A stretch of DNA of 64,000 bases from Sinomonas susongensis (GTDB taxonomy: Bacteria; Actinomycetota; Actinomycetes; Actinomycetales; Micrococcaceae), in contig NZ_SSNH01000005.1 in NCBI RefSeq assembly GCF_005877005.1, positions 1-64,000 of the forward strand, read 5' to 3'. This document shows, piece by piece, positions 1 to 64,000 of this stretch (position 1 is the stretch's first letter; each line of letters starts with the position of its first letter). The notes beneath the pieces were generated by a model that saw only the letters and a list, made by a program, of their open reading frames with translations, was not told the DNA's origin and did not search any database. A program made the translations under genes and the position numbers.

Positions 1-199
1 GCCTGGACAGGGACGCGTCCCCCCACGACTCCGAGGCCTTCTTCGCATGCCCGACAGCGGTCTCGAGATCGGCCGCGTCCGCCAGGCGCAGCTCCCCCGA
101 CTGCGCCCCGGTCGCCGGGTTGAACACCGGCTGCGTCCGCTCGCCGACCCCATGGGTCTCTTCCCCGTTGAGGAAATGCGGAATGGTCTTGATCGTCAT
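1..199 (-). CDS. mmsA: Methylmalonate-semialdehyde dehydrogenase, N-terminal part (window edge)
   Basis: Only the first 66 codons lie in the window; the gene continues past base 1. The translation opens MTIKTIPHFLNGEETHGVGE and continues with a VFNPATG motif, the typical start of CoA-acylating methylmalonate-semialdehyde dehydrogenase (MmsA/IolA), which turns malonic semialdehyde into acetyl-CoA at the end of inositol breakdown. The ATG at 199 follows an AAGGAG ribosome site at the right distance. It is the last visible gene of the inositol-type operon, 19 bases after the preceding oxidoreductase. The catalytic Cys is outside the window, so another NAD-dependent aldehyde dehydrogenase cannot be fully excluded. 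Confidence 0.85.
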   Translation of the reverse strand, partial: MTIKTIPHFLNGEETHGVGERTQPVFNPATGAQSGELRLADAADLETAVGHAKKASESWGDASLSR

Positions 200-218
200 G
201 CTGGTACTCCTTGAGGGC

Positions 219-1229
219 TTAGTGGGTGTTCAGGTCGTCGGGCACCGAGACCGCCTGCGGGAGGCCGGTCACCATGGACCGGTGGAGGGCGGTCCGCACA
301 GCGATGTTCTGCTCTGTGAGCTCGCGGAACGGCATGGCGGGTCCGGCTTCGTGGATCAGCTCGCTGAAGGTCTCGATCTCGGCCTTGAAGCTGTCATCGG
401 TGAAGACGAAGGCCTGTTCCCCGCCATCGCGCGCGCAGAGCGTGACGGTGACGGCCTCGTCTGGGTCTGGGTCGAATGCCCTGTCCATGGTGATCTGCCC
501 GTGGGTGCCGATGATCTGCACGGTCTGGGCCCGCGGGCCTTCGAAGCCGCAGTCGAAGGTGCCGAGGATATCGCCGTAGTCGAGTACGGCGGCCATTGTC
601 GTGTCGACGGGATCCGACTGGCTCGTGCCGTGCCCGTAGACCGTTGCCGGGGGACGTCCGACAAAGGCGTTGAGGGCGTCGACGCAGTAGGTCCCGACGT
701 CGTTCAGGGCGCCGCCGTCCATGCCCGGGATGAGCCGGGGTTCCCCGGGCTGCCGCTTCATCGTGAAGTGGAAGCGGGCGTGGGCAGAGACGATGTCCCC
801 GATCCGGCCCGACGAGATCAGCTCGCCGACCCGGGCCCGCTGCGCGTGGAACCGGTACATGAACGCTTCCATCACCCGCACCCCTGCGCGGTCTGCTGCG
901 GCGAGGACACGCTGGAAGTCGTCGAGGGTTGCAACCAGCGGCTTCTCGCACAGGATGTGCTTGCCGGCGTCGGCGGCCCGGACGGCCCATTCCGCGTGGA
1001 GGCTGTTCGGGAAGGGAAGATAGACGGCATCGATGTCGGGGTCGGCGAGGAGTTCCTCGTGGCTTCCGTATGCCCTCGGGATGCCGAACAGCCGTGCCAC
1101 CTCCGGGGCGCGACCGCTCGGACTGCTGATCGCGGCCGCTGTCGCGTTGGCGGCCTTGGCGACGGCGGGGAGGAACCTGTGCTGGGCGATGCGCGCCGTC
1201 GTGAGAACGCCCCAGCGGATGGTGCTCAC
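219..1229 (-). CDS. Gfo/Idh/MocA-family oxidoreductase
   Basis: A 336-residue NAD(P)-dependent sugar or cyclitol dehydrogenase. The N-terminal Rossmann domain begins IRWGVLTTARIAQHRFLPA, where the usual GxGxxG is degenerate (TTARIA), as in some dehydrogenases of this superfamily. The EKP motif (ILCEKPLV) near residue 96 supplies the conserved catalytic-site Lys. The C-terminal substrate domain carries GGALNDVGTYCVDALNAF, holding the Asp and aromatic/His-position residues typical of the family. It overlaps the preceding TIM-barrel gene by 4 bases, so the two are probably translationally coupled. The exact substrate is unknown; context suggests an inositol isomer or its keto derivative. Confidence 0.88.
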   Translation of the reverse strand: MSTIRWGVLTTARIAQHRFLPAVAKAANATAAAISSPSGRAPEVARLFGIPRAYGSHEELLADPDIDAVYLPFPNSLHAEWAVRAADAGKHILCEKPLVATLDDFQRVLAAADRAGVRVMEAFMYRFHAQRARVGELISSGRIGDIVSAHARFHFTMKRQPGEPRLIPGMDGGALNDVGTYCVDALNAFVGRPPATVYGHGTSQSDPVDTTMAAVLDYGDILGTFDCGFEGPRAQTVQIIGTHGQITMDRAFDPDPDEAVTVTLCARDGGEQAFVFTDDSFKAEIETFSELIHEAGPAMPFRELTEQNIAVRTALHRSMVTGLPQAVSVPDDLNTH

Positions 1230-2119
1230 GGTCCGGGCTCGTTCTCGAGGGATTTCAGGTAGGAGATCGACGCGCGGACGTCCGCGACCGGGCCCTCGTC
1301 GAGGGGCTCGCCAGCCAGGATCGTGTCCTGTTCCATGGTGAACCAGCCCTCATAGCCGGCGTCCAGGAGGCCGAGGACGATTTCACGGATGCCGACATCG
1401 CCTTTGCCCAGGGGGACATACATGCCCGCCTTGACGGCCTCGGTGTAGGTCAGCTCACCATCCTGGACGCGGCGGGCGAAGTCCACGCGGACGTCTTTGA
1501 GGTGAGTGTGGCCGATGCGGTCCGCGTACTCGCGGACGAGCTGCTGAGGATCGCTCCCGCCGATGAGCAGGTGACCCGTGTCGAGGCAGACTTGGGCTGT
1601 CGTGCCGTCGAGGAGGCGCCGGACGTCCTCCGGCGACTCGACCATGGTGCCGACGTGCGGGTGGACGACGACGGTGATTCCGCGGGCAGCGGCCGCCGCG
1701 ACGATGCGGTCGAGGTTGCGGCCGAAGAGCGACCACCCCTCATCGTCGAGAACATGGCGATGATCGTATCCGGCGGCCCCGGTCTCAGCGGCAAGGACCA
1801 TGACGGTCGCGCCGGCGGCTTCGTAGGCGTCCAGCTCAGGCGTCACCGCATTCATCGGATCCTTCTCGGAGTCGTGGAGGATCACAGGGAAGAAGCCCCC
1901 GATGGCCTGGAGCCCATGGCGGCCGAGCACGTCGGCGCGCGGTCCGGGTTCCGAGGGCAGGAAGCCAGCGGGTCCGAATTCGGTGGCGACGACGCCGAGC
2001 TCGGACATCTCGCTCAGGACCCGTTCAGCGTCGAGCTGATGGCCCCAGCCCGGGACCTCGCAGACTCCCCACGAGATGGGGGCGGCCGCGATCCGAGCGG
2101 AAATCCCTGTTCTGGTCAT
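1226..2119 (-). CDS. TIM-barrel sugar phosphate isomerase/epimerase family, IolE-like
   Basis: A 297-residue protein of the xylose isomerase-like TIM-barrel superfamily (AP_endonuc_2). The start APISWGVCEVPGWG and the metal-ligand stretches VVVHPHVGTMVE, CLDTGHLLIGG and GHTHLKDV are the ordered His/Asp/Glu metal-binding elements of this fold. In inositol clusters such proteins are usually 2-keto-myo-inositol dehydratase (IolE) or the isomerase IolH/IolI; IolE-like is the likeliest, but sequence alone does not settle the reaction. The ATG at 2119 overlaps the stop of the SDR gene (ATGA). The reading frame stays open far upstream of this ATG, but that part is arginine/proline-rich shadow sequence over the SDR gene. 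Confidence 0.85.
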   Translation of the reverse strand: MTRTGISARIAAAPISWGVCEVPGWGHQLDAERVLSEMSELGVVATEFGPAGFLPSEPGPRADVLGRHGLQAIGGFFPVILHDSEKDPMNAVTPELDAYEAAGATVMVLAAETGAAGYDHRHVLDDEGWSLFGRNLDRIVAAAAARGITVVVHPHVGTMVESPEDVRRLLDGTTAQVCLDTGHLLIGGSDPQQLVREYADRIGHTHLKDVRVDFARRVQDGELTYTEAVKAGMYVPLGKGDVGIREIVLGLLDAGYEGWFTMEQDTILAGEPLDEGPVADVRASISYLKSLENEPGP

Positions 2120-2901
2120 TCTGAACCTCCGATGACGTTCTGGTCCCAGTCGATGACGGAGCCCGTGACGACGCCGCTGCGGTCTGAGAGAAGGAATACG
2201 ACGAATTCCGCAATCTCGTCCGGCTGGCCGAGCTTGCCCATGGGGACGTTCGAGCTGGCCTTCTCGAGCCAGTCGTCTCCCGCACCGTGGAAGCGCTTCT
2301 GGGTGTCGGCTTCCCCGGCAGTGGCGGTCCAGCCGATGTCGAGCCCGTTGATCCTGATCCGGTCCCAACGGTGAGCGTGGGCCGCGTTGCGGGTGGCCCC
2401 GGCGAGACCGGCCTTGGCTGCCACGTAGGGCGCGAGGTAGGGCTGCCCGCCATGCTCCGCGATGGAGAGGATGTTCACGATGCTTCCCGGGGCGCCGCGG
2501 CCTACGAGGTGCCTGATGGCCTCCGCCATGATGAAGAAGGGCGCCCGGAGGTTGATCGCGATATGCGCGTCGAACAGCTCGGGCTCCGTGTCGAGGAAGC
2601 TGCCCCGCGATGTGAGGCCCGCGCAGTTGGCGACGCAGTCGAGCTGCCCGAAATCGGCGATAGTGTCCGTCACCGAGGCCCGGGCCTGGGCGACGTCGGC
2701 CAGATCCGTCTTGAGGTAGAGGGCTCGTGTGCCTGCGGCCTCGAGCTCTGCGCGTACTCGTTCGCCCTCGTCGGCGTTCCGCCCCGTGACGGCAACGGCC
2801 GCCGCGCCCTGGGCCGCGGCCCGTCTCGCCACAGCCTCTCCGAGGCCCTGGGTGCCTCCGCTGACGAGGACGGTCTTGCCTGCAAGCTGAGGCTCGTCCA
2901 T
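2116..2901 (-). CDS. SDR-family oxidoreductase
   Basis: A 261-residue short-chain dehydrogenase. It shows the NAD-binding turn SGGTQGLG near the N terminus, the NAG-equivalent NCAG motif, and the active-site YVAAK (Tyr-x3-Lys) with a Ser in LSIAEHGG upstream. The C-terminal GSVIDWDQNV replaces the commoner G-D-GG tail. The ATG at 2901 overlaps the IolG-like stop as TGATG and lies about 8 bases after GGAG, so it is preferred over two in-frame GTG codons at 2904 and 2907. It probably oxidises or reduces a cyclitol or sugar acid within the pathway; the substrate is not predictable. Confidence 0.88.
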   Translation of the reverse strand: MDEPQLAGKTVLVSGGTQGLGEAVARRAAAQGAAAVAVTGRNADEGERVRAELEAAGTRALYLKTDLADVAQARASVTDTIADFGQLDCVANCAGLTSRGSFLDTEPELFDAHIAINLRAPFFIMAEAIRHLVGRGAPGSIVNILSIAEHGGQPYLAPYVAAKAGLAGATRNAAHAHRWDRIRINGLDIGWTATAGEADTQKRFHGAGDDWLEKASSNVPMGKLGQPDEIAEFVVFLLSDRSGVVTGSVIDWDQNVIGGSE

Positions 2902-3914
2902 CACCACGCTCCCTGGACGTCGACGCTCTTGCCGGATGCTGCCGATTCCGTGGCAGCGTCGGCGAGGACGAGAGCAGCCATCCCGTCTTGGAAGCCCGGG
3001 GAGGGTGCCGCCCCGGTCCTGATCGAGGTGGCGAAGGCGTCGAGCTCCGCCCGGTAGGCGGCGTTGTAGCGTTCGAGGAAGAAGTGCTGGTACAGGCTGG
3101 CCTGCTCCGTGCCGGATGCACCGTACGCGCGGACGGAGTCCGCAGTGACGTTGCCGACCGACAGCATGCCGCCCGAGCCGAAGGCCTCGAGCCGCTGATC
3201 ATAGCCGAAGACGCAGTGCCGGGAGTTCGTGATGGTGATCAGTTCTCCGCGCGATCCGCGGAGGGTCACGACTGCCGTGTCGTAGTCTCCGAGCTCGCGG
3301 ATGTCCTCGCTGAACTGGTTCGATCCGTGCGCGGTGACCTCGACGATGTCGGGGACGAAGAACCTCGCCATGTCGAGGTCGTGGATGGTCATGTCTCGGA
3401 AGATCCCGCCGGAGGCCGACAGGTACCCGCGGGGCGCGGGCTCGGGGTCGCGGCTGACGATCGTCAGCTGCTCGAGGGCACCGATGTCCCCTGCCTCGAC
3501 CCGCTGCCGCACCGAGGCGAAGCCGGGGTCGAAGCGGCGGTTGAACCCGAGCATGATCGGCACTGAGGCCCCCGAGATCCGGTCGCGGCACTCGCGGACG
3601 GTGGCCAGGTCGAGGTCGATCGGCTTCTCGCACAGGACTGCGAGACCGCGCTCGATGGAGGCTTCGATCAGCTGGACGTGTGTGTTGGTCGGCGAGCCGA
3701 TGACGACGCCGTCCAAGCCCTCCATATCGAAGGCCTCTTCGGGAGACCCGACCGCCACGGTTTCGGTCTCGGCCGCGAGTTTGGAGGCTCCTTCGAGGAA
3801 GGGGTCGGCGATGACAGCCAGTTCGAGTCCGGGGTGGGCGGCGATGTTGCGCGCGTGGACCTGTCCGATCCGGCCCGACCCGAAGAGGGCGATGCGGTGT
3901 CGCTCAGGGGACAT
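2901..3914 (-). CDS. iolG: Inositol 2-dehydrogenase-like (Gfo/Idh/MocA)
   Basis: A 337-residue NAD-dependent dehydrogenase, the usual IolG length. The Rossmann motif GSGRIGQVHARN is followed by the EKP motif (VLCEKPID), the family motif NRRFDPGF, and GGIFRDMTIHDLDMARFF, which carries the Asp-His pair used in hydride transfer. This pattern is characteristic of myo-inositol 2-dehydrogenase, which converts myo-inositol to scyllo-inosose, the first step of the pathway. The ATG at 3914 is preceded by GAAAGGAAA at good spacing; an in-frame upstream ATG at 3965 lacks such a site and would intrude on the preceding gene. It follows the D-2-hydroxyacid dehydrogenase by 47 bases. Confidence 0.85.
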   Translation of the reverse strand: MSPERHRIALFGSGRIGQVHARNIAAHPGLELAVIADPFLEGASKLAAETETVAVGSPEEAFDMEGLDGVVIGSPTNTHVQLIEASIERGLAVLCEKPIDLDLATVRECRDRISGASVPIMLGFNRRFDPGFASVRQRVEAGDIGALEQLTIVSRDPEPAPRGYLSASGGIFRDMTIHDLDMARFFVPDIVEVTAHGSNQFSEDIRELGDYDTAVVTLRGSRGELITITNSRHCVFGYDQRLEAFGSGGMLSVGNVTADSVRAYGASGTEQASLYQHFFLERYNAAYRAELDAFATSIRTGAAPSPGFQDGMAALVLADAATESAASGKSVDVQGAW

Positions 3915-3961
3915 GGGGATGTTTCCTTTCGGTGCCTTTGGAGATGGTTTTCTTGCGTAGT

Positions 3962-4888
3962 TCATGACCCAGCCACCGCGGCGGGCGGGTTCCCGTCCAG
4001 GACGGCAAGGGCGCCGAGGACGGCATCCTTGACCGTGTTGGCCATGCTCTGCTGGGTGAAGCCCATGAGGTGGGGGGAGAGGGTGACGCCCGGGTGGTCG
4101 AACAGGGGGTGGTGGGCCGGGGGTTCCGGGTCGAAGACGTCAAGGCCGACGCCCCCGAGCTGGCCGGATTCGAGGGCTGCCAAGGCCGCGTCGAGGTCTA
4201 CCAGACCCCCGCGGCTGCAGTTGACCAAGATGCTTCCCCGCCTCATCGAGGCGAGTCGGCCGGCGTCGAACATTCCCTGGGTCTCTTCCGTGAGCGGAAG
4301 GTGGAGCGTGATGAAATCGCTCTCCTTCAACACTTGTTCCACGGTGTCCCGACGGATTTCGGTGGGGACGTCCGCGAACGGGTCGTAAGCGAGGACACGC
4401 AGGTCGAAGGCGCGGGCAAGGTGCTCGACCCTTCTGCCGATGCGCCCGTAGCCGATGATGCCGAGAGTGAACCCGTCCAGGTCTCCGACCCTCACTTCGC
4501 GGCGGTCTTCCCACCTTCCGTCGCGCACGACGGCGGTGAGCTCGCCGAGGCGCTTGACGAGGGCCAGCAGGTGGGTGAAGACCCCTTCGGCGACCGAGCG
4601 GGTGTTGCTGCCCGGTGTGATCACCACCGGAATGCCGCGTCGCTTCGCGTCCGCGACATCGACGAGGTCGGTGCCGACGCCCGTGCGGGCGAGCACCTTG
4701 AGTCTGGGCATCCGGTCCAGCACCGACGGGTCAACCCTGTAGGCCGCGCGCACGATGGCGGCGTCCGCAGACGCGAGGTCTTCCTCGTCGGGCTCGGCGA
4801 CGAACCGGTGCTTCGCGCTTAACAGGGGCTCGACGAGCGCGGGCTCCACTGGGCCCAGGGCCACGATGGTCTGAATGGTTTCAGGCAT
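3962..4888 (-). CDS. D-2-hydroxyacid dehydrogenase (PGDH-like)
   Basis: A 308-residue member of the D-isomer-specific 2-hydroxyacid dehydrogenase family. It has the NAD-binding GYGRIG motif, the catalytic Arg in NCSRGGLVD, the Glu in DVFDPEPP and the catalytic His in LSPHLMGFT. The family reduces or oxidises D-2-hydroxy acids such as glycerate, lactate or 3-phosphoglycerate; the real substrate here is unknown. The ATG at 4888 follows GAAGGA at good distance. An 86-base gap separates it from the LacI gene, so a secondary promoter is possible, but none is obvious. Confidence 0.87.
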   Translation of the reverse strand: MPETIQTIVALGPVEPALVEPLLSAKHRFVAEPDEEDLASADAAIVRAAYRVDPSVLDRMPRLKVLARTGVGTDLVDVADAKRRGIPVVITPGSNTRSVAEGVFTHLLALVKRLGELTAVVRDGRWEDRREVRVGDLDGFTLGIIGYGRIGRRVEHLARAFDLRVLAYDPFADVPTEIRRDTVEQVLKESDFITLHLPLTEETQGMFDAGRLASMRRGSILVNCSRGGLVDLDAALAALESGQLGGVGLDVFDPEPPAHHPLFDHPGVTLSPHLMGFTQQSMANTVKDAVLGALAVLDGNPPAAVAGS

Positions 4889-4974
4889 GGTTTTTCCTTC
4901 GGTCCTGCTTGGCAGATGCGGCACGCTTCAGATCGTTGTACTTGATGCGAGGGGGCGGCGGGAGGCCGTCTCCG

Positions 4975-5997
4975 TCAGTTGAGCCCGTGGAGGCTCGAAC
5001 CCCGCACGACCAGATGCGGGGTGATGGTCTGCTGGCTGTAGGGCTCCTGGGTCGCCGCGCCGATCCTGTCCAGGAGGGTCTGGGCTCCGAGGAGGCCAAT
5101 CGACTTGCTGTCCGGGTCGACCGTAGTGAGCGAGAGCCGCGGCATCGCGGCGACCGAGATGTTGTCGTATCCGGTGATCGCCACGTCGATGCCCAGTTCG
5201 TCCGCGGCGGTCATCGCACCCAGGGCTGCCAGGTCGTTCAGGCACACCAGCGCGGTGGGTTGCATGCGCCCCGAGGTGCTCAGGGCGCTCTGCGCTCCGG
5301 CGCGTCCCGCCTCCTCCCCGAAGTCCGCCGGGTACACCGCGGCAAGGCGCTCGAGGCCGTGGCGTTGCATGGCCTCCCTGTAGCCCGTGGCGCGCGCACT
5401 CGCCGCCGACCCGCCTTGGCCGCCCACGTGCGCGATCCGCTCGTGGCCGAGCGAGACCAGGTGGTCGACGACCATGGCGATGCCTGCCGCGTCGTCGCTT
5501 CGGACGATGTCCGCGGTGCCGACGTAGTCGGGGCCACCGCCGGCGAAGACGAGCGGTCCCTGGCCAAGGGCCTCGTGGAAGAGCGCAGCGTCCGGCACCG
5601 ATCCGACCACGAGCAGGCCGGAGACGCGCAGGTCGCGGTAGGCCTGGAGGGTGGAACGGTCCACCCCTCCCTCCCTTGAGGCGGTCGCCGCGCTGAAGAG
5701 CACGGTGTGCCCGGCATCCTCGAGGACCGGACGGGCGGCGTCGGCAACGTCGAATGCCCAGGGGTTGTGCAGGTCGCTCACCAGGATCCCGACCGTCCCG
5801 TTGTCGCGGGTGGCCAAGGACCTGGCTGCGAGGTTCATCTCGTAGCCCATCTCGTCGATGACAGCGAGCACCCGAGAACGACGCTCCTCGCTCACCCGCG
5901 TGGAGTTGCGGAGAACAAGCGAGACCAGGGACTTGGAGACGCCCGCGGCCTCGGCCACGTCCCTGATTGTCGGTCGTCCTGCGGATGGTGCTGGCAT
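4975..5997 (-). CDS. LacI-family transcriptional regulator
   Basis: A 340-residue LacI/GalR repressor. The N-terminal helix-turn-helix with hinge helix reads TIRDVAEAAGVSKSLVSLVL through NLAARSLAT (about residues 9-62). The rest is a periplasmic-binding-protein-like sugar sensor with the recurrent VGILVSDLHNPWAF, VDHLVSLGHERIAHVGG and AITGYDNISVA motifs. It starts 2 bases after the stop of the Gfo/Idh gene and lies inside the operon it probably controls. The paired 12-bp palindromes around the operon promoter (14593-14646) are the natural candidate operators, and an inositol-type intermediate the natural inducer; both are inferences. Confidence 0.92.
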   Translation of the reverse strand: MPAPSAGRPTIRDVAEAAGVSKSLVSLVLRNSTRVSEERRSRVLAVIDEMGYEMNLAARSLATRDNGTVGILVSDLHNPWAFDVADAARPVLEDAGHTVLFSAATASREGGVDRSTLQAYRDLRVSGLLVVGSVPDAALFHEALGQGPLVFAGGGPDYVGTADIVRSDDAAGIAMVVDHLVSLGHERIAHVGGQGGSAASARATGYREAMQRHGLERLAAVYPADFGEEAGRAGAQSALSTSGRMQPTALVCLNDLAALGAMTAADELGIDVAITGYDNISVAAMPRLSLTTVDPDSKSIGLLGAQTLLDRIGAATQEPYSQQTITPHLVVRGSSLHGLN

Positions 5998-5999
5998 GG

Positions 6000-7211
6000 T
6001 CAGGCCCGCGCCGCCGTGGTGCCGTCGATGTCCTCGAGCTTCTGCCACTGCCCACTCTCCGCGGAGGTCTCGGCAGCGGAGACGATGGCCGCGGCCGAGG
6101 CCGCGTCGTGGATGTTCGAGTTGGCCTGCTCGCCGCCGGCGACGGCCAGGAGGAACTTCTTTGCCTCGATGACCTTGAGGTCGTCGAATCCCATCGAATT
6201 TCCGGGGCCGGGCTGGAAGCGGGCGTAGTCGCCGTGCTTGGGGCTGGCGTTGACGATGGTGTAGCCCTGCTCGTCGTTGTTGCGCCCGAGGCAGACCTTG
6301 AGCTCGTTCATGCGCTCGAAGTCCCATTTGAGGGATCCCTCGGTGCCGTAGACCTCGATCTGGTAGCCGCATTCAGGACCGACCGCGACCCGAGACGCCT
6401 CGATGGTGCCCACAGCGCCTGCGCCGCGCGCCGAGGGGCCGAAGCGCACGAGCGCCGCGGCATAGTCCTCGTTCTCGACGTCGCCCATCTCTCCGTCCTC
6501 GATCACCGCGAAGTGTGTCCCGGTCCCCATCGGGATCTTGGGCCGCTGCGCGTACACGGTGTTCGTCAGCGCTGTGATCTCGGCAACGGGACCGACAACA
6601 TACTGGCACAGGTCCGCCGCATGGCTGAAAAGGTCCGCGAGCACCCCGGTGCCGGCGAGCTTGCGGTCGAAGCGCCAGGACAGGGCGCCATTCGGCTCCG
6701 AGGCGTAGCCGGAGAAGAAGGCGGCCCTGACGTTGGTGATCCGGCCGAGCTTCCCGTCGGCGACGAGGTGCCGCGCGTGCTCGACCGCGGGTGCGTGACG
6801 GTAGTTGTAGCCGATCGAGGTCACGACGCGGGCCGCCGTGGCGGCCTCCCGCACGGCGTTGGTCTCCTCGGCTCCCCGCCCGACCGGCTTCTCGATCCAG
6901 AAGTGCTTCCCGGCCCGCGCCGCCGCGATGCCGATCTCCGCATGGAGGAAGTTCGGTGCACAGATGGAGACCACGTCGACCTCCGGGTGGGCGAGGACTT
7001 CGCGGTAATCGGTGGTGCCCTCGGCGAACCCGAGGACGTCGCGCGCGAAGTCGACGCGGCTGGGCTCGGTGTCGGCGGCGATCACGAGGCGCGGCTCGAT
7101 CCCCAGCTCTGGGTAGACGTAGGGGACGGCGGTGTAGGCGCGGGCATGCAGCTTGCCCATCCACCCGACGCTGATGAGCCCGACGCCGATGGTCCTGGGT
7201 CTGATGGTCAT
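6000..7211 (-). CDS. Gfo/Idh/MocA-family oxidoreductase (long form)
   Basis: A 403-residue dehydrogenase, longer than the other two in the operon. The Rossmann part contains GLISVGWMGKLHARAY, and the conserved Lys lies in WIEKPVGR. The C-terminal domain carries GYNYRHAPAV and ADLFSHAADLCQYV, the latter with the Asp/His pair. Long members of this type recur in actinobacterial inositol clusters, where several Gfo/Idh enzymes handle different inositol isomers or keto-inositols; the substrate is not determinable here. Its ATG overlaps the aldolase stop (ATGA). Confidence 0.88.
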   Translation of the reverse strand: MTIRPRTIGVGLISVGWMGKLHARAYTAVPYVYPELGIEPRLVIAADTEPSRVDFARDVLGFAEGTTDYREVLAHPEVDVVSICAPNFLHAEIGIAAARAGKHFWIEKPVGRGAEETNAVREAATAARVVTSIGYNYRHAPAVEHARHLVADGKLGRITNVRAAFFSGYASEPNGALSWRFDRKLAGTGVLADLFSHAADLCQYVVGPVAEITALTNTVYAQRPKIPMGTGTHFAVIEDGEMGDVENEDYAAALVRFGPSARGAGAVGTIEASRVAVGPECGYQIEVYGTEGSLKWDFERMNELKVCLGRNNDEQGYTIVNASPKHGDYARFQPGPGNSMGFDDLKVIEAKKFLLAVAGGEQANSNIHDAASAAAIVSAAETSAESGQWQKLEDIDGTTAARA

Positions 7212-8014
7212 GCTGAGGCCTTCCTTGTATCTACGAGAGGTGGTGTACGGGCCAGGTCGAAAGAGCTCCGGAGCGCCGCTGACAGGACGGTCGAATCGGA
7301 GCCGACCGCAACGAAGCGGAACCCCTCCGCAACGTACTCCGCGGCGGCGGAGCCGTCGAGGGCGAGGATCCCTGCGGCTTTGCCGTGCCGCTCCGCGGCC
7401 GTGAGGACCCGCTGCAGCGCGGCACGGTATTCGGGGCTGTCGAACCTCCTCGGGACCCCTAGGGCGGTGGAGAGGTCGAGTGGGCCGACGAAGAGGACGT
7501 CGGCGGCCTCGAGGGCGGCAATCTCCGCCACCTCGTCCAAGGCCTTGAGGTTCTCGATCTGGACGATGCCCAGGCCCTCCTGCTCCGTGGCGGACAGCGG
7601 GGAGGTGTCCATGCCCCAGCGGCACGACCTGTTGTAGGTCGCTACTCCGCGGTCGCCGTGGGGCGGGTAGCTCAGGTGTCCCAAGGCCTCCGCCGCCTGT
7701 CGGCTGCCCTCCAGGCGGGGCAGCATGATCCCCGCCGCACCCTGGTCGAGGACCCGCCCGATCCGGATGCGATCGTCGGTCTCGACGCGGACCAGTGTCG
7801 GCACCCCGTAGGCCCCCGCGGCCAGGACCGCTGGGCCGACCACTTCTTCCGCCCCCGATCCGTGTTCGAGGTCGACCAGGATCCAGTCTGCGCCGGAAGC
7901 TGCGCAGACTTCGGCAGCGGTCTGGGAACCGAGTCCGACAAACGTGCCGATCGTCGTCTCACCCGAGTGGATACGCCTGCGGAGGGATCCGCCGTCGAGA
8001 GGGCTGGCGCTCAT
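7208..8014 (-). CDS. HpcH/HpaI-family aldolase
   Basis: A 268-residue class II aldolase of the HpcH/HpaI (citrate lyase beta) family, which cleaves 2-keto-3-deoxy acids with a divalent metal. Visible motifs are DWILVDLEHG (family His), PTLVRVE (family Arg), GAAGIMLPRLE and the metal-binding VQIENLKAL followed by DVLFVGPLDLS. Its ATG overlaps the IolD stop (ATGA). In this operon it could cleave a ring-opened keto-deoxy acid, perhaps standing in for the IolJ aldolase; that role is inferred from position only. Confidence 0.88.
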   Translation of the reverse strand: MSASPLDGGSLRRRIHSGETTIGTFVGLGSQTAAEVCAASGADWILVDLEHGSGAEEVVGPAVLAAGAYGVPTLVRVETDDRIRIGRVLDQGAAGIMLPRLEGSRQAAEALGHLSYPPHGDRGVATYNRSCRWGMDTSPLSATEQEGLGIVQIENLKALDEVAEIAALEAADVLFVGPLDLSTALGVPRRFDSPEYRAALQRVLTAAERHGKAAGILALDGSAAAEYVAEGFRFVAVGSDSTVLSAALRSSFDLARTPPLVDTRKASA

Positions 8015-9963
8015 CCGAACCACCGCTGACGGCCGCGGGCATCCTCGTACTCGGAGCGGAGCTTGCGGACCCATTCGTGCTCGGAGACCTCGGCAGGCGC
8101 GACGTCCCACCACACGTCCCCGCCGGGAAGATCCACGTGCGGGACAGTGGCGACGACGATGACCACCGGACCATGGGTTCCGCGGGTGGACTCGAGGGCC
8201 TCGCGTACCTCCTGGGCCGTGGTGGCGCGCAGGGCGGTGGCGCCGAGGCCTTCGGCGATCTTTCGGAGGTCGACCTCGAGGTAGGAGCCTTCGAGGCGCG
8301 CCGGAGCACCGTGAGCCGCGGTCGCCGGCTCCGTGACAGGACCGGGCTGCGCCCGATAGCGGAATTCGTTGCCGAACTCGCGCCCGCTCCGGTTCATCTG
8401 CAGGCGGTGGATCACCTGGTACCCGTGGTTCTCGGACACCACGACCGTCATGTCAAGCCCTTCCTGTGCCGCCGTGAGCAGCTCGGTCGGGGCCATGAGG
8501 AAGGTGCCGTCGCCGATGAACGAGACGATCCGCCCACCGGTGTTCCCCTCGGCGAGGCGGACACCCAGGCCCGCGGCGATCTCGTAGCCCATGCAGGAGA
8601 ACCCGAACTCGAGGTGGCAGGCGCGGCCGTCAGTCGCGTCCCAGACCTTCTGGAGGTCGCCGGGAGGGCCACCTGCTGCCGCGATGATGGTGTCCCCGGA
8701 GCGGGCGTGCTCCTGGAGGAGGCCGATGAGCTGGGGCTGCGTCAGCACTGCTCCCGTCGCGGGCGCGTCGGGGTAGTCCTCCGGGCGGAAGGTCTCGTCC
8801 GGGTCCAGCCACTTCGCCCGGATCGGGGCCCACTCCTCGCGGGCAGCCTGGATCTCCTCGCGCCACGCCTCGGAGGTGCCGTGGCCTTGGAGCGCTGCCG
8901 CGAGTGCCTCGAGCGCAAGGCGGGCGTCGGCGAGGATGCCCGTGGCGCCCTGCTTGCGCGTGTCGGCATCGACGACGTTGATCGAGGCGAACTGCACCTC
9001 GGGGTTCTCGAAGATCGACTGGGAACCTGTGGCGAAGTCGGTGAGGCGGGTGCCGACGCTGATGACAAGGTCGGCCTGCTTCACAAGGTGGTTGGAGGCG
9101 AAGTTGCCTTCGAGGCCAACGCCTCCGACCTGCCACCATTCGTCCTTGGTGACTGCGCCCTTGCCGCCGAAGGTCTCGACCACCGGAAGGCCGATCTGAT
9201 TGGCAAGTGCCTCGAGGGCCGCGTGTGCGTCGGAGTAGTGGATTCCGCCTCCTGCGATGAGGACGGGCCGTCTGGCGGCGCGGACCATCTCGGCGACCTC
9301 GGAGACCTCCTGGGGGTCCGGGAGGGGCCGGCGGATCTTCCAGTCGCGGGCTTCGAAGAACTCGGCCGGGAAATCGTAGGCGTGGGACTGGATGTCCTGA
9401 GGAAGGGAGAGGACGACGGCGCCGGCGTCGGTCGGGCTCGTGAGGACCCGCATGGCCTGCGGCAGCGCGGTGAGGAGCTGCTCAGGCCGGGTGATGCGGT
9501 CGAAGAAGCGCGAGACAGGGCGGAACGCGTCGTTGACGGTCGCGTCTGCCTCGGTGGGATGCTCGAGCTGCTGCAGGACGGGCCCCTGATGACGGGTGGC
9601 ATACGTGTCGCCCGGAAGGAGGAGCACCGGAATCCGGTTCACGGTCGCCAGTCCTGCTGCCGTGACGAGGTTCAGGGCTCCGGGCCCGATCGAGGCAGTC
9701 ACGGCAAGAATCGAACGCCGCCGTGAAGCCTTGGCGTAGGCGGTCGCGATGTGGGCCAGATACTGCTCATGGCGCCCCTGGATGAACGGCAGGTCCTCGG
9801 AGTACTGGTCCAGGGCCTGCCCGAGGCCCGCGACGTTGCCGTGCCCGAAGATCCCGAGCGCGGCCGGCACGAGGCGGCGTCGTTCGCCGTCGGCGACGGA
9901 GTGCTGGACGGAGAGGTACTTCACGATCGCCTGGGAAACCGTGAGCCTGACGGTGTTGGTCAT
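8011..9963 (-). CDS. iolD: 3D-(3,5/4)-trihydroxycyclohexane-1,2-dione acylhydrolase
   Basis: A 650-residue thiamine-diphosphate enzyme of full IolD length. It hydrolyses the cyclic dione of inositol breakdown to 5-deoxy-glucuronate. The N-terminal PYR domain has the catalytic Glu region FIQGRHEQYLAHIATAYAKA; the central domain is transhydrogenase-like (RRPVLIAGGGIHYSDAHAAL). The C-terminal PP domain holds FIGDGTFLMAPTELLTA with the GDG and downstream ENHGYQ metal/ThDP site. IolD has few look-alikes, so this gene anchors the pathway assignment of the whole operon. It begins 21 bases after the aldehyde dehydrogenase. Confidence 0.95.
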   Translation of the reverse strand: MTNTVRLTVSQAIVKYLSVQHSVADGERRRLVPAALGIFGHGNVAGLGQALDQYSEDLPFIQGRHEQYLAHIATAYAKASRRRSILAVTASIGPGALNLVTAAGLATVNRIPVLLLPGDTYATRHQGPVLQQLEHPTEADATVNDAFRPVSRFFDRITRPEQLLTALPQAMRVLTSPTDAGAVVLSLPQDIQSHAYDFPAEFFEARDWKIRRPLPDPQEVSEVAEMVRAARRPVLIAGGGIHYSDAHAALEALANQIGLPVVETFGGKGAVTKDEWWQVGGVGLEGNFASNHLVKQADLVISVGTRLTDFATGSQSIFENPEVQFASINVVDADTRKQGATGILADARLALEALAAALQGHGTSEAWREEIQAAREEWAPIRAKWLDPDETFRPEDYPDAPATGAVLTQPQLIGLLQEHARSGDTIIAAAGGPPGDLQKVWDATDGRACHLEFGFSCMGYEIAAGLGVRLAEGNTGGRIVSFIGDGTFLMAPTELLTAAQEGLDMTVVVSENHGYQVIHRLQMNRSGREFGNEFRYRAQPGPVTEPATAAHGAPARLEGSYLEVDLRKIAEGLGATALRATTAQEVREALESTRGTHGPVVIVVATVPHVDLPGGDVWWDVAPAEVSEHEWVRKLRSEYEDARGRQRWFG

Positions 9964-9984
9964 AATCGTTCCTGTCGTTCTTCG

Positions 9985-11415
9985 CTACCAGGGGCGCCCA
10001 TGCAGGACGACCGTCTTCTCCTCGGTCATCTCCTGCACCGCGGACCGGATGCCCTCCTTGCCGATGCCGCTTCCCTTCAGCCCGCCATAGGGCATGAGGT
10101 CGGCGCGCCAAAGTGGTGTCCAGTTGATGTGGATGTTGCCGGCGTCGATCTGGCGCATCGCCCGTACGGCCCCGGAGACATCCGAGGTGAAGATGCCCGC
10201 GCCGAGTCCGTAGGCGCTGTCATTGGCCAACGCGAGTGCGGACTCCATATCGTCTGCCCTCGAAACCGCCACTGCCGGCCCGAAGAGCTCGTCCTGGCTG
10301 AATGGGCTGCGGGGGTCGACGTCGGCCAGGACGCTCGGCTGCAGCACCGCGCCGGACCGTTCCCCTCCCGTCAGCACGCGCGCACCGCTGCGACGGGCTG
10401 CGTCGATCGATCCCTCCACCCGCTCGGCTTCCCTGGTGGAGATGAGAGAGCCGAGCCGGGTCGAGGCGGACGTCGGGTCGCCCACCTCGATGGCCTTGAC
10501 CATCGGGACGAGCGCGTCGAGGAAGTCTGCTTCGACCCGCCGGTCGACGAGGACTCGCTGCACCGAGATGCAGACCTGCCCGGCGTTGATGAATCCGCCC
10601 GCTGCAACGGCCGATGCGGCGAGCTCGATGTCGGCGTCCGGCAGGATGATGACGGGGCAGGATGCTCCGAGCTCGAGGGAGAGTTTCTTCACCCCGGCCG
10701 TCGAGGCGATATGCGTTCCGGTTTCGGTCGAACCGGTGAAGGAGACCTTCCGGACACGGGGGTCGCTCACGAGTACGTCGCCGAGTTCTCCGCCGCTGCC
10801 GGTGAGGACCGAGAGTGCCTCGGGCGCGAGACCGGCGTCGACGAAGCATTCAGCGAGCTTGAGGGCCGTCAGGGGAGTGGACCGCGCGGGCTTGAGCACC
10901 ACGGCGTTTCCGGCCGCGAGGGCTGGCGCGATCTTGTGCAGGACCAGGAGCGAGGGGTAGTTGAACGGCGTGATCGCCACGACGATCCCGCACGGCTGGC
11001 GGAGCGTGAAGCCGATCTTGTCCTGTCCGGTTCCGGGGTTGGCGTCCAGCGGCAGGCTGTCGCCGTACAGCTGCGTACCCTCATAGGCCGCCAGACGGAT
11101 GATGGCACCGGCCCGCCCCGCCTCCCCACGTGCCTCCGTGATCGGCTTGCCGGTCTCGGCGGTGATGGTCTGGGCGATGGCCTCGGCGCGCTCGTCCGCC
11201 AGAGCCGCGGCGCGCAGGAGGATGTCAGCGCGGGCATGTGCCGGGAGATTCCGCTGGATCCTTGCTCCGACCTCGGCCCTGTCCAGAGCGGCCAGCGCAT
11301 CATCTGGAGTGGCGACGGGGACGACGTCGACCACATGTCCGTCGAAGGGGGATATCACTTCTTCCTTGCGGCCGCTCGATGAGTCCTGCCACTTTCCCGA
11401 CACAAGCATCTGCAT
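9985..11415 (-). CDS. NAD(P)-dependent aldehyde dehydrogenase family protein
   Basis: A 476-residue ALDH-superfamily enzyme. Key motifs are VVAITPFNYPSLLVLHKIAPAL (cofactor pocket Asn), VSFTGSTETG, the general-base Glu in LSLELGASCP, and the catalytic Cys in NAGQVCISVQR. The GASCP version in place of ELGGK/N resembles lactaldehyde, glyceraldehyde-3-phosphate or semialdehyde dehydrogenases rather than betaine aldehyde enzymes. It is distinct from the MmsA at the left edge. It probably oxidises an aldehyde released by one of the operon's aldolases. Start ATG has an AGGAAGCAGGG purine stretch upstream. Confidence 0.88.
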   Translation of the reverse strand: MQMLVSGKWQDSSSGRKEEVISPFDGHVVDVVPVATPDDALAALDRAEVGARIQRNLPAHARADILLRAAALADERAEAIAQTITAETGKPITEARGEAGRAGAIIRLAAYEGTQLYGDSLPLDANPGTGQDKIGFTLRQPCGIVVAITPFNYPSLLVLHKIAPALAAGNAVVLKPARSTPLTALKLAECFVDAGLAPEALSVLTGSGGELGDVLVSDPRVRKVSFTGSTETGTHIASTAGVKKLSLELGASCPVIILPDADIELAASAVAAGGFINAGQVCISVQRVLVDRRVEADFLDALVPMVKAIEVGDPTSASTRLGSLISTREAERVEGSIDAARRSGARVLTGGERSGAVLQPSVLADVDPRSPFSQDELFGPAVAVSRADDMESALALANDSAYGLGAGIFTSDVSGAVRAMRQIDAGNIHINWTPLWRADLMPYGGLKGSGIGKEGIRSAVQEMTEEKTVVLHGRPW

Positions 11416-11434
11416 GACGTGCCCTGCTTCCTTC

Positions 11435-12388
11435 CTAGTTCGCTGAATGGCTGCCGGTGGCGGCTGCCGCGGCCTCGGCCTTGGCTTCTTCGAGGGCCTC
11501 GCTGTGGCCTCCGAGCTGTTCGAGCTCGTGGGCGAGTTCGGCGAGTTCGGCGCCGCCGGCCATCTGGGCCGTGAGCTCCTCGAGCGTGATGTCCTTCTTG
11601 TCGTAGTAGCCGATCGAACGGCCGCGCTTGAGCAGGAGGAACCGGTCGCCGACGGGGAATGCGTGGTGAGGGTTGTGGGTGATGAAGATGACCCCGAGTC
11701 CCCGGTCGCGGGCTTGGAGGATGTACCGGAGCACGACCCCCGACTGCTTCACTCCCAGGGCTGCGGTGGGCTCGTCCAGGATCAGCACCTTCGCGCCGAA
11801 GTAGACTGCCCGGGCGATCGCGACGCACTGGCGCTCTCCGCCGGAGAGCTGTCCGATGGGCTGCTCGACGTCGCGCAGGTCGATGCCCATCTCGGCGAGC
11901 TCCTTCTTGGTGACCTCCTTCATCTTCGCCACGTCCATGCGCCGGAGTGGGCCGACGCCGGTGGTGAGCTCGGAGCCGAGGAAGAAGTTGCGCCAGATCG
12001 GCATGAGGGAGACCACCGCGAGGTCCTGGTAGACGGCGGCGATCCCGGCGTCGAGGGCTTCCCTGGGGCTCGATAGCCTGCGGTCCTCGCCCATGATGGA
12101 GAAGGTTCCCTCGTCGTGCTGGTGCAGGCCCGCGATGATCTTGATCAGCGTGGACTTGCCCGCGCCGTTGTCGCCGAGCACGCACGTGACGCGGCCGTTG
12201 TCCACGGCCATGGTCACATCGCGCAGGGCGATGACGTTCCCGTAGTGCTTGCCCACGCCCTCGAGCTTGAGCAGGTGCACGGCGCGGTCGGTGAGCGGGT
12301 CGGTCTCGCCCTGCAGAAGGGTCTCGTTGCTGATGTGGCGCCCGCCCTCGGGGGCGGTGTCCTTCGCGGCTGCTGTCTGCGGTTCCAT
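11435..12388 (-). CDS. Sugar ABC transporter ATPase, single nucleotide-binding domain
   Basis: A 317-residue cytoplasmic ATPase of a carbohydrate importer (CUT2 type). It has one complete nucleotide-binding domain: Walker [10 protein letters not shown], signature QLSGGERQ, Walker [12 protein letters not shown] and the switch His in IFITHN. Most CUT2 ATPases (RbsA-like) are about 500 residues with two fused domains. Here only one is present, as in FrcA-like transporters, so it probably works as a homodimer. A 40-residue N-terminal extension and an alanine/glutamate-rich tail flank the domain. Start ATG follows GGAGAGGA. It sits 11 bases after the permease. Confidence 0.93.
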
Positions 12389-12399
12389 GGTGTCCTCTC

Positions 12400-13452
12400 C
12401 TAGCCCTTGTCCGCGCGTCGCTTGACGATGAGGTTCACGATCGTGGCCAGCAGGAGCATCAGGCCCAGGAAGAACTTGAACCAGTCAGGGTTCCACTGCG
12501 CGTAGACGATGCCCTTGTTGGCCATTCCGAAGATGAAGGCCCCGATGGCCCCGCCGACCGCCGAGCCGTAGCCGCCCGTGAGGAGGCACCCGCCGATCAC
12601 GGCGGCGATGATGTAGAGGAACTCGTTGCCCACGCCCTCGCCCGACTGGACGGCGTCGAACGCGAACAGGTTGTGCATGCCGAGGAGCCAGCCGCAGAAG
12701 CCGACCCCCATGAAGAGGCCGATCTTGGTCCTGGTGACGGGGACGCCCACGGCGCGGGCAGCGTTCGCGTCCCCGCCGGCGGCGAAGATCCAGTTGCCCA
12801 CCCGTGTCCGCAGCAGGATCCAGGATGCCACGAGGACGAGGACCACCCAGTAGAGGATCGGGACCTTGATGTCCATCCCCGCCACGGTGAAGTCCGAGGC
12901 GAAGACCGCCTTCGCCGCACTGAACCCGTCCATCACGGCGATCGAGGGCGAGGAGACGGCCCCGCCGATCGCCCGCGTGAGGGCGAGGTTGAGGCCCGAG
13001 AGCATGAGGAACGTCGCAAGGGTGACAATGAACGACGGCAGCTTGGTCTTGATCAGGATCCAGCCGTTGAGGAAGCCGATTCCGAGCGAGACGACGAGCG
13101 CAAGGCCGACGCCGACCCAGACGTTCATGGAGAAATACCACGAGAAGAGCGAGGCGGTCAGCGCCGAGGTGATGACCGCGACGCCGGCCGACAGGTCGAA
13201 CTCGCCGCCGATCATGAGCAGGGACACGCCGACGGCCATGATGCCGATGGTCGAGGAACCGTACAGCACCGTGGCGAACGCGTTGGGCTGGAGGAAGGTG
13301 CTGGAGACGGAGGAGAAGAAGACGAACAGGACGACGGCGCCCACGAGTGCGCCCACCTCGGGGCGGCCCAGGAGCTTCTGGAACGGGTTGCGGCGCCCGA
13401 CCCTCTCGTCTGCGATCGGCGCCGGTGCCGAGGGCAGGGTTGTTGTTGCCAT
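12400..13452 (-). CDS. Sugar ABC transporter permease (RbsC/FrcB-like)
   Basis: A 350-residue integral membrane protein of the branched-chain/ribose permease family (BPD_transp_2). About nine or ten hydrophobic segments can be seen, for example [32 protein letters not shown] and [16 protein letters not shown]. The family motif [19 protein letters not shown] and the cytoplasmic coupling region [18 protein letters not shown] are both intact. It forms the membrane channel for the solute delivered by the adjacent lipoprotein. The ATG at 13452 is preceded by AAGGAG, and a GC-rich hairpin lies in the 71-base gap upstream. Confidence 0.93.
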
Positions 13453-13478
13453 GGGAAGAACTCCTTGTCGGTCGGGTC

Positions 13479-13502
13479 GCGCAGCGCGGCGCGGCGCTGC
13501 GC
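13479..13502 (-). terminator. GC-rich hairpin between binding-protein and permease genes (attenuator candidate)
   Basis: GCGCAGCGC at 13479-13487 pairs with GCGCTGCGC at 13494-13502: a 9-bp all-matching stem with a 6-base loop. There is no T-tract. It lies just after the binding-protein stop. Such hairpins commonly protect the upstream mRNA or lower downstream expression so that binding protein outnumbers permease; that role is inferred. Confidence 0.55.
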
Positions 13503-13523
13503 CGCGCGGCCCTGTTCCTGGGT

Positions 13524-14516
13524 CTAGCGGATGCCCTGCTGGGCGAACTTGAGCACGTCTGAGGCGTTGGACTTGTCCACGATGGCCGGACCGGTCAGAA
13601 CGGGCTTGCCGCCGCCGAGCTTGAAACCACCGAGCTTGTTCTGCCAGAGGGCGTCGACGGACATGTATCCCTGCAGCCAAGGCTGCTGGTCCACCGTGAA
13701 GATGACCTTGCCGTCCACGATGTCCTGGGCGAGCTCGGCGTTCAGGTCGAAGCTCGCGACCTTGGCGCTGCTCCCAGCGTCGGCCACCGACTTGAGGAGC
13801 GTGACAGAGAACGGAGCGCCGAGGCCGACGATGACGTCGGCGTCCTTCGTCGTCTGGAGCTTGGCCGTCGCCGTCGACTCGACGGACGTCATGTCGGTCC
13901 CGGTGACGTAGAGGATCTCGGTGTTGGGCTCCTTCTCCTTGACGCCGGCGCAGCGCTTCTCGAGAGCGACGTTGCCCTGCTCCTGGATGACGCAGATCGG
14001 GTGCTTGAAGCCGTCCTGGGCGAGTCGGGCTCCGACGGCCTCGCCCGCGAGCTGCTCGTCCGAGCCGAAGTGCGTGAACGCCCCGAGCGAGGCGGAGACA
14101 TCAGAGCCCGAGTTGAGGGTCACGACGGGGATCCCTGCGCTCTGGGCCTTCTTCAGGACGTCCTTGAGAGCATCCGGCTTGGCGAGCGTCACCGCGATTC
14201 CGTCGACCTTCTGGTCGATGGCCTGCTGGACCAGCTGGGCCTGTCGGCCGCCGTCTGCGTCGCCGCTGTAGAGCAGGTCTACGTTGTCCTTCGACGCCGC
14301 CTGCTCGGCACCCTTGCGGACGATGTCCCAGAACGTGTCGCCAGCTGCAGCGTGGGTGATGAGCGCGACCTTGATCTTCGGCGTCGAAACAGCCTGCCCG
14401 CCGCCACCCGCGTTCGCGTCCGGCTGCTTGCCGCCCTGCGCGGAGCAGGCAGTCAGGGCGAGCATCGGGGCCAAGGCGAGGACCGCCAGTCCCTTCGACC
14501 ATGTCTTCTTCAGCAC
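13524..14516 (-). CDS. Sugar ABC transporter substrate-binding lipoprotein
   Basis: A 330-residue type I periplasmic binding protein (RbsB/XylF class). The N terminus is a lipoprotein signal: basic LKKTWSKG, hydrophobic core, then lipobox LTAC with the acylated Cys. The mature part has family motifs KVALITHAAAGDTFWDIVRKG, DGIAVTLAKPDALKDVLKKA and GIPVVTLNSG. A perfect AAAGGAG abuts the ATG at 14522, too close to serve it. The GTG at 14516 lies 6 bases further on at ideal spacing, so it is taken as the start. As first gene of the operon and high-affinity receptor, it probably binds inositol or a related cyclitol. Confidence 0.93.
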   Translation of the reverse strand: MLKKTWSKGLAVLALAPMLALTACSAQGGKQPDANAGGGGQAVSTPKIKVALITHAAAGDTFWDIVRKGAEQAASKDNVDLLYSGDADGGRQAQLVQQAIDQKVDGIAVTLAKPDALKDVLKKAQSAGIPVVTLNSGSDVSASLGAFTHFGSDEQLAGEAVGARLAQDGFKHPICVIQEQGNVALEKRCAGVKEKEPNTEILYVTGTDMTSVESTATAKLQTTKDADVIVGLGAPFSVTLLKSVADAGSSAKVASFDLNAELAQDIVDGKVIFTVDQQPWLQGYMSVDALWQNKLGGFKLGGGKPVLTGPAIVDKSNASDVLKFAQQGIR

Positions 14517-14592
14517 AACCATCTCCTTTGATCTTGTGTGAGGTCCGGGCTCCTGCGAACGGTGCGCCCGTACTGTGACTCGCGTCACGAAG

Positions 14593-14604
14593 TGGACCGG
14601 TCCA
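14593..14604. promoter_or_regulatory. Operator palindrome O1 (promoter-proximal)
   Basis: Perfect 12-bp palindrome TGGACCGGTCCA with the central CG typical of LacI-family operators. It abuts the -10 element of the operon promoter on the transcribed side, so a bound repressor would block initiation. An identical copy lies at 14635-14646, exactly 42 bp away. Confidence 0.75.
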
Positions 14605-14634
14605 ACAGTAAGACGCACCTCTGAGCAATGTCAA
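14605..14634 (-). promoter_or_regulatory. Promoter of the inositol-type operon
   Basis: On the minus strand TTGACA (14634-14629) is a perfect -35 box. An 18-bp spacer follows, then TACTGT (14610-14605) as a -10 that keeps T, A and final T. The two boxes fill the space between the two palindromic operators almost exactly. Transcription would start near 14598 and run into the binding-protein gene, leaving a leader of about 80 bases. Confidence 0.75.
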
Positions 14635-14646
14635 TGGACCGGTCCA
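14635..14646. promoter_or_regulatory. Operator palindrome O2 (upstream of -35)
   Basis: Second perfect copy of TGGACCGGTCCA, abutting the -35 box on its upstream side. The 42-bp spacing from O1 equals four turns of B-DNA, so repressor dimers would lie on the same face and could interact, as in paired LacI-type operators. Confidence 0.75.
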
Positions 14647-14791
14647 CTGATCGAGTGACCGGGACTGGAGTGCCTCGCGCGCAGCCGGCCAAGCGCCCCA
14701 CCCTGCCGGGGTGGAGTGAGGGGCAAAGGTGCTCCTCGAACTGGTTCGTCAAGCACCGGGCGAGACGGAGATGAAGCAATAGCGTCACAAT

Positions 14792-14807
14792 CGGGACTTA
14801 AGTCCCG
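14792..14807. promoter_or_regulatory. 16-bp palindrome matching the DosR/DevR box core
   Basis: CGGGACTTAAGTCCCG is a perfect 16-bp palindrome. Its centre fits GGGACTWWAGTCCC, the core of the mycobacterial DosR (DevR) hypoxia/nitric oxide response element, and 17 of 20 positions of the full TTSGGGACTWWAGTCCCSAA consensus match. It lies 128 bases before the first LuxR-type ATPase gene and about 195 bases from the divergent operon's likely start, so the large regulator is the likelier target. The rest of the 14647-14934 interval shows no gene. Confidence 0.6.
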
Positions 14808-14934
14808 GTTTTCGGCGGGGGTACGGCGCTTCAGGCTCCTGTTCCAAACTCTGGTCCTCCCTGCCCTACTGAATAGTCGCTTCCAAGGGGTATCTTTTGG
14901 ACACCTGCGTTGGCGGGGGACACGGGGAGGCGCA

Positions 14935-17652
14935 ATGCGGTGGACGGCCGGGGTGTCTGAACGGCACCATGCTGGCGCTCGTGCGTTTGCTTCGGATCGG
15001 GTCCAGTGGGCACGGAGCGTCCGCAGCGACGAGCTGCGGGCAGCACGTGAGGCATTGAGCAGTGCCCAGAGCTACGGGATCGTCGTGACGGGAGCGCGCG
15101 ACATCGGCAAAGGAGCCTTCCAGACAGCCCTCGTCCGGTCGCTTGCGCCAGAGATGTACGCGCAGACCCTCCGCAGCACGATCGGCGGGACCGAAACCCC
15201 GTACGGTGCGCTGGCGCCCTTCCTCGCACGGCTTCCTGACGCCGCCCTCGAGAACCCCGCCGCCACCATGCGCGGCATCATGGAACTCTTGACTGCCGAC
15301 GCTGCCGGACGCCCCGCAGTGATCGCCCTCGAGACGCCAGGCGGCCTGGACGAGCTGAGCACGGCGACGCTCGTGAACCTCATGACCACCGGGACGGCGA
15401 AGGTCATCGTCGTCGCGAACCGGACGAGCGACCTGCCCCAGGATTTCCACTGGATGCTCACCGAAGGCCGCATCCGTGAGATCCAGCTCGACCTCCTGAG
15501 CGAGGACAAGACGGAACAGGTCCTCGGCGAGGTCCTCGGCGGCATTGTGGCGCGGACCGTGGCGCGCATGCTGCATGCGATGGCCCACGGCAACCCCGAG
15601 CTCCTCTACCGCATCGTCGGTGACTTCCTGCAGAGCGGGCAGCTCCGCGTGACCGACGGCGTGTGGACGCTGGCGGAGGACGCCGAGACAACGCGCAGCC
15701 GGGAGATCGACGACGTCGTCCGTTCCCGGGTCGAGCGCGAGTCGCCGGAGGTGCAGGCCGTCATCGAGGCGCTCGCATGCGCGCGGCGGCTCCCGCTGCA
15801 GCGCATCACGACCGTCTTCGGCGTCGACGTCATCTCCGTGATGGACGAGGCCGGACTCATCGCCGTCGACGAGAGCGAGCACCACTCCGTCTCGCTCTCG
15901 GACCCCGTCATGGAGGAGGTCGTCCGCGGGTGGCTGAGCATCCCGCGCAGGCGGGAGCTGCGGGCGAAGATCCTCGGGAACGAGGAGCCGTCCCTTGCGG
16001 GCCTCGGCGTCGTCGAACTCCTCGGCTACGCCGCGTGGACCCGAGAGTGCCAGGTCGCTCTCGCACCGTCGCACGCCGTGGCTGCCGCGGGCGCCGCGCT
16101 CCGCCTCCACGATCCCCACTTCGCGCTCGACTGCCTCGAGGGAGTTCCGCGGACTCCCAGTTCGTGGGCCACGGTCCAGCTGCTTCGCGCCTACGCCTAT
16201 CTGGCGCTCGGGCTCCCGGTGCAGGCCCACGTCCTCCTCGAGCAGGTGACGGAGGAGGAGCTCGCCGCCGTGCCGCCCGTGGCCTACGCCAACTTCATCG
16301 ATGGAATGGCGGCGGTCAAGCGCTCGACGCCGGGACGGGACGGCGAGGTGGGGGCCCTGTTCGAAGAAGCGCGCGCCCGGCTCCTCGTGAACTCTGGCCT
16401 GAGCGACGTGCCCGACGACGAAGTCCGGAAGGCGCGTGCCGTGCTGGATCTCGCCGAGTTCGCGGACGCCGCCTACCGGGGTGAACAGGCCAAGGTGCTC
16501 GACCGGCTCGAGGCGGCCGCCGCGGGCGTGCAGGGGGGCGACGACGAGCTGAGGCTGCGCTCCGCGTGCCTGCTCATGCAGGCGCAGGTCGCCCTCGGGC
16601 GCGAAGACGAAGCGCTCGCGACGCTTCACCGCATCTCGAGCGAGCTCGCCGGCCCCGCAGGCACGTCCCGGGTCCGCCAGGACTTCGTCAACCGGGGCTT
16701 CGACGTCCTCCTCCTGAACGGCCACTGGCGCCAGGCGCTCGCGCTCGTGCGCTCGGCCGGCTACGAGACCGTCCCGAGCCTCCGCTTCGCGGGGGCCCAC
16801 TACGAGTTCGCCTCGGGCCTTGCCCTGGTCTATGCGGGACGCGGCTCGGAGGCCATCTCGCCGCTGCTCGCCGCAATCGCGCAGCTCGAGCAGGGCAACG
16901 TGCGGGCAACGCTGGGCTGCGCCTACGCGGCGGCCGCCTTCGCGTTCGCCCAGCAGGGCGACAGTGCGGCGGCCCGAGCCTACCTCGATCGGCTCGAAGG
17001 CTGGTCCGCGCCGACGAGCTACACGCTGCGCGCCTCGGCCGAATTCTGCGCCGACATGGCCCGCCGGTGGATCGGCGAGCGGGGCGCCGCGCAGCGCCTC
17101 GTCGAGGCCGCGAAGGCTGACATCGCCGCGGGCCGCTGGACTATCGCTGGCATCCGGCTTGTCGGCGCGACCGTTGAGGGCGGGCCAGAGGAGCTGGCCC
17201 TGCTCGAGGAAGTCTGCGGACACCGGCAGGGCGCCCTCGCCGACATCGGACGACGGCTCGCCCGCGGAACGCGGCTCCGCAACCTCCAAGACCTTGTGGC
17301 GGCGTCCGACCTAGCCGCGGGGCTCGAGCTCGACACGCTCGAGTCGCGGTGCACCGCCGTCGCCCTCGACGTGGCCCGGGACACCGGCGACGTCCGCTCG
17401 GCAAGGATCCTGCAAGCCCGGCTCGACCGGCTCACCGGACTCGTGGAAGTCCTCCCGGTGGTGCCCCAGAGCCTCGGACCGCTGCTCACGGCGCGGGAGA
17501 GGGAGGTGGCCGTGCTCGCTGCGCGCGGCGAATCGAACCGGACTATCGCGGAGGAGATGGGCCTCTCCGTCCGGACAGTCGAGGGCCATCTGTACCAGGT
17601 CTTCTCGAAACTCGGCATCACGTCCCGCGCCGAACTGGCGGGACTCCTGTGA
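14935..17652 (+). CDS. Large LuxR-family ATPase regulator A1 (degenerate ATPase)
   Basis: A 905-residue LAL-type (MalT-like) regulator: N-terminal AAA/STAND ATPase domain, long alpha-helical TPR-like middle, and C-terminal LuxR helix-turn-helix (TAREREVAVLAARG to RTVEGHLYQVFSKLG). The ATPase looks inactive. The P-loop at residues 53-60 is GARDIGKG, lacking the Ser/Thr after Lys; the Walker B position near residue 130 reads VIALET instead of hydrophobic-DD. Start ATG 14935 follows GGGGAGG; the frame stays open upstream to 14716 without a better site. It overlaps gene B1 by 4 bases (GTGA), so A1 and B1 are probably made together. Target genes are unknown. Confidence 0.88.
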   Translation: MRWTAGVSERHHAGARAFASDRVQWARSVRSDELRAAREALSSAQSYGIVVTGARDIGKGAFQTALVRSLAPEMYAQTLRSTIGGTETPYGALAPFLARLPDAALENPAATMRGIMELLTADAAGRPAVIALETPGGLDELSTATLVNLMTTGTAKVIVVANRTSDLPQDFHWMLTEGRIREIQLDLLSEDKTEQVLGEVLGGIVARTVARMLHAMAHGNPELLYRIVGDFLQSGQLRVTDGVWTLAEDAETTRSREIDDVVRSRVERESPEVQAVIEALACARRLPLQRITTVFGVDVISVMDEAGLIAVDESEHHSVSLSDPVMEEVVRGWLSIPRRRELRAKILGNEEPSLAGLGVVELLGYAAWTRECQVALAPSHAVAAAGAALRLHDPHFALDCLEGVPRTPSSWATVQLLRAYAYLALGLPVQAHVLLEQVTEEELAAVPPVAYANFIDGMAAVKRSTPGRDGEVGALFEEARARLLVNSGLSDVPDDEVRKARAVLDLAEFADAAYRGEQAKVLDRLEAAAAGVQGGDDELRLRSACLLMQAQVALGREDEALATLHRISSELAGPAGTSRVRQDFVNRGFDVLLLNGHWRQALALVRSAGYETVPSLRFAGAHYEFASGLALVYAGRGSEAISPLLAAIAQLEQGNVRATLGCAYAAAAFAFAQQGDSAAARAYLDRLEGWSAPTSYTLRASAEFCADMARRWIGERGAAQRLVEAAKADIAAGRWTIAGIRLVGATVEGGPEELALLEEVCGHRQGALADIGRRLARGTRLRNLQDLVAASDLAAGLELDTLESRCTAVALDVARDTGDVRSARILQARLDRLTGLVEVLPVVPQSLGPLLTAREREVAVLAARGESNRTIAEEMGLSVRTVEGHLYQVFSKLGITSRAELAGLL

Positions 17653-20300
17653 GCGGCCTAGCGTTCGTGGGGCGCTCGCGGGAGGTCGAGCAGTGCGCCG
17701 AGATGCTCCGCGGGGGTGTGCCAGCTCTCCTCATCCTCGGCGAGACGGGTGTCGGGAAGTCAGCCCTTGTCGCCGCAGTGCGGTCAGAGCTCGGGGACTA
17801 CGCCGAGGCGTTCGAGATTCATGGGAGCCCGTCGCTCCAGCGCGTGCCGTACGGCGTCCTCGCTCCTTTCCTGGGCGGCCTGCCGACGGAGAAGGCCGGC
17901 TCGCGCATCGCCGTGCTGCGGACCTTCTGGCGCCGCGTCGAGGAACTGCGGACGCAGAGCGAGGGGCGCCTCGTCCTCATCATCGACGACGCGCACACGA
18001 TTGACACGCTCACGGCCGAGGTGGTGGCCGAGCTGGTCGGGGCCGGGTGGGCCCAGGCCCTCGTCACGTCCCCCGACGGTGCACTGCTCCCGCCGCCCCT
18101 CATGCAGCTCTGGATCGACGGCGGAGCCGAGCGCCTCGACCTCGAGCCGCTCACCGCGGCGGAGGCCGCGACCTTCCTCGAGTCGGCGCTCGGAAGCCGG
18201 GTCCTCCCGTCCACGGCGCGCCGGTTCTGGCGCGACTCGCAGGGCAACCCCATGCTCCTCCGCTGCCTCATGGACGAGGCGCAGCGCGAGGGCGCCCTCG
18301 TCGAGCGGCGCGGGACGTGGCTGCTCGCCTCGGAACCCGAACGGCGCAGCGACGGCCTGGTCGGCCTGGTCCGGGACCAGCTCCAGCGGCTCTCGGCCGA
18401 GGAGCGGGAGGCGCTCATGCTCGTCGCGATCGCGCAGCCGGCGCCCCTGAACCTCATCGAGGAGAACTTCGGAGGCGACGTGGTCCGCAGCCTCGTGATG
18501 AAGCGGCTCGTCCTTCCGCCCGAGGGTCCCGAGGGCTCGGTGCGCCTGCGGCACGTCGTCTACGGCGAGGCGATCTTCCAGCTCATCCCGCTCATCCGCT
18601 CCCTCAAGCTCCAGCAGCTCGCCGCCGGCCACCGGGCGGAGCAGATCTCCACCGCCGACGGCCTCCTGTGCGCCGTCTCGTGGGCGCTTGGCTGTGGCCT
18701 GGCCCTCGAGGAGACTACCTTCCTGCGTGCGGCGCGGCTCGCAGCCCGCTTGGGCGAGAACTCCCTGGCCCTGCGCGCAGCGGACGCCGTGACGTCGCCC
18801 GAGCTCGAGGCGCAGGCGCGATTCGTGCGCGGGCTCGTCGCCTACACCGCGAACCACTACGGGGAGGCCGTCACGCTCCTCGAGCCATCAGGGAACCTCG
18901 GGCCCGAGGGCGTGCTCGCGTCGGGACTCCTCTGGCTCTACAGCCGGGACGCCCTCGGCCATGCGCACGACGACGTCGCCCGGGACCTCGAGCGTCTCGC
19001 CGAGACGGGCGGGCCGGGGCCGTGGGACCTGCTCCGACTCGTCTTCGCCTCGGTTCGCGGCGACTACGTGGGCCTCGAGGTCGGCCTCGTGGCGTGGCGG
19101 ACGGCGTGGCGGGCCGGGGGAGCGACCGAGCGCTCCGCGGCCGAGCGCGGGATCGCGGCTGCGCTCGAAGCAGAGGTCCTCGCATGCCGGGGGCTCCTGC
19201 TCGAGGCGATGGCGACGGCCTCCCAGGCGCTCGAGCTCCTCTCCTCCGACGAGACGATGGGTTCGCTCTCCGAGTTCGCCGCCGTCAGGTTCGTCTATGC
19301 CGCGGTCTCGGCCGGGCACTGGAACGCCCTCGAGTCCGTCCCCGCGTGGTTCGCCACGCCGCCTCTGCACGAGGACTCGTTCCAGCTCGGCGCGACCCTC
19401 CAATGCGCGCGCGGCGTCGCCCTCTTGCGCCAGGGACGCTTCAATTCCGCGCTCGAGCTCCTCGAGCCCACCCTCGAGGAGCTGCGGGTCTGCGACTCCC
19501 AGCACGTGTTCCGGCTCTGCGCCGCGGGGGCTGCCTACGCGGCTGCCCGGCAGGGCGACTGGGGTCGGGCAGCGGACTTCCTCGAGGACGCGCGTGCGCC
19601 CCACCGGGTGGCGGCGTCGATGATCCGGCCGATCGCCGAGCTGTTCGAAGTCGCGGCGGCCTGCGCGATCGAACCGGACACCGGCTCGCTCGACGCGCTT
19701 GAATCCGCGGTCGATGTGGCGTCCCAGGGGGCCCGGCGGGATGTGTGCCTGCAGGGCCTCTTCCTCTGGTTCGACGCCGGCCGGACGGACCGCCTGAACG
19801 AGCTCCTCTCGGTGGCGTGGCCCATGGAGGGGCAGTGGGCGGAGGCCGGCGTCCTGCTCGGCGCCGCCTTCGACGAGGGCAGCGCCGACTCGCTCCGTGC
19901 GGCAGGCGACGCGCTGCGGAGCGCTGGCTTCCCCCGGCTGGCCCGGGAATGCTACTCGGAGGCCCTCGCCCAGCTCGAGAACGCTCCGTCCCGGGCCGAC
20001 GCTCGTGCGGTATGGGAGGGGCAGCGGGCGTGCGACACCGAGCTGGGAGAGGCGGAGGCCGCCGCGCAGCCCGCGGCTCCCGTCGGCGAGCTCACTCGCA
20101 GGGAACGCCAGATCGTCGCGCTGGCCATCAGCGGCCTCAGCGACCGCGAGATCGCGGACCGGCTGACCGTCTCGGTGCGTACGGTCGAGGGGCACCTCTA
20201 CCGCGCGTATTCGAAGTTGGGGGTGAGCAGCCGTGAGCAGCTTTCCTCCGCCGTCGGCCTCGCACCGGAGAATGAGTACACGGCTCCGCAGGGCAAGTAG
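17649..20300 (+). CDS. Large LuxR-family ATPase regulator B1 (intact ATPase)
   Basis: An 883-residue partner of A1. The N terminus GLAFVGRSREVEQ is the classic entry of AAA_16-type STAND ATPases. Walker A GETGVGKS (31-38) and Walker B LVLIIDDAH (108-116) are intact. A helical TPR-like region fills the middle, and the C terminus is a LuxR helix-turn-helix (TRRERQIVALAISG to RTVEGHLYRAYSKLG). The GTG start at 17649 overlaps the A1 stop. By motif detail it resembles B2 (25343) rather than its neighbour A1, so the pairs look duplicated as units. It is followed by a strong nested hairpin. Confidence 0.88.
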   Translation: MSGLAFVGRSREVEQCAEMLRGGVPALLILGETGVGKSALVAAVRSELGDYAEAFEIHGSPSLQRVPYGVLAPFLGGLPTEKAGSRIAVLRTFWRRVEELRTQSEGRLVLIIDDAHTIDTLTAEVVAELVGAGWAQALVTSPDGALLPPPLMQLWIDGGAERLDLEPLTAAEAATFLESALGSRVLPSTARRFWRDSQGNPMLLRCLMDEAQREGALVERRGTWLLASEPERRSDGLVGLVRDQLQRLSAEEREALMLVAIAQPAPLNLIEENFGGDVVRSLVMKRLVLPPEGPEGSVRLRHVVYGEAIFQLIPLIRSLKLQQLAAGHRAEQISTADGLLCAVSWALGCGLALEETTFLRAARLAARLGENSLALRAADAVTSPELEAQARFVRGLVAYTANHYGEAVTLLEPSGNLGPEGVLASGLLWLYSRDALGHAHDDVARDLERLAETGGPGPWDLLRLVFASVRGDYVGLEVGLVAWRTAWRAGGATERSAAERGIAAALEAEVLACRGLLLEAMATASQALELLSSDETMGSLSEFAAVRFVYAAVSAGHWNALESVPAWFATPPLHEDSFQLGATLQCARGVALLRQGRFNSALELLEPTLEELRVCDSQHVFRLCAAGAAYAAARQGDWGRAADFLEDARAPHRVAASMIRPIAELFEVAAACAIEPDTGSLDALESAVDVASQGARRDVCLQGLFLWFDAGRTDRLNELLSVAWPMEGQWAEAGVLLGAAFDEGSADSLRAAGDALRSAGFPRLARECYSEALAQLENAPSRADARAVWEGQRACDTELGEAEAAAQPAAPVGELTRRERQIVALAISGLSDREIADRLTVSVRTVEGHLYRAYSKLGVSSREQLSSAVGLAPENEYTAPQGK

Positions 20301-20417
20301 TGGCGGTTCGGCCGACACGGTGCAAATGGGTAGTCGCCACTCATGCCCTCCGTCCCCAATCGTGCGAGAGTTGTGCCACAGCCGATCGGGTCGGCTGATG
20401 GCACCGCCACCAAGGAC

Positions 20418-20479
20418 GGAGCCGGCGACGACGGAACCTCCCCGAGACCAAGGTTCCTCCCCCAGCCGTCGCCGGCTCC
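20418..20479 (+). terminator. Nested hairpin downstream of the first regulator pair
   Basis: A 13-bp perfect stem, GGAGCCGGCGACG (20418-20430) with CGTCGCCGGCTCC (20467-20479), encloses a second 7-bp stem GGAACCT (20433-20439) with AGGTTCC (20451-20457). A further 7-bp hairpin CAGCCGA/TCGGCTG lies at 20379-20397. There is only a weak T-run (TTCTT) after it. It most likely ends the A1-B1 transcript; a leader structure for sufS, 190 bases downstream, is the alternative. The 20301-20667 gap holds no gene. Confidence 0.6.
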
Positions 20480-20515
20480 TTCTTGTGGGGAAACCGCTCC
20501 TTCTTGTGGGGAAAC
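20475..20515. repeat. Tandem duplication, 21-bp period
   Basis: GCTCCTTCTTGTGGGGAAAC occurs at 20475-20494 and again at 20496-20515 with no mismatch. The first copy begins inside the right arm of the nested hairpin. Confidence 0.9.
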
Positions 20516-20601
20516 AGGATTCTGGGGGATCAGTCTCCCGGGCTGGCCAGGGCCGCGGGAACGCGTGGGAGAATGGATTGCGGCACATAGCCGTACCCTA
20601 A

Positions 20602-22496
<1,895 letters not shown>

Positions 22497-22545
22497 ACCA
22501 CCGCTGACAGAGTCTGGCCGGTTCAGCACGAGGCGCAGTTCCCTA

Positions 22546-22573
22546 TTGCGGGACTGCGACTTCGGCGTACGCT
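22546..22573 (+). promoter_or_regulatory. Possible promoter of regulator pair A2-B2
   Basis: TTGCGG (22546-22551), a 16-bp spacer and TACGCT (22568-22573) lie 54 bases before the A2 start. The boxes are only moderate matches to the housekeeping consensus. Confidence 0.3.
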
Positions 22574-22626
22574 ATGGCTGACTCGGGGCCGCATGTCCCT
22601 GCCGCCTCCGAGGGGGGAGGCTTGCC

Positions 22627-25341
22627 ATGCTGCGGGATTCCGCTGTCTGGGTTCAGCCGGCACGGCCTGTGAAGGCGCCAGCTGATCCGACCGAACGGCA
22701 GGCCGACAGGCTCCGCTGGGCCATGCTCGTGCGGCAGGGCGAGCTGGACGCCGCGGTGCACGCGATCAAGGACACCGGCTCGCTCGGCACGGTCATCACC
22801 GGACCGCCCGGCGTCGGCAAGTCGTTCCTCGCCAGTGCAGTCCTGTCCTCACTCGGTTCGGGCGTCTATCCGCTCCGCCTCCGCACATCGACCACCGGTC
22901 CGTCGTCGGCCTACGCGTGCCTCGGCGCCCTGCTTGCCCGCCTGCCCAAGGGGGCGTCGGCGTCGTCCACGGGGCTGCTCCTCGCCGTCGAACGCATGCT
23001 GCGGGAGGACGCCGCGGGGCAGCCCGTGGTGCTCGTCGTCGAATTCGCCGGCCCAATCGACGAGGCGAGCATAGGGGTCCTGCTCCATCTCCTCCTGAGC
23101 GGGACCGCCCGCCTCCTCGCCGTCGCCCAGCGGGCGACCGACCTCCCCGCCGACTTCCTGCGGCTCGTGCGCCGGCGCCGCCTCGCAGAGATCCCCCTGC
23201 GGGGCATCGGCATGCCCGAGACCCGACGCCTCGTCTCGGCCCTCGTGGACGGCCGGGTCGCGTCGTCGGCGGTCGGCGAGCTGCACCACGCGTGCGGCGG
23301 CAATCCCGCAGCCGTCCAAGGGATCGTCCGGCGAGAGCGGTCGAGCGGAAACCTCCACAAGCGCGGCGGGGTCTGGACGCTCGACGCGCCCGTACAGCCT
23401 GAACAGGGGAGCGGAACGGACGAGATCATCCGAGCCCGCTGGGCCCGCGAACCCCAGGACGTCCGGGAGGTGATCGAGCACCTCGCGGTGGCCCGGCGGG
23501 TCCCGATCGCGGGACTCGCCGGGCTCTTCGGCTCCGAAGTCCTCGTCGACATGGAGGACAGGTCGATCATCGCCGTCGACGGCTCCGAACACCGCTGCGC
23601 CTACCTGCGGGAACCACGCATGGCAGAGCTCGTGCGCGAGCGGCTGGGGCCGGACCGGCACCGCGAGCTCGCCTCGCTGACGTCGCTCGGAGGTGCGCCC
23701 GAGGAGTCCGGGCTCGACCGGGAGGACCTGGTCTCGTACGTCGAGTGGTCGCTGGACGTCGGCAGCAAGGTGGGCTCCGAGCTCGTCGTCCACGCGGCAC
23801 GCGCCGCGATCGGCCTGTTCGAGCCGCTTCGGGCCCTCGACATCCTGGACCGTGCCGGGAACCTGCGCGAACCGCTCCTGGTCGAGGCGGCATTCCACCG
23901 CGCGTCCGCCCTCTCGCTCCTCGAGCGGAAGGACGAGGCACTCGACGTGCTCGATTCGCTGCCGCCGGATGTCGTCGAGCGCCTCGAACCCATTGCACGG
24001 GCGCGCCACGCAGCCGCGAAGTCAGAGCTCCTCACGTGGCTTCCGGAGCGGGGGGACGCGCAGGAGCCGCTCCACGCAGCGTGGGACGCCTCCGCCCGGA
24101 CTCCCCAGGCGGACCCTGCGGCGGTCCGGGACGCAGGGGAGATCCTCGACCTCGCCGAGTTCCGCATCCGCGCGTTCAGAGGCGACTTCTCGCCCGTCCT
24201 CGATTCCCTCGAGTCCGCCTCCCGTCGCGTCGGGTCAAGCGAGGACTTCCGGCGCGAGAGCTCGCTTCTCCTCGCCCAGGGCTGGGCGGCCTGCGGGCGC
24301 GAGGCGGACGCCGCGGCGCTCATCGCGTCCCTGGCGCTCAACTCGCCGCAACGCGTGGACGAGGACGCATACGTCGCCGCTGCCTTCGCCGTCTGGATCG
24401 CGAACGGCGACTGGAAGCGCTGCGTCGACCTCTGCGAGAGCTACGTGGACCGCGGCGGGCGGCGGCTGAGCCTGCGGGGCGGCCTCGCCGAGCTGTTCCT
24501 CGCCCTCGCGCTCGCCATCGCGGGCCGGGCCAGTACCGCGCTCGGCCCGCTCCTCAACGCCATCGCCCAGCTCGAGGAGTTCCCCGCCCGCAATGCGCTC
24601 GCCACGGCGTACGCGGCGACCGCGTTCGCGTATGCCCAGCTCGGCGACACCGGGGAGGCAGAGGGCTATCTCCAACGTGCCCGGGACGCGGCAGGGAAAG
24701 CAGCTCCCTGGCTCTTCGGGTACCTCGCGGAGTTCTGCGAGGGCATGGCCCTCCGCTGGCTCGGGGATCCCGGAGCGTCCGCGTTCCTGCTCGAACGCGC
24801 CGCCGCCGAGGAAGCCGCAGGCAGGATCGCCGCGGCCGGCAACGAGGTCTTCGGGGCGAGCGTGCCCGGCACGGAGCGAGAGTTCCTGTGGATCGAACGC
24901 CTCGCACACCGCAGGCAGGGGGCGCTCGCGCATCTCATGGCCTCGATTGCATCGGCATCCCGCCGCAAGGATCCCGAGGCCCTCCTCGACGCGGCCGAGG
25001 TCGCCTACGGGATGGAACTCGACGAGATAGAGGCGCGCTGCGCGGCCCTCGCGCTCGACTTCGCACGGGACCGCGCCGACTCCGCCGCTGCCGGCCGCGC
25101 CCAGACTCGCCTGGACCGGCTCACCCGAGTCCTCCCGATGCTTCCGCTCGTGCCCCAGGTGCCAGCGCCCGTCCTCACCGAACGTGAACGGCAGATCGCC
25201 GTCATGGCGGCCTCGGGCGCCGCCAACCGGGACATCGCCGAAGCGGTCGGCGTCTCCGTGCGGACGGTGGAGGGCCACCTCTATCAGGTCTTCATGAAAC
25301 TCGGAGTGTCGTCCCGGGCCGGACTCGACGGACTGGTCTGA
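22627..25341 (+). CDS. Large LuxR-family ATPase regulator A2 (Walker B altered)
   Basis: A 904-residue paralogue of A1 with the same plan: ATPase domain, TPR-like helical middle, C-terminal LuxR helix-turn-helix (TERERQIAVMAASG to RTVEGHLYQVFMKLG). Walker A GPPGVGKS (59-66) is intact, but Walker B reads VLVVEF (135-140): the catalytic acid is missing and Asp is replaced by Glu, much as in A1 (ALET). ATP binding without normal hydrolysis would be expected. The ATG at 22627 follows GGGGGGAGG. The stop comes 1 base before the GTG of B2, so the genes are coupled. Target genes are unknown. Confidence 0.88.
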   Translation: MLRDSAVWVQPARPVKAPADPTERQADRLRWAMLVRQGELDAAVHAIKDTGSLGTVITGPPGVGKSFLASAVLSSLGSGVYPLRLRTSTTGPSSAYACLGALLARLPKGASASSTGLLLAVERMLREDAAGQPVVLVVEFAGPIDEASIGVLLHLLLSGTARLLAVAQRATDLPADFLRLVRRRRLAEIPLRGIGMPETRRLVSALVDGRVASSAVGELHHACGGNPAAVQGIVRRERSSGNLHKRGGVWTLDAPVQPEQGSGTDEIIRARWAREPQDVREVIEHLAVARRVPIAGLAGLFGSEVLVDMEDRSIIAVDGSEHRCAYLREPRMAELVRERLGPDRHRELASLTSLGGAPEESGLDREDLVSYVEWSLDVGSKVGSELVVHAARAAIGLFEPLRALDILDRAGNLREPLLVEAAFHRASALSLLERKDEALDVLDSLPPDVVERLEPIARARHAAAKSELLTWLPERGDAQEPLHAAWDASARTPQADPAAVRDAGEILDLAEFRIRAFRGDFSPVLDSLESASRRVGSSEDFRRESSLLLAQGWAACGREADAAALIASLALNSPQRVDEDAYVAAAFAVWIANGDWKRCVDLCESYVDRGGRRLSLRGGLAELFLALALAIAGRASTALGPLLNAIAQLEEFPARNALATAYAATAFAYAQLGDTGEAEGYLQRARDAAGKAAPWLFGYLAEFCEGMALRWLGDPGASAFLLERAAAEEAAGRIAAAGNEVFGASVPGTEREFLWIERLAHRRQGALAHLMASIASASRRKDPEALLDAAEVAYGMELDEIEARCAALALDFARDRADSAAAGRAQTRLDRLTRVLPMLPLVPQVPAPVLTERERQIAVMAASGAANRDIAEAVGVSVRTVEGHLYQVFMKLGVSSRAGLDGLV

Positions 25342-25342
25342 C

Positions 25343-28051
25343 GTGACGGACACGACCGCGAGCATGGGGGTTCACTTGGCGGGAACGTCATTCATCAGGG
25401 ACACGGCGCGGCAGGATCTCGCCGCTGCCGCTGCGGAGGCGCTGCGGCGTGAAGGGCCAGCCGCAGTCCTTGTCGTGGGCGAAAGCGGCTCGGGCAAGAC
25501 GCACCTCCTCGAGGGGATCGTCGAGGCCCTCGACAACGGCGTCGAGGTCATGCGCATCCACACGGGGCGAAGCCTCCGCTCGATCATGTACGCAGCACTC
25601 ATCGAGCGACTGCCGCGGCTCGCACCGGAGGACGTCCAAGACCGGATCAGCGTGCTCCGGGCCCTCTGGGCCGAGCTGCACCGCATGGCAGACCAAGCGG
25701 CGGGCCGCCAGATCGTCCTGGTCGTCGACGACGCCCAGGACCTCGACGACGGCTCCGCCGGCCTGATCGCGGAGGCCGTCGCGTCGTCGTGGGTCCGACT
25801 GCTCGCCGCGGGAACGTCCCGCAATGGGCTGCCGCGCGACTTCCTGGACATGTGGCACGACGGGATCGCGGAGCGGATCGAGCTCGGTCCACTCACCCTC
25901 GAGGAAAGCCGCCTGGTTGCCGAGCGGAGGCTCGGCGGGCGGCCGAGCCTCACGGCGGCCAACGTGCTCCACGCGCTCAGCGGGGGCAACCCCCTTCACC
26001 TCCTCTCGCTCATCGACGAGGCCCTCGAGGCCGGCACGCTCGTGTCCCGGCAGGGCATCTGGATCCTCACGGGAGGCTTCACGAGCCGCGGCGACGCGCT
26101 CGCCGAGACCGTCCGCAGCTCGATGGAGCAGCTCACCCCGGCCGACCGCGAGGCCCTCATGCTCGTCGCGCTCACCGAACCGCTTCCGCGGGCAGCGGCC
26201 CGCGCGCTCATCGACAGGGACACGCTCGACAAGCTGTCCGACTTGGGCTGGTTCGCCGATCCGGGAGCCGACGGCCTCCGCATCCGCTTTCCCCTGGAGG
26301 CGGACGCCGTTCGGCGCATGACGACGGCGACGCGCCGCCTGCACATCTACCGGCACGCGCTGGGCCTCGGCGGCGACGAGATCCGGCAGCCCGCCAACGA
26401 GCTGCGCCTCCTCGAACTCGCCCTCGACACCGGCGCGACCCTCCCGGCCGCGGAACTCGTCCGTGGCGCTTCGGCGGCCGTCCGGCGGTTCCGGAACGAG
26501 CTGGGGCTCCGGGCGGCGTCCCTCATCGACCGTGACGCCGAGCGCTCGCTCGCGCGCGGCCTCGTCGCCCGCGCATACCTGAACCTGGGCGACCCCCAGG
26601 CGGCGCTGGCCGCACTCAACGTTCAGCCTGCGACCCCTACGGACGCTCGCGACGTCCTCACGGGGTCGCTCCTCAAGTTCAGCGCGAGGGTTGCCGTGGG
26701 CGAGCTCGACGGCGTCGAAGAGGACGCCGCGGCGCTCGAGCGTGCCGCAAATGCCGTCGACAGCAGCTCGGGAAGCGGGCTCCCCTTTGGCCCCGGTGCC
26801 AAGGAGTCCGTGCTGAGGCGTGCCCGGCTCCTGCGCGCGCTCGCGGCGCTCGAGCGAGCCGACTTCGACGCGGTCTCCGCCGCCGTCGCCCACGACGGGC
26901 GCCTCCCGCAGGCCTCCCTCCCGCCCGTCGAACGGAACCTCTGGCTCTTCCTCGAAGCCGATACGCAGCTCGCTGCGGGCCGGTACGAGACGGCCGCGCG
27001 CGCCGCCGGACTCGCCCTCTCGGACAGCGGTGGCGACGACGAGCACTTCCCGCTCGAGGAGTTCGGGCTCGTTCGGTACCTGAGCGCGGCCCTCCTTGCC
27101 GGCGACTGGGCAAGCGTCGACTCCGTCCTGAACTCGTACCCGGGTGCGCACATGCGGCCCATCGTCGTGTTCGGACCTGGCCTCTACTGCGCCCGCGCAT
27201 ATGCGTTGCTGCGGCAGAGCCGCGACGAGGAGGCGAGGCTCCTCCTCCACGACGTGGCCGAGAACCTTGAACTGCTCGATCCGCTTCACCTGCGCGGGGT
27301 CGCCAATGCGCTCGCCGCGTGGGCTGCCGCGGCAGGAGGCCATGCGGCGGAGGCCCGCGAACGCCTTGTCCGTGCCCAGCAGACCGCGGGCATCGGCAGC
27401 GCGGCCATGCGCGAGCTCGCAGCAATGCACAGCGCGGGGGCACAGGAGCTCCTCGCTCCCGGTTCCGGGCTTCCCGAGCTCGAGGCCATTGCGGAGGCCG
27501 ACCGCGAGGCGGGCCGGCCGGGCTGGGAGCTCATCGCGCGGGTACTCGCGTTCGAACTCGGCGCGGTCGAAGGGGCCGAGCGCAGTGCTGAGCTCGCGGA
27601 AGCCGCGCAGGGGGCGTGGGCTGCCGCATGGGGAGCATGGGCGCGCGCGGTCGCCGCCGGAAGCGGCGACGGATACCTCGCGGCAGGGGACCTGTTTCAG
27701 AAGCTCGGCCTCTTCCGACGGGCACGCGCCGCCTACGCGCGTGCCGCGGGCTGCTTCGACAGCGCCGGCGACCGGGCCGCCGCCCGCAGGGCCGGCGCCG
27801 CCGCCCGGGCGTGCGAGGGGCTTCCCGGCTCGGGGGGCGCGGGAGAACAGGAGGAGGCGATCCTCGCCTCGCTCCGTCTGAGCCGACGCGAGCAGGACGT
27901 CGTCGACCTGGCCGTCGAAGGGCTCAGCGACCGGCAGATCGCCGACCGCCTCCACCTCTCGGTGCGGACCGTCGAGGGCCACCTGCACCGCAGCTACGCG
28001 AAACTGGGCATCCGGAGCCGCGACGAACTGCATGACGCCGTGCAAGAGTAG
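25343..28051 (+). CDS. Large LuxR-family ATPase regulator B2 (intact ATPase)
   Basis: A 902-residue paralogue of B1. The ATPase domain has a complete Walker A GESGSGKT (46-53) and Walker B VLVVDD (125-130) followed by AQ. The middle is alanine/leucine-rich and helical, as in TPR sensor regions. The C terminus is a LuxR helix-turn-helix (SRREQDVVDLAVEG to RTVEGHLHRSYAKLG). GTG 25343 is the start, 1 base after the A2 stop. It is the last regulator before the polysaccharide operon, making it and A2 candidate controllers of that operon; no direct evidence of this is visible. Confidence 0.88.
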   Translation: MTDTTASMGVHLAGTSFIRDTARQDLAAAAAEALRREGPAAVLVVGESGSGKTHLLEGIVEALDNGVEVMRIHTGRSLRSIMYAALIERLPRLAPEDVQDRISVLRALWAELHRMADQAAGRQIVLVVDDAQDLDDGSAGLIAEAVASSWVRLLAAGTSRNGLPRDFLDMWHDGIAERIELGPLTLEESRLVAERRLGGRPSLTAANVLHALSGGNPLHLLSLIDEALEAGTLVSRQGIWILTGGFTSRGDALAETVRSSMEQLTPADREALMLVALTEPLPRAAARALIDRDTLDKLSDLGWFADPGADGLRIRFPLEADAVRRMTTATRRLHIYRHALGLGGDEIRQPANELRLLELALDTGATLPAAELVRGASAAVRRFRNELGLRAASLIDRDAERSLARGLVARAYLNLGDPQAALAALNVQPATPTDARDVLTGSLLKFSARVAVGELDGVEEDAAALERAANAVDSSSGSGLPFGPGAKESVLRRARLLRALAALERADFDAVSAAVAHDGRLPQASLPPVERNLWLFLEADTQLAAGRYETAARAAGLALSDSGGDDEHFPLEEFGLVRYLSAALLAGDWASVDSVLNSYPGAHMRPIVVFGPGLYCARAYALLRQSRDEEARLLLHDVAENLELLDPLHLRGVANALAAWAAAAGGHAAEARERLVRAQQTAGIGSAAMRELAAMHSAGAQELLAPGSGLPELEAIAEADREAGRPGWELIARVLAFELGAVEGAERSAELAEAAQGAWAAAWGAWARAVAAGSGDGYLAAGDLFQKLGLFRRARAAYARAAGCFDSAGDRAAARRAGAAARACEGLPGSGGAGEQEEAILASLRLSRREQDVVDLAVEGLSDRQIADRLHLSVRTVEGHLHRSYAKLGIRSRDELHDAVQE

Positions 28052-28091
28052 CAGGGCACGCAGTGCAGGAGTAGCAGGGCACGCAGTGCAG
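28046..28091. repeat. 23-bp tandem duplication covering the B2 stop codon
   Basis: A 23-base unit beginning GAGTAGCAGGGCACGCAGTG is present twice without mismatch, at 28046-28068 and 28069-28091. The first copy contains the last codon and TAG stop of B2. The rest of the 28052-28452 gap holds no gene, but does hold a GCGGGC/GCCCGC hairpin near 28117 and the promoter described next. Confidence 0.9.
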
Positions 28092-28330
28092 GGCTCGGGG
28101 CGTAGGGCCGGACAAGTATGCGGGCGGCCCGCTACCTGCGTCGTCTCCCGCGTGATTCCGGGCTTTCCCTGCCCCCTTCAGCCTTTTTGGGGTGACCCGC
28201 GGGGACTCATCGGGGCCGGTCCGAGTACTCGGCCTCCTGCCGCCCGGAGGACTGCGAGGCGTACGCGTGGTCCACTTCGGGCCTCCTGCGTACCCGGCAA
28301 GGGTTACCCCTCGGAACCCCTCCGAAAGCT

Positions 28331-28377
28331 CGGGTACCGACTACTGGTGACCTGCTGTGGCCGTAGGTCTGTACTGG
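28331..28377 (+). promoter_or_regulatory. Promoter of the exopolysaccharide operon with shared upstream element
   Basis: The block CGGGTACCGACTACTG (28331-28346) runs straight into a -35-like GTGACC (28347-28352). After a 17-bp spacer comes TGTACT (28370-28375) as -10. The 22 bases 28331-28352 and the 9 bases CTGTACTGG (28369-28377) are identical, at the same spacing, upstream of the sortase gene (51925-51971), while the 16 bases between differ. Transcription would begin near 28382, giving a leader of about 70 bases before the ATG at 28453. Confidence 0.65.
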
Positions 28378-28452
28378 TTGAGGGAGGAGCCGGTCAGCAG
28401 CATCGACGCCTTGGGGAAGCCAGAAGCAGGTCATCTCGGCCAGGAGCAGGTC

Positions 28453-29961
28453 ATGTCGGTAGGCGCAGAACAGAACATCGGGAGCTCCATCCCGTCGTGG
28501 CGCGGGACGAGGCTCATGTCGCTCCTCGGTCTCGGATCGTCGGCGACGCGGATCGCGCGTTCGGCGCGGGCCCAGGTCTGGCCCAGGCGATACGCGCTCT
28601 ACCTGCGCGTTGCCGATACCGTGATCGTGTTCGCGGCAGTGGCCATCGGACTCCTGTTCGGTGGCGCCGGCCCGCACACTGCGATCGCTCTCGTCCTGAT
28701 CGCCGTAGTCTGGCCGATTGCCCTGGGCGTCTACGGAAGCCGCGACGGGTCCGTCTTCGGCATCGGCGCGGAGGAGTACCGGCGCGTCGTCGCGGCGTCC
28801 GTCCAGCTCTTCGCCGTCATGGCCATCACGGCGCTCCTCGTCTCGGACTGGCTCCCGGCCCGCGTCTTCACCCTCGTGTTCGGGACCGGCCTCTTCGGCC
28901 TGCTCATGGCCCGCTGGTCGACCCGGCGCTGGCTCAACGCCCAGCGCCAGAACGGGCTCTACCTGACGCCCGCTGTCGTCGTCGGCGAACCCGAGGACGT
29001 GCGCTACGTGATCCGACGGATCTCGGCGAGCAGCGGCGCCCCCTACAACGTCCTCGGTGCCGTCCTTCCCGGCGGCCGGCGCGGCCAGTCCCTCGCCGTC
29101 GACGGGAACCGGCTTCCGGTGCTCAGCTCCATCGACGACGTCGTGCGGACGGTCGCGCTCAAGAAGGCCGGCGCCGTCATCATCGCCGGACCCGTTCCGG
29201 GAGGGAACCAGTACGTGCGGGAACTCGGCTGGAACCTCGAACAGTACGACGCCGAGCTCGTCCTCGCGTCGACGCTCACGAACGTCGCGGGGCCGCGGAT
29301 CCATTGGCGGCCCGTCCAGGGGCTGCCGCTCATGGAGGTCGACCTCCCGCACTACTCGGGCGCCAAGCATGTCGTGAAGCGGGGGATGGACATCCTGTTC
29401 GCTGCGGGGGCACTCGCGGTCCTCTCTCCGATCCTCGCGGTGCTGGCCTGCATCGTCCGCCTCGACTCGCCGGGCCCGGTCCTGTTCCGGCAGGAACGGA
29501 TCGGCAAGGACGGCAAGCCCTTCAAGATGCTCAAGTTCCGCTCGATGGTGCCGACCGCCGAAGAGCAGCTCGGGAAGCTCGCCCAGGCAAACGAGGGCGC
29601 GGGCGTGCTGTTCAAGGTCAAGAACGATCCGCGCGTCACCCGGTGCGGCCGCTGGATGCGTCGTTTCTCGCTCGACGAGCTCCCGCAGTTCGTCAACGTC
29701 CTCAGGGGCGAGATGAGCCTCGTCGGCCCGCGGCCGCCGCTCGCGCGGGAAGTCGGACAGTACGAGCGCTTCACCCACCGTCGCATGCTCATCAAGCCGG
29801 GCATCACCGGCCTCTGGCAGGTGAGCGGGCGGTCCGACCTCGACTGGGACGACGCAGTCCGGCTCGACCTCTACTACGTCGAGAACTGGTCGCTCCTGGG
29901 CGACCTCATGATCCTCTGGAGAACCTTCCGGGCCGTGGTGGCCCCAATCGGGGCCTACTGA
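28453..29961 (+). CDS. Undecaprenyl-phosphate sugar-1-phosphate transferase (WbaP/CpsE-like)
   Basis: A 502-residue polyprenyl sugar transferase that starts polysaccharide repeat units on undecaprenyl phosphate. Four hydrophobic segments lie in the first 160 residues, followed by a CoA-binding-like domain and a reentrant membrane helix (KRGMDILFAAGALAVLSPIL). The C-terminal catalytic domain (PF02397) contains FRQERIGKDGKPFKMLKFRSM, the RRFSLDELPQF stretch and KPGITGLWQVSGRSD. The ATG at 28453 follows AGGAG by 6 bases. An in-frame GTG at 28357 falls inside the predicted promoter and is rejected. First gene of the polysaccharide operon. Confidence 0.93.
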   Translation: MSVGAEQNIGSSIPSWRGTRLMSLLGLGSSATRIARSARAQVWPRRYALYLRVADTVIVFAAVAIGLLFGGAGPHTAIALVLIAVVWPIALGVYGSRDGSVFGIGAEEYRRVVAASVQLFAVMAITALLVSDWLPARVFTLVFGTGLFGLLMARWSTRRWLNAQRQNGLYLTPAVVVGEPEDVRYVIRRISASSGAPYNVLGAVLPGGRRGQSLAVDGNRLPVLSSIDDVVRTVALKKAGAVIIAGPVPGGNQYVRELGWNLEQYDAELVLASTLTNVAGPRIHWRPVQGLPLMEVDLPHYSGAKHVVKRGMDILFAAGALAVLSPILAVLACIVRLDSPGPVLFRQERIGKDGKPFKMLKFRSMVPTAEEQLGKLAQANEGAGVLFKVKNDPRVTRCGRWMRRFSLDELPQFVNVLRGEMSLVGPRPPLAREVGQYERFTHRRMLIKPGITGLWQVSGRSDLDWDDAVRLDLYYVENWSLLGDLMILWRTFRAVVAPIGAY

Positions 29962-30092
29962 CGGGGCCTGCTGACTCGGGGCCCCCTGATGCCGGCACTT
30001 GCCGGCCGGGTCACCGACACCGAACCGATCTTCACATCCTGCCGCATCCATCCAAACGCAACGACCCGCCGCACCCGTAAGGAGAGGCAATC

Positions 30093-31265
30093 ATGGCAGA
30101 CCTTCCCTACTCGCTCGTCCCACTGAGGACCGCGAGCCCAGCGAGCCAGCACTCGCGCCCGCTTGGCGTCGTCGTCGTCGGGGCCGGATACTGGGGGCCC
30201 AATCTGGCCCGCAACTTCCAGCGCTCTGAGGATTGGGAGCTCCGGGCCATCTGCGATCTGGACGTCGAACGCGCAGAGGGCCTCGCCCGGCAGTACGGCG
30301 TTGCCTCGTGCGGCTCGCTCGACGAGGCCCTCGACACCCTGGACTTCGACGCCGTCGCGATCGCGACCCCCGCGCGGACCCACCACGGGGTGGCGCTCAC
30401 GGCCCTCGGAGCCGGCAAGCACGTGCTCGTGGAGAAGCCGCTCGCGGATCACTGGGACAAGGGTTCGGAGATGGTCACCACCGCCGAGGACAACGGCCTC
30501 ATCCTCATGGCGGACCACACCTACTGCTACACGCCGGCGGTCCAGAAGATGCGCGAGCTGCTCCTCGAGGGCGAGCTCGGCGACATCCTCTACGTCGACT
30601 CCGTCCGGATCAACCTCGGACTCGTCCAGCCGGATGTCGACGTCTTCTGGGACCTCGCGCCCCACGACCTCTCGATCCTCGACTACATCCTCCCGGAGGG
30701 CCTGAGGCCCGACGCGGTGGCGGCGCACGGCGCGGACCCGCTCGGAACGGGACGCGATTGCGTCGGCCACCTCTCGTTCGACCTCCCGTTCGGCGCGATG
30801 GCGCACATCCACGTCAACTGGCTCAGCCCCACGAAGATCCGGCAGATGGTCATCGGCGGCACCCGCCGCACGCTCGTGTGGGACGACCTCAACCCGCAGC
30901 AGCGCCTGAGCATCTACGACCGCGGGGTGCAGCTTCCGCATCGCAGCCCCCGGGCGGGGGCCGAACGGCGTGAGGCAGCCATCTCGTACCGGCTCGGCGA
31001 CACGTGGTCGCCGGCGCTGCCGGAACGCGAGGCGCTCGGCCAGATGGTCGCCGAATTCGCGTCAGCGATCCGCGGGGAGCGGCCCCCGGCCACAAGCGGA
31101 GCATCAGCCCTCCGCGTGCTCGGAGTGCTCGAGGCGACGAGCCGCAGCCTCCAGGGAAGTGGCGCGCAGGCCACGGTGAATCCGGCCGAGGGACTCAGGC
31201 TCGAAGAACCGTACGGGGCTCCGCTCGTGGAAGAAGGCGCACTCAGGCAGGGGGCAGGAGCATGA
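30093..31265 (+). CDS. Gfo/Idh/MocA dehydrogenase of nucleotide-sugar type (WlbA/WbpB-like)
   Basis: A 390-residue NAD-dependent oxidoreductase. The Rossmann motif is VVVGAGYWGPNLARNF, the form typical of UDP-N-acetylglucosamine/glucuronate 3-dehydrogenases; HVLVEKPLADHW and ADHTYCYTPAV follow, and DVFWDLAPHDLSILDYIL gives the catalytic Asp/His. With a DegT aminotransferase and the acetyltransferase at 50827 it could make a 2,3-diacetamido sugar. RBS is AAGGAGAGG. The 131 bases before it hold no gene. It overlaps the next gene by 4 bases. Confidence 0.88.
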   Translation: MADLPYSLVPLRTASPASQHSRPLGVVVVGAGYWGPNLARNFQRSEDWELRAICDLDVERAEGLARQYGVASCGSLDEALDTLDFDAVAIATPARTHHGVALTALGAGKHVLVEKPLADHWDKGSEMVTTAEDNGLILMADHTYCYTPAVQKMRELLLEGELGDILYVDSVRINLGLVQPDVDVFWDLAPHDLSILDYILPEGLRPDAVAAHGADPLGTGRDCVGHLSFDLPFGAMAHIHVNWLSPTKIRQMVIGGTRRTLVWDDLNPQQRLSIYDRGVQLPHRSPRAGAERREAAISYRLGDTWSPALPEREALGQMVAEFASAIRGERPPATSGASALRVLGVLEATSRSLQGSGAQATVNPAEGLRLEEPYGAPLVEEGALRQGAGA

Positions 31266-32257
31266 CCGTCTTGGCCGGAGCCCGTGTGCTCGTGACCGGG
31301 GGAGCCGGGACCATCGGCTCGACCATCGTCGACCAGCTCCTGGACGCGGGCGTCGAGCACGTCGACGTCCTCGACAATCTCACGCGCGGTCGCCTCGCCA
31401 ACCTCGACCATGCCCTCGCGACCGGGAGAGTCCGGCTCATCGAAGGCGACCTCCGGGACCGTGACACCGTGCACGATGCGACCGTTGGGAAGGACCTCGT
31501 CTTCCATGAGGCGGCCATCCGCATCACGCAGTGCGCCGAGGAACCGCGGCTGGCCCTCGAGGTGCTCGTCGACGGGACCTTCACAGTCCTCGAAGCGGCA
31601 TCCCAGCACGGCGTCGACAAGGTGGTTCTTGCCTCGAGCGCATCGGTGTACGGCGAAGCGGACGAGTTCCCGACGCCCGAACGGCACCACCACCACAACA
31701 ACGACACCCTGTATGGGGCCGCGAAGAGCTTCAACGAGGGGCTCGCCCGGAGCTTCCGGGCAATGTACGGACTGGACTACGTGGCCCTCCGCTACTTCAA
31801 CGTCTACGGGCCGCGGATGGACGTCCACGGGCTCTACACCGAGGTCCTGGTCCGGTGGATGGAGCGCATCGCCGACGGGCGACCGCCCCTCGTGTACGGC
31901 AACGGCGAGCAGACCATGGACTTCGTCTACACGACGGACGTTGCCCGCGCGAACATCTACGCCGCCGAGGCGCTCGTGAGCGAGGGCGTCTACAACGTCG
32001 CGAGCGGGACTGAGACAAGCCTGCTCGCGCTCGCGGTCGCCCTCCTCGACGCGATGGACTCCGACCTCTCCGTGGAGTTCGGGCCGGAGCGCAAGGTCAA
32101 CGGGGTCGCCCGACGGCTGGCTGACACGACGGCGGCAGCCCGCGACCTTGGCTTCCGCGCCGAGATGCCGCTCGAGGAGGGCCTCCGCCGCCTCGTCGCG
32201 TGGTGGCGGCCGCTCCGCGAGGAGATCGCGGCGGCCCGAGTAGTGGCGGCGTCGTGA
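31262..32257 (+). CDS. NAD-dependent epimerase/dehydratase
   Basis: A 331-residue extended SDR acting on nucleotide sugars. The NAD site is VLVTGGAGTIGSTIV; the catalytic triad is visible as Ser in VLASSASVYGE and Tyr/Lys in LYGAAK; the substrate loop RYFNVYGPRMD is typical of UDP-glucose 4-epimerase/dehydratase relatives. A run of His (RHHHHNND) between the Ser and the Tyr is unusual. Start ATG 31262 overlaps the previous stop (ATGA) and its own stop overlaps the next GTG. It probably epimerises at C4 of a UDP-sugar; the substrate is unknown. Confidence 0.9.
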   Translation: MTVLAGARVLVTGGAGTIGSTIVDQLLDAGVEHVDVLDNLTRGRLANLDHALATGRVRLIEGDLRDRDTVHDATVGKDLVFHEAAIRITQCAEEPRLALEVLVDGTFTVLEAASQHGVDKVVLASSASVYGEADEFPTPERHHHHNNDTLYGAAKSFNEGLARSFRAMYGLDYVALRYFNVYGPRMDVHGLYTEVLVRWMERIADGRPPLVYGNGEQTMDFVYTTDVARANIYAAEALVSEGVYNVASGTETSLLALAVALLDAMDSDLSVEFGPERKVNGVARRLADTTAAARDLGFRAEMPLEEGLRRLVAWWRPLREEIAAARVVAAS

Positions 32258-33498
32258 GCACCGTCGACGAGGGCGTCGCCGCGCTCGAGCGCATCAACGT
32301 CATGAAGCCCTGGGTCGGCGCCGAGGAGGCCGACGCAGTCGCGGAGGTCATCGCGTCCGGTTGGCTGGCCCAAGGCCCGCGCGTCGCGGAGTTCGAGTCC
32401 GCGTTCGCTGCGGCACAGGGAGTGACGTGCGGGGTGGCGGTCTCGAGCTGCACGGCCGCGCTGCACCTCGCGCTGCTTGTCGCGGGCGTCAAGCCGGGGG
32501 ACGAGGTGGTGGTTCCGTCCTTCTCCTTCATCGCGACCGCGAATGCGCCGCGGTATGTGGGCGCCGTGCCCGTGTTCGCGGACGTCGATCCCATGACCGG
32601 CAACATGACCGCCGAGACCGTCGCCGAGGTCCTCGGGCCCCGGGTGAGTGCCGTGGTCGTCGTCGACCAGGGCGGGATGCCGGCCGACGTCGGCCCCCTC
32701 GCCGAGCTCTGCGGCGCCCGCAGCATCGCGCTCATCGAGGACGCGGCGTGTGCCGCAGGCTCACGGTACCGCGGGCGTCCCGTGGGAATCGGCGCGGACG
32801 TCGCGGCATGGTCCTTCCACCCGCGCAAGCTGCTTACGACCGGCGAGGGCGGCATGCTCACGACCGACCGCGAGGACTGGGCGGCGCGGGCAACCCGGCT
32901 GCGCCAGCACGCCGCGAGCGTCTCGGCCGCCGAGCGGCACGAGGCCGTGCGCGCCCCAGCGGAGCAGTACACCGAGCTCGGCTACAACTTCCGGATGACG
33001 GACGTCCAGGCGGCGATCGGGATCGTCCAGCTGAGGCGTCTCCCGGCGATGATCGAGCGGCGCCGCGCCCTTGCGGCGGCCTACCGGGAGGCGCTCGACG
33101 ACGTCCCCGGGCTCAGGTTCGTCGAGGACCCGCCCGAGGGCGAGTCGAACTTCCAGTCGTTATGGGCCGAGGTCGGCGACGATTTCCCGCTCACTCGGGA
33201 TGGGCTCCTCGACGCGCTCGCAGTCGAGGGCATCTCGGCCCGGACGGGAATCATGGCCTCCCACCTCGAACCGGCCTTCGCCGGCCAGCCGCCTCGGGTG
33301 CCGCTCCCGGTGACCGAGCGGCTCACGGCCCGCACCCTCATCCTGCCCCTCTACCACGAGCTCGGAGAGGAGGGCGTGGAGCGCGTGGCCGACGCCGTCC
33401 GCCGCGCCGCTCAGACGCAGAAGGTGCCTGATACGCAGAAGGTGCCTGATACGCAGAAGGTGCCGACCCACCAGAGGCGGGCGGGGGAACTGACGTGA
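32254..33498 (+). CDS. DegT/DnrJ/EryC1/StrS aminotransferase
   Basis: A 414-residue PLP-dependent sugar aminotransferase that converts a keto nucleotide sugar to an amino sugar. The PLP Lys is in WSFHPRKLLTTGEGG; SSCTAALHLAL binds the phosphate, and LIEDAACAAGS carries the pyridine-ring Asp. Start GTG 32254 overlaps the epimerase stop. The C terminus carries an odd tail of three TQKVPD repeats encoded by an 18-bp tandem repeat, just before the next gene; it lies beyond the catalytic fold. Confidence 0.9.
   Translation: MSTVDEGVAALERINVMKPWVGAEEADAVAEVIASGWLAQGPRVAEFESAFAAAQGVTCGVAVSSCTAALHLALLVAGVKPGDEVVVPSFSFIATANAPRYVGAVPVFADVDPMTGNMTAETVAEVLGPRVSAVVVVDQGGMPADVGPLAELCGARSIALIEDAACAAGSRYRGRPVGIGADVAAWSFHPRKLLTTGEGGMLTTDREDWAARATRLRQHAASVSAAERHEAVRAPAEQYTELGYNFRMTDVQAAIGIVQLRRLPAMIERRRALAAAYREALDDVPGLRFVEDPPEGESNFQSLWAEVGDDFPLTRDGLLDALAVEGISARTGIMASHLEPAFAGQPPRVPLPVTERLTARTLILPLYHELGEEGVERVADAVRRAAQTQKVPDTQKVPDTQKVPTHQRRAGELT
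33415..33465 (+). repeat. 18-bp coding tandem repeat, about three units
   Basis: The unit ACGCAGAAGGTGCCTGAT is repeated at 33415, 33433 and 33451 (third copy 15 bases). It encodes TQKVPD and keeps frame, so copy number can vary without breaking the aminotransferase. Confidence 0.9.
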
Positions 33499-34160
33499 CT
33501 GAGCTCCTCCTCGTCGCCGCGAGCGGCCTAGCCCGCGAGGTCATGTCCCTCGTGCGGGGCGGAGACGACTTCGACCTCCTCGGGATCCTCGACGACGATC
33601 CCATCCGCGCCGGCAGCCTCCTCGACGGCGCACACGTCCTGGGCCCGCTGGCCGAGGTGCGAAAGCATCCCGGTGCGCGGGTCGCGGTGTGCGTCGGGAG
33701 TGGGGCCATCCGCGCCGACATCGTCCGCCGCCTCGCTTCCCTCGGGCTTCCGCCCGGGCGGTTCGCCACGATCGTGCATCCGAGTGTCATGGTGCCCGAG
33801 GGCTGCACCGTGGGGGAAGGGAGCATCCTGCTCGCGAACGTCGTCATGACGGCCGCCGTCTCGCTGGGGCGGCACGTCGTCGTCATGCCAGGGGTCACGT
33901 TCACCCACGGTGACGTCGCTGACGACTACGCGACGTTCGGTGCCGGGGTCTCGCTCGGCGGATCCGTCGTCGTCGGGCGCGCGGCCTATCTGGGAATGAA
34001 CAGCAGCATCCGGCAGCGCACCCGGGTGGGTGCGCGCGCCGTCATCGGAATGGGGGCAGCCGTCGTCTCGGACGTGCCCGAAGGGCAGACGTGGGTTGGC
34101 GTCCCCGCCCGGCCCATGTCCCAGGACGCCCACGTCGCGGGATCCAGGGGAGAGTCATGA
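33495..34160 (+). CDS. NeuD/PglD-like sugar O- or N-acyltransferase
   Basis: A 221-residue acyltransferase. An N-terminal PglD-type sugar-binding Rossmann domain (LLLVAASGLAREVMSLV) is followed by a left-handed beta-helix of hexapeptide repeats (for example VGEGSILLANVVM, GRHVVVMPGVTFTHGDV, VGARAVIGMGAAVVSDV). The catalytic His lies in the FTHGDV region. Proteins of this type acetylate amino sugars in glycan synthesis. Start GTG 33495 and stop both overlap neighbouring aminotransferase genes, consistent with acetylating the new amine of their product. Confidence 0.9.
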   Translation: MTELLLVAASGLAREVMSLVRGGDDFDLLGILDDDPIRAGSLLDGAHVLGPLAEVRKHPGARVAVCVGSGAIRADIVRRLASLGLPPGRFATIVHPSVMVPEGCTVGEGSILLANVVMTAAVSLGRHVVVMPGVTFTHGDVADDYATFGAGVSLGGSVVVGRAAYLGMNSSIRQRTRVGARAVIGMGAAVVSDVPEGQTWVGVPARPMSQDAHVAGSRGES

Positions 34161-35284
34161 CAGCCGAGGCGCAGGCAGGCCGAGTCCAGAGGGTTCCCTT
34201 CGTGGACCTCGTCGCCCAACAGCAGGAAGTGAGCTCCGACGTCGTACCCGAGGTGGTGCGGGCGCTCGACACGGGCGCCTTCATCGGCGGACCGCAGGTC
34301 ACGGCGTTCGAGGAGGAATACGCGGACTTCATCGGGGTGGGCGCCTGCATCGGCGTCGCCAATGGCACCGACGCGCTCGAGCTCGCGCTCAGGGCAGTCG
34401 GCGTCGGGCCGGGCGGTGAGGTGATCCTGCCCGCGAACACCTTTGTGGCAACCGCCGAAGCCGTCGTTCGCGCCGGGGCGCGCCCGGTGCTCGTCGACGT
34501 CGAGCCCGAAACCCTGCTCATCGACACCGACGAGGTGGGCCGGGCGGTGGGGCCTAGGACGCAGGCCATCGTCCCGGTCCACCTTTTCGGACAGACCGCG
34601 CCGGTCGAGTCGCTCGTGCCGCTCGCAGCGCACCGCGGCCTCGCCGTCGTCGAGGACGCCGCGCAGGCTCACGGCGCGAGGCACTACGGCCGCTCCGCCG
34701 GCTCGCTCGGGCACATCGCAGCAACGAGCTTCTACCCCGGCAAGAATCTGGGTGCCGCGGGCGACGGCGGCGCGGTCACCACCAACGACCCCATCCTCGC
34801 CGACATGGTGCGCCTCCTTGCCGCGCACGGAAGCCGTGTGAAGTACGTGCACGAGATCGTGGGATTCAACTCGCGCCTCGATGCCATGCAGGCCATCGTC
34901 CTGAGGGCCAAGCTGCGCAGGCTCGCCGATTGGAACGCACGACGGCGCGCGGCCGCCCGGCTGTACGCGGAGCTGCTCGACGGGGTGCCGGGTGTACGCA
35001 CGCCCCGCAGCCGTCCCGGCAACGAGGACGTGTGGCACCTGTACGTGATCCGCGCCGAGGACCGCGAGCGCGTGCAGTCCGCGCTCGCCGGCGCCGGGAT
35101 CGGGACGGGGATCCACTACCCGACTCCCGTGCACCTCACCGAGGCGTTCTCCTACCTCGGCTACCACCCGGGCGACTTCCCCGTGGCCGAGGAGGCCTCC
35201 TCGCAGATCCTGTCGCTGCCGATGTTCCCGCACATCACGCCGGAGCAGCAGAGGCTCGTGGCCGAGGTGGTGCGGGGATGCTGA
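34157..35284 (+). CDS. DegT/DnrJ/EryC1/StrS aminotransferase (WbpE-like)
   Basis: A 375-residue PLP aminotransferase, second of its kind in the operon. The entry VPFVDLVAQQQEV and FIGGPQVTAFEEEYADFIG are family hallmarks; VANGTDALELAL binds phosphate, VVEDAAQAHGA holds the Asp, and SFYPGKNLGAAGDGG the PLP Lys. It resembles WbpE/WlbC, which aminate the 3-keto group made by the Gfo/Idh partner. The ATG at 34157 overlaps the acyltransferase stop (ATGA). Confidence 0.92.
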   Translation: MTAEAQAGRVQRVPFVDLVAQQQEVSSDVVPEVVRALDTGAFIGGPQVTAFEEEYADFIGVGACIGVANGTDALELALRAVGVGPGGEVILPANTFVATAEAVVRAGARPVLVDVEPETLLIDTDEVGRAVGPRTQAIVPVHLFGQTAPVESLVPLAAHRGLAVVEDAAQAHGARHYGRSAGSLGHIAATSFYPGKNLGAAGDGGAVTTNDPILADMVRLLAAHGSRVKYVHEIVGFNSRLDAMQAIVLRAKLRRLADWNARRRAAARLYAELLDGVPGVRTPRSRPGNEDVWHLYVIRAEDRERVQSALAGAGIGTGIHYPTPVHLTEAFSYLGYHPGDFPVAEEASSQILSLPMFPHITPEQQRLVAEVVRGC

Positions 35285-36771
35285 GTGCGGCGATGGCCAG
35301 AGGGAAGCGACGCGACAGCAGCGTAGGCTCCGGAGCTCTGTGGAGCGGGATCAACACCCTGGTCATGCGGGTCGCCAATGTCGCGATCATGGTCGTCGCC
35401 GTCCGGCTCGTCTCACCGCGGGACTTCGGCGTGTTCACCGCAGCGTTGGTGGTCGGAACAATTGCGACGTCGATGAGCGAGCTCGGCGTCGCCTCCGCAC
35501 TCATCCGCCGGGATCTCTCGGTGAGCGAGCTTGGCCCCACCGTGGTCACCATTGCGTGGGTCTGGTCTGGCTCCCTTGCGATCATGATGGTCGCAGGGGC
35601 GAGGCCTCTGGCCGACTTGCTCGGCGCCCCTGATGCTGAGACCTCGATCCGGGTTCTCGCTCTCGGAGTGGCCGCATCGGGCTTCTCCGCGGTCCCCGGC
35701 GCTCTCCTGGCCCGCGACTTCCGGCAGCGTTCGATCTTCACCGCCGGCGCTCTTGCCTTCGTGCCCTCGAGCGCTGTCCTCGTGCTCCTGGCCTTCGGCG
35801 GTTCGGGGCCGCTGTCCTTCGCGTGGTCGAAGGTCGTGACGGCGGTGGTCACGGGCGCGGTCATGCTGATTCTCGGGAAGCAGTGGGTGAGGCCGCGGTT
35901 TGAACGGCGCGCGTTCCAGTTCCTCCTGCGGTTCGGAGTCCCGCTCGCGGCAGCGAATGTGGTGGGCTATGCACTGCTGAATGCAGACTTCGCGCTCGTT
36001 GGCCACGCGATGGGCCCCGCGTTGCTGGGCGTGTATTCGGTGGCCTTCTCCATCGCATCCCTTGCGGTTTCCATTCTTTCGTCGGCGCTCAACTCGGTCG
36101 CTATGCCTGCATTCTCGAACCACGCTGGCGCTTCCGAGGGCCTGCGAGGCAGCCTTCGGGTGTGGGGCAGCGCCGTCTTCTTCATCGGCCTTCCGGTCTG
36201 CGGATTCACGTCGGTGTTCTCCCGGGAGGTCGTCTCGGTCCTGTACGGCCATCCGTGGGCCGCGGCCGGCCCTGTCGTCGCAGTGCTTGCGCTCTATGGC
36301 GTGCCCATGCTTTTCGAACTGATGCTGTCCAATCTGCTCGTTGCCATTGGGCGGACGGGAGCGGCTCTGCTGGTGCAGTGCGTATGGATCGTCGCGCTGT
36401 CGCTCGGGATGCTCATCGGACTCAACACCATGGGGCTTGTCGGGGTCGGCTGGGCCCACGTGGTCGTGCTCCTGGCCGTCGTGATCCCCGTCCAGGTCGT
36501 TCTCGTTCGCCGGTTGGCCCCGGGCGTCCTTCAAGGTCTCTGGCAGGTGACTGGGCGGCCCCTCGTCGGGACGTGCCTGGCTGCCATCTCCGCGTTCATC
36601 GTCTGCATCCCCGTATCCGTTGACTGGCTTCGGCTCTCCGTAGGCGGCGTCGTCGGCGGAGTGGTGTATCTCGGGTGCACCCGCCCCCTCTGGCGAGACC
36701 GGCTCCTCTCCCCGCGGAGCAAGGGGAACCATCGACGGGAGGTGTCCGATGCGCCGACCCGAGCCCAGTGA
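35278..36771 (+). CDS. Polysaccharide flippase (Wzx-like, MOP superfamily)
   Basis: A 497-residue integral membrane protein with about 12-14 hydrophobic segments and a basic N terminus (ARGKRRDSS). The entry GALWSGINTLVMRVANVAIMVVAVRLVSPRDFG is typical of lipopolysaccharide/exopolysaccharide flippases (PF13440). It should move lipid-linked repeat units across the membrane. It starts within the last codons of the aminotransferase gene (7-base overlap; an in-frame ATG at 35293 is an alternative) and ends 23 bases inside the next gene. Confidence 0.9.
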   Translation: MLSAAMARGKRRDSSVGSGALWSGINTLVMRVANVAIMVVAVRLVSPRDFGVFTAALVVGTIATSMSELGVASALIRRDLSVSELGPTVVTIAWVWSGSLAIMMVAGARPLADLLGAPDAETSIRVLALGVAASGFSAVPGALLARDFRQRSIFTAGALAFVPSSAVLVLLAFGGSGPLSFAWSKVVTAVVTGAVMLILGKQWVRPRFERRAFQFLLRFGVPLAAANVVGYALLNADFALVGHAMGPALLGVYSVAFSIASLAVSILSSALNSVAMPAFSNHAGASEGLRGSLRVWGSAVFFIGLPVCGFTSVFSREVVSVLYGHPWAAAGPVVAVLALYGVPMLFELMLSNLLVAIGRTGAALLVQCVWIVALSLGMLIGLNTMGLVGVGWAHVVVLLAVVIPVQVVLVRRLAPGVLQGLWQVTGRPLVGTCLAAISAFIVCIPVSVDWLRLSVGGVVGGVVYLGCTRPLWRDRLLSPRSKGNHRREVSDAPTRAQ

Positions 36772-37801
36772 ACTGAAGGGGCGTCCCCTGATCTCGGTGG
36801 TGATCCCCTGCTACAACTACGGCCACTATCTCCCTGGGGCGGTGGACAGTGCGCTCAGCCAATCCGATGTCGACGTCGAAGTGCTCATCGTCGACGACGC
36901 GTCGACGGATGGAAGCGCCATCGTCGCTCAGGAGCTGGCCGCCAGGGAGGCAAGGGTTTCCGCTGTTCTCCACACTGCGAATCTCGGGCATATCGCGACC
37001 TACAATGACGGACTCGGCAGGTGCCGAGGGGACTACGTGGTTCTCCTCTCCGCGGACGATCTCCTCGCGCCGGGATCGCTTGCACGCTCGGCTGCCCTCT
37101 TCGAGTCGTGGCCGGACACCATGCTTGTGTACGGCCGCGCTCCGTCCTTTGAGAAGGAGCCCGTCCAGCCCCGGAGGATCCGTGTCAACTGGACCGTATG
37201 GGACGGAGCCGAGTGGGTGGGGGAGGTCTGCCGGCGTGGAACCAACGTCATTGCGAACCCGGAGGCAATCGTCCGCCGTGAGGTAGTCGAACGCCTGGGC
37301 GGCTACGAGGCCGTCCTGCCCCATACGGCTGACCTGCACTTCTGGCTCCGCGCCGCCTCAATGGGGGGCGTGGGGCGCATCGGCGGCCCGCCTCAGGCCT
37401 TCTACCGGATCCACGGCGCCAACATGCATCTCGGTGAAAACGATCTGAGCGACCTTGTGGAACGTTCGGAGATGTTCGACGCACTCCTGGGGGAGCTGCC
37501 GCCCGGAGAACTCCGATCCCTCGTCGGGCGCGCGCTTGCCGAAGAAGCGCTTTCCCGGGCCGCACGAGAATATGACCTGGGACGCTCTGAGGGCCCTCTG
37601 GCGGAACAGTTTGTCCGATTTGCGCTGGCCCAGGGAGTGGACGTCCGGCAGCTGGAGGGCTGGAAGGCCTTGGACCGGCGCCGCGCTGCGCTCACCGGCC
37701 CTCGTGCGCAGGCCTTCTTCCTTTCCGTGCTCGGCCGTTCGCGCCGGTGGGCCGGGACCAAACTCGAGCAGGCCCGCATCAGCCGGACGGGGGTGGCCTG
37801 A
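36749..37801 (+). CDS. Glycosyltransferase family 2
   Basis: A 350-residue GT-A glycosyltransferase. Near the N terminus, ISVVIPCYNYGHYLPGAVDSAL and VLIVDDASTDGS form the nucleotide-binding part; the metal-binding motif is SADD in VVLLSADDLLAPGSL. It adds a sugar to the growing lipid-linked unit on the cytoplasmic side. Its ATG lies 23 bases inside the flippase gene and is preceded by GGGAGG at good spacing. Confidence 0.92.
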   Translation: MRRPEPSELKGRPLISVVIPCYNYGHYLPGAVDSALSQSDVDVEVLIVDDASTDGSAIVAQELAAREARVSAVLHTANLGHIATYNDGLGRCRGDYVVLLSADDLLAPGSLARSAALFESWPDTMLVYGRAPSFEKEPVQPRRIRVNWTVWDGAEWVGEVCRRGTNVIANPEAIVRREVVERLGGYEAVLPHTADLHFWLRAASMGGVGRIGGPPQAFYRIHGANMHLGENDLSDLVERSEMFDALLGELPPGELRSLVGRALAEEALSRAAREYDLGRSEGPLAEQFVRFALAQGVDVRQLEGWKALDRRRAALTGPRAQAFFLSVLGRSRRWAGTKLEQARISRTGVA

Positions 37802-37802
37802 G

Positions 37803-38990
37803 ATGGACAGTTTCGAAGGAACTCTCGTGATCAATGCCGCCAATCGGTGGGACGACATGTGGATGGCCGATCAGCAGCTCGCTGTGGGTCTTTCCCGCCT
37901 CGCACCCGTCCTCTATGTCGACCCAGTCCAATCCCTCGCGACCCGGGTACGCCAAGGTGGCTGGAAGTCTGCTGTGCGACGGGCGCCGCGGCTCACTGTT
38001 CTCGGTCGGCGGCTTGCGCGCCTCGAACCGGAAGGGCTCCCGGGATTGGCCCGACGCGGGGTCGCCGAAGTGAACGCGCGCCTCGCCGCGCTGCAGGTGC
38101 GTGACGCCCTCGGGCGTCTGGGCGGCAGCGCGAGGGCGTCCATTGAGGCAAATGTGCTGACCCCAGTCTCGGGCCGAATAGGAGAGAGCACCAAGGTGTA
38201 CTGGGCCCAGGACGATTTCGAGGCGATGGCTGCCCTTGTCGGAGGGGTCGCGGCTTCCTACGCGCGGGCTGACGTCCGCCTTGCCGCAGAGGCCGATCTG
38301 GTCATGGCTGCGAATCCACGTGTTGCCGAGGCGCTCCGCATCCGAGGTCGCGAGACCGAGTTGATTCCTTTCGGTTGCGATGCCGAGCACTTTGCCCGTG
38401 CTGCGGCACAGGATCGTCCCGAGGACATCGCCCTCCCGTCCCCTTTCGCGATATTCGTGGGTCATCTGGGCGATCGCCTCGACTTCTCGCTCCTGGAAGG
38501 CTTGAGGGACGCCGGGCTCCGCCAGCTCTTGATCGGCCCGGTGCACCCGAGCGTGGACCGCATGCGGTTCGACGCCCTTGTCGCCAGTCCCGAGGTCCAA
38601 TGGCTGGGCAGTCGACCGTTCGACGATCTGCCCGCCTACCTCGGTCACGCTGCCGTTGCCCTCGTCCCCTACACGGCTTCGGCATTCAATCTCGCCAGCT
38701 TCCCGCTGAAGACCCTCGAGTACCTTGCCGCAGGACTGCCCGTCGTTTCGACGCCACTGCCCGGAGTCGAATGGATCGGATCTTCGGACGTCCATGTCGC
38801 GGGCGACCGTGACGACTTCGTATCCCGGGTGGGTCGGCTGTTGTCGGCTCGCCCAGATCCGGCGGGGGTCCAACGGAGACAGCAGTTGGCGAGGGGCCAC
38901 AGCTGGAACGCACGGGCCCGATCGGTCGCCACGATGCTCGGGATCGAGATCGAGGAGCAAACGGGGGGAGGGGGACGCCATGCAGCGTAG
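37803..38990 (+). CDS. Glycosyltransferase, GT-B fold (family 1/4-like)
   Basis: A 395-residue GT-B enzyme. The N-terminal half begins LVINAANRWDDMWMADQQLA with the acceptor-side fold; the C-terminal donor-binding half has the conserved ASFPLKTLEYLAAGLPVVSTPLPGVEW, which carries the Glu contacting the nucleotide sugar. VYWAQDDFEAMAALV and LIPFGCDAEHF recur in actinobacterial exopolysaccharide glycosyltransferases. It starts 1 base after the previous stop. Confidence 0.88.
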   Translation: MDSFEGTLVINAANRWDDMWMADQQLAVGLSRLAPVLYVDPVQSLATRVRQGGWKSAVRRAPRLTVLGRRLARLEPEGLPGLARRGVAEVNARLAALQVRDALGRLGGSARASIEANVLTPVSGRIGESTKVYWAQDDFEAMAALVGGVAASYARADVRLAAEADLVMAANPRVAEALRIRGRETELIPFGCDAEHFARAAAQDRPEDIALPSPFAIFVGHLGDRLDFSLLEGLRDAGLRQLLIGPVHPSVDRMRFDALVASPEVQWLGSRPFDDLPAYLGHAAVALVPYTASAFNLASFPLKTLEYLAAGLPVVSTPLPGVEWIGSSDVHVAGDRDDFVSRVGRLLSARPDPAGVQRRQQLARGHSWNARARSVATMLGIEIEEQTGGGGRHAA

Positions 38991-39864
38991 TTCTCGGACC
39001 GACCACGTGATTGTCACCCGGTTCAACCTCCCGTCCCGCGGCTACGAACAGTCTGTACGCGAGCGGACGGGATGGCTCGAACAGCGGGTAGGGCTCTTCG
39101 AGAGATTCTGCCTCCCTTCAGTGATGGCACAGACGAGCGAGAACTTTGCCTGGATCGCATACTTCGACCCCGCGAGCCCCGACTGGCTCCGGGAACGGAT
39201 TCAGCGGTGGCGCGATGCCAGCGTCATGACGCCGATCTTCAGGGCGGAGGTTCCTCCCGACGAGTTGCTCGAGGATTTGGCCGGAGTCTCGGGGGCGCGT
39301 CGAGAGCGGCTTCTCACAACCAATCTCGACAACGACGATGCACTCGCCGTCGACTTCGTTGAACGCCTCCAGTCGCTTCCTCACGAACCGGCTCCGGCGG
39401 CTCTCTATCTGGCGAGAGGACTCATCGCTGCCGCTCCTTCCCTCTACCTGCGGGTAGACCGCGCCAACGCCTTCTGCAGCGTCTCGGCCCGGTGGGAGGA
39501 TGGCGCCACCTGCTGGGCCGACTGGCACAACGAACTCCATCGGCTCATGCCGACAAGGCTTGGATGGGGCCAGCCAGCGTGGCTTCAGGTCGTCCACGGG
39601 ACCAATGTCAGCAATCGCGTGCACGGGAGGCTCACTTCCCCCGCTGCCTACAGCCACCTGTTTCCAGGCCTGCTCGACGAGTGGCCCCGGCCGACAAGGA
39701 CCAAGCAGGCGCTCGACCGCACACTTCGTGGACCCCTCCGGCTCGGCCGGGAGGCAGCTCGTGCATCAGCAAAACGCGTCATCGTAGCGGCCGCAGGGCG
39801 GTCAGCGCTGGATCGTGTTCGACAACGGACTCGGGGAAGACAGGGGCCGCCAAACGCCCGGTAA
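38980..39864 (+). CDS. Putative rhamnosyltransferase-like glycosyltransferase
   Basis: A 294-residue protein resembling the putative rhamnosyl transferase family (PF11316): HVIVTRFNLPSRG at the start, LFERFCLPSVMAQTSENFAWIAYFDP, then LLTTNLDNDDALAVDFVERLQ, whose DNDD is the likely metal-binding motif. The acceptor and donor are unknown. The ATG at 38980 overlaps the previous gene by 11 bases; the purine run GGGGGGAGGGGGA serves as ribosome site. The C-terminal tail is basic (RQRTRGRQ). Confidence 0.8.
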   Translation: MQRSSRTDHVIVTRFNLPSRGYEQSVRERTGWLEQRVGLFERFCLPSVMAQTSENFAWIAYFDPASPDWLRERIQRWRDASVMTPIFRAEVPPDELLEDLAGVSGARRERLLTTNLDNDDALAVDFVERLQSLPHEPAPAALYLARGLIAAAPSLYLRVDRANAFCSVSARWEDGATCWADWHNELHRLMPTRLGWGQPAWLQVVHGTNVSNRVHGRLTSPAAYSHLFPGLLDEWPRPTRTKQALDRTLRGPLRLGREAARASAKRVIVAAAGRSALDRVRQRTRGRQGPPNAR

Positions 39865-39876
39865 GGATGAAAGACG

Positions 39877-40662
39877 ATGAAACTCAGAATGGTGGGATGG
39901 GCCCTCATCCGTCGTTGGTATGCGGCAGTCGCAGGGCTGCTGGCTGTCGGAGCGGCGTGCCTGCTCGTGTACGGCGCCGTGCCGGCAGACTACAAGGCAA
40001 ATGGCAGCCTCGTTCTGCTTCCTTCTCCACAGAGTGTCGGAGCGGCGGGCAATCCCTACCTCTTCCTTGGAGGCCTCGGACAGGCGATGGACGTGCTCAC
40101 TCGCCGTATGACCGCTCCGGACACAACTGGAAGGTACGCGGCCACCTATCCGAAGATGTCCTACACCGCTCTGCCGGACGTCACTTCCGGCAGCTCGATC
40201 CTCGTCGTGACGGTGACCGCCCGGTCATCGGAGGACGCTGGGAGCGCACTCCAGAAGATCCTCGCCGACGTTCCGGCCGAGCTCACGTCGATGCAGGACG
40301 CGTTGCACGTTCCGGCGGCCTCCCGGATCTCCTCGATGCCGGTAGCGCAGCCCTCCGCGCCGACAGTCGACGTCAAGAGGCGGATTCAGGCGACCGGTGG
40401 AGTCGGGGCCGCGGGCGTCGTCCTGGTCATCCTGCTCACGGCTCTTCTGGATGGACTTCTCCTCAGGAGGTCCCGTCGTCTCGAGGCCGACCGGTGGAGG
40501 GCCAAGGCCCACCACACTGCTGCCCCTGAGCACGACGAGGAGTCGAGCCCCTATCTCGTTTCGGTGTATGCAGGGGAAACGGGCGAAGACGGCGAACGCG
40601 AGCCCGGCGTCGAGGCTTCGGGGAGGGCCGCGCATCGGAGCCCGAGCAGGAGCGCCCGATGA
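39877..40662 (+). CDS. Wzz/chain-length-determinant-like membrane protein 1
   Basis: A 261-residue protein with transmembrane segments near the N terminus (WYAAVAGLLAVGAACLLVYGAV) and near residue 185 (GAAGVVLVILLTALLDGLLL), with an extracytoplasmic domain between. This is the Wzz/polysaccharide co-polymerase layout. The C-terminal cytoplasmic tail is charged and no kinase domain is fused. The canonical proline-rich motif beside the second segment is weak. It probably helps set polymer length with the next gene and the polymerase. Its stop overlaps the next ATG (ATGA). Confidence 0.75.
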   Translation: MKLRMVGWALIRRWYAAVAGLLAVGAACLLVYGAVPADYKANGSLVLLPSPQSVGAAGNPYLFLGGLGQAMDVLTRRMTAPDTTGRYAATYPKMSYTALPDVTSGSSILVVTVTARSSEDAGSALQKILADVPAELTSMQDALHVPAASRISSMPVAQPSAPTVDVKRRIQATGGVGAAGVVLVILLTALLDGLLLRRSRRLEADRWRAKAHHTAAPEHDEESSPYLVSVYAGETGEDGEREPGVEASGRAAHRSPSRSAR

Positions 40663-41312
40663 TTCCGGCCGAATTCTTCCGGGAACTCGCCAGACGGTGG
40701 TACGTCGCCGTCGTCATGATTGCCGCGCTCGCCGCGGCCTGCGTTTCACTCTGGCCGGGTCAGCACGTCTACTCCGCTCGGAGCGCGGTGACGTTCCTGT
40801 GGCCTGGTTCCGTGTCCCTTTCGAAGGTCGACGACGGTGGGCTCGCGGCGCTCGTGAACTTCGCCGCGATGGTGAGGCTCGCAATCGACGACGGCCAAGC
40901 GCAGGAGAGCGCCTCCTTCGGCGGTTCCCTCGTAGGAGCTGGGGTGCGGAACGGGTTCACGGTCGTTCTCCCGAACTCGGGAGGCCAGTGGTCCTCGGAG
41001 TATGACCAGCCCAGGCTCACCGTGGAAGCAGTGGCAGCAACACCCCAGGCGGCGACAGCCAAGGCCGAGGCGCTGGTGGACCAGATCACCACTGCTGCTG
41101 CCGACCTGCAGCGCCGGCTCGCCATTCCAACCCAATCCTTCATCTCCACCTCAGCCGCCGCAGTCGACGTCGCAGACGGAGGGGCGTCGGTCGGGACCAG
41201 GATCCGCGGGGAGGCCGCAGCACTTGTGATCGGCGTTCTCCTGACCTGCACGGCCGTTGTCTCCGTCGACAGGGTCGCAGGGCTGCGCCGCCGAGGGGAG
41301 AAGGCAAGGTGA
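40659..41312 (+). CDS. Wzz/chain-length-determinant-like membrane protein 2
   Basis: A 217-residue protein of the same plan as the one before it: N-terminal segment WYVAVVMIAALAAACVSLW (both begin with an RRWY motif), an extracytoplasmic domain of about 140 residues, and a second segment AAALVIGVLLTCTAVVSV ending in a basic tail (RRRGEKAR). Shared start motif and tandem position suggest duplication and perhaps a hetero-oligomeric co-polymerase. It overlaps both neighbours by 4 bases. Confidence 0.75.
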   Translation: MIPAEFFRELARRWYVAVVMIAALAAACVSLWPGQHVYSARSAVTFLWPGSVSLSKVDDGGLAALVNFAAMVRLAIDDGQAQESASFGGSLVGAGVRNGFTVVLPNSGGQWSSEYDQPRLTVEAVAATPQAATAKAEALVDQITTAAADLQRRLAIPTQSFISTSAAAVDVADGGASVGTRIRGEAAALVIGVLLTCTAVVSVDRVAGLRRRGEKAR

Positions 41313-42646
41313 GCCGCTTCTCCAGGATCCTCAGCCAGGGGCCGGACGCGAAGACAGTCCTGACGATCTTCCTTGCCCTGTGCCTCGTGCCGTCCTACCT
41401 CACGTTCACCGTGATCGGAACTGTAGGCCGGCCCGCTACCCTTCTCGCCCTTGGCCTTTTCGCCTGGTGGCTGGCCGACAAGCTGCGGCGCCATGTTGCC
41501 GTCCCCTGGCCGTTTCAACCGGTGAGGTGGGCTCTCGCAGCCGTCGTCATTGCGGTCCTGGCGAGCTACGCGGGAGCAATGTTCCGCGGCCTTCCTGGCG
41601 CCGAGATAAGCCCAGCAGACACGGGCCTCCTGCTAGTTGCCGCATGGTGCGGCCTCTGCCTCGTGACGCACGATGGTCTGCGGACCATGGACGACGTCAT
41701 CATCATGGTCCGCCGGATCGTTACCACCGGGGCGCTCATGGCTGCCCTTGGCCTGGCCCAGTTCATCACGAAGACCTCACTGCTCGCATGGATCAGCATT
41801 CCCGGAATGAGCGGTGACACTGCCGGAGCAATCGACCAGCGCGGAGGCTTCGTCCGCGCGGCAGGAACCGCCTCCCACCCGCTCGAGTACGGTCTCGTCC
41901 TGTGCGCAATTCTGCCCTTGGCGTTGGCGCTTGCGCTGGAGGACCGCGAAAGGGGAGTGCTTGCGAGGTGGTGGCCAGCAGCAGTGATCGGAACTGCAGC
42001 GGTGCTTTCCGTCTCACGGTCTGCCCTCATTGCGGCGGTCGTGGCGATAGCCGTGCTCTTCGTGTCCTGGTCCCCGCGCGTGCGCGCTGCTGCCTCTCTG
42101 ATCGGATGTGGAATCCTCGGTCTGGTGTATGTCAGCGTGCCGGGCTTCGCGGGAACCCTTCTCGGCATGTTCACTGGCGCGGCAGGTGATCCCAGCGTTT
42201 CCTCGCGTCTGAACAGCTACGACGTCGCGTTCGGCATGGCTTCGAGGTCGCCGATCCTCGGGCGCGGATTCGGCACCCTCTTGCCGAGCTATGTCTATCT
42301 CGACAACGAGTACCTGGGGGTCATTGTCGAACTGGGCCTCGTTGGCCTGGCCGCCGTCCTCTGGTTCTTCGCGACCGGGATTGTCTGCGCCTGGGGTTCC
42401 AGCAGGCGTGCCCGGACGCCATTCCAACAGCAGCTCGGGAGCGCAATAGCGGCAGCCTTGTGCGCAAGCGCAGTGAGCTTCACGTTCTTCGACGCCCTCT
42501 CATTCCCGCTGTCCGCGGCTTTCACCTTCATGCTGCTTGGACTCGCTGGTGCCTACCATCGCGTCTCGTCCGCATCCCGGGGTCTCTTCGTCGGGCTCGA
42601 CATCCGCCCTTCGCGCGACCGTTTAGAGCCGCTGCTCACCGTCTGA
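41309..42646 (+). CDS. O-antigen ligase/polymerase-like membrane protein (Wzy-type)
   Basis: A 445-residue integral membrane protein with about 10-12 hydrophobic segments. The Wzy_C/O-antigen ligase signature is visible around RAAGTASHPLEYGLVL, AAVLSVSRSALIAAVVAIAVLF and the extracytoplasmic loop RGFGTLLPSYVYLDNEYLG. It should polymerise flipped repeat units outside the membrane. Start GTG 41309 overlaps the previous stop (GTGA). It is the last gene of the plus-strand operon. No clear terminator follows; the next 640 bases hold repeats. Confidence 0.88.
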   Translation: MSRFSRILSQGPDAKTVLTIFLALCLVPSYLTFTVIGTVGRPATLLALGLFAWWLADKLRRHVAVPWPFQPVRWALAAVVIAVLASYAGAMFRGLPGAEISPADTGLLLVAAWCGLCLVTHDGLRTMDDVIIMVRRIVTTGALMAALGLAQFITKTSLLAWISIPGMSGDTAGAIDQRGGFVRAAGTASHPLEYGLVLCAILPLALALALEDRERGVLARWWPAAVIGTAAVLSVSRSALIAAVVAIAVLFVSWSPRVRAAASLIGCGILGLVYVSVPGFAGTLLGMFTGAAGDPSVSSRLNSYDVAFGMASRSPILGRGFGTLLPSYVYLDNEYLGVIVELGLVGLAAVLWFFATGIVCAWGSSRRARTPFQQQLGSAIAAALCASAVSFTFFDALSFPLSAAFTFMLLGLAGAYHRVSSASRGLFVGLDIRPSRDRLEPLLTV

Positions 42647-42661
42647 CCGCCCTGATTCGCA

Positions 42662-42701
42662 TCCGAGAACTCAAATCCGCGTCCGAGAACTCAAATCCGC
42701 G
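42662..42701. repeat. 20-bp tandem repeat, two units
   Basis: TCCGAGAACTCAAATCCGCG occurs at 42662-42681 and 42682-42701 without mismatch, with a partial third copy following, just downstream of the polymerase gene. Confidence 0.9.
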
Positions 42702-42773
42702 AACTCAACCATCGGCGGTAGGGGATCGCGGCCGGTGGGGGGATCGGATCCAACGTCACACCGGCGACGGCCG

Positions 42774-42823
42774 CCTCCTCGTGAGAGCGCGCCGGCCACC
42801 TCCTCGTGAGAGTGCGCCGGCCG
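42774..42823. repeat. 25-bp tandem repeat, two units
   Basis: Two near-identical 25-base units beginning CCTCCTCGTGAGAG (42774-42798 and 42799-42823), differing by one or two bases, with a decayed third copy (TCCTGTGAGAG). Confidence 0.8.
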
Positions 42824-43004
42824 GCGTCCTGTGAGAGGTGTGATTCAGGACCACCTCGACGACGGTGGGCATGCCCGAGGGGTTTGCCTCCTTGAGGTGG
42901 TTCGAACAGCCTATGGACCAGCGCCGATCCCGTCCGGGAGATCATGTGGAGTTCCCGTGCTCGGGGGACTTGCCGCCTGCTGGGCCGGCCAGCGCGAAGC
43001 CCAC

Positions 43005-43076
43005 CATCTGTCCTGTGGCTTCCATCTGTCCTGTGGCTTCCATCTGTCCTGTGGCTTCCATCTGTCCAGTGGCTTC
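43005..43076. repeat. 18-bp minisatellite, four units
   Basis: CATCTGTCCTGTGGCTTC is repeated four times at 43005, 43023, 43041 and 43059; the last copy has one change (CCAGT). The surrounding 42647-43228 stretch shows no convincing gene: the open frames have no ribosome site and encode low-complexity repeats. Confidence 0.92.
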
Positions 43077-43228
43077 GGCAACGCGCACGTCCAATCCCGG
43101 GAGACCGACCGTGAAGACGCGTCAACTGCAACACCTCCATCACGGAGCTCAGCGCCACTGGTGGTCACGAATCAAGCCGTCGCCCTGGTCCTAGTCGAGT
43201 TGACATTGCCAGCTCAGCAGAACGGCCA

Positions 43229-43277
43229 AAGGACTGGGCCACGGCCAGCGCTCGCGCGCTGCCGTGGCCCAGTCCTT
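43229..43277 (-). terminator. Strong hairpin terminator of the minus-strand surface operon
   Basis: AAGGACTGGGCCACGGC (43229-43245) pairs perfectly with GCCGTGGCCCAGTCCTT (43261-43277): a 17-bp stem with a 15-base loop, 11 bases after the stop of the large secreted protein. The T-run is short (TTT). Being symmetrical, it may also stop plus-strand readthrough from the polysaccharide operon. Confidence 0.85.
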
Positions 43278-43288
43278 CTGGATTTGAG

Positions 43289-46200
43289 CTACGGAATCGT
43301 GAAGACGATATCTACCCAGTAGTTCGTAGCGTTGTAGCTGTTCGTCGGGAACCCGGATGCGCCGTAGCTGTAGAGTCCGTTCAGGTTGCTCCCAGCGCTC
43401 GCCAGACCGTGCAGCGGCGGTGAATCTGCCGAGGTCGAGAAGTACCCGCCGTTGGCGGAATAGAACCCGTTCGGTGCGTAGTACGAAACCACATACGTTG
43501 TGTTGGCCGAAATGGCGACCGGGGTCGACAGGGAAGCGGTCTGCCAGCCGCTGGCCGTTTCACCGCTGAACGTGACGGTGGCGAGCAGAGTTCCACTTGC
43601 CGTCCAGAGATGGCCGACGTGGGTCCCGGTGTTCTGGGCCCCCTTGTAGAACTTGATGGCACTCACCGATCCCGATACGTCGGCCGTGAACTGCATGCCA
43701 AGTTCGACGGCGTTCGCATCATTCACCGATGGCGTCGCTGGGGTCGCGGAGGATCCGAATACACTGCACGGGCACGTGTAGGAGGATCCCCCCGTCGAGA
43801 AGCTCCAGCTGTACGGGGATGTCATGGCCTGGCCCGTGGCGTTCTTCACTCCCGAGACTGTTGCCGTATAGGTCGTGTTGGCGGCAAGAGCCGAGCTCGG
43901 GGTGAAGGTGTAGGTGCCCGTGGCCGAGAGGTTGCCCACGCTCCCAGCGACGTTGGTTCCGCCAGAGCTGAGCGTGAACGTCGCCGCTGAGGTGTCGACC
44001 GACTGATCGAACGTTATGGACGCGGACGAGGTCACCGGGACACTCGTCGACCCTTGCGACGGCGAAACACTCATTACGGAAGGCGCAACGGTTGACCCTG
44101 CGTTGAAGACGGCGTCAACCCAATAGTTCGTCGCGTTGTAGGAGCTCGTCGGGAACGCTGAGGCTGATCCGTAGGCGTAGATGCCATTTCCTCCCGAGGA
44201 CGTATTGTCCAAGCCGGTGATGGGAGCGCTGCCCTGCGTGGCGGAGAACCCGTTCCCGGTGTAGGCGTAGCCCCCGTTCGGAGCGTAGTAGGAAACAACG
44301 TAGGTCGTATTCGCGGTCACGGATACGGGCGTCGAGAAGTAGGCCTGCTGCCAGCCCGAGGCGGACTCGTTGACGAACGTCACCGTGGCGAGCTTGGTCC
44401 CGCTGGACGTCCACAGGTTGCCTACGTGCGTACCGGAGTTGAGCGGCCCCTTGTAGAACCGCACGCCGGTGATCTGCCCCGCGGTCGACACCTGGAACTT
44501 CATCCCGAGTTCGACGCCGCCCGAGTCGTTGGCGCTGGCCGTAGCGGGCGTGGAACTGGAGGGGAAGACCGTGCAGGGGCAGCTGTACGGGGGAACGGTG
44601 GTGAAGCTCCAGCTGTACGGAGACATCGTCTGTCCCGTCGAGTTGGTTGCCCCGCTTACCGTGGCCGTGTACTGCGTGCTGTTGGCCAAGGAAGCCGAGG
44701 GTGTGAAGGTGGCCGTCGTCGTCGAACTCGAGTAGGCGACCGAACCTGCAACCGGGTTTCCAGCCGCGTCTTTCAGGACGAACTGGATCGACGAGGCTGA
44801 GACATCCTGGCTGAAGGTGGCGTTGACGGCAGAGGTGACAGGCACCCTCACCGCTCCGGGCGCGGGATTGCTCGAGCTGATGCTAGGCGCGGGAGGAGCC
44901 GCGGCTGTGGTGAAGCTCCACGTGTAGGGGGCGGTCATCGCCTGTCCGCTGGAGTTCGTTGCACCGCTCACGGTCGCCGTGTACTGCGTGCTGAATGCCA
45001 GGTTCGACGACGGCTTGAATGTCACCGTCGTGTTGGCGGCATTGAAGGTCGCACTGCCGGAGACGGCATTGCTGTTGGCGTCTTTCAGAGTGAACGTCAC
45101 CGAGGAGGCGGTCACTGCTTGATTGAATGTCGCACTGGGTGCGACTGTCGCGGTCACCCCGGTGGCCCCTGATGCCGGAGATGTCGAGGTGACCGCGGGA
45201 GCCGGCGGAGGTGCAGCTGTCGTGAAACTCCAGCTGTACTGGGACATTGCCTGGCCATTCGAGTTGGTCGCTCCGCTCAACGTGGCCGTGTAGGTTGTGC
45301 TGTTGGCGAGGGCCGCCGAGGGCGTGAAGGTTGCAACCGTGTTGTTGCTGCTGAGCGCAGTCGTTCCCGCGACTGGGCTGCCGCTGGCGTCCTTCAGGCT
45401 GAACGTCAGTGAAGAGGCGGTGATCGGTTGGTCGAACGTGGCGCTGGGCGTCGTGCTCACCGCAACACCAGTGGCGCCGGAGGTCGGAGATGTCGAGGAC
45501 ACGGCAGGGGGCGTCGGACCTGCAGGTGAGAAGACCGGGTCGACCCAATAGTTCTCAGCGTTGTAGATCTGGTTCGGGAAGACCGAGGTGCTGTTGTAGG
45601 CGTAGAAGCCGTTGGCTGCCCCGGGGACACTTCGGGTGAAGTGGAGCGGAGGAGAATCGACCGAATCGCTGCCCGCTGGCTGAGGCGACGGATTGTTGTA
45701 GAAGTATCCGGGATCCTCTGAATAATGACCGTTGGGCGCGAAGTACGAAACGATGTATCGCGTGCCAGATGTGATCGCGACCGGCTTGGAGAAGGTCAGA
45801 GTCTGCCAACCCGAAGCGGTTTCACCGGTGAAGGTGCCGCTCGCAAGAAGCGTGCCGGATGTCGTCCACAGGTTGCCGACGTGGGTGCCGGTGTTGGTGC
45901 TCGCCTTGTAGAAGCGGACGCCGGTGACGTTGCCGTTGACGTCCGAGTAGAACTGTGAACCCAACTCGACCGAGCTGGGATCGCCCGCGTCCACGTCGCC
46001 GGGCTTCGCGCCTTGCCCCAGAATCGAGCAGGGGCATGAGATGCCTACGGTTACGCCCGAGCCCGGCTTCTCGAGATTGCCGCTGTCGTCGACGGCACGT
46101 GACTCGATGGTCGTCGCGGGCACGTCGTGGGCTACCCAAGAGTAGGTCCAGTTCGTGGTGCCCGTGGCTGGGTGCCACGTCTTCCCGCCGTCCGTCGAGA

Positions 46201-47989
46201 CCTCGACACCCGCGACGACCCCGCCGCCTCCGTCGGTGGCTGTGCCGGAGACCGTCACGAGAGTTCCGTCGGCAATGCTCGCCTTGGCCGCGGGAGAAGT
46301 GATGACTGACGTCGGCGCCGTGGTGTCGCTCGACGCTGCCGTCTGGACGAGTCCGGAAATGAGAGTGACGGCTTGGGCGCCCATGTCGGCAAAGAGATTG
46401 ACCGTGGCCTGCTGCATGTTCGTGTCGGTGCTGCCTCCCGTATGGAAGTTGTCGAGACCCCAGGACCACTGGACAGTTCCGGCACCGAACACGAGGGCGC
46501 CGCTCGGGGCGCGGTACTCGGTCAGGTGATGGGTTGCGGTGTGTCCGGTCTGAGTCGTGCTCCCGTAGTCGGTGAACACTTCCGTGTTCGTGTCAGTCGT
46601 CGAAGACAGGTCGAAGAGCCCGGACGGACGGAAGCCGTTGTCGGCGTCGATGTCCCATTCATATCCGAGCGTGCCCAACCCTGAACCTAGGGTGATGGAC
46701 TGGGAGCCCGTGAGATTCGCGACGGCAGTGTTCCTCCACATCCGCAGCTTTGCGTATTGTGCCGGCACGCTGATATCGGTCGTACCGGAGTTGACGCTGA
46801 AGTATTGGCCGGTGAGCGAGTTCTGGGGATTTCCACCCCCGCCGGCGGTCCCGAAGCGGGGATCGTCGTAGGCTCCCGTCCACGTCACTGGGTCAGTGGG
46901 CTGGTTGAAGTGCGTGTCCTTATAGGCGACCAGGGTGCGATTCGACGTCGTGGGCCCGGCTTGGCTGGACTCCCAGCGCGTCCGCCAGAACATCTCATTT
47001 CCCGTGAACATTGCGATGTTCACGCCCTTGTCGCGCGCGGCCTCGATATTGGCCCGTTGGTCGTAGGAGACGTACTCGTCGTGCCCTGATGTGACGAGCG
47101 CCTTGTGGCTGAGGAGCGATGAGGCGTTGGTCGCCGTGTCGACCCCGGCCTGGTAGCTCACGTCATAGCCGTTTTCCTCCAGGAACCCGATCATGGGCAG
47201 TTCGGCGTAGGTCACCCAGCTGCGGCCCTGATCATCGAGTGCAGTATGGAAGGGCCTGTTGTAGGAGACCTTGAAGGCGGCCTTGTAGCCCAAAGGGTTC
47301 CCCGGCGGGCACGCGACGGTGCACTGGTAGAGGCTGTTGCCACCGTAGGTGTTGTACGCCTGCCAGGTCTCGTCGTTGGTCTGGTAGAGGATCGCGGAGT
47401 TCGATGCGTCGTTGCGGACCACGAAGGTGATCCAGCTGTCGCCGCCCGTGTCGTCGCGGACGAGGTGAGCGATGTAGACACCCGAAACTGCCGTCGCCGG
47501 AACGGCCCAGGACGCGGAGACGGCCCAGTTGCCGCAGTCGACGAGACCCGTGTCGGAGAACGTCTGGCAGGCAGGCTGAGTCTGGGGGAGGGTCGCGCTG
47601 GGCTTGAGGCCAGAGGCGATCTTCCGGGCCCCGTTGCCTTGGTAGTACCCGAGCCGCAGGATGTCGAAGTGGTATGACTTCGCCGGGGTGCTGATCTTGA
47701 ATTGCACCGTCTGGCCCACGTTGACGCTGATCTGGGTTGCGTAGCCCTGGATGGTCGAGTCCCCGTCTCCCGAGATCATCCAGTCCGTCTGCGGATCGCC
47801 GGGCTGGGTGTTCTCACAGGCCACGGCGCTCACAATGGGGGAGCAGGGGTCCGTTGCGGCCTTGGCGGACGGCGCGGAGGCCACGGGCACGGCGACGAAG
47901 ACCGCCATCACGAGCAGCGCCGAGGCCCAGCCAGCGATGATCCGGCGGAACGAGCGCCGAGGGGAGAAGGGTGCAGTTGACTGGCCCAT
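43289..47989 (-). CDS. Secreted multidomain protein: N,N-dimethylformamidase-like + DUF4082 x3 + Ig-like x4
   Basis: A 1566-residue exported protein. A signal peptide covers about residues 1-45 (twin-Arg-containing basic start, hydrophobic core, AKAA). Residues ~70-560 resemble the large subunit of N,N-dimethylformamidase (FDILRLGYYQGNGARKI, SYNRPF, GHDEYVS, FTGNEMFWRTRWE). An Ig-like segment follows, then a DUF4082 domain, three bacterial Ig-like (Big_5/SbsA) repeats, a second DUF4082, one Ig-like repeat and a third DUF4082 (~1406-1566). Each DUF4082 begins CPC(S/T). No sortase motif or membrane tail is visible. RBS is AAGGAGT. It follows the glycosyltransferase fusion by 12 bases. It may bind or trim surface glycan; the reaction is unknown. 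Confidence 0.85.
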   Translation of the reverse strand: MGQSTAPFSPRRSFRRIIAGWASALLVMAVFVAVPVASAPSAKAATDPCSPIVSAVACENTQPGDPQTDWMISGDGDSTIQGYATQISVNVGQTVQFKISTPAKSYHFDILRLGYYQGNGARKIASGLKPSATLPQTQPACQTFSDTGLVDCGNWAVSASWAVPATAVSGVYIAHLVRDDTGGDSWITFVVRNDASNSAILYQTNDETWQAYNTYGGNSLYQCTVACPPGNPLGYKAAFKVSYNRPFHTALDDQGRSWVTYAELPMIGFLEENGYDVSYQAGVDTATNASSLLSHKALVTSGHDEYVSYDQRANIEAARDKGVNIAMFTGNEMFWRTRWESSQAGPTTSNRTLVAYKDTHFNQPTDPVTWTGAYDDPRFGTAGGGGNPQNSLTGQYFSVNSGTTDISVPAQYAKLRMWRNTAVANLTGSQSITLGSGLGTLGYEWDIDADNGFRPSGLFDLSSTTDTNTEVFTDYGSTTQTGHTATHHLTEYRAPSGALVFGAGTVQWSWGLDNFHTGGSTDTNMQQATVNLFADMGAQAVTLISGLVQTAASSDTTAPTSVITSPAAKASIADGTLVTVSGTATDGGGGVVAGVEVSTDGGKTWHPATGTTNWTYSWVAHDVPATTIESRAVDDSGNLEKPGSGVTVGISCPCSILGQGAKPGDVDAGDPSSVELGSQFYSDVNGNVTGVRFYKASTNTGTHVGNLWTTSGTLLASGTFTGETASGWQTLTFSKPVAITSGTRYIVSYFAPNGHYSEDPGYFYNNPSPQPAGSDSVDSPPLHFTRSVPGAANGFYAYNSTSVFPNQIYNAENYWVDPVFSPAGPTPPAVSSTSPTSGATGVAVSTTPSATFDQPITASSLTFSLKDASGSPVAGTTALSSNNTVATFTPSAALANSTTYTATLSGATNSNGQAMSQYSWSFTTAAPPPAPAVTSTSPASGATGVTATVAPSATFNQAVTASSVTFTLKDANSNAVSGSATFNAANTTVTFKPSSNLAFSTQYTATVSGATNSSGQAMTAPYTWSFTTAAAPPAPSISSSNPAPGAVRVPVTSAVNATFSQDVSASSIQFVLKDAAGNPVAGSVAYSSSTTTATFTPSASLANSTQYTATVSGATNSTGQTMSPYSWSFTTVPPYSCPCTVFPSSSTPATASANDSGGVELGMKFQVSTAGQITGVRFYKGPLNSGTHVGNLWTSSGTKLATVTFVNESASGWQQAYFSTPVSVTANTTYVVSYYAPNGGYAYTGNGFSATQGSAPITGLDNTSSGGNGIYAYGSASAFPTSSYNATNYWVDAVFNAGSTVAPSVMSVSPSQGSTSVPVTSSASITFDQSVDTSAATFTLSSGGTNVAGSVGNLSATGTYTFTPSSALAANTTYTATVSGVKNATGQAMTSPYSWSFSTGGSSYTCPCSVFGSSATPATPSVNDANAVELGMQFTADVSGSVSAIKFYKGAQNTGTHVGHLWTASGTLLATVTFSGETASGWQTASLSTPVAISANTTYVVSYYAPNGFYSANGGYFSTSADSPPLHGLASAGSNLNGLYSYGASGFPTNSYNATNYWVDIVFTIP

Positions 47990-48001
47990 GATGACTCCTT
48001 G

Positions 48002-50830
48002 CTAGGCCCTGATGGTGCGCTGGGACGGGGAGGTGCCCGCTGCTGCGGACTGCCGGCTGCTCTCGTCGCGCTCCCAGTGCTGGGAGCCGGTGGAACCGAT
48101 GAAGCGGGAGCGGGGCTGTCGCCGCCCGACGAGGGCGAACGATGCATAGACCGCGGCATCCAGGGCAGAGAGCGGTCCTTGCACGGAGGCGATGAGGCCT
48201 TGCAGCGTCCGCGTCGACGCAGCGGATGGCCCGCTGGTGGCGGCCCGGTAGACGCGATGCAGGGTGGAGACGAGTGATGCGGTGGTTCGCGGCGGCCTCA
48301 CGACCACGGGATCGCCCTCGAGCAGCACTCTGTGCTCGGGTGCGAAGACGGTGTCCACGAAGAAGTCGTCGGCCGCGTCCTCGGGGAACGCCCCGAGGAT
48401 CCGGTGGCCCTCTTCCGTCATCGCGTAGCACCCCGCGCCCCAGAGGGCCGCGCGGTTGGACGGGATCCGCACGCGGGCCCGGTAGTAGGCGGCGACGAGG
48501 GGGTCGCAGCCCGAGGTGTCGTAGCGGAAGTCGGGCCGCCCGGCCAAGTGCCTGCCCTCAGCGAGCTCGGCGAGAGTGGCGGCAAGCGCCGATGGGGGGA
48601 TCTCGATGTCTGCGTCGAGGTAGACGCGCGGCCAACGGGTGGCGACGGCGTCGGCGGCGTTGAGCGCGCGGGCCTTGCCCGGTTCCGGGAGGTCGAGCAC
48701 CCGCACGCCCGGATAGCCCGCCGCGATCTCGGCGGTCCGGTCGGTGCAGGCGTTGCAGGCGACGATCACTTCGACGCGCCCGCTCGCGAGCGCGGGCCGG
48801 AGCCCCTCGAGGGTCCGGGCGATGACGGCCTCTTCGTTGTGGGCGGGGATGATGACGCTGCCTTCGGGATGGTCCTGCCCAGGCCCGTGGGCGTGCCACG
48901 TCGAGTGCGGCAGCTGAGCCCATTCGCGTGGCCGGAGGAGCGTAGTGAGCGTCCGGCGGTGGCTGGCGTCGGTGGCCCGAAGGGCTTCGCGGACGACGAC
49001 GGCGGCGGCGGCGAGCGCGGATAGCCCACCGGGGTGGTGCTTGCGCATGTAGCGGATGCGGTTGACCGCCATGAGCGCGGCGAGGCCGTCCGAGGCCCCG
49101 GATCCCGCTCCCGAGTGCATGACCCGGGCCGCGGGCTCGAACCACACGTCGAAGCCGCACCCGCGCAGGGCGCGGCAGTAGTCGGTCTCCTCCGAGTACA
49201 TGAAGAACCGCTCGTCCCAAGGGCCTGCGGCGGCCGCGGCCTCGGCCGAGATCAGGATCGCCGCGCCGGTGGCCCAGTCCACGGTGTGCGCGTGGGCATA
49301 GCTCTCGGCGTCGTAGTCGGTCTCGGCAATCCATTGCGGGCGCCGGGCGAAGTGGTCCCCGAACAGCGCGTCGCCCCACGCGCGCACCGCCGTAGGTTCC
49401 CGACGCAGCGAGGGGTACCGCGCGCCGTCGTCCGTGAGCATGAGCGGCACGACGGCGCCCGCGCCGCTCCGCCGGAGCCGCGCCAGCATCGCCCCGATGG
49501 ACGAGGGCAGGACTTCGGTGTCAGGGTTGAGCACGAGGTACGCCTCCGCTGGACCGGCCACCGCCATGGCCGCGTTGATCGCCCCCGCGTACCCCAGATT
49601 GCCGCCGGTGGCGAAGGCCACGACGTCCGGATGCCCTGCCGCGGCGTCGAGCGTCTCCGAGTCGGGAGAGTTGTCGGCGACGACAACCCGCAGGCGCAGC
49701 GCTTGGGCCTCCGGGCGCAGGGAATCGAGCAGCGGCCCGACGAGGGCTGCGCTGCGGTAGGTGGGGACGAGCACGGCGACGTCGGCCGGCTCGCCCCGGG
49801 GAACGAAGAGGGCGGGCTGGGACCCAGGCTCGTCGGCTCCGTCGCCAGCGCGGCCCCGCCCTGCGGGGTGGGCGGCACGGGCGGACGTCCTCGCTGCCGC
49901 AGCCCGTGCCGCGGCCGAGATGGCGACCGTTCCAGCGGCGCCCCAAGCTTCGCTGGAGCCGTTCCTCTCGGTACCGTTCCTCTCGGTACCGTTCCTCTCG
50001 GCACCGTTCCTCTCGGCACCGTTCCTCTCCGTGGCACTGTGGCGCCGGAGCCGCACGTAAGCCTCAGGCCCCTGGACCAGGTACCGTTCGGAGAGCCGTG
50101 CTGGCTCGAGGGCGAGCCGCCACGCCCATTCGAACCCGTGCTCGGCCACCCATACCGGAGCGCGCCGCACGCGCTCCGCGAGGAAGTCGACGACGGCGCC
50201 GAACGCGAGCAGGACGTGGGCGCCGGTCTCGGCGCCGTGCTCCGCGATCCACAGCTCCTGGCGCGGCTTGCCCAGCCCCACGACGAGCACGTCCGCCCTC
50301 GTTGCAGCGATCGAGCGGGCCACGATCTCGGACATGGAACGGTCCTCGAGCTCACCGCGGCTGGGCGCCCAGAAGCCGGCCACCCTGAGGGCCGGGCGCT
50401 GTTCGGCCAGGCGGCCGCGGAGGAGGACCTGCGCGTCCGGGCTCCCTCCGAGGAAGCCGACGCTCAGGCCCTCCGCCTCGCACCGGTCCAGGAGCGGCGC
50501 GATGAGGTCGCTGCCGGCGAGTCGCGGCCAGGGCCGTCCCGTGAGGCGTTCGGCGTGGGCGGCGAGGGGGGCGCCGTCGAGCAGCGTGAGCCACGCGACC
50601 CCGTCCGTGCCGTCCAGTACGTGCTGCCACCGGCCGCCCTGGCCGAAGTGGTACACGTGATCGAGGTTTGCCGAGACCACTCCGAGCGGACGGCTGCGTG
50701 TGCGGCATCCGCCGATGATCGCGTCGACGGCCTCGTCGCCGTCGAGCAGGGTGACGGCCGTGCCGCCGAGCATGACCGTGCCCCCGCGGGTCGTCGGGTG
50801 GGCCTGCTGGGGGAGGGCTTCCGCGCTCAT
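48002..50830 (-). CDS. Three-domain glycosyltransferase: WecG/TagA/CpsF + GT2 + GT2
   Basis: A 942-residue fusion. Residues ~20-260 are a WecG/TagA/CpsF (GT26) domain with GFLGGSP (126-132) and VVGLGKPRQELWI. A low-complexity linker (~267-345) contains five ERNG(A/T) repeats. Residues ~350-640 are a family 2 glycosyltransferase (VLVPTYRS, NPDTEV, FFMYSEETDYC). Residues ~655-930 are a second family 2 domain (VIIPAHNEE, LDADIE) with a hydrophobic C-terminal stretch. Start ATG 50830 overlaps the acetyltransferase stop (ATGA). These activities are normally separate proteins, so one chain may carry out three successive additions. Confidence 0.9.
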   Translation of the reverse strand: MSAEALPQQAHPTTRGGTVMLGGTAVTLLDGDEAVDAIIGGCRTRSRPLGVVSANLDHVYHFGQGGRWQHVLDGTDGVAWLTLLDGAPLAAHAERLTGRPWPRLAGSDLIAPLLDRCEAEGLSVGFLGGSPDAQVLLRGRLAEQRPALRVAGFWAPSRGELEDRSMSEIVARSIAATRADVLVVGLGKPRQELWIAEHGAETGAHVLLAFGAVVDFLAERVRRAPVWVAEHGFEWAWRLALEPARLSERYLVQGPEAYVRLRRHSATERNGAERNGAERNGTERNGTERNGSSEAWGAAGTVAISAAARAAAARTSARAAHPAGRGRAGDGADEPGSQPALFVPRGEPADVAVLVPTYRSAALVGPLLDSLRPEAQALRLRVVVADNSPDSETLDAAAGHPDVVAFATGGNLGYAGAINAAMAVAGPAEAYLVLNPDTEVLPSSIGAMLARLRRSGAGAVVPLMLTDDGARYPSLRREPTAVRAWGDALFGDHFARRPQWIAETDYDAESYAHAHTVDWATGAAILISAEAAAAAGPWDERFFMYSEETDYCRALRGCGFDVWFEPAARVMHSGAGSGASDGLAALMAVNRIRYMRKHHPGGLSALAAAAVVVREALRATDASHRRTLTTLLRPREWAQLPHSTWHAHGPGQDHPEGSVIIPAHNEEAVIARTLEGLRPALASGRVEVIVACNACTDRTAEIAAGYPGVRVLDLPEPGKARALNAADAVATRWPRVYLDADIEIPPSALAATLAELAEGRHLAGRPDFRYDTSGCDPLVAAYYRARVRIPSNRAALWGAGCYAMTEEGHRILGAFPEDAADDFFVDTVFAPEHRVLLEGDPVVVRPPRTTASLVSTLHRVYRAATSGPSAASTRTLQGLIASVQGPLSALDAAVYASFALVGRRQPRSRFIGSTGSQHWERDESSRQSAAAGTSPSQRTIRA
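49961..50035 (-). repeat. 15-bp coding tandem repeat, five units
   Basis: Five units of GTTCCTCTCGGTACC (plus-strand reading, minor variants) encode the ERNGT/ERNGA linker between the WecG-like and first GT2 domains. The 15-bp period preserves frame, so linker length can change by slippage. Confidence 0.92.
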
Positions 50831-51435
50831 GCCGGCTCCCTCCTGAGGCGCCCGTCCCGCTCGACATAGCGCAAGCCGGTCGCGGGGCACAGCCAGGCCT
50901 TCTCACTGGCACCGGCGTCACCGTCGGGCTTGAGCCGATACCCGGCCTCGCCGACCCAGCCGAGCTGACGGGCTGGGACGCCCGCCACGAGCGCGTAGTC
51001 CGGCACGTCCCTGACGACGACGGCGCCGGCGGCCACCGTCGCCCACTCGCCCAGGCGGACGGGGGCCACGCAGACGGCCCTCGCGCCGATCGAGGTGCCC
51101 CGTCCGACGCTGACCCCGACAGCATCCCAGTCGTCGGCGGTCTTCAGCGCTCCCTCGGGGGTGATGGCGCGCGGGTTGAGGTCGTTCGTGAACACCACGC
51201 CCGGGCCGATGAAGGCACCGTCCTCGACGATTGCGGGCTCGTACACGAGGGCGTAGTTCTGGATCTTGCAGCGGTTCCCTATCCTCGCTCCCGGGCCCAC
51301 ATAGACGCCCCGGCCGAGGACGCACTCGCGGCCCACGACCGCGCCCGATCGCACGTGGGCGTACTGCCACACCGTGGTGCCCTCTCCGACCTCTGCCCCG
51401 TCCTCGACCTCAGCAGTCGGATCAATCCGGACCAT
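50827..51435 (-). CDS. Hexapeptide-repeat acetyltransferase (WbpD/WlbB-like)
   Basis: A 202-residue left-handed beta-helix enzyme. The repeats VRIDPTAEVEDGAEVGEGTTVWQ, GRGVYVGPGARIGNRCKIQNYALV and PAIVEDGAFIGPGVVFTNDLNPRA are the hallmark of UDP-2-acetamido-3-amino-glucuronate/glucose N-acetyltransferases. The conserved Asn in FTNDL and Gln in QNY fit that subgroup. Together with the WlbA-like (30093) and WbpE-like (34157) proteins it would complete a 2,3-diacetamido sugar. First gene of the minus-strand operon; RBS GGAGGGG. The C-terminal part reads CPATGLRYVERDG. Confidence 0.9.
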   Translation of the reverse strand: MVRIDPTAEVEDGAEVGEGTTVWQYAHVRSGAVVGRECVLGRGVYVGPGARIGNRCKIQNYALVYEPAIVEDGAFIGPGVVFTNDLNPRAITPEGALKTADDWDAVGVSVGRGTSIGARAVCVAPVRLGEWATVAAGAVVVRDVPDYALVAGVPARQLGWVGEAGYRLKPDGDAGASEKAWLCPATGLRYVERDGRLRREPA

Positions 51436-51684
51436 GTCCCCTCCATCCCCTTTTTGCCTGAGCAGCGCATACCGCTCAGCGCGGGCTCAGCAGCGCGTGC
51501 GCGGCATTGCCTGGCTGCGCCTGCTCCCACGGTCGTGAGGGGCGCCGGGAGCGACAAGGTGATTGGGATGAAACGGGTCTTCCGGCGCGCGGATTCAGGT
51601 GACGGCCGCGGCACAGCCCTCGGTCCTTGAGTACGGGCCTCGGTGCGGGCAAGTAGTCCTCAGCTGCCTCGGGGCCCGGTCTGC

Positions 51685-51718
51685 GTACCCGCTACTGGCA
51701 TGAAATCCCGGGGTACAG
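51685..51718 (+). promoter_or_regulatory. Degenerate copy of the shared promoter element
   Basis: GCGTACCCGCTACTGG resembles the CGGGTACCGACTACTGG block at 28331 and 51925, and is followed 14 bases later by GGTACAGG. The spacing differs from the two well-conserved copies. It sits in the gene-free stretch 51436-52088, which contains at least six further GTAC-centred motifs (for example near 51638, 51848 and 51886). Confidence 0.35.
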
Positions 51719-51924
51719 GCCCGGTTTTCCGAGGGTTTCCTCCCGGCGCGCGCAAGCCGGCCCGGGTCTGGAACGGGCTCCATGCGAGGGTCGAGTCTCC
51801 CTTTTCTGACTCGATTCCAAGTATCCGGGCGTTCCCGGATGCGGTCTGCGTAGTCCAACCGGGTACTCGTGGGGAGCGTTCCGCGTACTCGCCAGAGGTG
51901 CTCCGACGACCCGCCCCCGGAAGC

Positions 51925-51971
51925 CGGGTACCGACTACTGGTGACCCGGCCGAATTCCCCGGCTGTACTGG
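51925..51971 (+). promoter_or_regulatory. Promoter of the sortase/surface-protein pair with shared upstream element
   Basis: CGGGTACCGACTACTG (51925-51940) joins GTGACC (-35, 51941-51946); TGTACT (-10, 51964-51969) follows after 17 bp. The 22-base left block and the 9-base CTGTACTGG are identical to those at 28331-28377, in the same orientation and spacing. Transcription should start near 51976, about 110 bases before the sortase ATG. Confidence 0.65.
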
Positions 51972-52088
51972 AGGGCATGACGTTCGGTATTCGGTCGGAT
52001 ATGCGGGGTTTCCGAGCGGATGGGAAATTCCAGGGGAAGCTGGGGCCATTCCGCGAATACGCGTCTGCCATGGCCGAGGAAAGCAATA

Positions 52089-52871
52089 ATGAGGGGAAGA
52101 ATGCGTCGGCGGAGAATGCGGGCGAATGGCTGGGGGCGGTGGGCCCGCATGACGGCCCTAGCCCTCGCGGCGGCGCTCGCGGTGTTCGCCGGACTGCACG
52201 CTCTGGAGGACCAGGAGCAGAAGGATCTCCGGGCGCAGGCCGCTCAGCAATTGGGGCTTGCTGCCGGCACGGCTGGCTCTTCCGCGGCTTCCGCCTCCAG
52301 CCCGAGGGCCTCGGCCGCGCCCTCCCCCAAGGCGACCGGCAGGACCCCGACGTCCGCGGCGACGTCGTCCGTGCAGGCGACCAGTGCCGCCGTCGGCGGC
52401 TTTCAGCCCACGGATCTGCCGCCGCGGCACTTCGCCTGGCCGGCAGCGGGCCTGGGCGTGGACGTCGTGCCGATGCAATGGAGCGCCACCCAGACGGTGG
52501 ATCCACCCCTCGACGCCAATGGATTCGATCCCGTGGGGCACTGGCTGACGGGAACGGGGGAATCGGCCAGCGTACGTCCCGTGGTCCTGGCCGGGCACAC
52601 ATGCCACCAGCAGGTGGCCCTGTGCACCGATGCGACCTTCCCGTTCAACCGGCTGAGCTACGCCGGCTGGGCGTTGGGGCAGCCGGCCTCCCTGACGGAG
52701 GCGAACGGGAGCATCGTGAACTGTGCGCTCGCGGACCGCAGGATCGTCGACAAGTCGAAGGCCTTTTCCTTCGCGAACGACCCCTGCGAAGTAGTTCTCT
52801 TTTCCTGCAATTACGACAATCCTGACGCGCAGATCGTCTTGCTGACTTTCCGCTGCGGGCAGTGCACGTGA
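52089..52871 (+). CDS. Class F-like sortase domain protein
   Basis: A 260-residue membrane-anchored transpeptidase candidate. A very basic N terminus (RGRMRRRRMR) precedes one transmembrane segment (~20-37), then a Ser/Ala/Pro-rich spacer. The catalytic domain shows VVLAGHT with His170, VVLFSC with Cys240, and TFRC with Arg255, the sortase His-Cys-Arg set; the usual TC before the active site is SC here. Seven cysteines are present in the domain, an unusual number. The ATG at 52089 follows GAGGAAAG at 7 bases; several other in-frame ATGs lie nearby. It precedes a surface protein by 32 bases, so it may attach that protein. Confidence 0.75.
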   Translation: MRGRMRRRRMRANGWGRWARMTALALAAALAVFAGLHALEDQEQKDLRAQAAQQLGLAAGTAGSSAASASSPRASAAPSPKATGRTPTSAATSSVQATSAAVGGFQPTDLPPRHFAWPAAGLGVDVVPMQWSATQTVDPPLDANGFDPVGHWLTGTGESASVRPVVLAGHTCHQQVALCTDATFPFNRLSYAGWALGQPASLTEANGSIVNCALADRRIVDKSKAFSFANDPCEVVLFSCNYDNPDAQIVLLTFRCGQCT

Positions 52872-52903
52872 AATTCGAAAAAGGTTGAAAGGAGGCGGTC
52901 TCC

Positions 52904-53905
52904 ATGCCGCCGATTCGCACCCGCAAGACAAACTATGTGACGGGCCTCCTCGCGGTCGGGGCGAGCGCCTTCTTCGTCGCTGGAATCGCCACGAGCCCTG
53001 CCCTCGCCGCCCCGTCGTCGAACACCGGCACCGACAAGATGGCGGTCTGCCACCTGACGAGGTCGCAGACGCACCCATACCAGTACCAAGAGGTGGAGAT
53101 GACCTCGCTGGCCACCTATCACTCCCAGGGCAAGTACCCGGGAGACATCTTCCCGACGTTCAGCTACGTGGACAAGGGGCAGACGATCACGGTGCCCGGA
53201 CAGAACTGGACCACGGACGGCCAGGCGATCTACGCCGCTGGCTGCGTCGTCGCGACGCCCAGCCCCACGCCCAGCGTGACTCCCACCTCGACCCCGGGCT
53301 CTGGTCCGACGACGGAGGTGCCGGGCTCTGGTCCGACGACGGAGGTGCCGGGCTCGGGTCCGACGACGGAGGTGCCGGGCTCTGGTCCGACGACGGAGGT
53401 GCCGGGCTCTGGTCCGACGACGGATTCTGCGTCCCCGAGCGCGACGGCGTCCGCCAGTGTCACGCCGTCCGCCAGCGCCTCGCCGTCGGCCAGTGTCACG
53501 CCGTCGGCCAGCGCCTCGCCGTCGGCCAGCGCCTCGCCGTCGGCCAGCGTCACGCCGTCGGCCAGCGCCTCTGCGACTCCGGTCAGCGTCCAGGGCGGTG
53601 GAGGCCAGAGCAGCCCGGGCAACAGCAGCGCGGGCCAGAGCAGCGCTGGCACCAGCAGCGCTGGCAACAGCAGCACTGCCAACAGCAGCACTGGCCTGGG
53701 CAGTGCTGCCGGAACCTCACAGGTCCAAGGTGTGCAGTCGGCCGAGTCCACGCCGTCCGAGGTGAGCCTCACCGCGCAGACGGCAGCCGGGGCCCCCGCG
53801 CCGGACTACACGACGTCGGACGCGCTCTTCGCCTCGGGCGCCCTCATGCTCCTGGGAGCCTTCGCCCCCAAGTTCGCCGCCCGGCAGCGGGGCAGGCACT
53901 CGTAG
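52904..53905 (+). CDS. Repeat-rich exported surface protein
   Basis: A 333-residue exported protein. A signal peptide (~1-36, ending LAA) precedes a small domain (~45-115) with VCHLTRSQTHPYQYQEVEM and HSQGKYPGDIFP, a pattern like the VCH-NPY-H-DIIP domain of actinobacterial surface proteins. Then come five GSGPTTEVP repeats, Ser/Ala/Thr/Pro repeats and a Ser/Gly/Asn-rich tract. A C-terminal hydrophobic stretch (LFASGALMLLGAFAP) ends in a basic tail, like a sortase substrate, but no LPXTG or LAXTG motif is evident. RBS GAAAGGAGG at 8 bases is near ideal. Probably a wall-spanning stalk. Confidence 0.8.
   Translation: MPPIRTRKTNYVTGLLAVGASAFFVAGIATSPALAAPSSNTGTDKMAVCHLTRSQTHPYQYQEVEMTSLATYHSQGKYPGDIFPTFSYVDKGQTITVPGQNWTTDGQAIYAAGCVVATPSPTPSVTPTSTPGSGPTTEVPGSGPTTEVPGSGPTTEVPGSGPTTEVPGSGPTTDSASPSATASASVTPSASASPSASVTPSASASPSASASPSASVTPSASASATPVSVQGGGGQSSPGNSSAGQSSAGTSSAGNSSTANSSTGLGSAAGTSQVQGVQSAESTPSEVSLTAQTAAGAPAPDYTTSDALFASGALMLLGAFAPKFAARQRGRHS
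53294..53428 (+). repeat. 27-bp coding tandem repeat, five units
   Basis: Five 27-base units beginning CCGGGCTCTGGTCCGACGAC encode GSGPTTEVP; copies are nearly identical (third has one silent change, fifth diverges at its end). Near identity at DNA level points to recent expansion. A second family of short Ser/Ala repeats continues to about 53580. Confidence 0.93.
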
Positions 53906-53933
53906 CGGTCAGCAGGGCACTTCCCACGAGCGG

Positions 53934-55256
53934 CTACCGGACGTCTTCGGTGCTCCCGAAAACGTCCGGCACGCCGTCGCCGTCGGCGTCAAGGGTCTCC
54001 CGGTCCGCGACCCGGCGGTAGTGCCGGTTCCGGGCCCGGAGCACGACGGCGGCGAGCAGCGCCGCCGTGAGCGAGCCCGTGAGGACGGCCACCTTGGCAT
54101 GCTCGTCATGGGGCGAGCCCTCTCCGAAGGCCAGCCCCGCGACGAGCAGCGACACAGTGAAGCCGACGCCCGCGAGGAGGGCGAGGCCGAACACATCGAC
54201 CCATGCGAGGTCGGGATCCAGTTCGGCGCGGCGGGTCTTCGTGACGAGCCATGTGGAGCCGAAGACGCCGAGGGCCTTCCCCACGACGAGCGCAAGGATG
54301 ATGCCTACGGCCACGGGGTCGGAGAGGGCGGAGCGGATCCCGGCGGCCCCGCCCACCTCGACTCCGGCCGAGAAGAACGCGAAGACAGGCACAGCGATGC
54401 CCGCGGAAAGCGGACGGAATCGGTGCTCGAAGTGCTCGGCCAGGCCGGGGCCGCCAGCCTTCTCGCTCCTGATCACCGGGACAGCGAAGCCCATGAGCAC
54501 GCCGGCCACCGTCGCATGGATACCCGAGGCGTGGACGAGGCCCCACGTGAGGACGGCGAGGGGGAGCAGGAGGTACCACGAGCGCACTCGCCGCTGGACG
54601 AGCCATGTGAACAGGGCGAGGGGGACGATCGCGAGTGCCAGGAAGGCGAGGTTCAGGCCGCTCGCGTAGAAGATCGCGATGATGGCGATCGCGATCAGGT
54701 CGTCGACAACCGCGAGCGTGAGCAGGAACGTCCGCAGCGCGGCGGGCAGGTGCGTGCTGATGACGGCGAGCACGGCGAGGGCGAACGCTATGTCAGTCGC
54801 CGTGGGCACCGCCCAGCCGCGGAGTGCGTCCCCCATACCGCCGGAGCCAGCATTCACGAGCGTGAAGATGACCGCAGGGAGCGCGACGCCGCCGCACGCC
54901 GCGACAACGGGGACGATGGCTGACTCGGGCCTGCGGAGGTCGCCCGCGACGAATTCCCGTTTGAGCTCGAGCCCGGCGACGAAGAAGAAGATTGCGAGCA
55001 GTCCGTCTGACGCCCATTGGCCGAGGCTCAGGTCGAGGTGCCACGGGCCATAGCCGAGACGGAAGTCGCGGAAGGCGAAATAGCCGGGCGACCACGGCGA
55101 GTTGGCCCAGAGGAGCGCGACGACGGTCGCGGCCAGAAGGAGGGCACCGCCCACGGTCTCCTTGCGGAGGACGCCGGTGATACGGCGGTATTCGGAGAAG
55201 CTGCCCCGGGCCAGGCTGCGAAGGCGGGAGCGGGACAAGAGCGAAGGGGGGACCAT
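53934..55256 (-). CDS. nhaA: Na+/H+ antiporter NhaA
   Basis: A 440-residue inner membrane antiporter exchanging Na+ for H+. About eleven or twelve hydrophobic segments are visible. Family motifs are [26 protein letters not shown], the [13 protein letters not shown] stretch, and [14 protein letters not shown] with the paired Asp of the ion site. ATG 55256 follows AGGAGG. The C-terminal tail beyond the last segment carries [11 protein letters not shown], resembling a short calcium-binding (thrombospondin type 3-like) repeat, which is not a usual part of NhaA. It converges with the surface-protein gene, 28 bases apart. Confidence 0.95.
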
Positions 55257-55334
55257 GGGGGCCTCCTGTCGGCGGAGTCAGTCGAGTTGCTCGCCGACCA
55301 GACTTCCCGGCACACCTAGACCATCGTACCTACA

Positions 55335-55398
55335 CGCTGCTCCGCAACTGCCGTCCGCAGTCGACGGACGACCCCGGGACGGGAGCTGCGGAGCAGCG
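55335..55398 (-). terminator. Nested hairpin downstream of the SCO4848/DUF2505 genes
   Basis: CGCTGCTCCGCA (55335-55346) pairs with TGCGGAGCAGCG (55387-55398), 12 bp perfect, enclosing CGTCCG/CGGACG (55352-55357, 55365-55370). It lies 17 bases after the SCO4848-type stop and 79 bases before nhaA. No T-run. Confidence 0.5.
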
Positions 55399-55414
55399 GC
55401 GGAGAACTGGCACC

Positions 55415-55635
55415 CTACGCGAACATCGTCCTCACACCGACGACCGCGACCGCGACACCGAGGGTGACCGAGATCGCGACGAGGTACATGTGGACGGTGA
55501 GGAACCGCGTCGCACGCCCCGTCTCGTCGCGGGCCCGCGGATCCTTCATGATCCGCCGAAGGAACTGAGGCCACACGACGATGCTCCAGACCCGGCAATG
55601 ATGAGGAGCCAGGAGAGGGCTGCGGGCAGCTGCAT
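55415..55635 (-). pseudogene. SCO4848-family small membrane protein, frameshifted
   Basis: The product would be about 73 residues with two hydrophobic segments, matching the actinobacterial SCO4848 family. The 5' part reads MQLPAALSWLLIIAG and the 3' part, in another frame, VWSIVVWPQFLRRIMKDPRARDE through the second segment LVAISVTLGVAVAVVGV. The two join across a GGG run (CCC on plus at 55591-55593): one extra G would restore the frame. The ATG at 55635 overlaps the DUF2505 stop as TGATG, so the gene was clearly translated once. Either a true one-base deletion or a sequencing error in a homopolymer. Confidence 0.8.
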
Positions 55636-56138
55636 CAGGCGATCTCGCCCGCGAGCCAGGCAGCAGCCTGCGTGGCCTCGATGTTGAGCGCCTTGCCCAC
55701 GAACGGCTCGGCCGCCTGGGCAATCTTGCCGCCGAGGAGCGGAATCGAGCTCGTGACCGCGCCCGTGAGCTCAATCCGCGTGCTCGAGCCGTCTGCTACC
55801 AGTCGCTGAGCAGCAGCGGCTTCGACAGGCGCGCCCGCGACCTTGACCGTGATGTCGGCCTTGCGCGAGCCGTCGGCCTCGGGGGCGCCCCACGTCTCGA
55901 CCTGCGTGACGTTGACGTGCTCGCCGACGAACTTCCTCGCGAGCTCCGGGAGGCGACCGGTCGGCACCTGGCGGACGATCGTGGCCGTGAAGGCGGTCGC
56001 GGTGTCGCCGTCGACCGTGAACGACTCGAGCTTGCCGCCGACAAGCTCGCTCACGTGGCGCTGGAACGCCTCATCGGCGAAGACTGCGACGACCTGCTGG
56101 ACCGGGTAGTTCAGGGTGGTGGTGGCTTCGAGGGCCAT
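55635..56138 (-). CDS. DUF2505 family protein
   Basis: A 167-residue protein of the DUF2505 family, which has a START/SRPBCC-like fold. Typical features are the entry LEATTTLNYPVQQVVAVFADEAFQRHV and the C-terminal GGKIAQAAEPFVGKALNIEATQAAAWL. No signal peptide or membrane segment. The function of the family is not known; the fold suggests a lipid or small-molecule binding role. It overlaps the small membrane protein gene downstream (TGATG), an arrangement consistent with cotranscription. Confidence 0.88.
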   Translation of the reverse strand: MALEATTTLNYPVQQVVAVFADEAFQRHVSELVGGKLESFTVDGDTATAFTATIVRQVPTGRLPELARKFVGEHVNVTQVETWGAPEADGSRKADITVKVAGAPVEAAAAQRLVADGSSTRIELTGAVTSSIPLLGGKIAQAAEPFVGKALNIEATQAAAWLAGEIA

Positions 56139-56197
56139 GGAGTCCTTCCAATCTGTCTGGGCTCAGACGCCCCTGGGGGATGGGCGCCGTGACTATC

Positions 56198-56656
56198 CTA
56201 GGGGGCGCGGCGGGGCCTCCGAGTCCACAGGGCCGCCGCCCCGGCGCCGATGAAGGCCCCGCACGTGTTCGCGAGGACGTCCCACACCGAGCCCGTCCGC
56301 TGCGGAAGGAAGAGCCACTGCGCCAGCTCGACGACGGTGGAAACGGAGCACGCGGCGAGGACTGCCCAGCGCACACGGGAGCCGAACAGGACCGCGAGAA
56401 CGCCGAACGGGATGAAGAAGGCGACGTTCGCGAGCCATTCGAAGAGGTTGTAGCCGAACCACAGGGGGACCCCGTGGCGGTGCAGCCAGAGGAACATGCT
56501 CGCGAGCGTCCCGGCTTCGGGGCGGTCGACCGGCGTCGGCCAGAAGACAACCCCGGCGACGAAGGCAACGTAAAGGCCGCCCGTGACGCGCAACGCGATC
56601 CGCCGCCGGCGCGAGCCGGCGCGCAGGGGATCGCGGGAAGCGGAGGCGGCGTCCAT
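56198..56656 (-). CDS. VanZ-like family membrane protein
   Basis: A 152-residue membrane protein with about four hydrophobic segments (GGLYVAFVAGVVFWPTPVD, LANVAFFIPFGVLAVLFG, LAACSVSTVVELAQWLFLP, VLANTCGAFIGAGAAALW). The ELAQ...RTGSVWDVLANTCGAFIG stretch is the VanZ-like signature; the family is linked to teicoplanin resistance in enterococci, but its role elsewhere is unclear. Start ATG 56656 lies divergent from mfd, 97 bases apart. Confidence 0.88.
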   Translation of the reverse strand: MDAASASRDPLRAGSRRRRIALRVTGGLYVAFVAGVVFWPTPVDRPEAGTLASMFLWLHRHGVPLWFGYNLFEWLANVAFFIPFGVLAVLFGSRVRWAVLAACSVSTVVELAQWLFLPQRTGSVWDVLANTCGAFIGAGAAALWTRRPRRAP

Positions 56657-56753
56657 GCGCCCATCGTAGGCGCCGCGGCCCCGGGGTAGGCTTAACGCAT
56701 CCCCCGGACTGCTCAACAGTTCCGGGTTTCTGTGCTGCCCTGGGAGGTTCCCT

Positions 56754-59700
56754 GTGTCATCAAAGGCGCCGCGTCCGGTGGCACCTGATGTGCTGCCCGC
56801 CGGATCGGTCGACGTCCTCCGTCCGTCGACGCTCGAGGGACTGCGCCGTGCGCTCGCCGCGGACCCGACCATTGCCAAGCTCCGCGACTACGCTTCCAAG
56901 CCGGCAGATCGGCGCAGCCAGGACCTCCAGGTTGCGGCGCCCGCGGGAATGCGGCCCGTCATCATCGCCGAGATCCTCGACAGCCTGCCCGAGGGCGACG
57001 GCGTGCTGCTCGCCGTCGCCGCGACCGAGCGCGAGGCCGAGGACCTCGTCGACGCCCTCGGCGCCTACGTCGAGCCAGGGACGGTCGCGCTCTTCCCGAG
57101 CTGGGAGACCCTTCCCCACGAACGGCTCTCGCCGCGCTCCGACACGGTCGGCCGGCGCCTGTCCGTCCTCCGTCGCCTCGCGCACCCCGAGGCAGACGGG
57201 CACGCGGCCGGCGAAACCGGGAGCAAGCCGCTGCGCGTCGTCGTCGCCCCTGTCCGCGCGGTGCTGCAGCCCCTCGTGGCCGGGCTCGGCGAGCTGACCC
57301 CCGTGTCCCTTGCCGTGGGGCAGGACAAGCCCTTCGACGGCGTCGTCCGCGCCCTGGCCGCGGCGGCCTACGCGCGCGTCGACATGGTCACCCGCCGCGG
57401 CGAGTTCGCAGTGCGGGGCGGGATCATCGACGTGTTCCCGCCGACCGAGGACCATCCGGTCCGCATCGAGTTCTTCGGCGACGAGGTCGAGCAGATGCGC
57501 TGGTTCGCCGTCGCCGACCAGCGCTCGCTCACGGGGCCGCACGTGCACCACCCGACCGTCCTGTTCGCGCCGCCCTGCCGCGAGCTGCTCATCACGCCGT
57601 CCGTCATGAGCCGCGCGGCCCGGCTCAAGGGCCAGCTACCAGCCGCTGAGGACATGCTCGAGAAAATCGCTGGAGGCATCGCGGTCGAGGGCATGGAATC
57701 GCTCGCCCCGCTTCTGGTCGATGCGATGGTCCCGTTCGTCGAGGAGCTGCCGCAGGGGTCGGTCGCGCTCCTCCTCGAGCCGGAGAAGGTCCGCACCCGT
57801 GCCCATGACCTTGCCGCGACCAACGACGAATTCCTCGCCGCGGCGTGGGCCACGGCGTCCGACGGCGGTGCCGCGCCGCTCGATCTGAGCGTCGCCGCGG
57901 GCGCCGGCGCTGGCTCCGACCCCTCGGAGCACGTGGGCCGCCTCGAGGACGCGAGCTTCGCGTCGCTCGCCGACACCCGCACGGCCGCCGTCGCCCGCTC
58001 CATCTCGTGGTGGTCCGTGACATCGCTCGGCGTCGACGAGGAGACCGTGCTCGACATCGACGTCCTCTCCATCGCCGCCCGGGAACCGCGCGGCTACCGG
58101 GGCGACGTCGCGGAGATGACCGAGTTCATCGGGTCCCGGGTCTCCGACCAGTGGCGCATCGTCGTTGCGACCGACGGTCCCGGCCCGGCGCAGCGCCTCG
58201 CCGAGCTGTTCCACGACGCAGCGATCCCGTGCAGCCGGGTGGAGGGCCTCGCGCGCGAGCCCGAGCCGGGCATCATCGAGATCACGACCGCGACAGCCGG
58301 CAAGGGGTTCGTGCTCGACGGCCTCAAGCTCGCACTGCTCACCGAGGCCGACCTCCTGGGCCGAGCAAGCGCCGCGGGCACCCGGGACATGCGCAAGATG
58401 CCCTCGCGCCGCCGCAACGCCGTCGACCCCCTGCAGCTCCACGCAGGCGACTTCGTGGTCCACGAGCAGCACGGAATCGGAAGGTTCGTGGAACTGGTGC
58501 AGCGCCGGGTCGCCGGGGGCGGGTCGGACGCGACGCGCGAGTACCTCGTCCTCGAATACGCGGCCTCGAAGCGCGGCGCCCCGGGCGACCGCCTGTTCGT
58601 CCCCACAGACCAGCTCGACCAGGTGACCCGCTACGTCGGCGGCGACGCTCCGACGCTGTCGAAGATGGGCGGCGCCGACTGGGCCGCGACCAAGTCCAAG
58701 GCCAAGCGCGCCGTCAAGGAGATCGCCGGCGAGCTCATCCGCCTGTACTCCGCGCGCATGGCCTCGCGGGGGCACGCCTTCGGACCCGATACGCCGTGGC
58801 AGCGCGAGCTCGAGGAGGCCTTCCCGTACGTCGAGACGCCCGACCAGCTCACGACGATCAACGAGGTCAAGGCAGACATGGAACGGGACATCCCCATGGA
58901 CCGCCTCGTCTCCGGCGACGTCGGCTACGGCAAGACCGAGATCGCGGTCCGCGCCGCGTTCAAAGCCGTCCAGGACGGCAAGCAGGTCGCGGTGCTCGTG
59001 CCGACCACTCTGCTCGCCCAGCAGCACCTCGAGACGTTCTCGGAGCGCTTCTCCGGGTTCCCCTTGCGCGTACGGGCGCTGAGCCGGTTCCAGACCGGTT
59101 CCGAGGCGAAGGAGACGGTCGACGGCCTCAAGAACGGGAGCGTCGACGTCGTGATCGGCACGCATCGGCTGCTCTCGAAGGAGGTCGAGTTCAAGGACCT
59201 CGGGCTCGTGATCGTGGACGAGGAGCAGCGCTTCGGCGTCGAGCACAAGGAAGCGCTCAAGAAGATGCGCACCAATGTGGACGTCCTCGCGATGTCGGCT
59301 ACGCCGATCCCGCGCACCCTCGAGATGTCCCTCACGGGCATCCGGGAGACATCGACGCTCGCCACGCCTCCGGAGGAACGGCATCCCGTCCTGACCTACG
59401 TGGGACCGTACACGGACAAGCAGGTCTCCGCCGCGATCCGCCGTGAGCTCATGCGCGAGGGCCAGGTCTTCTTCGTGCACAACCGCGTCTCGACGATCGA
59501 GAAGACGGCGGCGGCGGTGCGCGAGCTCGTTCCCGAGGCGCGCGTCGAGGTCGCGCACGGGCAGATGTCCGAGGGGCGCCTCGAGCAGATCATCGTCGAC
59601 TTCTGGGAGAAGCGCTTCGACGTCCTCGTGTGCACGACGATCATCGAGACCGGCCTCGACATCTCGAACGCCAACACCCTCATCGTGGACCGGGCCGACT

Positions 59701-60470
59701 CGTACGGCCTGTCGCAGCTCCACCAGCTTCGCGGCCGCGTGGGGCGCGGCCGTGAACGGGCGTACGCGTACTTCCTCTATCCGTCCGAGAAGCCGCTCGG
59801 CGAGGTCGCGCTCGAGCGGCTCAAGGCTGTCGCGGCCCACAACGAGCTGGGCGCAGGCATGCAGCTCGCGATGAAGGACCTCGAGATCCGTGGTGCGGGC
59901 AACCTCCTCGGCGGCGAGCAGTCCGGCCACATTGCGGGCGTCGGCTTCGACCTCTACATCCGGCTCGTCGGCGAGGCGGTCGCCGACTTCCGTGGAGAGT
60001 CCGAGGAGAAGGCCGCGGAGATGAAGATCGAGCTGCCGGTCAACGCCCACCTCCCGCACGACTACGTCCCGGGGGAGCGGCTCCGGCTCGAGGCCTACCG
60101 CAAGCTCGCCGCAGCCACCGACGACGCCGCCATCGCCGAGGTCATGGACGAGCTGACCGACCGCTACGGCGAGCCTCCCGCACCCGTGGAGAACCTCGCC
60201 GCCGTCGCCCGCTTCCGGGTACGAGCGCGGGCGGCGGGCCTGACCGACGTCGCCCTCCAGGGGAACATGGTGCGGTTCGCTCCCGCTGAGCTTCCCGAGT
60301 CGAAGCAGATGCGGCTCACCCGCATGTACAAGGGGGCCCAGTACAAGCCGGCGCTCAACGCCGTCCTCGTGCCCAAGCCCAAGACTGCCGCGGTCGGGGG
60401 CCGGGACCTCCAGGACAAGGAGATCCTCGACTGGGCCGATCAGGTAGTCACGGCAATCTTCACCGACTGA
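56754..60470 (+). CDS. mfd: Transcription-repair coupling factor Mfd
   Basis: A 1238-residue DNA translocase that removes RNA polymerase stalled at lesions and recruits UvrA. The N-terminal UvrB-like module contains FPSWETLPHERLSPRSDTVGRR. The RNA polymerase-interaction domain starts around LHAGDFVVHEQHGIGRF (~residue 561). The helicase motor has Walker A GDVGYGKTE (~721), DEEQRFGVEHK (~822), SATPIPRTLEMS, and the RecG-like translocation region QLHQLRGRVGRGRERAYAYF. The TRCF C-terminal domain follows (LPVNAHLPHDYVPGERLRLEAYRK). Length is normal for actinobacteria. GTG 56754 follows GGGAGG. Confidence 0.97.
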   Translation: MSSKAPRPVAPDVLPAGSVDVLRPSTLEGLRRALAADPTIAKLRDYASKPADRRSQDLQVAAPAGMRPVIIAEILDSLPEGDGVLLAVAATEREAEDLVDALGAYVEPGTVALFPSWETLPHERLSPRSDTVGRRLSVLRRLAHPEADGHAAGETGSKPLRVVVAPVRAVLQPLVAGLGELTPVSLAVGQDKPFDGVVRALAAAAYARVDMVTRRGEFAVRGGIIDVFPPTEDHPVRIEFFGDEVEQMRWFAVADQRSLTGPHVHHPTVLFAPPCRELLITPSVMSRAARLKGQLPAAEDMLEKIAGGIAVEGMESLAPLLVDAMVPFVEELPQGSVALLLEPEKVRTRAHDLAATNDEFLAAAWATASDGGAAPLDLSVAAGAGAGSDPSEHVGRLEDASFASLADTRTAAVARSISWWSVTSLGVDEETVLDIDVLSIAAREPRGYRGDVAEMTEFIGSRVSDQWRIVVATDGPGPAQRLAELFHDAAIPCSRVEGLAREPEPGIIEITTATAGKGFVLDGLKLALLTEADLLGRASAAGTRDMRKMPSRRRNAVDPLQLHAGDFVVHEQHGIGRFVELVQRRVAGGGSDATREYLVLEYAASKRGAPGDRLFVPTDQLDQVTRYVGGDAPTLSKMGGADWAATKSKAKRAVKEIAGELIRLYSARMASRGHAFGPDTPWQRELEEAFPYVETPDQLTTINEVKADMERDIPMDRLVSGDVGYGKTEIAVRAAFKAVQDGKQVAVLVPTTLLAQQHLETFSERFSGFPLRVRALSRFQTGSEAKETVDGLKNGSVDVVIGTHRLLSKEVEFKDLGLVIVDEEQRFGVEHKEALKKMRTNVDVLAMSATPIPRTLEMSLTGIRETSTLATPPEERHPVLTYVGPYTDKQVSAAIRRELMREGQVFFVHNRVSTIEKTAAAVRELVPEARVEVAHGQMSEGRLEQIIVDFWEKRFDVLVCTTIIETGLDISNANTLIVDRADSYGLSQLHQLRGRVGRGRERAYAYFLYPSEKPLGEVALERLKAVAAHNELGAGMQLAMKDLEIRGAGNLLGGEQSGHIAGVGFDLYIRLVGEAVADFRGESEEKAAEMKIELPVNAHLPHDYVPGERLRLEAYRKLAAATDDAAIAEVMDELTDRYGEPPAPVENLAAVARFRVRARAAGLTDVALQGNMVRFAPAELPESKQMRLTRMYKGAQYKPALNAVLVPKPKTAAVGGRDLQDKEILDWADQVVTAIFTD

Positions 60471-60473
60471 CCG

Positions 60474-60647
60474 TTTCGGGTACGCCAACTCGGCCTTGGG
60501 GTGTGTTTCGGGTACGCCAACTCGGCCTTGGGGTGTGTTTCGGGTACGCCAACTCGGCCTTGGGGTGTGTTTCGGGTACGCCAACTCGGCCTTGGGGTGT
60601 GTTTCGGGTACGCCAACTCGGCCCTGGGTCCGTCTCGGGTACGGCAA
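60474..60647. repeat. 32-bp intergenic tandem repeat, four perfect plus degenerate units
   Basis: A 32-base unit containing TTTCGGGTACGCCAACTCGG is repeated perfectly at 60474, 60506, 60538 and 60570; a fifth (60602) and a partial sixth (60633) unit have diverged. It begins 3 bases after the mfd stop and runs to the end of the convergent nuclease gene. There are no unique spacers between units. Confidence 0.95.
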
Positions 60648-61598
60648 CTATCCCCGATAGCCGTGGTCACGGAGGGCATCGAGGACTCGTTTCACGACAT
60701 AGGCCTCGCCTCGGGCCAGGTCGTGTTTGGTGATCTTGACCTGATTCCAGCCTGAGGACCGCGTGCGTCGGTCCCGCCACACGTCCATCGCCATCTGCTC
60801 GGGGGTGGAGTGGTGCTCGCCCTCGTATTCGAGAGCAGTGCGGAACTCGACGTTTCCCAAATCGACCCACACTATTCCTCCCCAAGGGTCAACGACGGGG
60901 CAGTTGGGGACGAAGCGAGGAAGGCCTGCACGTTCAAGGATCTGGCGCACGTACGACTCCTGGGGCGAATCCACTCCGACAGCCAAGAGGTCGAGAGCGA
61001 TGCGCCCGCGACCGAGGCCGACGACGCGGTGGCGGCTCTCCACGAACGATCGCAGGTCCGAGAGCCGGACGACGGCGGTGCGTGGATGGAAAGTGCGTTG
61101 ATGTTCGGACACGAGATACTCGCCCGCGGCCACGACGTCGTCCATGGTCAGTCTGCGCATTCCGCAGAGGTCGACCCATGTTCTCTCCGGCGTAGTCACC
61201 CTGGTGCCCGAAAGCATTGTGATTTCATCGGGCTTGAGCCTGAGCCGGTGACCCCGGACTTCTGGTCGGCGCGGCTGTCCTAACCGATCGCTGCCGCCAG
61301 GGACGACCGCCCGAGAAAGGTCGATGAGGGTGGGATCTTGAGCCCATGAGGGGAGCGGGATCCGGTGGACCATGGCGGCGCTGAGATGGCTCAGCGCGGT
61401 GCTCTCGTGAATTGCGGTGTAAGGACGAGCCCGCTGGAGCAAGCTCTGGAGCGCCGATTCCGGAACGCGGATCCCTCGGCTCGGCCGGAAGAGGTCTGGG
61501 CCCTCGAGCCGCCGCCTGCCCACCCCGAGGCGCAGGGCCTCGTCGACGGTGAACGAAGACTCAAGGAGTTGGGCTGGGAGGGACTTTGGCGACGGCAT
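60648..61598 (-). CDS. DUF559-like endonuclease domain protein
   Basis: A 316-residue protein of a type common in Micrococcales. The N-terminal half resembles AbiEi-like antitoxin/winged-helix proteins (LRLGVGRRRLEGPDLFRPSRGIRVP). The C-terminal part is a DUF559/restriction-endonuclease-like domain: SYVRQILERAGLPRF, then VWVDLGNVEFRTALEYEGEHH, whose Asp and Glu lie where the nuclease metal site is expected, and a C-terminal WNQVKITKHDL. Physiological role unknown. ATG 61598 is chosen; an in-frame GTG at 61622 is possible, and neither has a clear ribosome site. Its 3' end overlaps the decayed end of the 32-bp repeats. Confidence 0.72.
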   Translation of the reverse strand: MPSPKSLPAQLLESSFTVDEALRLGVGRRRLEGPDLFRPSRGIRVPESALQSLLQRARPYTAIHESTALSHLSAAMVHRIPLPSWAQDPTLIDLSRAVVPGGSDRLGQPRRPEVRGHRLRLKPDEITMLSGTRVTTPERTWVDLCGMRRLTMDDVVAAGEYLVSEHQRTFHPRTAVVRLSDLRSFVESRHRVVGLGRGRIALDLLAVGVDSPQESYVRQILERAGLPRFVPNCPVVDPWGGIVWVDLGNVEFRTALEYEGEHHSTPEQMAMDVWRDRRTRSSGWNQVKITKHDLARGEAYVVKRVLDALRDHGYRG

Positions 61599-61734
61599 GG
61601 GCCCATTCAGCCATAGCCCCACCCGGCCGCCGTTGGTTTATCCACAGCGCATAGATCTCGGGTACGGATACTGCTTGGGGAGGAGTAGTTCGGCTTGGGG
61701 AGGAGCAGTCGGCTATGCAAATCTCGGGACGCAG

Positions 61735-61768
61735 AAAGCCCGACCGGAGGGATATCCAGTCGGGCTTT
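61735..61768 (-). terminator. Hairpin terminator between repeats and nuclease gene
   Basis: AAAGCCCGAC (61735-61744) pairs with GTCGGGCTTT (61759-61768), a 10-bp perfect stem with a 14-base loop. The stem ends in TTT in both directions. It should end the transcript of the small membrane protein, whose 3' region contains the 31-bp repeats. The rest of 61599-61892 has no gene; a TCGGGTACGGATACTGCTTG motif lies near 61658. Confidence 0.65.
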
Positions 61769-61888
61769 CTGTACCCGAGACGCTTAGGGAGGGGGATAGC
61801 TGTACCCGAGACGCTTAGGGAGGGGGATAGCTGTACCCGAAACGCTTGGGGAGGGGGATAGCTGTACCCGAGACGCTTAGGGAGGGGT
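61769..61888. repeat. 31-bp intergenic tandem repeat, about four units
   Basis: A 31-base unit starting CTGTACCCGAGACGCTTAGG is found at 61769, 61800, 61831 (two to three changes) and 61862 (truncated). Read on the minus strand it contains CTCGGGTACAG, sharing the CGGGTAC core with the 32-bp repeats at 60474. Confidence 0.93.
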
Positions 61889-61892
61889 TGCG

Positions 61893-62126
61893 TTACCTGC
61901 GGTGCTCGCTGCCGGAGTCGGAGCGGCCGATGAACGTCATCGGGATGAAGAACGCGCCCACGAAGCACAGGATGAGGGCCGCCATTGGCCACACGTTCGT
62001 GAAGTCGAGCCACGAGACGGCGACGATACCGGCCGCGAAGATTGCGATCATCACGACGAAGATGATGATGTTGCCGACGAGCGGGTTCTCGTTCTCGATC
62101 GGCCGGTTCTTGACGTTCTCCGCCAT
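61893..62126 (-). CDS. Small two-helix membrane protein
   Basis: A 77-residue protein with two hydrophobic segments, NIIIFVVMIAIFAAGIVAVSWL and AALILCFVGAFFIPMTFIG, joined by a short DFTNVWPM loop, and a charged C terminus (GRSDSGSEHRR). It is not assigned to a named family here; similar small proteins occur in actinobacterial genomes without known function. The ATG at 62126 follows GAGGAGAGAG, a strong ribosome site. It follows deoC by 34 bases and may be cotranscribed. Confidence 0.82.
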   Translation of the reverse strand: MAENVKNRPIENENPLVGNIIIFVVMIAIFAAGIVAVSWLDFTNVWPMAALILCFVGAFFIPMTFIGRSDSGSEHRR

Positions 62127-62160
62127 GGTCTCTCTCCTCAAGTCCTAGTACATCCGGCGC

Positions 62161-62904
62161 TCAGTATGAGCCGGCCGCTGCTCCGCCGGTCACGATGGCC
62201 ACACCGGAACTCGCGCCGATCCGGCTGGCGCCCGCTGCAATCATAGCCCGCGCGTCCTCGAGGGTCCGCACCCCGCCGGACGCCTTGACGCCGATGTGCG
62301 GCCCGACCGTTCGACGCAGCAGGGCGACGTCCTCGATGGTCGCGCCCCCGCCGTTGAAGCCGGTCGACGTCTTGACGAAGTCGGCCCCAGCCTCGACAGC
62401 TGCCTCGCACGCGAGCACCTTCTGCTCGTCGGTGAGGAGCGCGGTCTCGATGATCACCTTGAGGATGGCGGAACTGCCGTGGACGGCCTCGGCCACGGCG
62501 CGGAGGTCGTCGACGAGCGCTCCCCGGTCGCCGGCCTGGGCCGCGGCGACATCGATGACGACGTCGACCTCATGGGCTCCGTCGAGGGTCGCTCCCCGCG
62601 CCTCGTAGACCTTGACGTCCGTCGGAGTCGCGCCGAACGGGAACGCTGCCACCGAGCACGTCAGCACGCCGCTTCCGCGGAGCGCCTTCGTGGCCGTCTT
62701 GACCCACACGGGGTTCACGCACACCGATTTGAAGCCGTACTCGACGGCTTCGCTGCACAGCCGCAGGATGTCGGCCTCGCTTGCGGTCGGCTTGAGGAGG
62801 GTGTGGTCGATGAACCCGGCGACATCCCCGGGACGAAGGGCGGCAGCCCCAGAGGAGGCAGGCCCGGAAGACACAGGCCCGGAAGACACAGGCTCGGAAG
62901 ACAC
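62161..62904 (-). CDS. deoC: Deoxyribose-phosphate aldolase DeoC
   Basis: A 247-residue class I aldolase splitting 2-deoxyribose 5-phosphate into glyceraldehyde 3-phosphate and acetaldehyde, a step of nucleoside salvage. The Schiff-base Lys is in [10 protein letters not shown]; other motifs are [26 protein letters not shown] and [14 protein letters not shown]. The GTG at 62904 is chosen because AAAGGAC lies at ideal distance before it; an in-frame ATG at 62943 lacks a ribosome site. The first 20 residues are a low-complexity [10 protein letters not shown] repeat encoded by 15-bp DNA repeats. Confidence 0.93.
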
Positions 62905-62973
62905 AGCGGCGTCCTTTCGAATCGGGTCTTCCCATACTGGCATAGGGTCGCTGCCCCCGACGGGATGCCTCAC

Positions 62974-64000
62974 CTACCGCCGCTCGACCTGGAGCCGATA
63001 GCCCCGCTTGACCACCGTCTGCACGAGGTCGGCGGAGGGGAGGGCGTTGCGCAGCCTGTTGACGGCCATGTCGAGGGCGTGGCTCGAGCCGCTCTGCGAC
63101 AGGAGCCGGGCGAGGGAATCGCGGGGTACAACGGCCCCGCCGGCGTCGAACAGCGCACGGAACAGCAGCATCGCGGCGGGCGGGAGGCACAGTTCCTCAC
63201 CTGCAACGGTGAGAGTGCGTCCCCGCAGCTCGACCGGTCCCGACGGTGTCTCGAGCCGCCGGATCTGCCGGCGGGAGAGGTTGTCGGTCACGAGCTTGAT
63301 GAGCGCGCCCATGCGGAACCGGTCGGGCACCCAGGGGTGTAGCCCTGCGGCTTGAAGCGGTGCTGCCGTGACGGGGCCGACGGCGGCGGTCGCCACACGC
63401 TGCCGGAACGCGGCGAGGAGCTGGGAGTGCAGGCCGAGCTCGTGCGCCGCGCTGAAGAGCGCGTCGACGGCTGGCGCGCTCGTGAACGTCACGACGTCGA
63501 GCTCGCCCGCGCAGACAGCCTCGATGAGCCTGGCGAGCCGGTCCTCGCCCTCGGGCCGCACCCACCGGTACGGGGCCACGGTGATGAGTTCGGCTCCCGC
63601 GCGGCGGAGCCGGTCGAGCTGTGCGGCGTCGGTGTAGCCGTGGAGCTGGACGACGACGCGCCTGCCGTCGAGGCGCCCGCCTCCCTCCCGGAGGACGAGG
63701 TCGACGAGCGTGGCCGTCGTCTCGTCATGCGAGATGCCGACGTCGGCGAGTCCTGCTGCCCTGACTGCGCCGCGCGCCTTGGGGCCCCGCACGTACAGCG
63801 CGGCCGCGCCGAGCGCCTCCCGGAGGTCGTCGCCGAGTCCCGCTGCGTCGGCCACATCGGTCCAGCGCCGCATGCCGTAGGCCGTCGTGACGATGCAGAT
63901 GTCCGGGCGGACGGCGATCGTGCGCCTCGTGTCCTCGATCACGCCGAGGTCCTGGTCTACCGGCGCGATGGTGAGGACCGGCGCGTGCAGCACTTCGGCC
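62974..64000 (-). CDS. Uroporphyrinogen-III synthase fused to winged-helix DNA-binding domain (5' end outside window)
   Basis: The frame is open to the right edge, so the first ~40-60 residues are missing; about 341 remain. The N-terminal ~250 residues are HemD-like (HAPVLTIAPV, VRGPKARGAVRAAGL, VVVQLHGYTDAAQLDRLRRAG, VVTFTSAPAVDALFSAAHELG, AAVGPVTAAPLQAAG). The C-terminal ~90 residues form an OmpR/PhoB-type winged helix (PPAAMLLFRALFDAGGAVVPRDSLARLL, DMAVNRLRNALP, VVKRGYRLQVE). Such fusions are known in actinobacteria and are thought to be regulators rather than haem enzymes. It ends 69 bases before the deoC start. Confidence 0.88.
   Translation of the reverse strand, partial: AEVLHAPVLTIAPVDQDLGVIEDTRRTIAVRPDICIVTTAYGMRRWTDVADAAGLGDDLREALGAAALYVRGPKARGAVRAAGLADVGISHDETTATLVDLVLREGGGRLDGRRVVVQLHGYTDAAQLDRLRRAGAELITVAPYRWVRPEGEDRLARLIEAVCAGELDVVTFTSAPAVDALFSAAHELGLHSQLLAAFRQRVATAAVGPVTAAPLQAAGLHPWVPDRFRMGALIKLVTDNLSRRQIRRLETPSGPVELRGRTLTVAGEELCLPPAAMLLFRALFDAGGAVVPRDSLARLLSQSGSSHALDMAVNRLRNALPSADLVQTVVKRGYRLQVERR

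Follow-up and report, generated by a model that had tools for sequence, protein, structure and literature searches.

A shared inverted-repeat promoter element ahead of exopolysaccharide and sortase/surface-protein genes in Sinomonas, probably the operator of a MalT-like LAL activator

The window analysed here, a stretch of 64,000 nt from Sinomonas susongensis, contains two paralogous pairs of genes for LAL proteins, large ATP-binding LuxR-family regulators whose class features an N-terminal AAA/STAND ATPase and a C-terminal GerE HTH (Table 1). The pairs lie side by side, their HTH recognition helices are very similar, and each has its own copy of a promoter element (copies A and C). Genes encoding both ATPase and GerE HTH and linked to the element are thus present (LAL2, LAL3 and LAL4). 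Against the MalT model NF003420 of NCBIfam, LAL1-LAL4 scored 23-32 bits, over the HTH region only and short of the cut-off of 537. The first gene behind copy A matches TIGR03025 at 411 bits (cut-off 296); after it, as far as about 42646, come Gfo/Idh, epimerase, DegT, hexapeptide, DegT, Wzx-like, glycosyltransferase, rhamnosyltransferase-like and Wzy_C genes. The LAL genes and copy B are 24 kb apart. The first protein encoded behind it has no Pfam or NCBIfam match, but its predicted structure, modelled with modest confidence (pLDDT 64.8), finds sortases as the top PDB matches in Foldseek (E 7e-6), and H169, C239 and R254 (numbering of alignment A2) are invariant in 12 sequences. In predicted fold and in its His/Cys/Arg triad it thus conforms to a sortase. 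The secreted protein encoded next to it, a candidate sortase substrate, lacks LPxTG and likewise has no match in Pfam or NCBIfam. These results uphold a preliminary description of the sequence, which had placed one promoter before a Wzx/Wzy polysaccharide operon and the other before a sortase/surface-protein pair.

Table 1. Regulators, promoter elements and first downstream genes in the window.
Feature	Position	Strand	Remarks
LAL1, LuxR-type regulator	14716-17652	+	GerE HTH; without intact Walker A
LAL2	17649-20300	+	Walker A, GerE HTH; probably starts at 17649, the longest open frame at 17349; paralogue of LAL4
Auxiliary sites of C	about 20275 and 20296	+	GAGTAC, AAGTAG; upstream of operator C
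Operator/promoter C	20327-20371	+	Diverged third copy (match at 20324); arms TGGGTA 20327-20332, CACTCA 20338-20343; -10-like GAGAGT 20366-20371
SufS-family cysteine desulfurase gene	20668-22044	+	Behind promoter C; TIGR01979 above cut-off
LAL3	22627-25341	+	Walker A and GerE HTH; paralogue of LAL1
LAL4	25343-28051	+	Walker A and GerE; directly upstream of operator A; proposed to read A and B
Auxiliary site upstream of A	28287-28296	+	TGCGTACCCG, then conserved CAAGGGTT; another, CGAGTACTCG, at 28222-28231
Operator A	28331-28352	+	Block CGGGTACCGACTACTGGTGACC; inverted-repeat arms 28331-28336, 28342-28347; overlaps -35-like GTGACC 28347-28352
Promoter A, -10 block	28369-28377	+	CTGTACTGG; hexamer TGTACT 28370-28375, 17 bp after GTGACC
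Exopolysaccharide biosynthesis polyprenyl glycosylphosphotransferase	28453-29961	+	First gene behind A; TIGR03025, Bac_transf
Auxiliary sites upstream of B	51847-51891	+	TGCGTAGTCC 51847-51856, CGGGTACTCG 51860-51869, CGCGTACTCG 51882-51891
Operator B	51925-51946	+	22-bp block identical to A; arms 51925-51930, 51936-51941; -35-like GTGACC 51941-51946
Promoter B, -10 block	51963-51971	+	CTGTACTGG; hexamer TGTACT 51964-51969, 17 bp after GTGACC
Sortase-like protein	52089-52871	+	First B gene; start codon uncertain; Foldseek best matches are sortases
Secreted Ser/Thr/Pro-rich protein	52904-53905	+	Second B gene; signal peptide-like start; conserved hydrophobic, basic, membrane-anchor-like C-terminus

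The pattern CGGGTACCGACTACTGG-N{15,25}-CTGTACTGG matches the window exactly twice, at 28331-28377 and 51925-51971, both on the + strand, and has no match in 100 dinucleotide shuffles of the window; a chance origin of the element is rejected. The two copies share 22 and 9 identical bases on either side of a 16-base spacer in which only 2/16 positions agree. The preliminary description had reported just this arrangement, including GTGACC and TGTACT 17 bp apart in both promoters, and both the pattern search and the coordinates agree with it. When its proposal to scan the genome for the block, N16 and CTGTACTGG was followed, A and B emerged as the sole copies in the 3.77 Mb, 36-contig assembly (up to three mismatches, spacer fixed at 16) rather than as two of many scattered ones, and a reversed control pattern gave no match in the same search. 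GTAC/GTAG sites are also present upstream of both A and B. These sites, the diverged third copy and the inverted-repeat nature of the block had been missed in the preliminary description.

The block is an imperfect inverted repeat, CGNGTA-N5-TACTSG, that spans 17 bp and whose downstream arm overlaps the -35. The arms pair at four to six of six positions in all 33 aligned sites (4/6 in this window), with a mean of 4.7 as compared with at most 2.4 at the 15 other offsets tested. This hexamer inverted repeat with a 5-nt gap over the -35 is the form of a MalT-type LAL operator. The MalT hexamer GGATGA/TCATCC itself is absent, and since the arms are CGNGTA/TACTSG, the element is not a MalT box but a separate, putative LAL operator.

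Within the genus, the element is conserved. A search of 296 genomes (up to three mismatches, spacer of 16) located it at 17 places in 11 genomes; 16 of these places are in 10 of the 15 Sinomonas genomes, that of S. susongensis included, and the remaining one, with three mismatches, belongs to a genome from another family. With the pattern reversed as a control, five matches arose in the same 296 genomes, none of them in Sinomonas, and viral contigs searched for the element had none. Copy A lies between LAL4 and the EPS genes in all 10 genomes with the pattern. It occupies the same position in two others (G003 and G014), where the free spacer is one base longer and the -10 hexamer lies 18 bp rather than the usual 17 bp from the -35, and again, in diverged form, in G004 and G011. 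Operator C, located between LAL2 and the cysteine desulfurase gene, was found in all 15 Sinomonas genomes. Both A and B are present in six of the genomes, at orthologous places and with different spacers. When A and B of the same genome are compared across these six, the block agrees at 130/132 positions and the -10 block at 51/54, as opposed to 28/96 in the spacer and 168/600 downstream. By the strict pattern, no matching element accompanies the second sortase-like gene of the S. susongensis genome (C1:229925) or seven sortase homologues that lie outside the B locus or are duplicated beside it (L079-L083, L085, L087).

Sites of the same kind also occur in other genera. Homologues of LAL4 were found in 39 of 168 family genomes (E<=1e-60), and a matrix trained on Sinomonas sites only, with the 99th percentile of 4400 shuffles as cut-off, exceeds that cut-off in 17/22 regions downstream of such homologues in other genera, while 5/22 fall below it and 4/22 alone exceed the largest of the shuffles. 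Among the controls, 0/22 coding segments of equal length and 1/22 reverse strands passed. Although the matrix does not include it, the final T of the -10 is kept in 16 of the 17 regions; in one of these (L116) the best matrix match differs from the site located in a comparison of 24 regions, which itself lacks a site in two (L097, L117). The -10 in these genera is TTAACT, TAAGTT, TTGACT, TTGAAT or CAATAT, and the upstream block persists. What follows the site behind the LAL gene is in some loci another LAL (L098-L104, L107, L108), in others a cysteine desulfurase (L105, L106, L109) and in others again an EPS transferase (L110-L116, L118), so that the target varies and the constant neighbour is the LAL. 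The order LAL-operator-cysteine desulfurase, with the desulfurase 69-72% identical, recurs in L105, L106, L109 and L196. The regulators found with LAL4 match LAL2 better at 19/20 loci, and the naming of LAL4 as the reader therefore rests on its position.

Sites were also located regardless of LAL genes. Of 26 such sites in other genera, nine show homology to a LAL or a LuxR HTH on the same strand, no more than about 1.5 kb upstream. A profile, R1, matches 55 of the 168 family genomes at E<=0.05 and 11 genomes of an order-wide sample of 198, 10 of them in the family itself. The training set of R1 included some LAL-adjacent sites, which makes counts near LAL genes circular. R1 matches lying over 30 kb away from a LAL4 homologue were present in 7/39 LAL4-positive and 5/129 LAL4-negative genomes at E<=0.001 (p=0.007), in 13/39 and 16/129 at E<=0.01 (p=0.006), and in 3/39 and 3/129 at 1e-4, where p=0.14 indicates that distant sites are only weakly tied to a LAL of the LAL4 type. 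In the S. susongensis genome, two further R1 matches rank after A and B and were rejected, C12:304758 (E 0.003), which has no convincing gene ahead of it and converges on a glutamine-synthetase-like frame, and C34:253453 (E 0.005), which looks coding. A search of 178 genomes with the short pattern SRSTACYNNYTACTSGTGNY gave 27 matches. Sinomonas accounts for 17 (reversed control there 1); outside the genus the pattern, with 10, is not enriched, since the reversed control reaches 26, and the positional and profile tests were used there as evidence in its place.

Taken together, these observations suggest that the block is probably the operator of a MalT-like LAL activator on a sigma-70-type promoter, coupling exopolysaccharide with sortase/surface-protein expression. 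We infer from the sequence that a LAL binds the block, that it does so as an activator rather than a repressor and in response to a signal, and that its identity is most likely LAL4, perhaps with LAL3 as a partner. The downstream arm of the operator would cover a poor -35, with the -10 17 bp further on and the letters of the spacer free to vary, and the GTAC/GTAG half-sites upstream would allow cooperative binding. Once the ATPase switch is on, a LAL oligomer would bind and contact RNA polymerase, and the Wzx/Wzy exopolysaccharide operon behind A and the sortase/surface-protein pair behind B would be switched on together. The paralogous pair LAL1/LAL2 has its own diverged copy, C, before the cysteine desulfurase gene.

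Two conserved blocks at a fixed spacing around a free spacer are also the trace that a sigma factor leaves, and in Sinomonas conservation of the -10 block comes close to that of the upstream one. It is nevertheless very unlikely that the blocks are the -35 and -10 of promoters read by a dedicated alternative (ECF-type) sigma factor, since the -10 varies from genus to genus and the operator persists, leaving no -10 and -35 conserved across species at one spacing. In addition, a 17-bp inverted repeat is too long for a -35, further half-sites lie upstream, and the neighbouring genes scanned included no sigma gene. Although a recent duplication, gene conversion or a mobile repeat of no regulatory meaning could leave 22 identical bases at two places in one genome, such an origin is virtually excluded. 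The spacers here hardly agree, no further genomic copies exist at up to three mismatches, and A and B are orthologous in six species; the preservation of the blocks while the spacers differ in these genomes marks a functional footprint, and the cross-species data refute a recent duplication.

It is unlikely that some other activator or repressor, encoded elsewhere, binds the block and that adjacency to LAL genes reflects a conserved neighbourhood only. The distance of B and the 17 of 26 LAL-independent sites that have no LAL homology in the 1.5 kb or so upstream would fit such a regulator, but the LAL stays while target genes vary in other genera, a known LAL operator has the same geometry, and A and C provide one copy per LAL pair. 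That the LAL represses, or that the two LAL pairs act as activator and anti-activator in competition for A, B and C, is suggested by the adjacency of paralogous pairs with such similar recognition helices and by the missing Walker A of LAL1. This is decidedly unlikely, as an operator over the -35 together with a weak -10 suits activation and the best-matched precedent, MalT of Actinoplanes, is an activator. Of the two readers offered in the preliminary description, the common activator is thus well supported by the free spacers in six genomes, the position after LAL genes of other genera and the operator-like symmetry, and the sigma factor is disfavoured. Its further proposal that the element serves surface building holds in that no class is commoner behind the 46 sites outside Sinomonas than polysaccharide genes (18), while LAL genes (10), cysteine desulfurases (4) and other or unassigned genes (14) stand behind the rest and C precedes a cysteine desulfurase in the window itself. 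Overall, that interpretation is partly supported.

MalT of E. coli and Klebsiella is a LAL-class (STAND) activator with multiple hexamer sites upstream of sigma-70 promoters. A LAL-class activator and multiple sites would be common to both systems, whereas the hexamer and its arrangement differ. The boxes of that MalT are given as a repeat of GGA(T/G)GA in PMC7567727, which also describes a closer parallel, the MalT motif of Actinoplanes sp. SE50/110, TCATCC-5nt-GGATGA over the -35 and 34.4 nt from mapped starts. Both systems have a 6-5-6 inverted repeat over the -35 at a similar distance from the start (about 35 nt here, if transcription begins 7 nt past the -10). In both, the regulator, here a proposed one, is a LuxR protein of the MalT-like type, its region includes two LuxR/MalT-like genes, and several promoters of one region carry sites that are kept within a family. 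The letters differ (CGAGTA/TACTCG here), as do the targets, which there belong to amino-acid-type metabolism and maltose, and the regulator there was demonstrated by malT deletion and overexpression whereas the present one is proposed from sequence (PMC7567727). The operators of PimR-type SARP-LAL regulators in Streptomyces, according to PMC5930380, likewise involve LAL-containing regulators and repeated short boxes near the target promoter. However, it is the SARP domain that binds there, to direct repeats of heptamers in 22-nt boxes with the single target pimM, as opposed to a GerE HTH and inverted repeats here (PMC5930380). A search of the literature on LAL/LuxR regulators, polysaccharides, Micrococcales and MalT showed no earlier account of the operator described here.

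LAL regulators are common in actinobacteria, and to our knowledge few of them have a known operator. It is conceivable, if somewhat short of an even chance, that paired LALs across the Micrococcaceae, amplified as whole pairs each with an operator at the end of the pair, form a STAND-ATPase cell-surface switch in which one signal would turn on exopolysaccharide and the sortase/surface pair via CGAGTA-N5-TACTCG. A cysteine desulfurase and additional LAL genes would recur among the co-targets, and in several genera a structured leader RNA would separate the promoter from its target gene; Rfam searches of seven loci from other genera returned nothing above a gathering score. If the proposed reading is true, a set of LALs that extends across the family would gain an operator and a first regulon, the output of polysaccharide and of sortase would be linked in soil Micrococcaceae, and the targets of LALs would become predictable from sequence.

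The architecture that the preliminary description proposed for the two promoters is exact, in position as well as in composition: at both A and B, 22 identical bases are followed by 16 free bases and then by CTGTACTGG, and the hexamers GTGACC and TGTACT are present with 17 bp between them. None of 100 shuffles of the window contained this two-block element, and no third copy at the same spacing was found with up to three mismatches in the whole S. susongensis genome. Searching the named genome collection for exact copies gave five stretches, every one Sinomonas (S. humi, one; S. gamaensis, two; Sinomonas sp. ASV322, one; S. albida, one). With up to three mismatches allowed, a survey of 296 genomes placed the element in 10 of 15 Sinomonas genomes, including that of S. 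susongensis, and in 1 of 281 others.

Upstream of A lie four genes for large ATP-binding LuxR-family regulators (LALs), in the order LAL1-LAL2-cysteine desulfurase-LAL3-LAL4. All four products have a GerE HTH. Their matches to the NCBIfam MalT model reach 23-32 bits, below its cut-off of 537, and cover the HTH region only, so by this model they are not MalT. Walker A is found in LAL2, LAL3 and LAL4; LAL1, which lacks the motif that its paralogue LAL3 has, is perhaps a non-ATPase partner. The paralogy of LAL1 with LAL3 (38% over 892 aa) and of LAL2 with LAL4 (32% over 872 aa) indicates that one LAL pair was duplicated. Synteny of the cluster is kept in the nine relatives mapped, the G005 stretch stopping within LAL1. 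Scanning 631 kb of Sinomonas DNA with a matrix revealed a diverged copy of the element, C, and a C-type site lies 3' of LAL2 and 5' of the cysteine-desulfurase gene in 15 of 15 Sinomonas genomes. In the 14 loci displayed, C-type sites are accompanied by two auxiliary sites, GAGTAC and AAGTAG, and by a -10-like block at constant offset. With A after LAL4 and C after LAL2, every LAL pair is therefore trailed by its own operator. Cysteine desulfurases 69-72% identical to the SufS-family enzyme behind C likewise follow a LAL operator in other genera (L105, L106, L109, L196).

Positions of the features (plain coordinates refer to the window, G-numbers to genomes compared and L-numbers to loci fetched from them)
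Feature	Position (strand)	Remark
A	28331-28377 (+)	before EPS (exopolysaccharide) operon
B	51925-51971 (+)	before sortase/surface pair
C	20324-20373 (+)	interval between LAL2 and cysteine-desulfurase gene
LAL1	14716-17652 (+)	
LAL2	17649-20300 (+)	
SufS-family cysteine desulfurase	20668-22044	
LAL3	22627-25341 (+)	
LAL4	25343-28051 (+)	
1566-aa protein	43289-47989 (-)	between A operon and B; DMFA2_C domain, four Big_5, three DUF4082
Fused glycosyltransferase	48002-50890 (-)	WecG/TagA/CpsF domain and two GT2 stretches in one frame
Sortase-like protein	52089-52871 (+)	gene 1 behind B
Putative sortase substrate	52904-53905 (+)	gene 2 behind B
Operator-like site	G000:C12:304758 (-)	own genome
Third A-like operator	G006:C51:137592 (-)	L144/L185
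Second operator copy in G009	L035:2290 (-)	-10 TTCACT
Additional operators	L042:4137 (-); L094:7252 (-); L030:19904 and 12060 (-); L034:18112 and 10248 (-)	within or close to EPS and surface-gene regions of G005, G011, G006, G009
Hairpin	L111:4583-4656 (+), as an example	L105-L107, L110-L116, L118, L176, L204

The first gene behind A encodes an EPS polyprenyl glycosylphosphotransferase, scoring 411 bits with TIGR03025, whose cut-off is 296. Further EPS genes follow it, including those for Wzx-like and Wzy_C proteins. The first product behind B has no match in Pfam or NCBIfam; its predicted fold, modelled with modest confidence (pLDDT 64.8), finds its best PDB matches among sortases, and His, Cys and Arg are invariant. 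The second gene encodes a secreted repeat protein whose C-terminus is conserved as hydrophobic and basic. This putative sortase substrate lacks LPxTG; ahead of its hydrophobic stretch stands AQT...AP..D.T.S (7/7 proteins displayed), perhaps a new sorting signal.

The 16 Sinomonas copies split into A, in ten genomes, and B, in six (G000, G001, G006, G007, G009, G010). Across the six genomes that have both copies, A and B are identical at 130/132 positions of the 22-bp block and 51/54 of the -10 block, and at 28/96 of the spacer and 168/600 downstream. The free spacer of A is longer by one base in G003 and G014, A-site forms have diverged in G004 and G011, and A was not found in G012. Neither B nor the sortase/surface pair is present at the B locus of G002, fetched in full, and 5 of 15 genomes (G002, G004, G005, G008, G013) yielded no sortase homologue. 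In G009, the glycosylphosphotransferase gene has been relocated ~4 kb from A with its own second operator copy upstream, and the retained promoter A now precedes an epimerase gene. The third A-like operator of G006 likewise has that auxiliary site upstream of it and stands before an epimerase gene 87% identical to the one in the EPS operon. One of the additional operators precedes a secreted beta-propeller protein (L127).

Of 168 family genomes, 39 have a LAL4 homologue (E<=1e-60). In other genera a CGAGTACNNNCTACTSGTG-like site stands ahead of the next gene in 20 of the 22 regions 3' of such homologues; none was found in the L097 and L117 regions. A non-circular test used a matrix built from seven Sinomonas variants alone: 17 of the 22 regions scored above the 99th percentile of 4400 shuffles and 4 above the largest shuffle, as compared with 0/22 coding segments and 1/22 reverse strands above the cut-off. 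The final T of the -10, not part of the matrix, is kept in 16 of these 17 regions. The element could be read as the promoters of a dedicated sigma factor; the -10, however, differs among genera (TTAACT, TAAGTT, TTGACT, TTGAAT, CAATAT), which argues against this explanation. In 19 of 20 site-bearing loci, the upstream regulator's best match among the window LALs is LAL2 rather than LAL4, so the element belongs to the whole LAL2/LAL4 lineage.

The 33 aligned sites form an inverted repeat, CGNGTA-N5-TACTSG, whose arms are complementary at 4 to 6 of 6 positions in 33/33 sites (4.7 on average, whereas no mean exceeded 2.4 at the 15 further offsets tested; 4/6 in the window). According to PMC7567727, the operator mapped for Actinoplanes MalT, an actinobacterial LAL, reads TCATCC-5nt-GGATGA; it overlaps the -35 and lies 34.4 nt from the start, and activation is evidenced by deletion and overexpression. 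Compared with that operator, the architecture is identical but the letters are different.

A sequence profile from the 33 sites (R1) recovers A (E 1.8e-6) and B (E 9.0e-6) in the S. susongensis genome, the remaining sites being weak and doubtful. One operator-like site, at E 0.003 and with GAGTAC upstream, has no convincing gene behind it; it might control a peptide or a small RNA, or it may be a chance match. R1 matches 55 of 168 family genomes at E<=0.05; in an order-wide sample of 198 it matches 11, ten within the family and one outside. At E<=0.01, 39 of 86 family matches have a LAL4 homologue within 30 kb, a count that is partly circular. Matches beyond 30 kb occur at E<=0.001 in 7/39 LAL4-positive versus 5/129 LAL4-negative genomes (p=0.007), and at 1e-4 in 3/39 versus 3/129 (p=0.14). 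Among the five LAL4-negative genomes with such a match at E<=0.001, LAL-like homology (295-340 aa) lies upstream of the site in G110 and G018 and a LuxR HTH in G169 and G043; neither was found in G083. Seven query proteins were used to survey 46 distinct non-Sinomonas sites, 20 of them picked for their position behind a LAL. The downstream match was the EPS transferase at 14, another LAL at 10, cysteine desulfurase at 4 and no query protein at 18; at 4 of these 18 (L121, L136, L145, L179), Pfam identifies a glycosyltransferase or UDP-sugar dehydrogenase. Other or unassigned genes follow 14 of the 46, such as an ANTAR-domain protein (L120) or a copper-ATPase region (L159/L191), and L157/L186 and L200/L189 showed no plausible target. 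At the 26 sites picked regardless of LAL, EPS-type genes lie downstream in 10 and LAL or LuxR-HTH homology upstream in 9.

Thirteen other-genus loci with the operator share a conserved hairpin whose inner stem-loop exposes TGAGACC; in most cases it precedes the EPS transferase or cysteine desulfurase gene. Its consensus has 20 pairs, 5 changed on both sides, and in 12/13 loci GGTCTC, the complement of the loop, occurs in the 400 nt upstream. Four of the loci were searched against Rfam without a match; the hairpin is possibly a new leader RNA.

The HTH recognition helices are too similar for the LALs to be assigned by sequence; adjacency and the parallel layout at C make LAL4 the most likely candidate reader of the operator. 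As far as the open-access literature was searched, no report of this proposed operator and regulon was found. Most likely, a LAL switched on via its own ATPase/sensor would bind the inverted repeat at the -35 plus upstream half-sites and recruit the housekeeping polymerase to a promoter whose -10 is weak, such that the EPS operon and the sortase pair would be turned on jointly.
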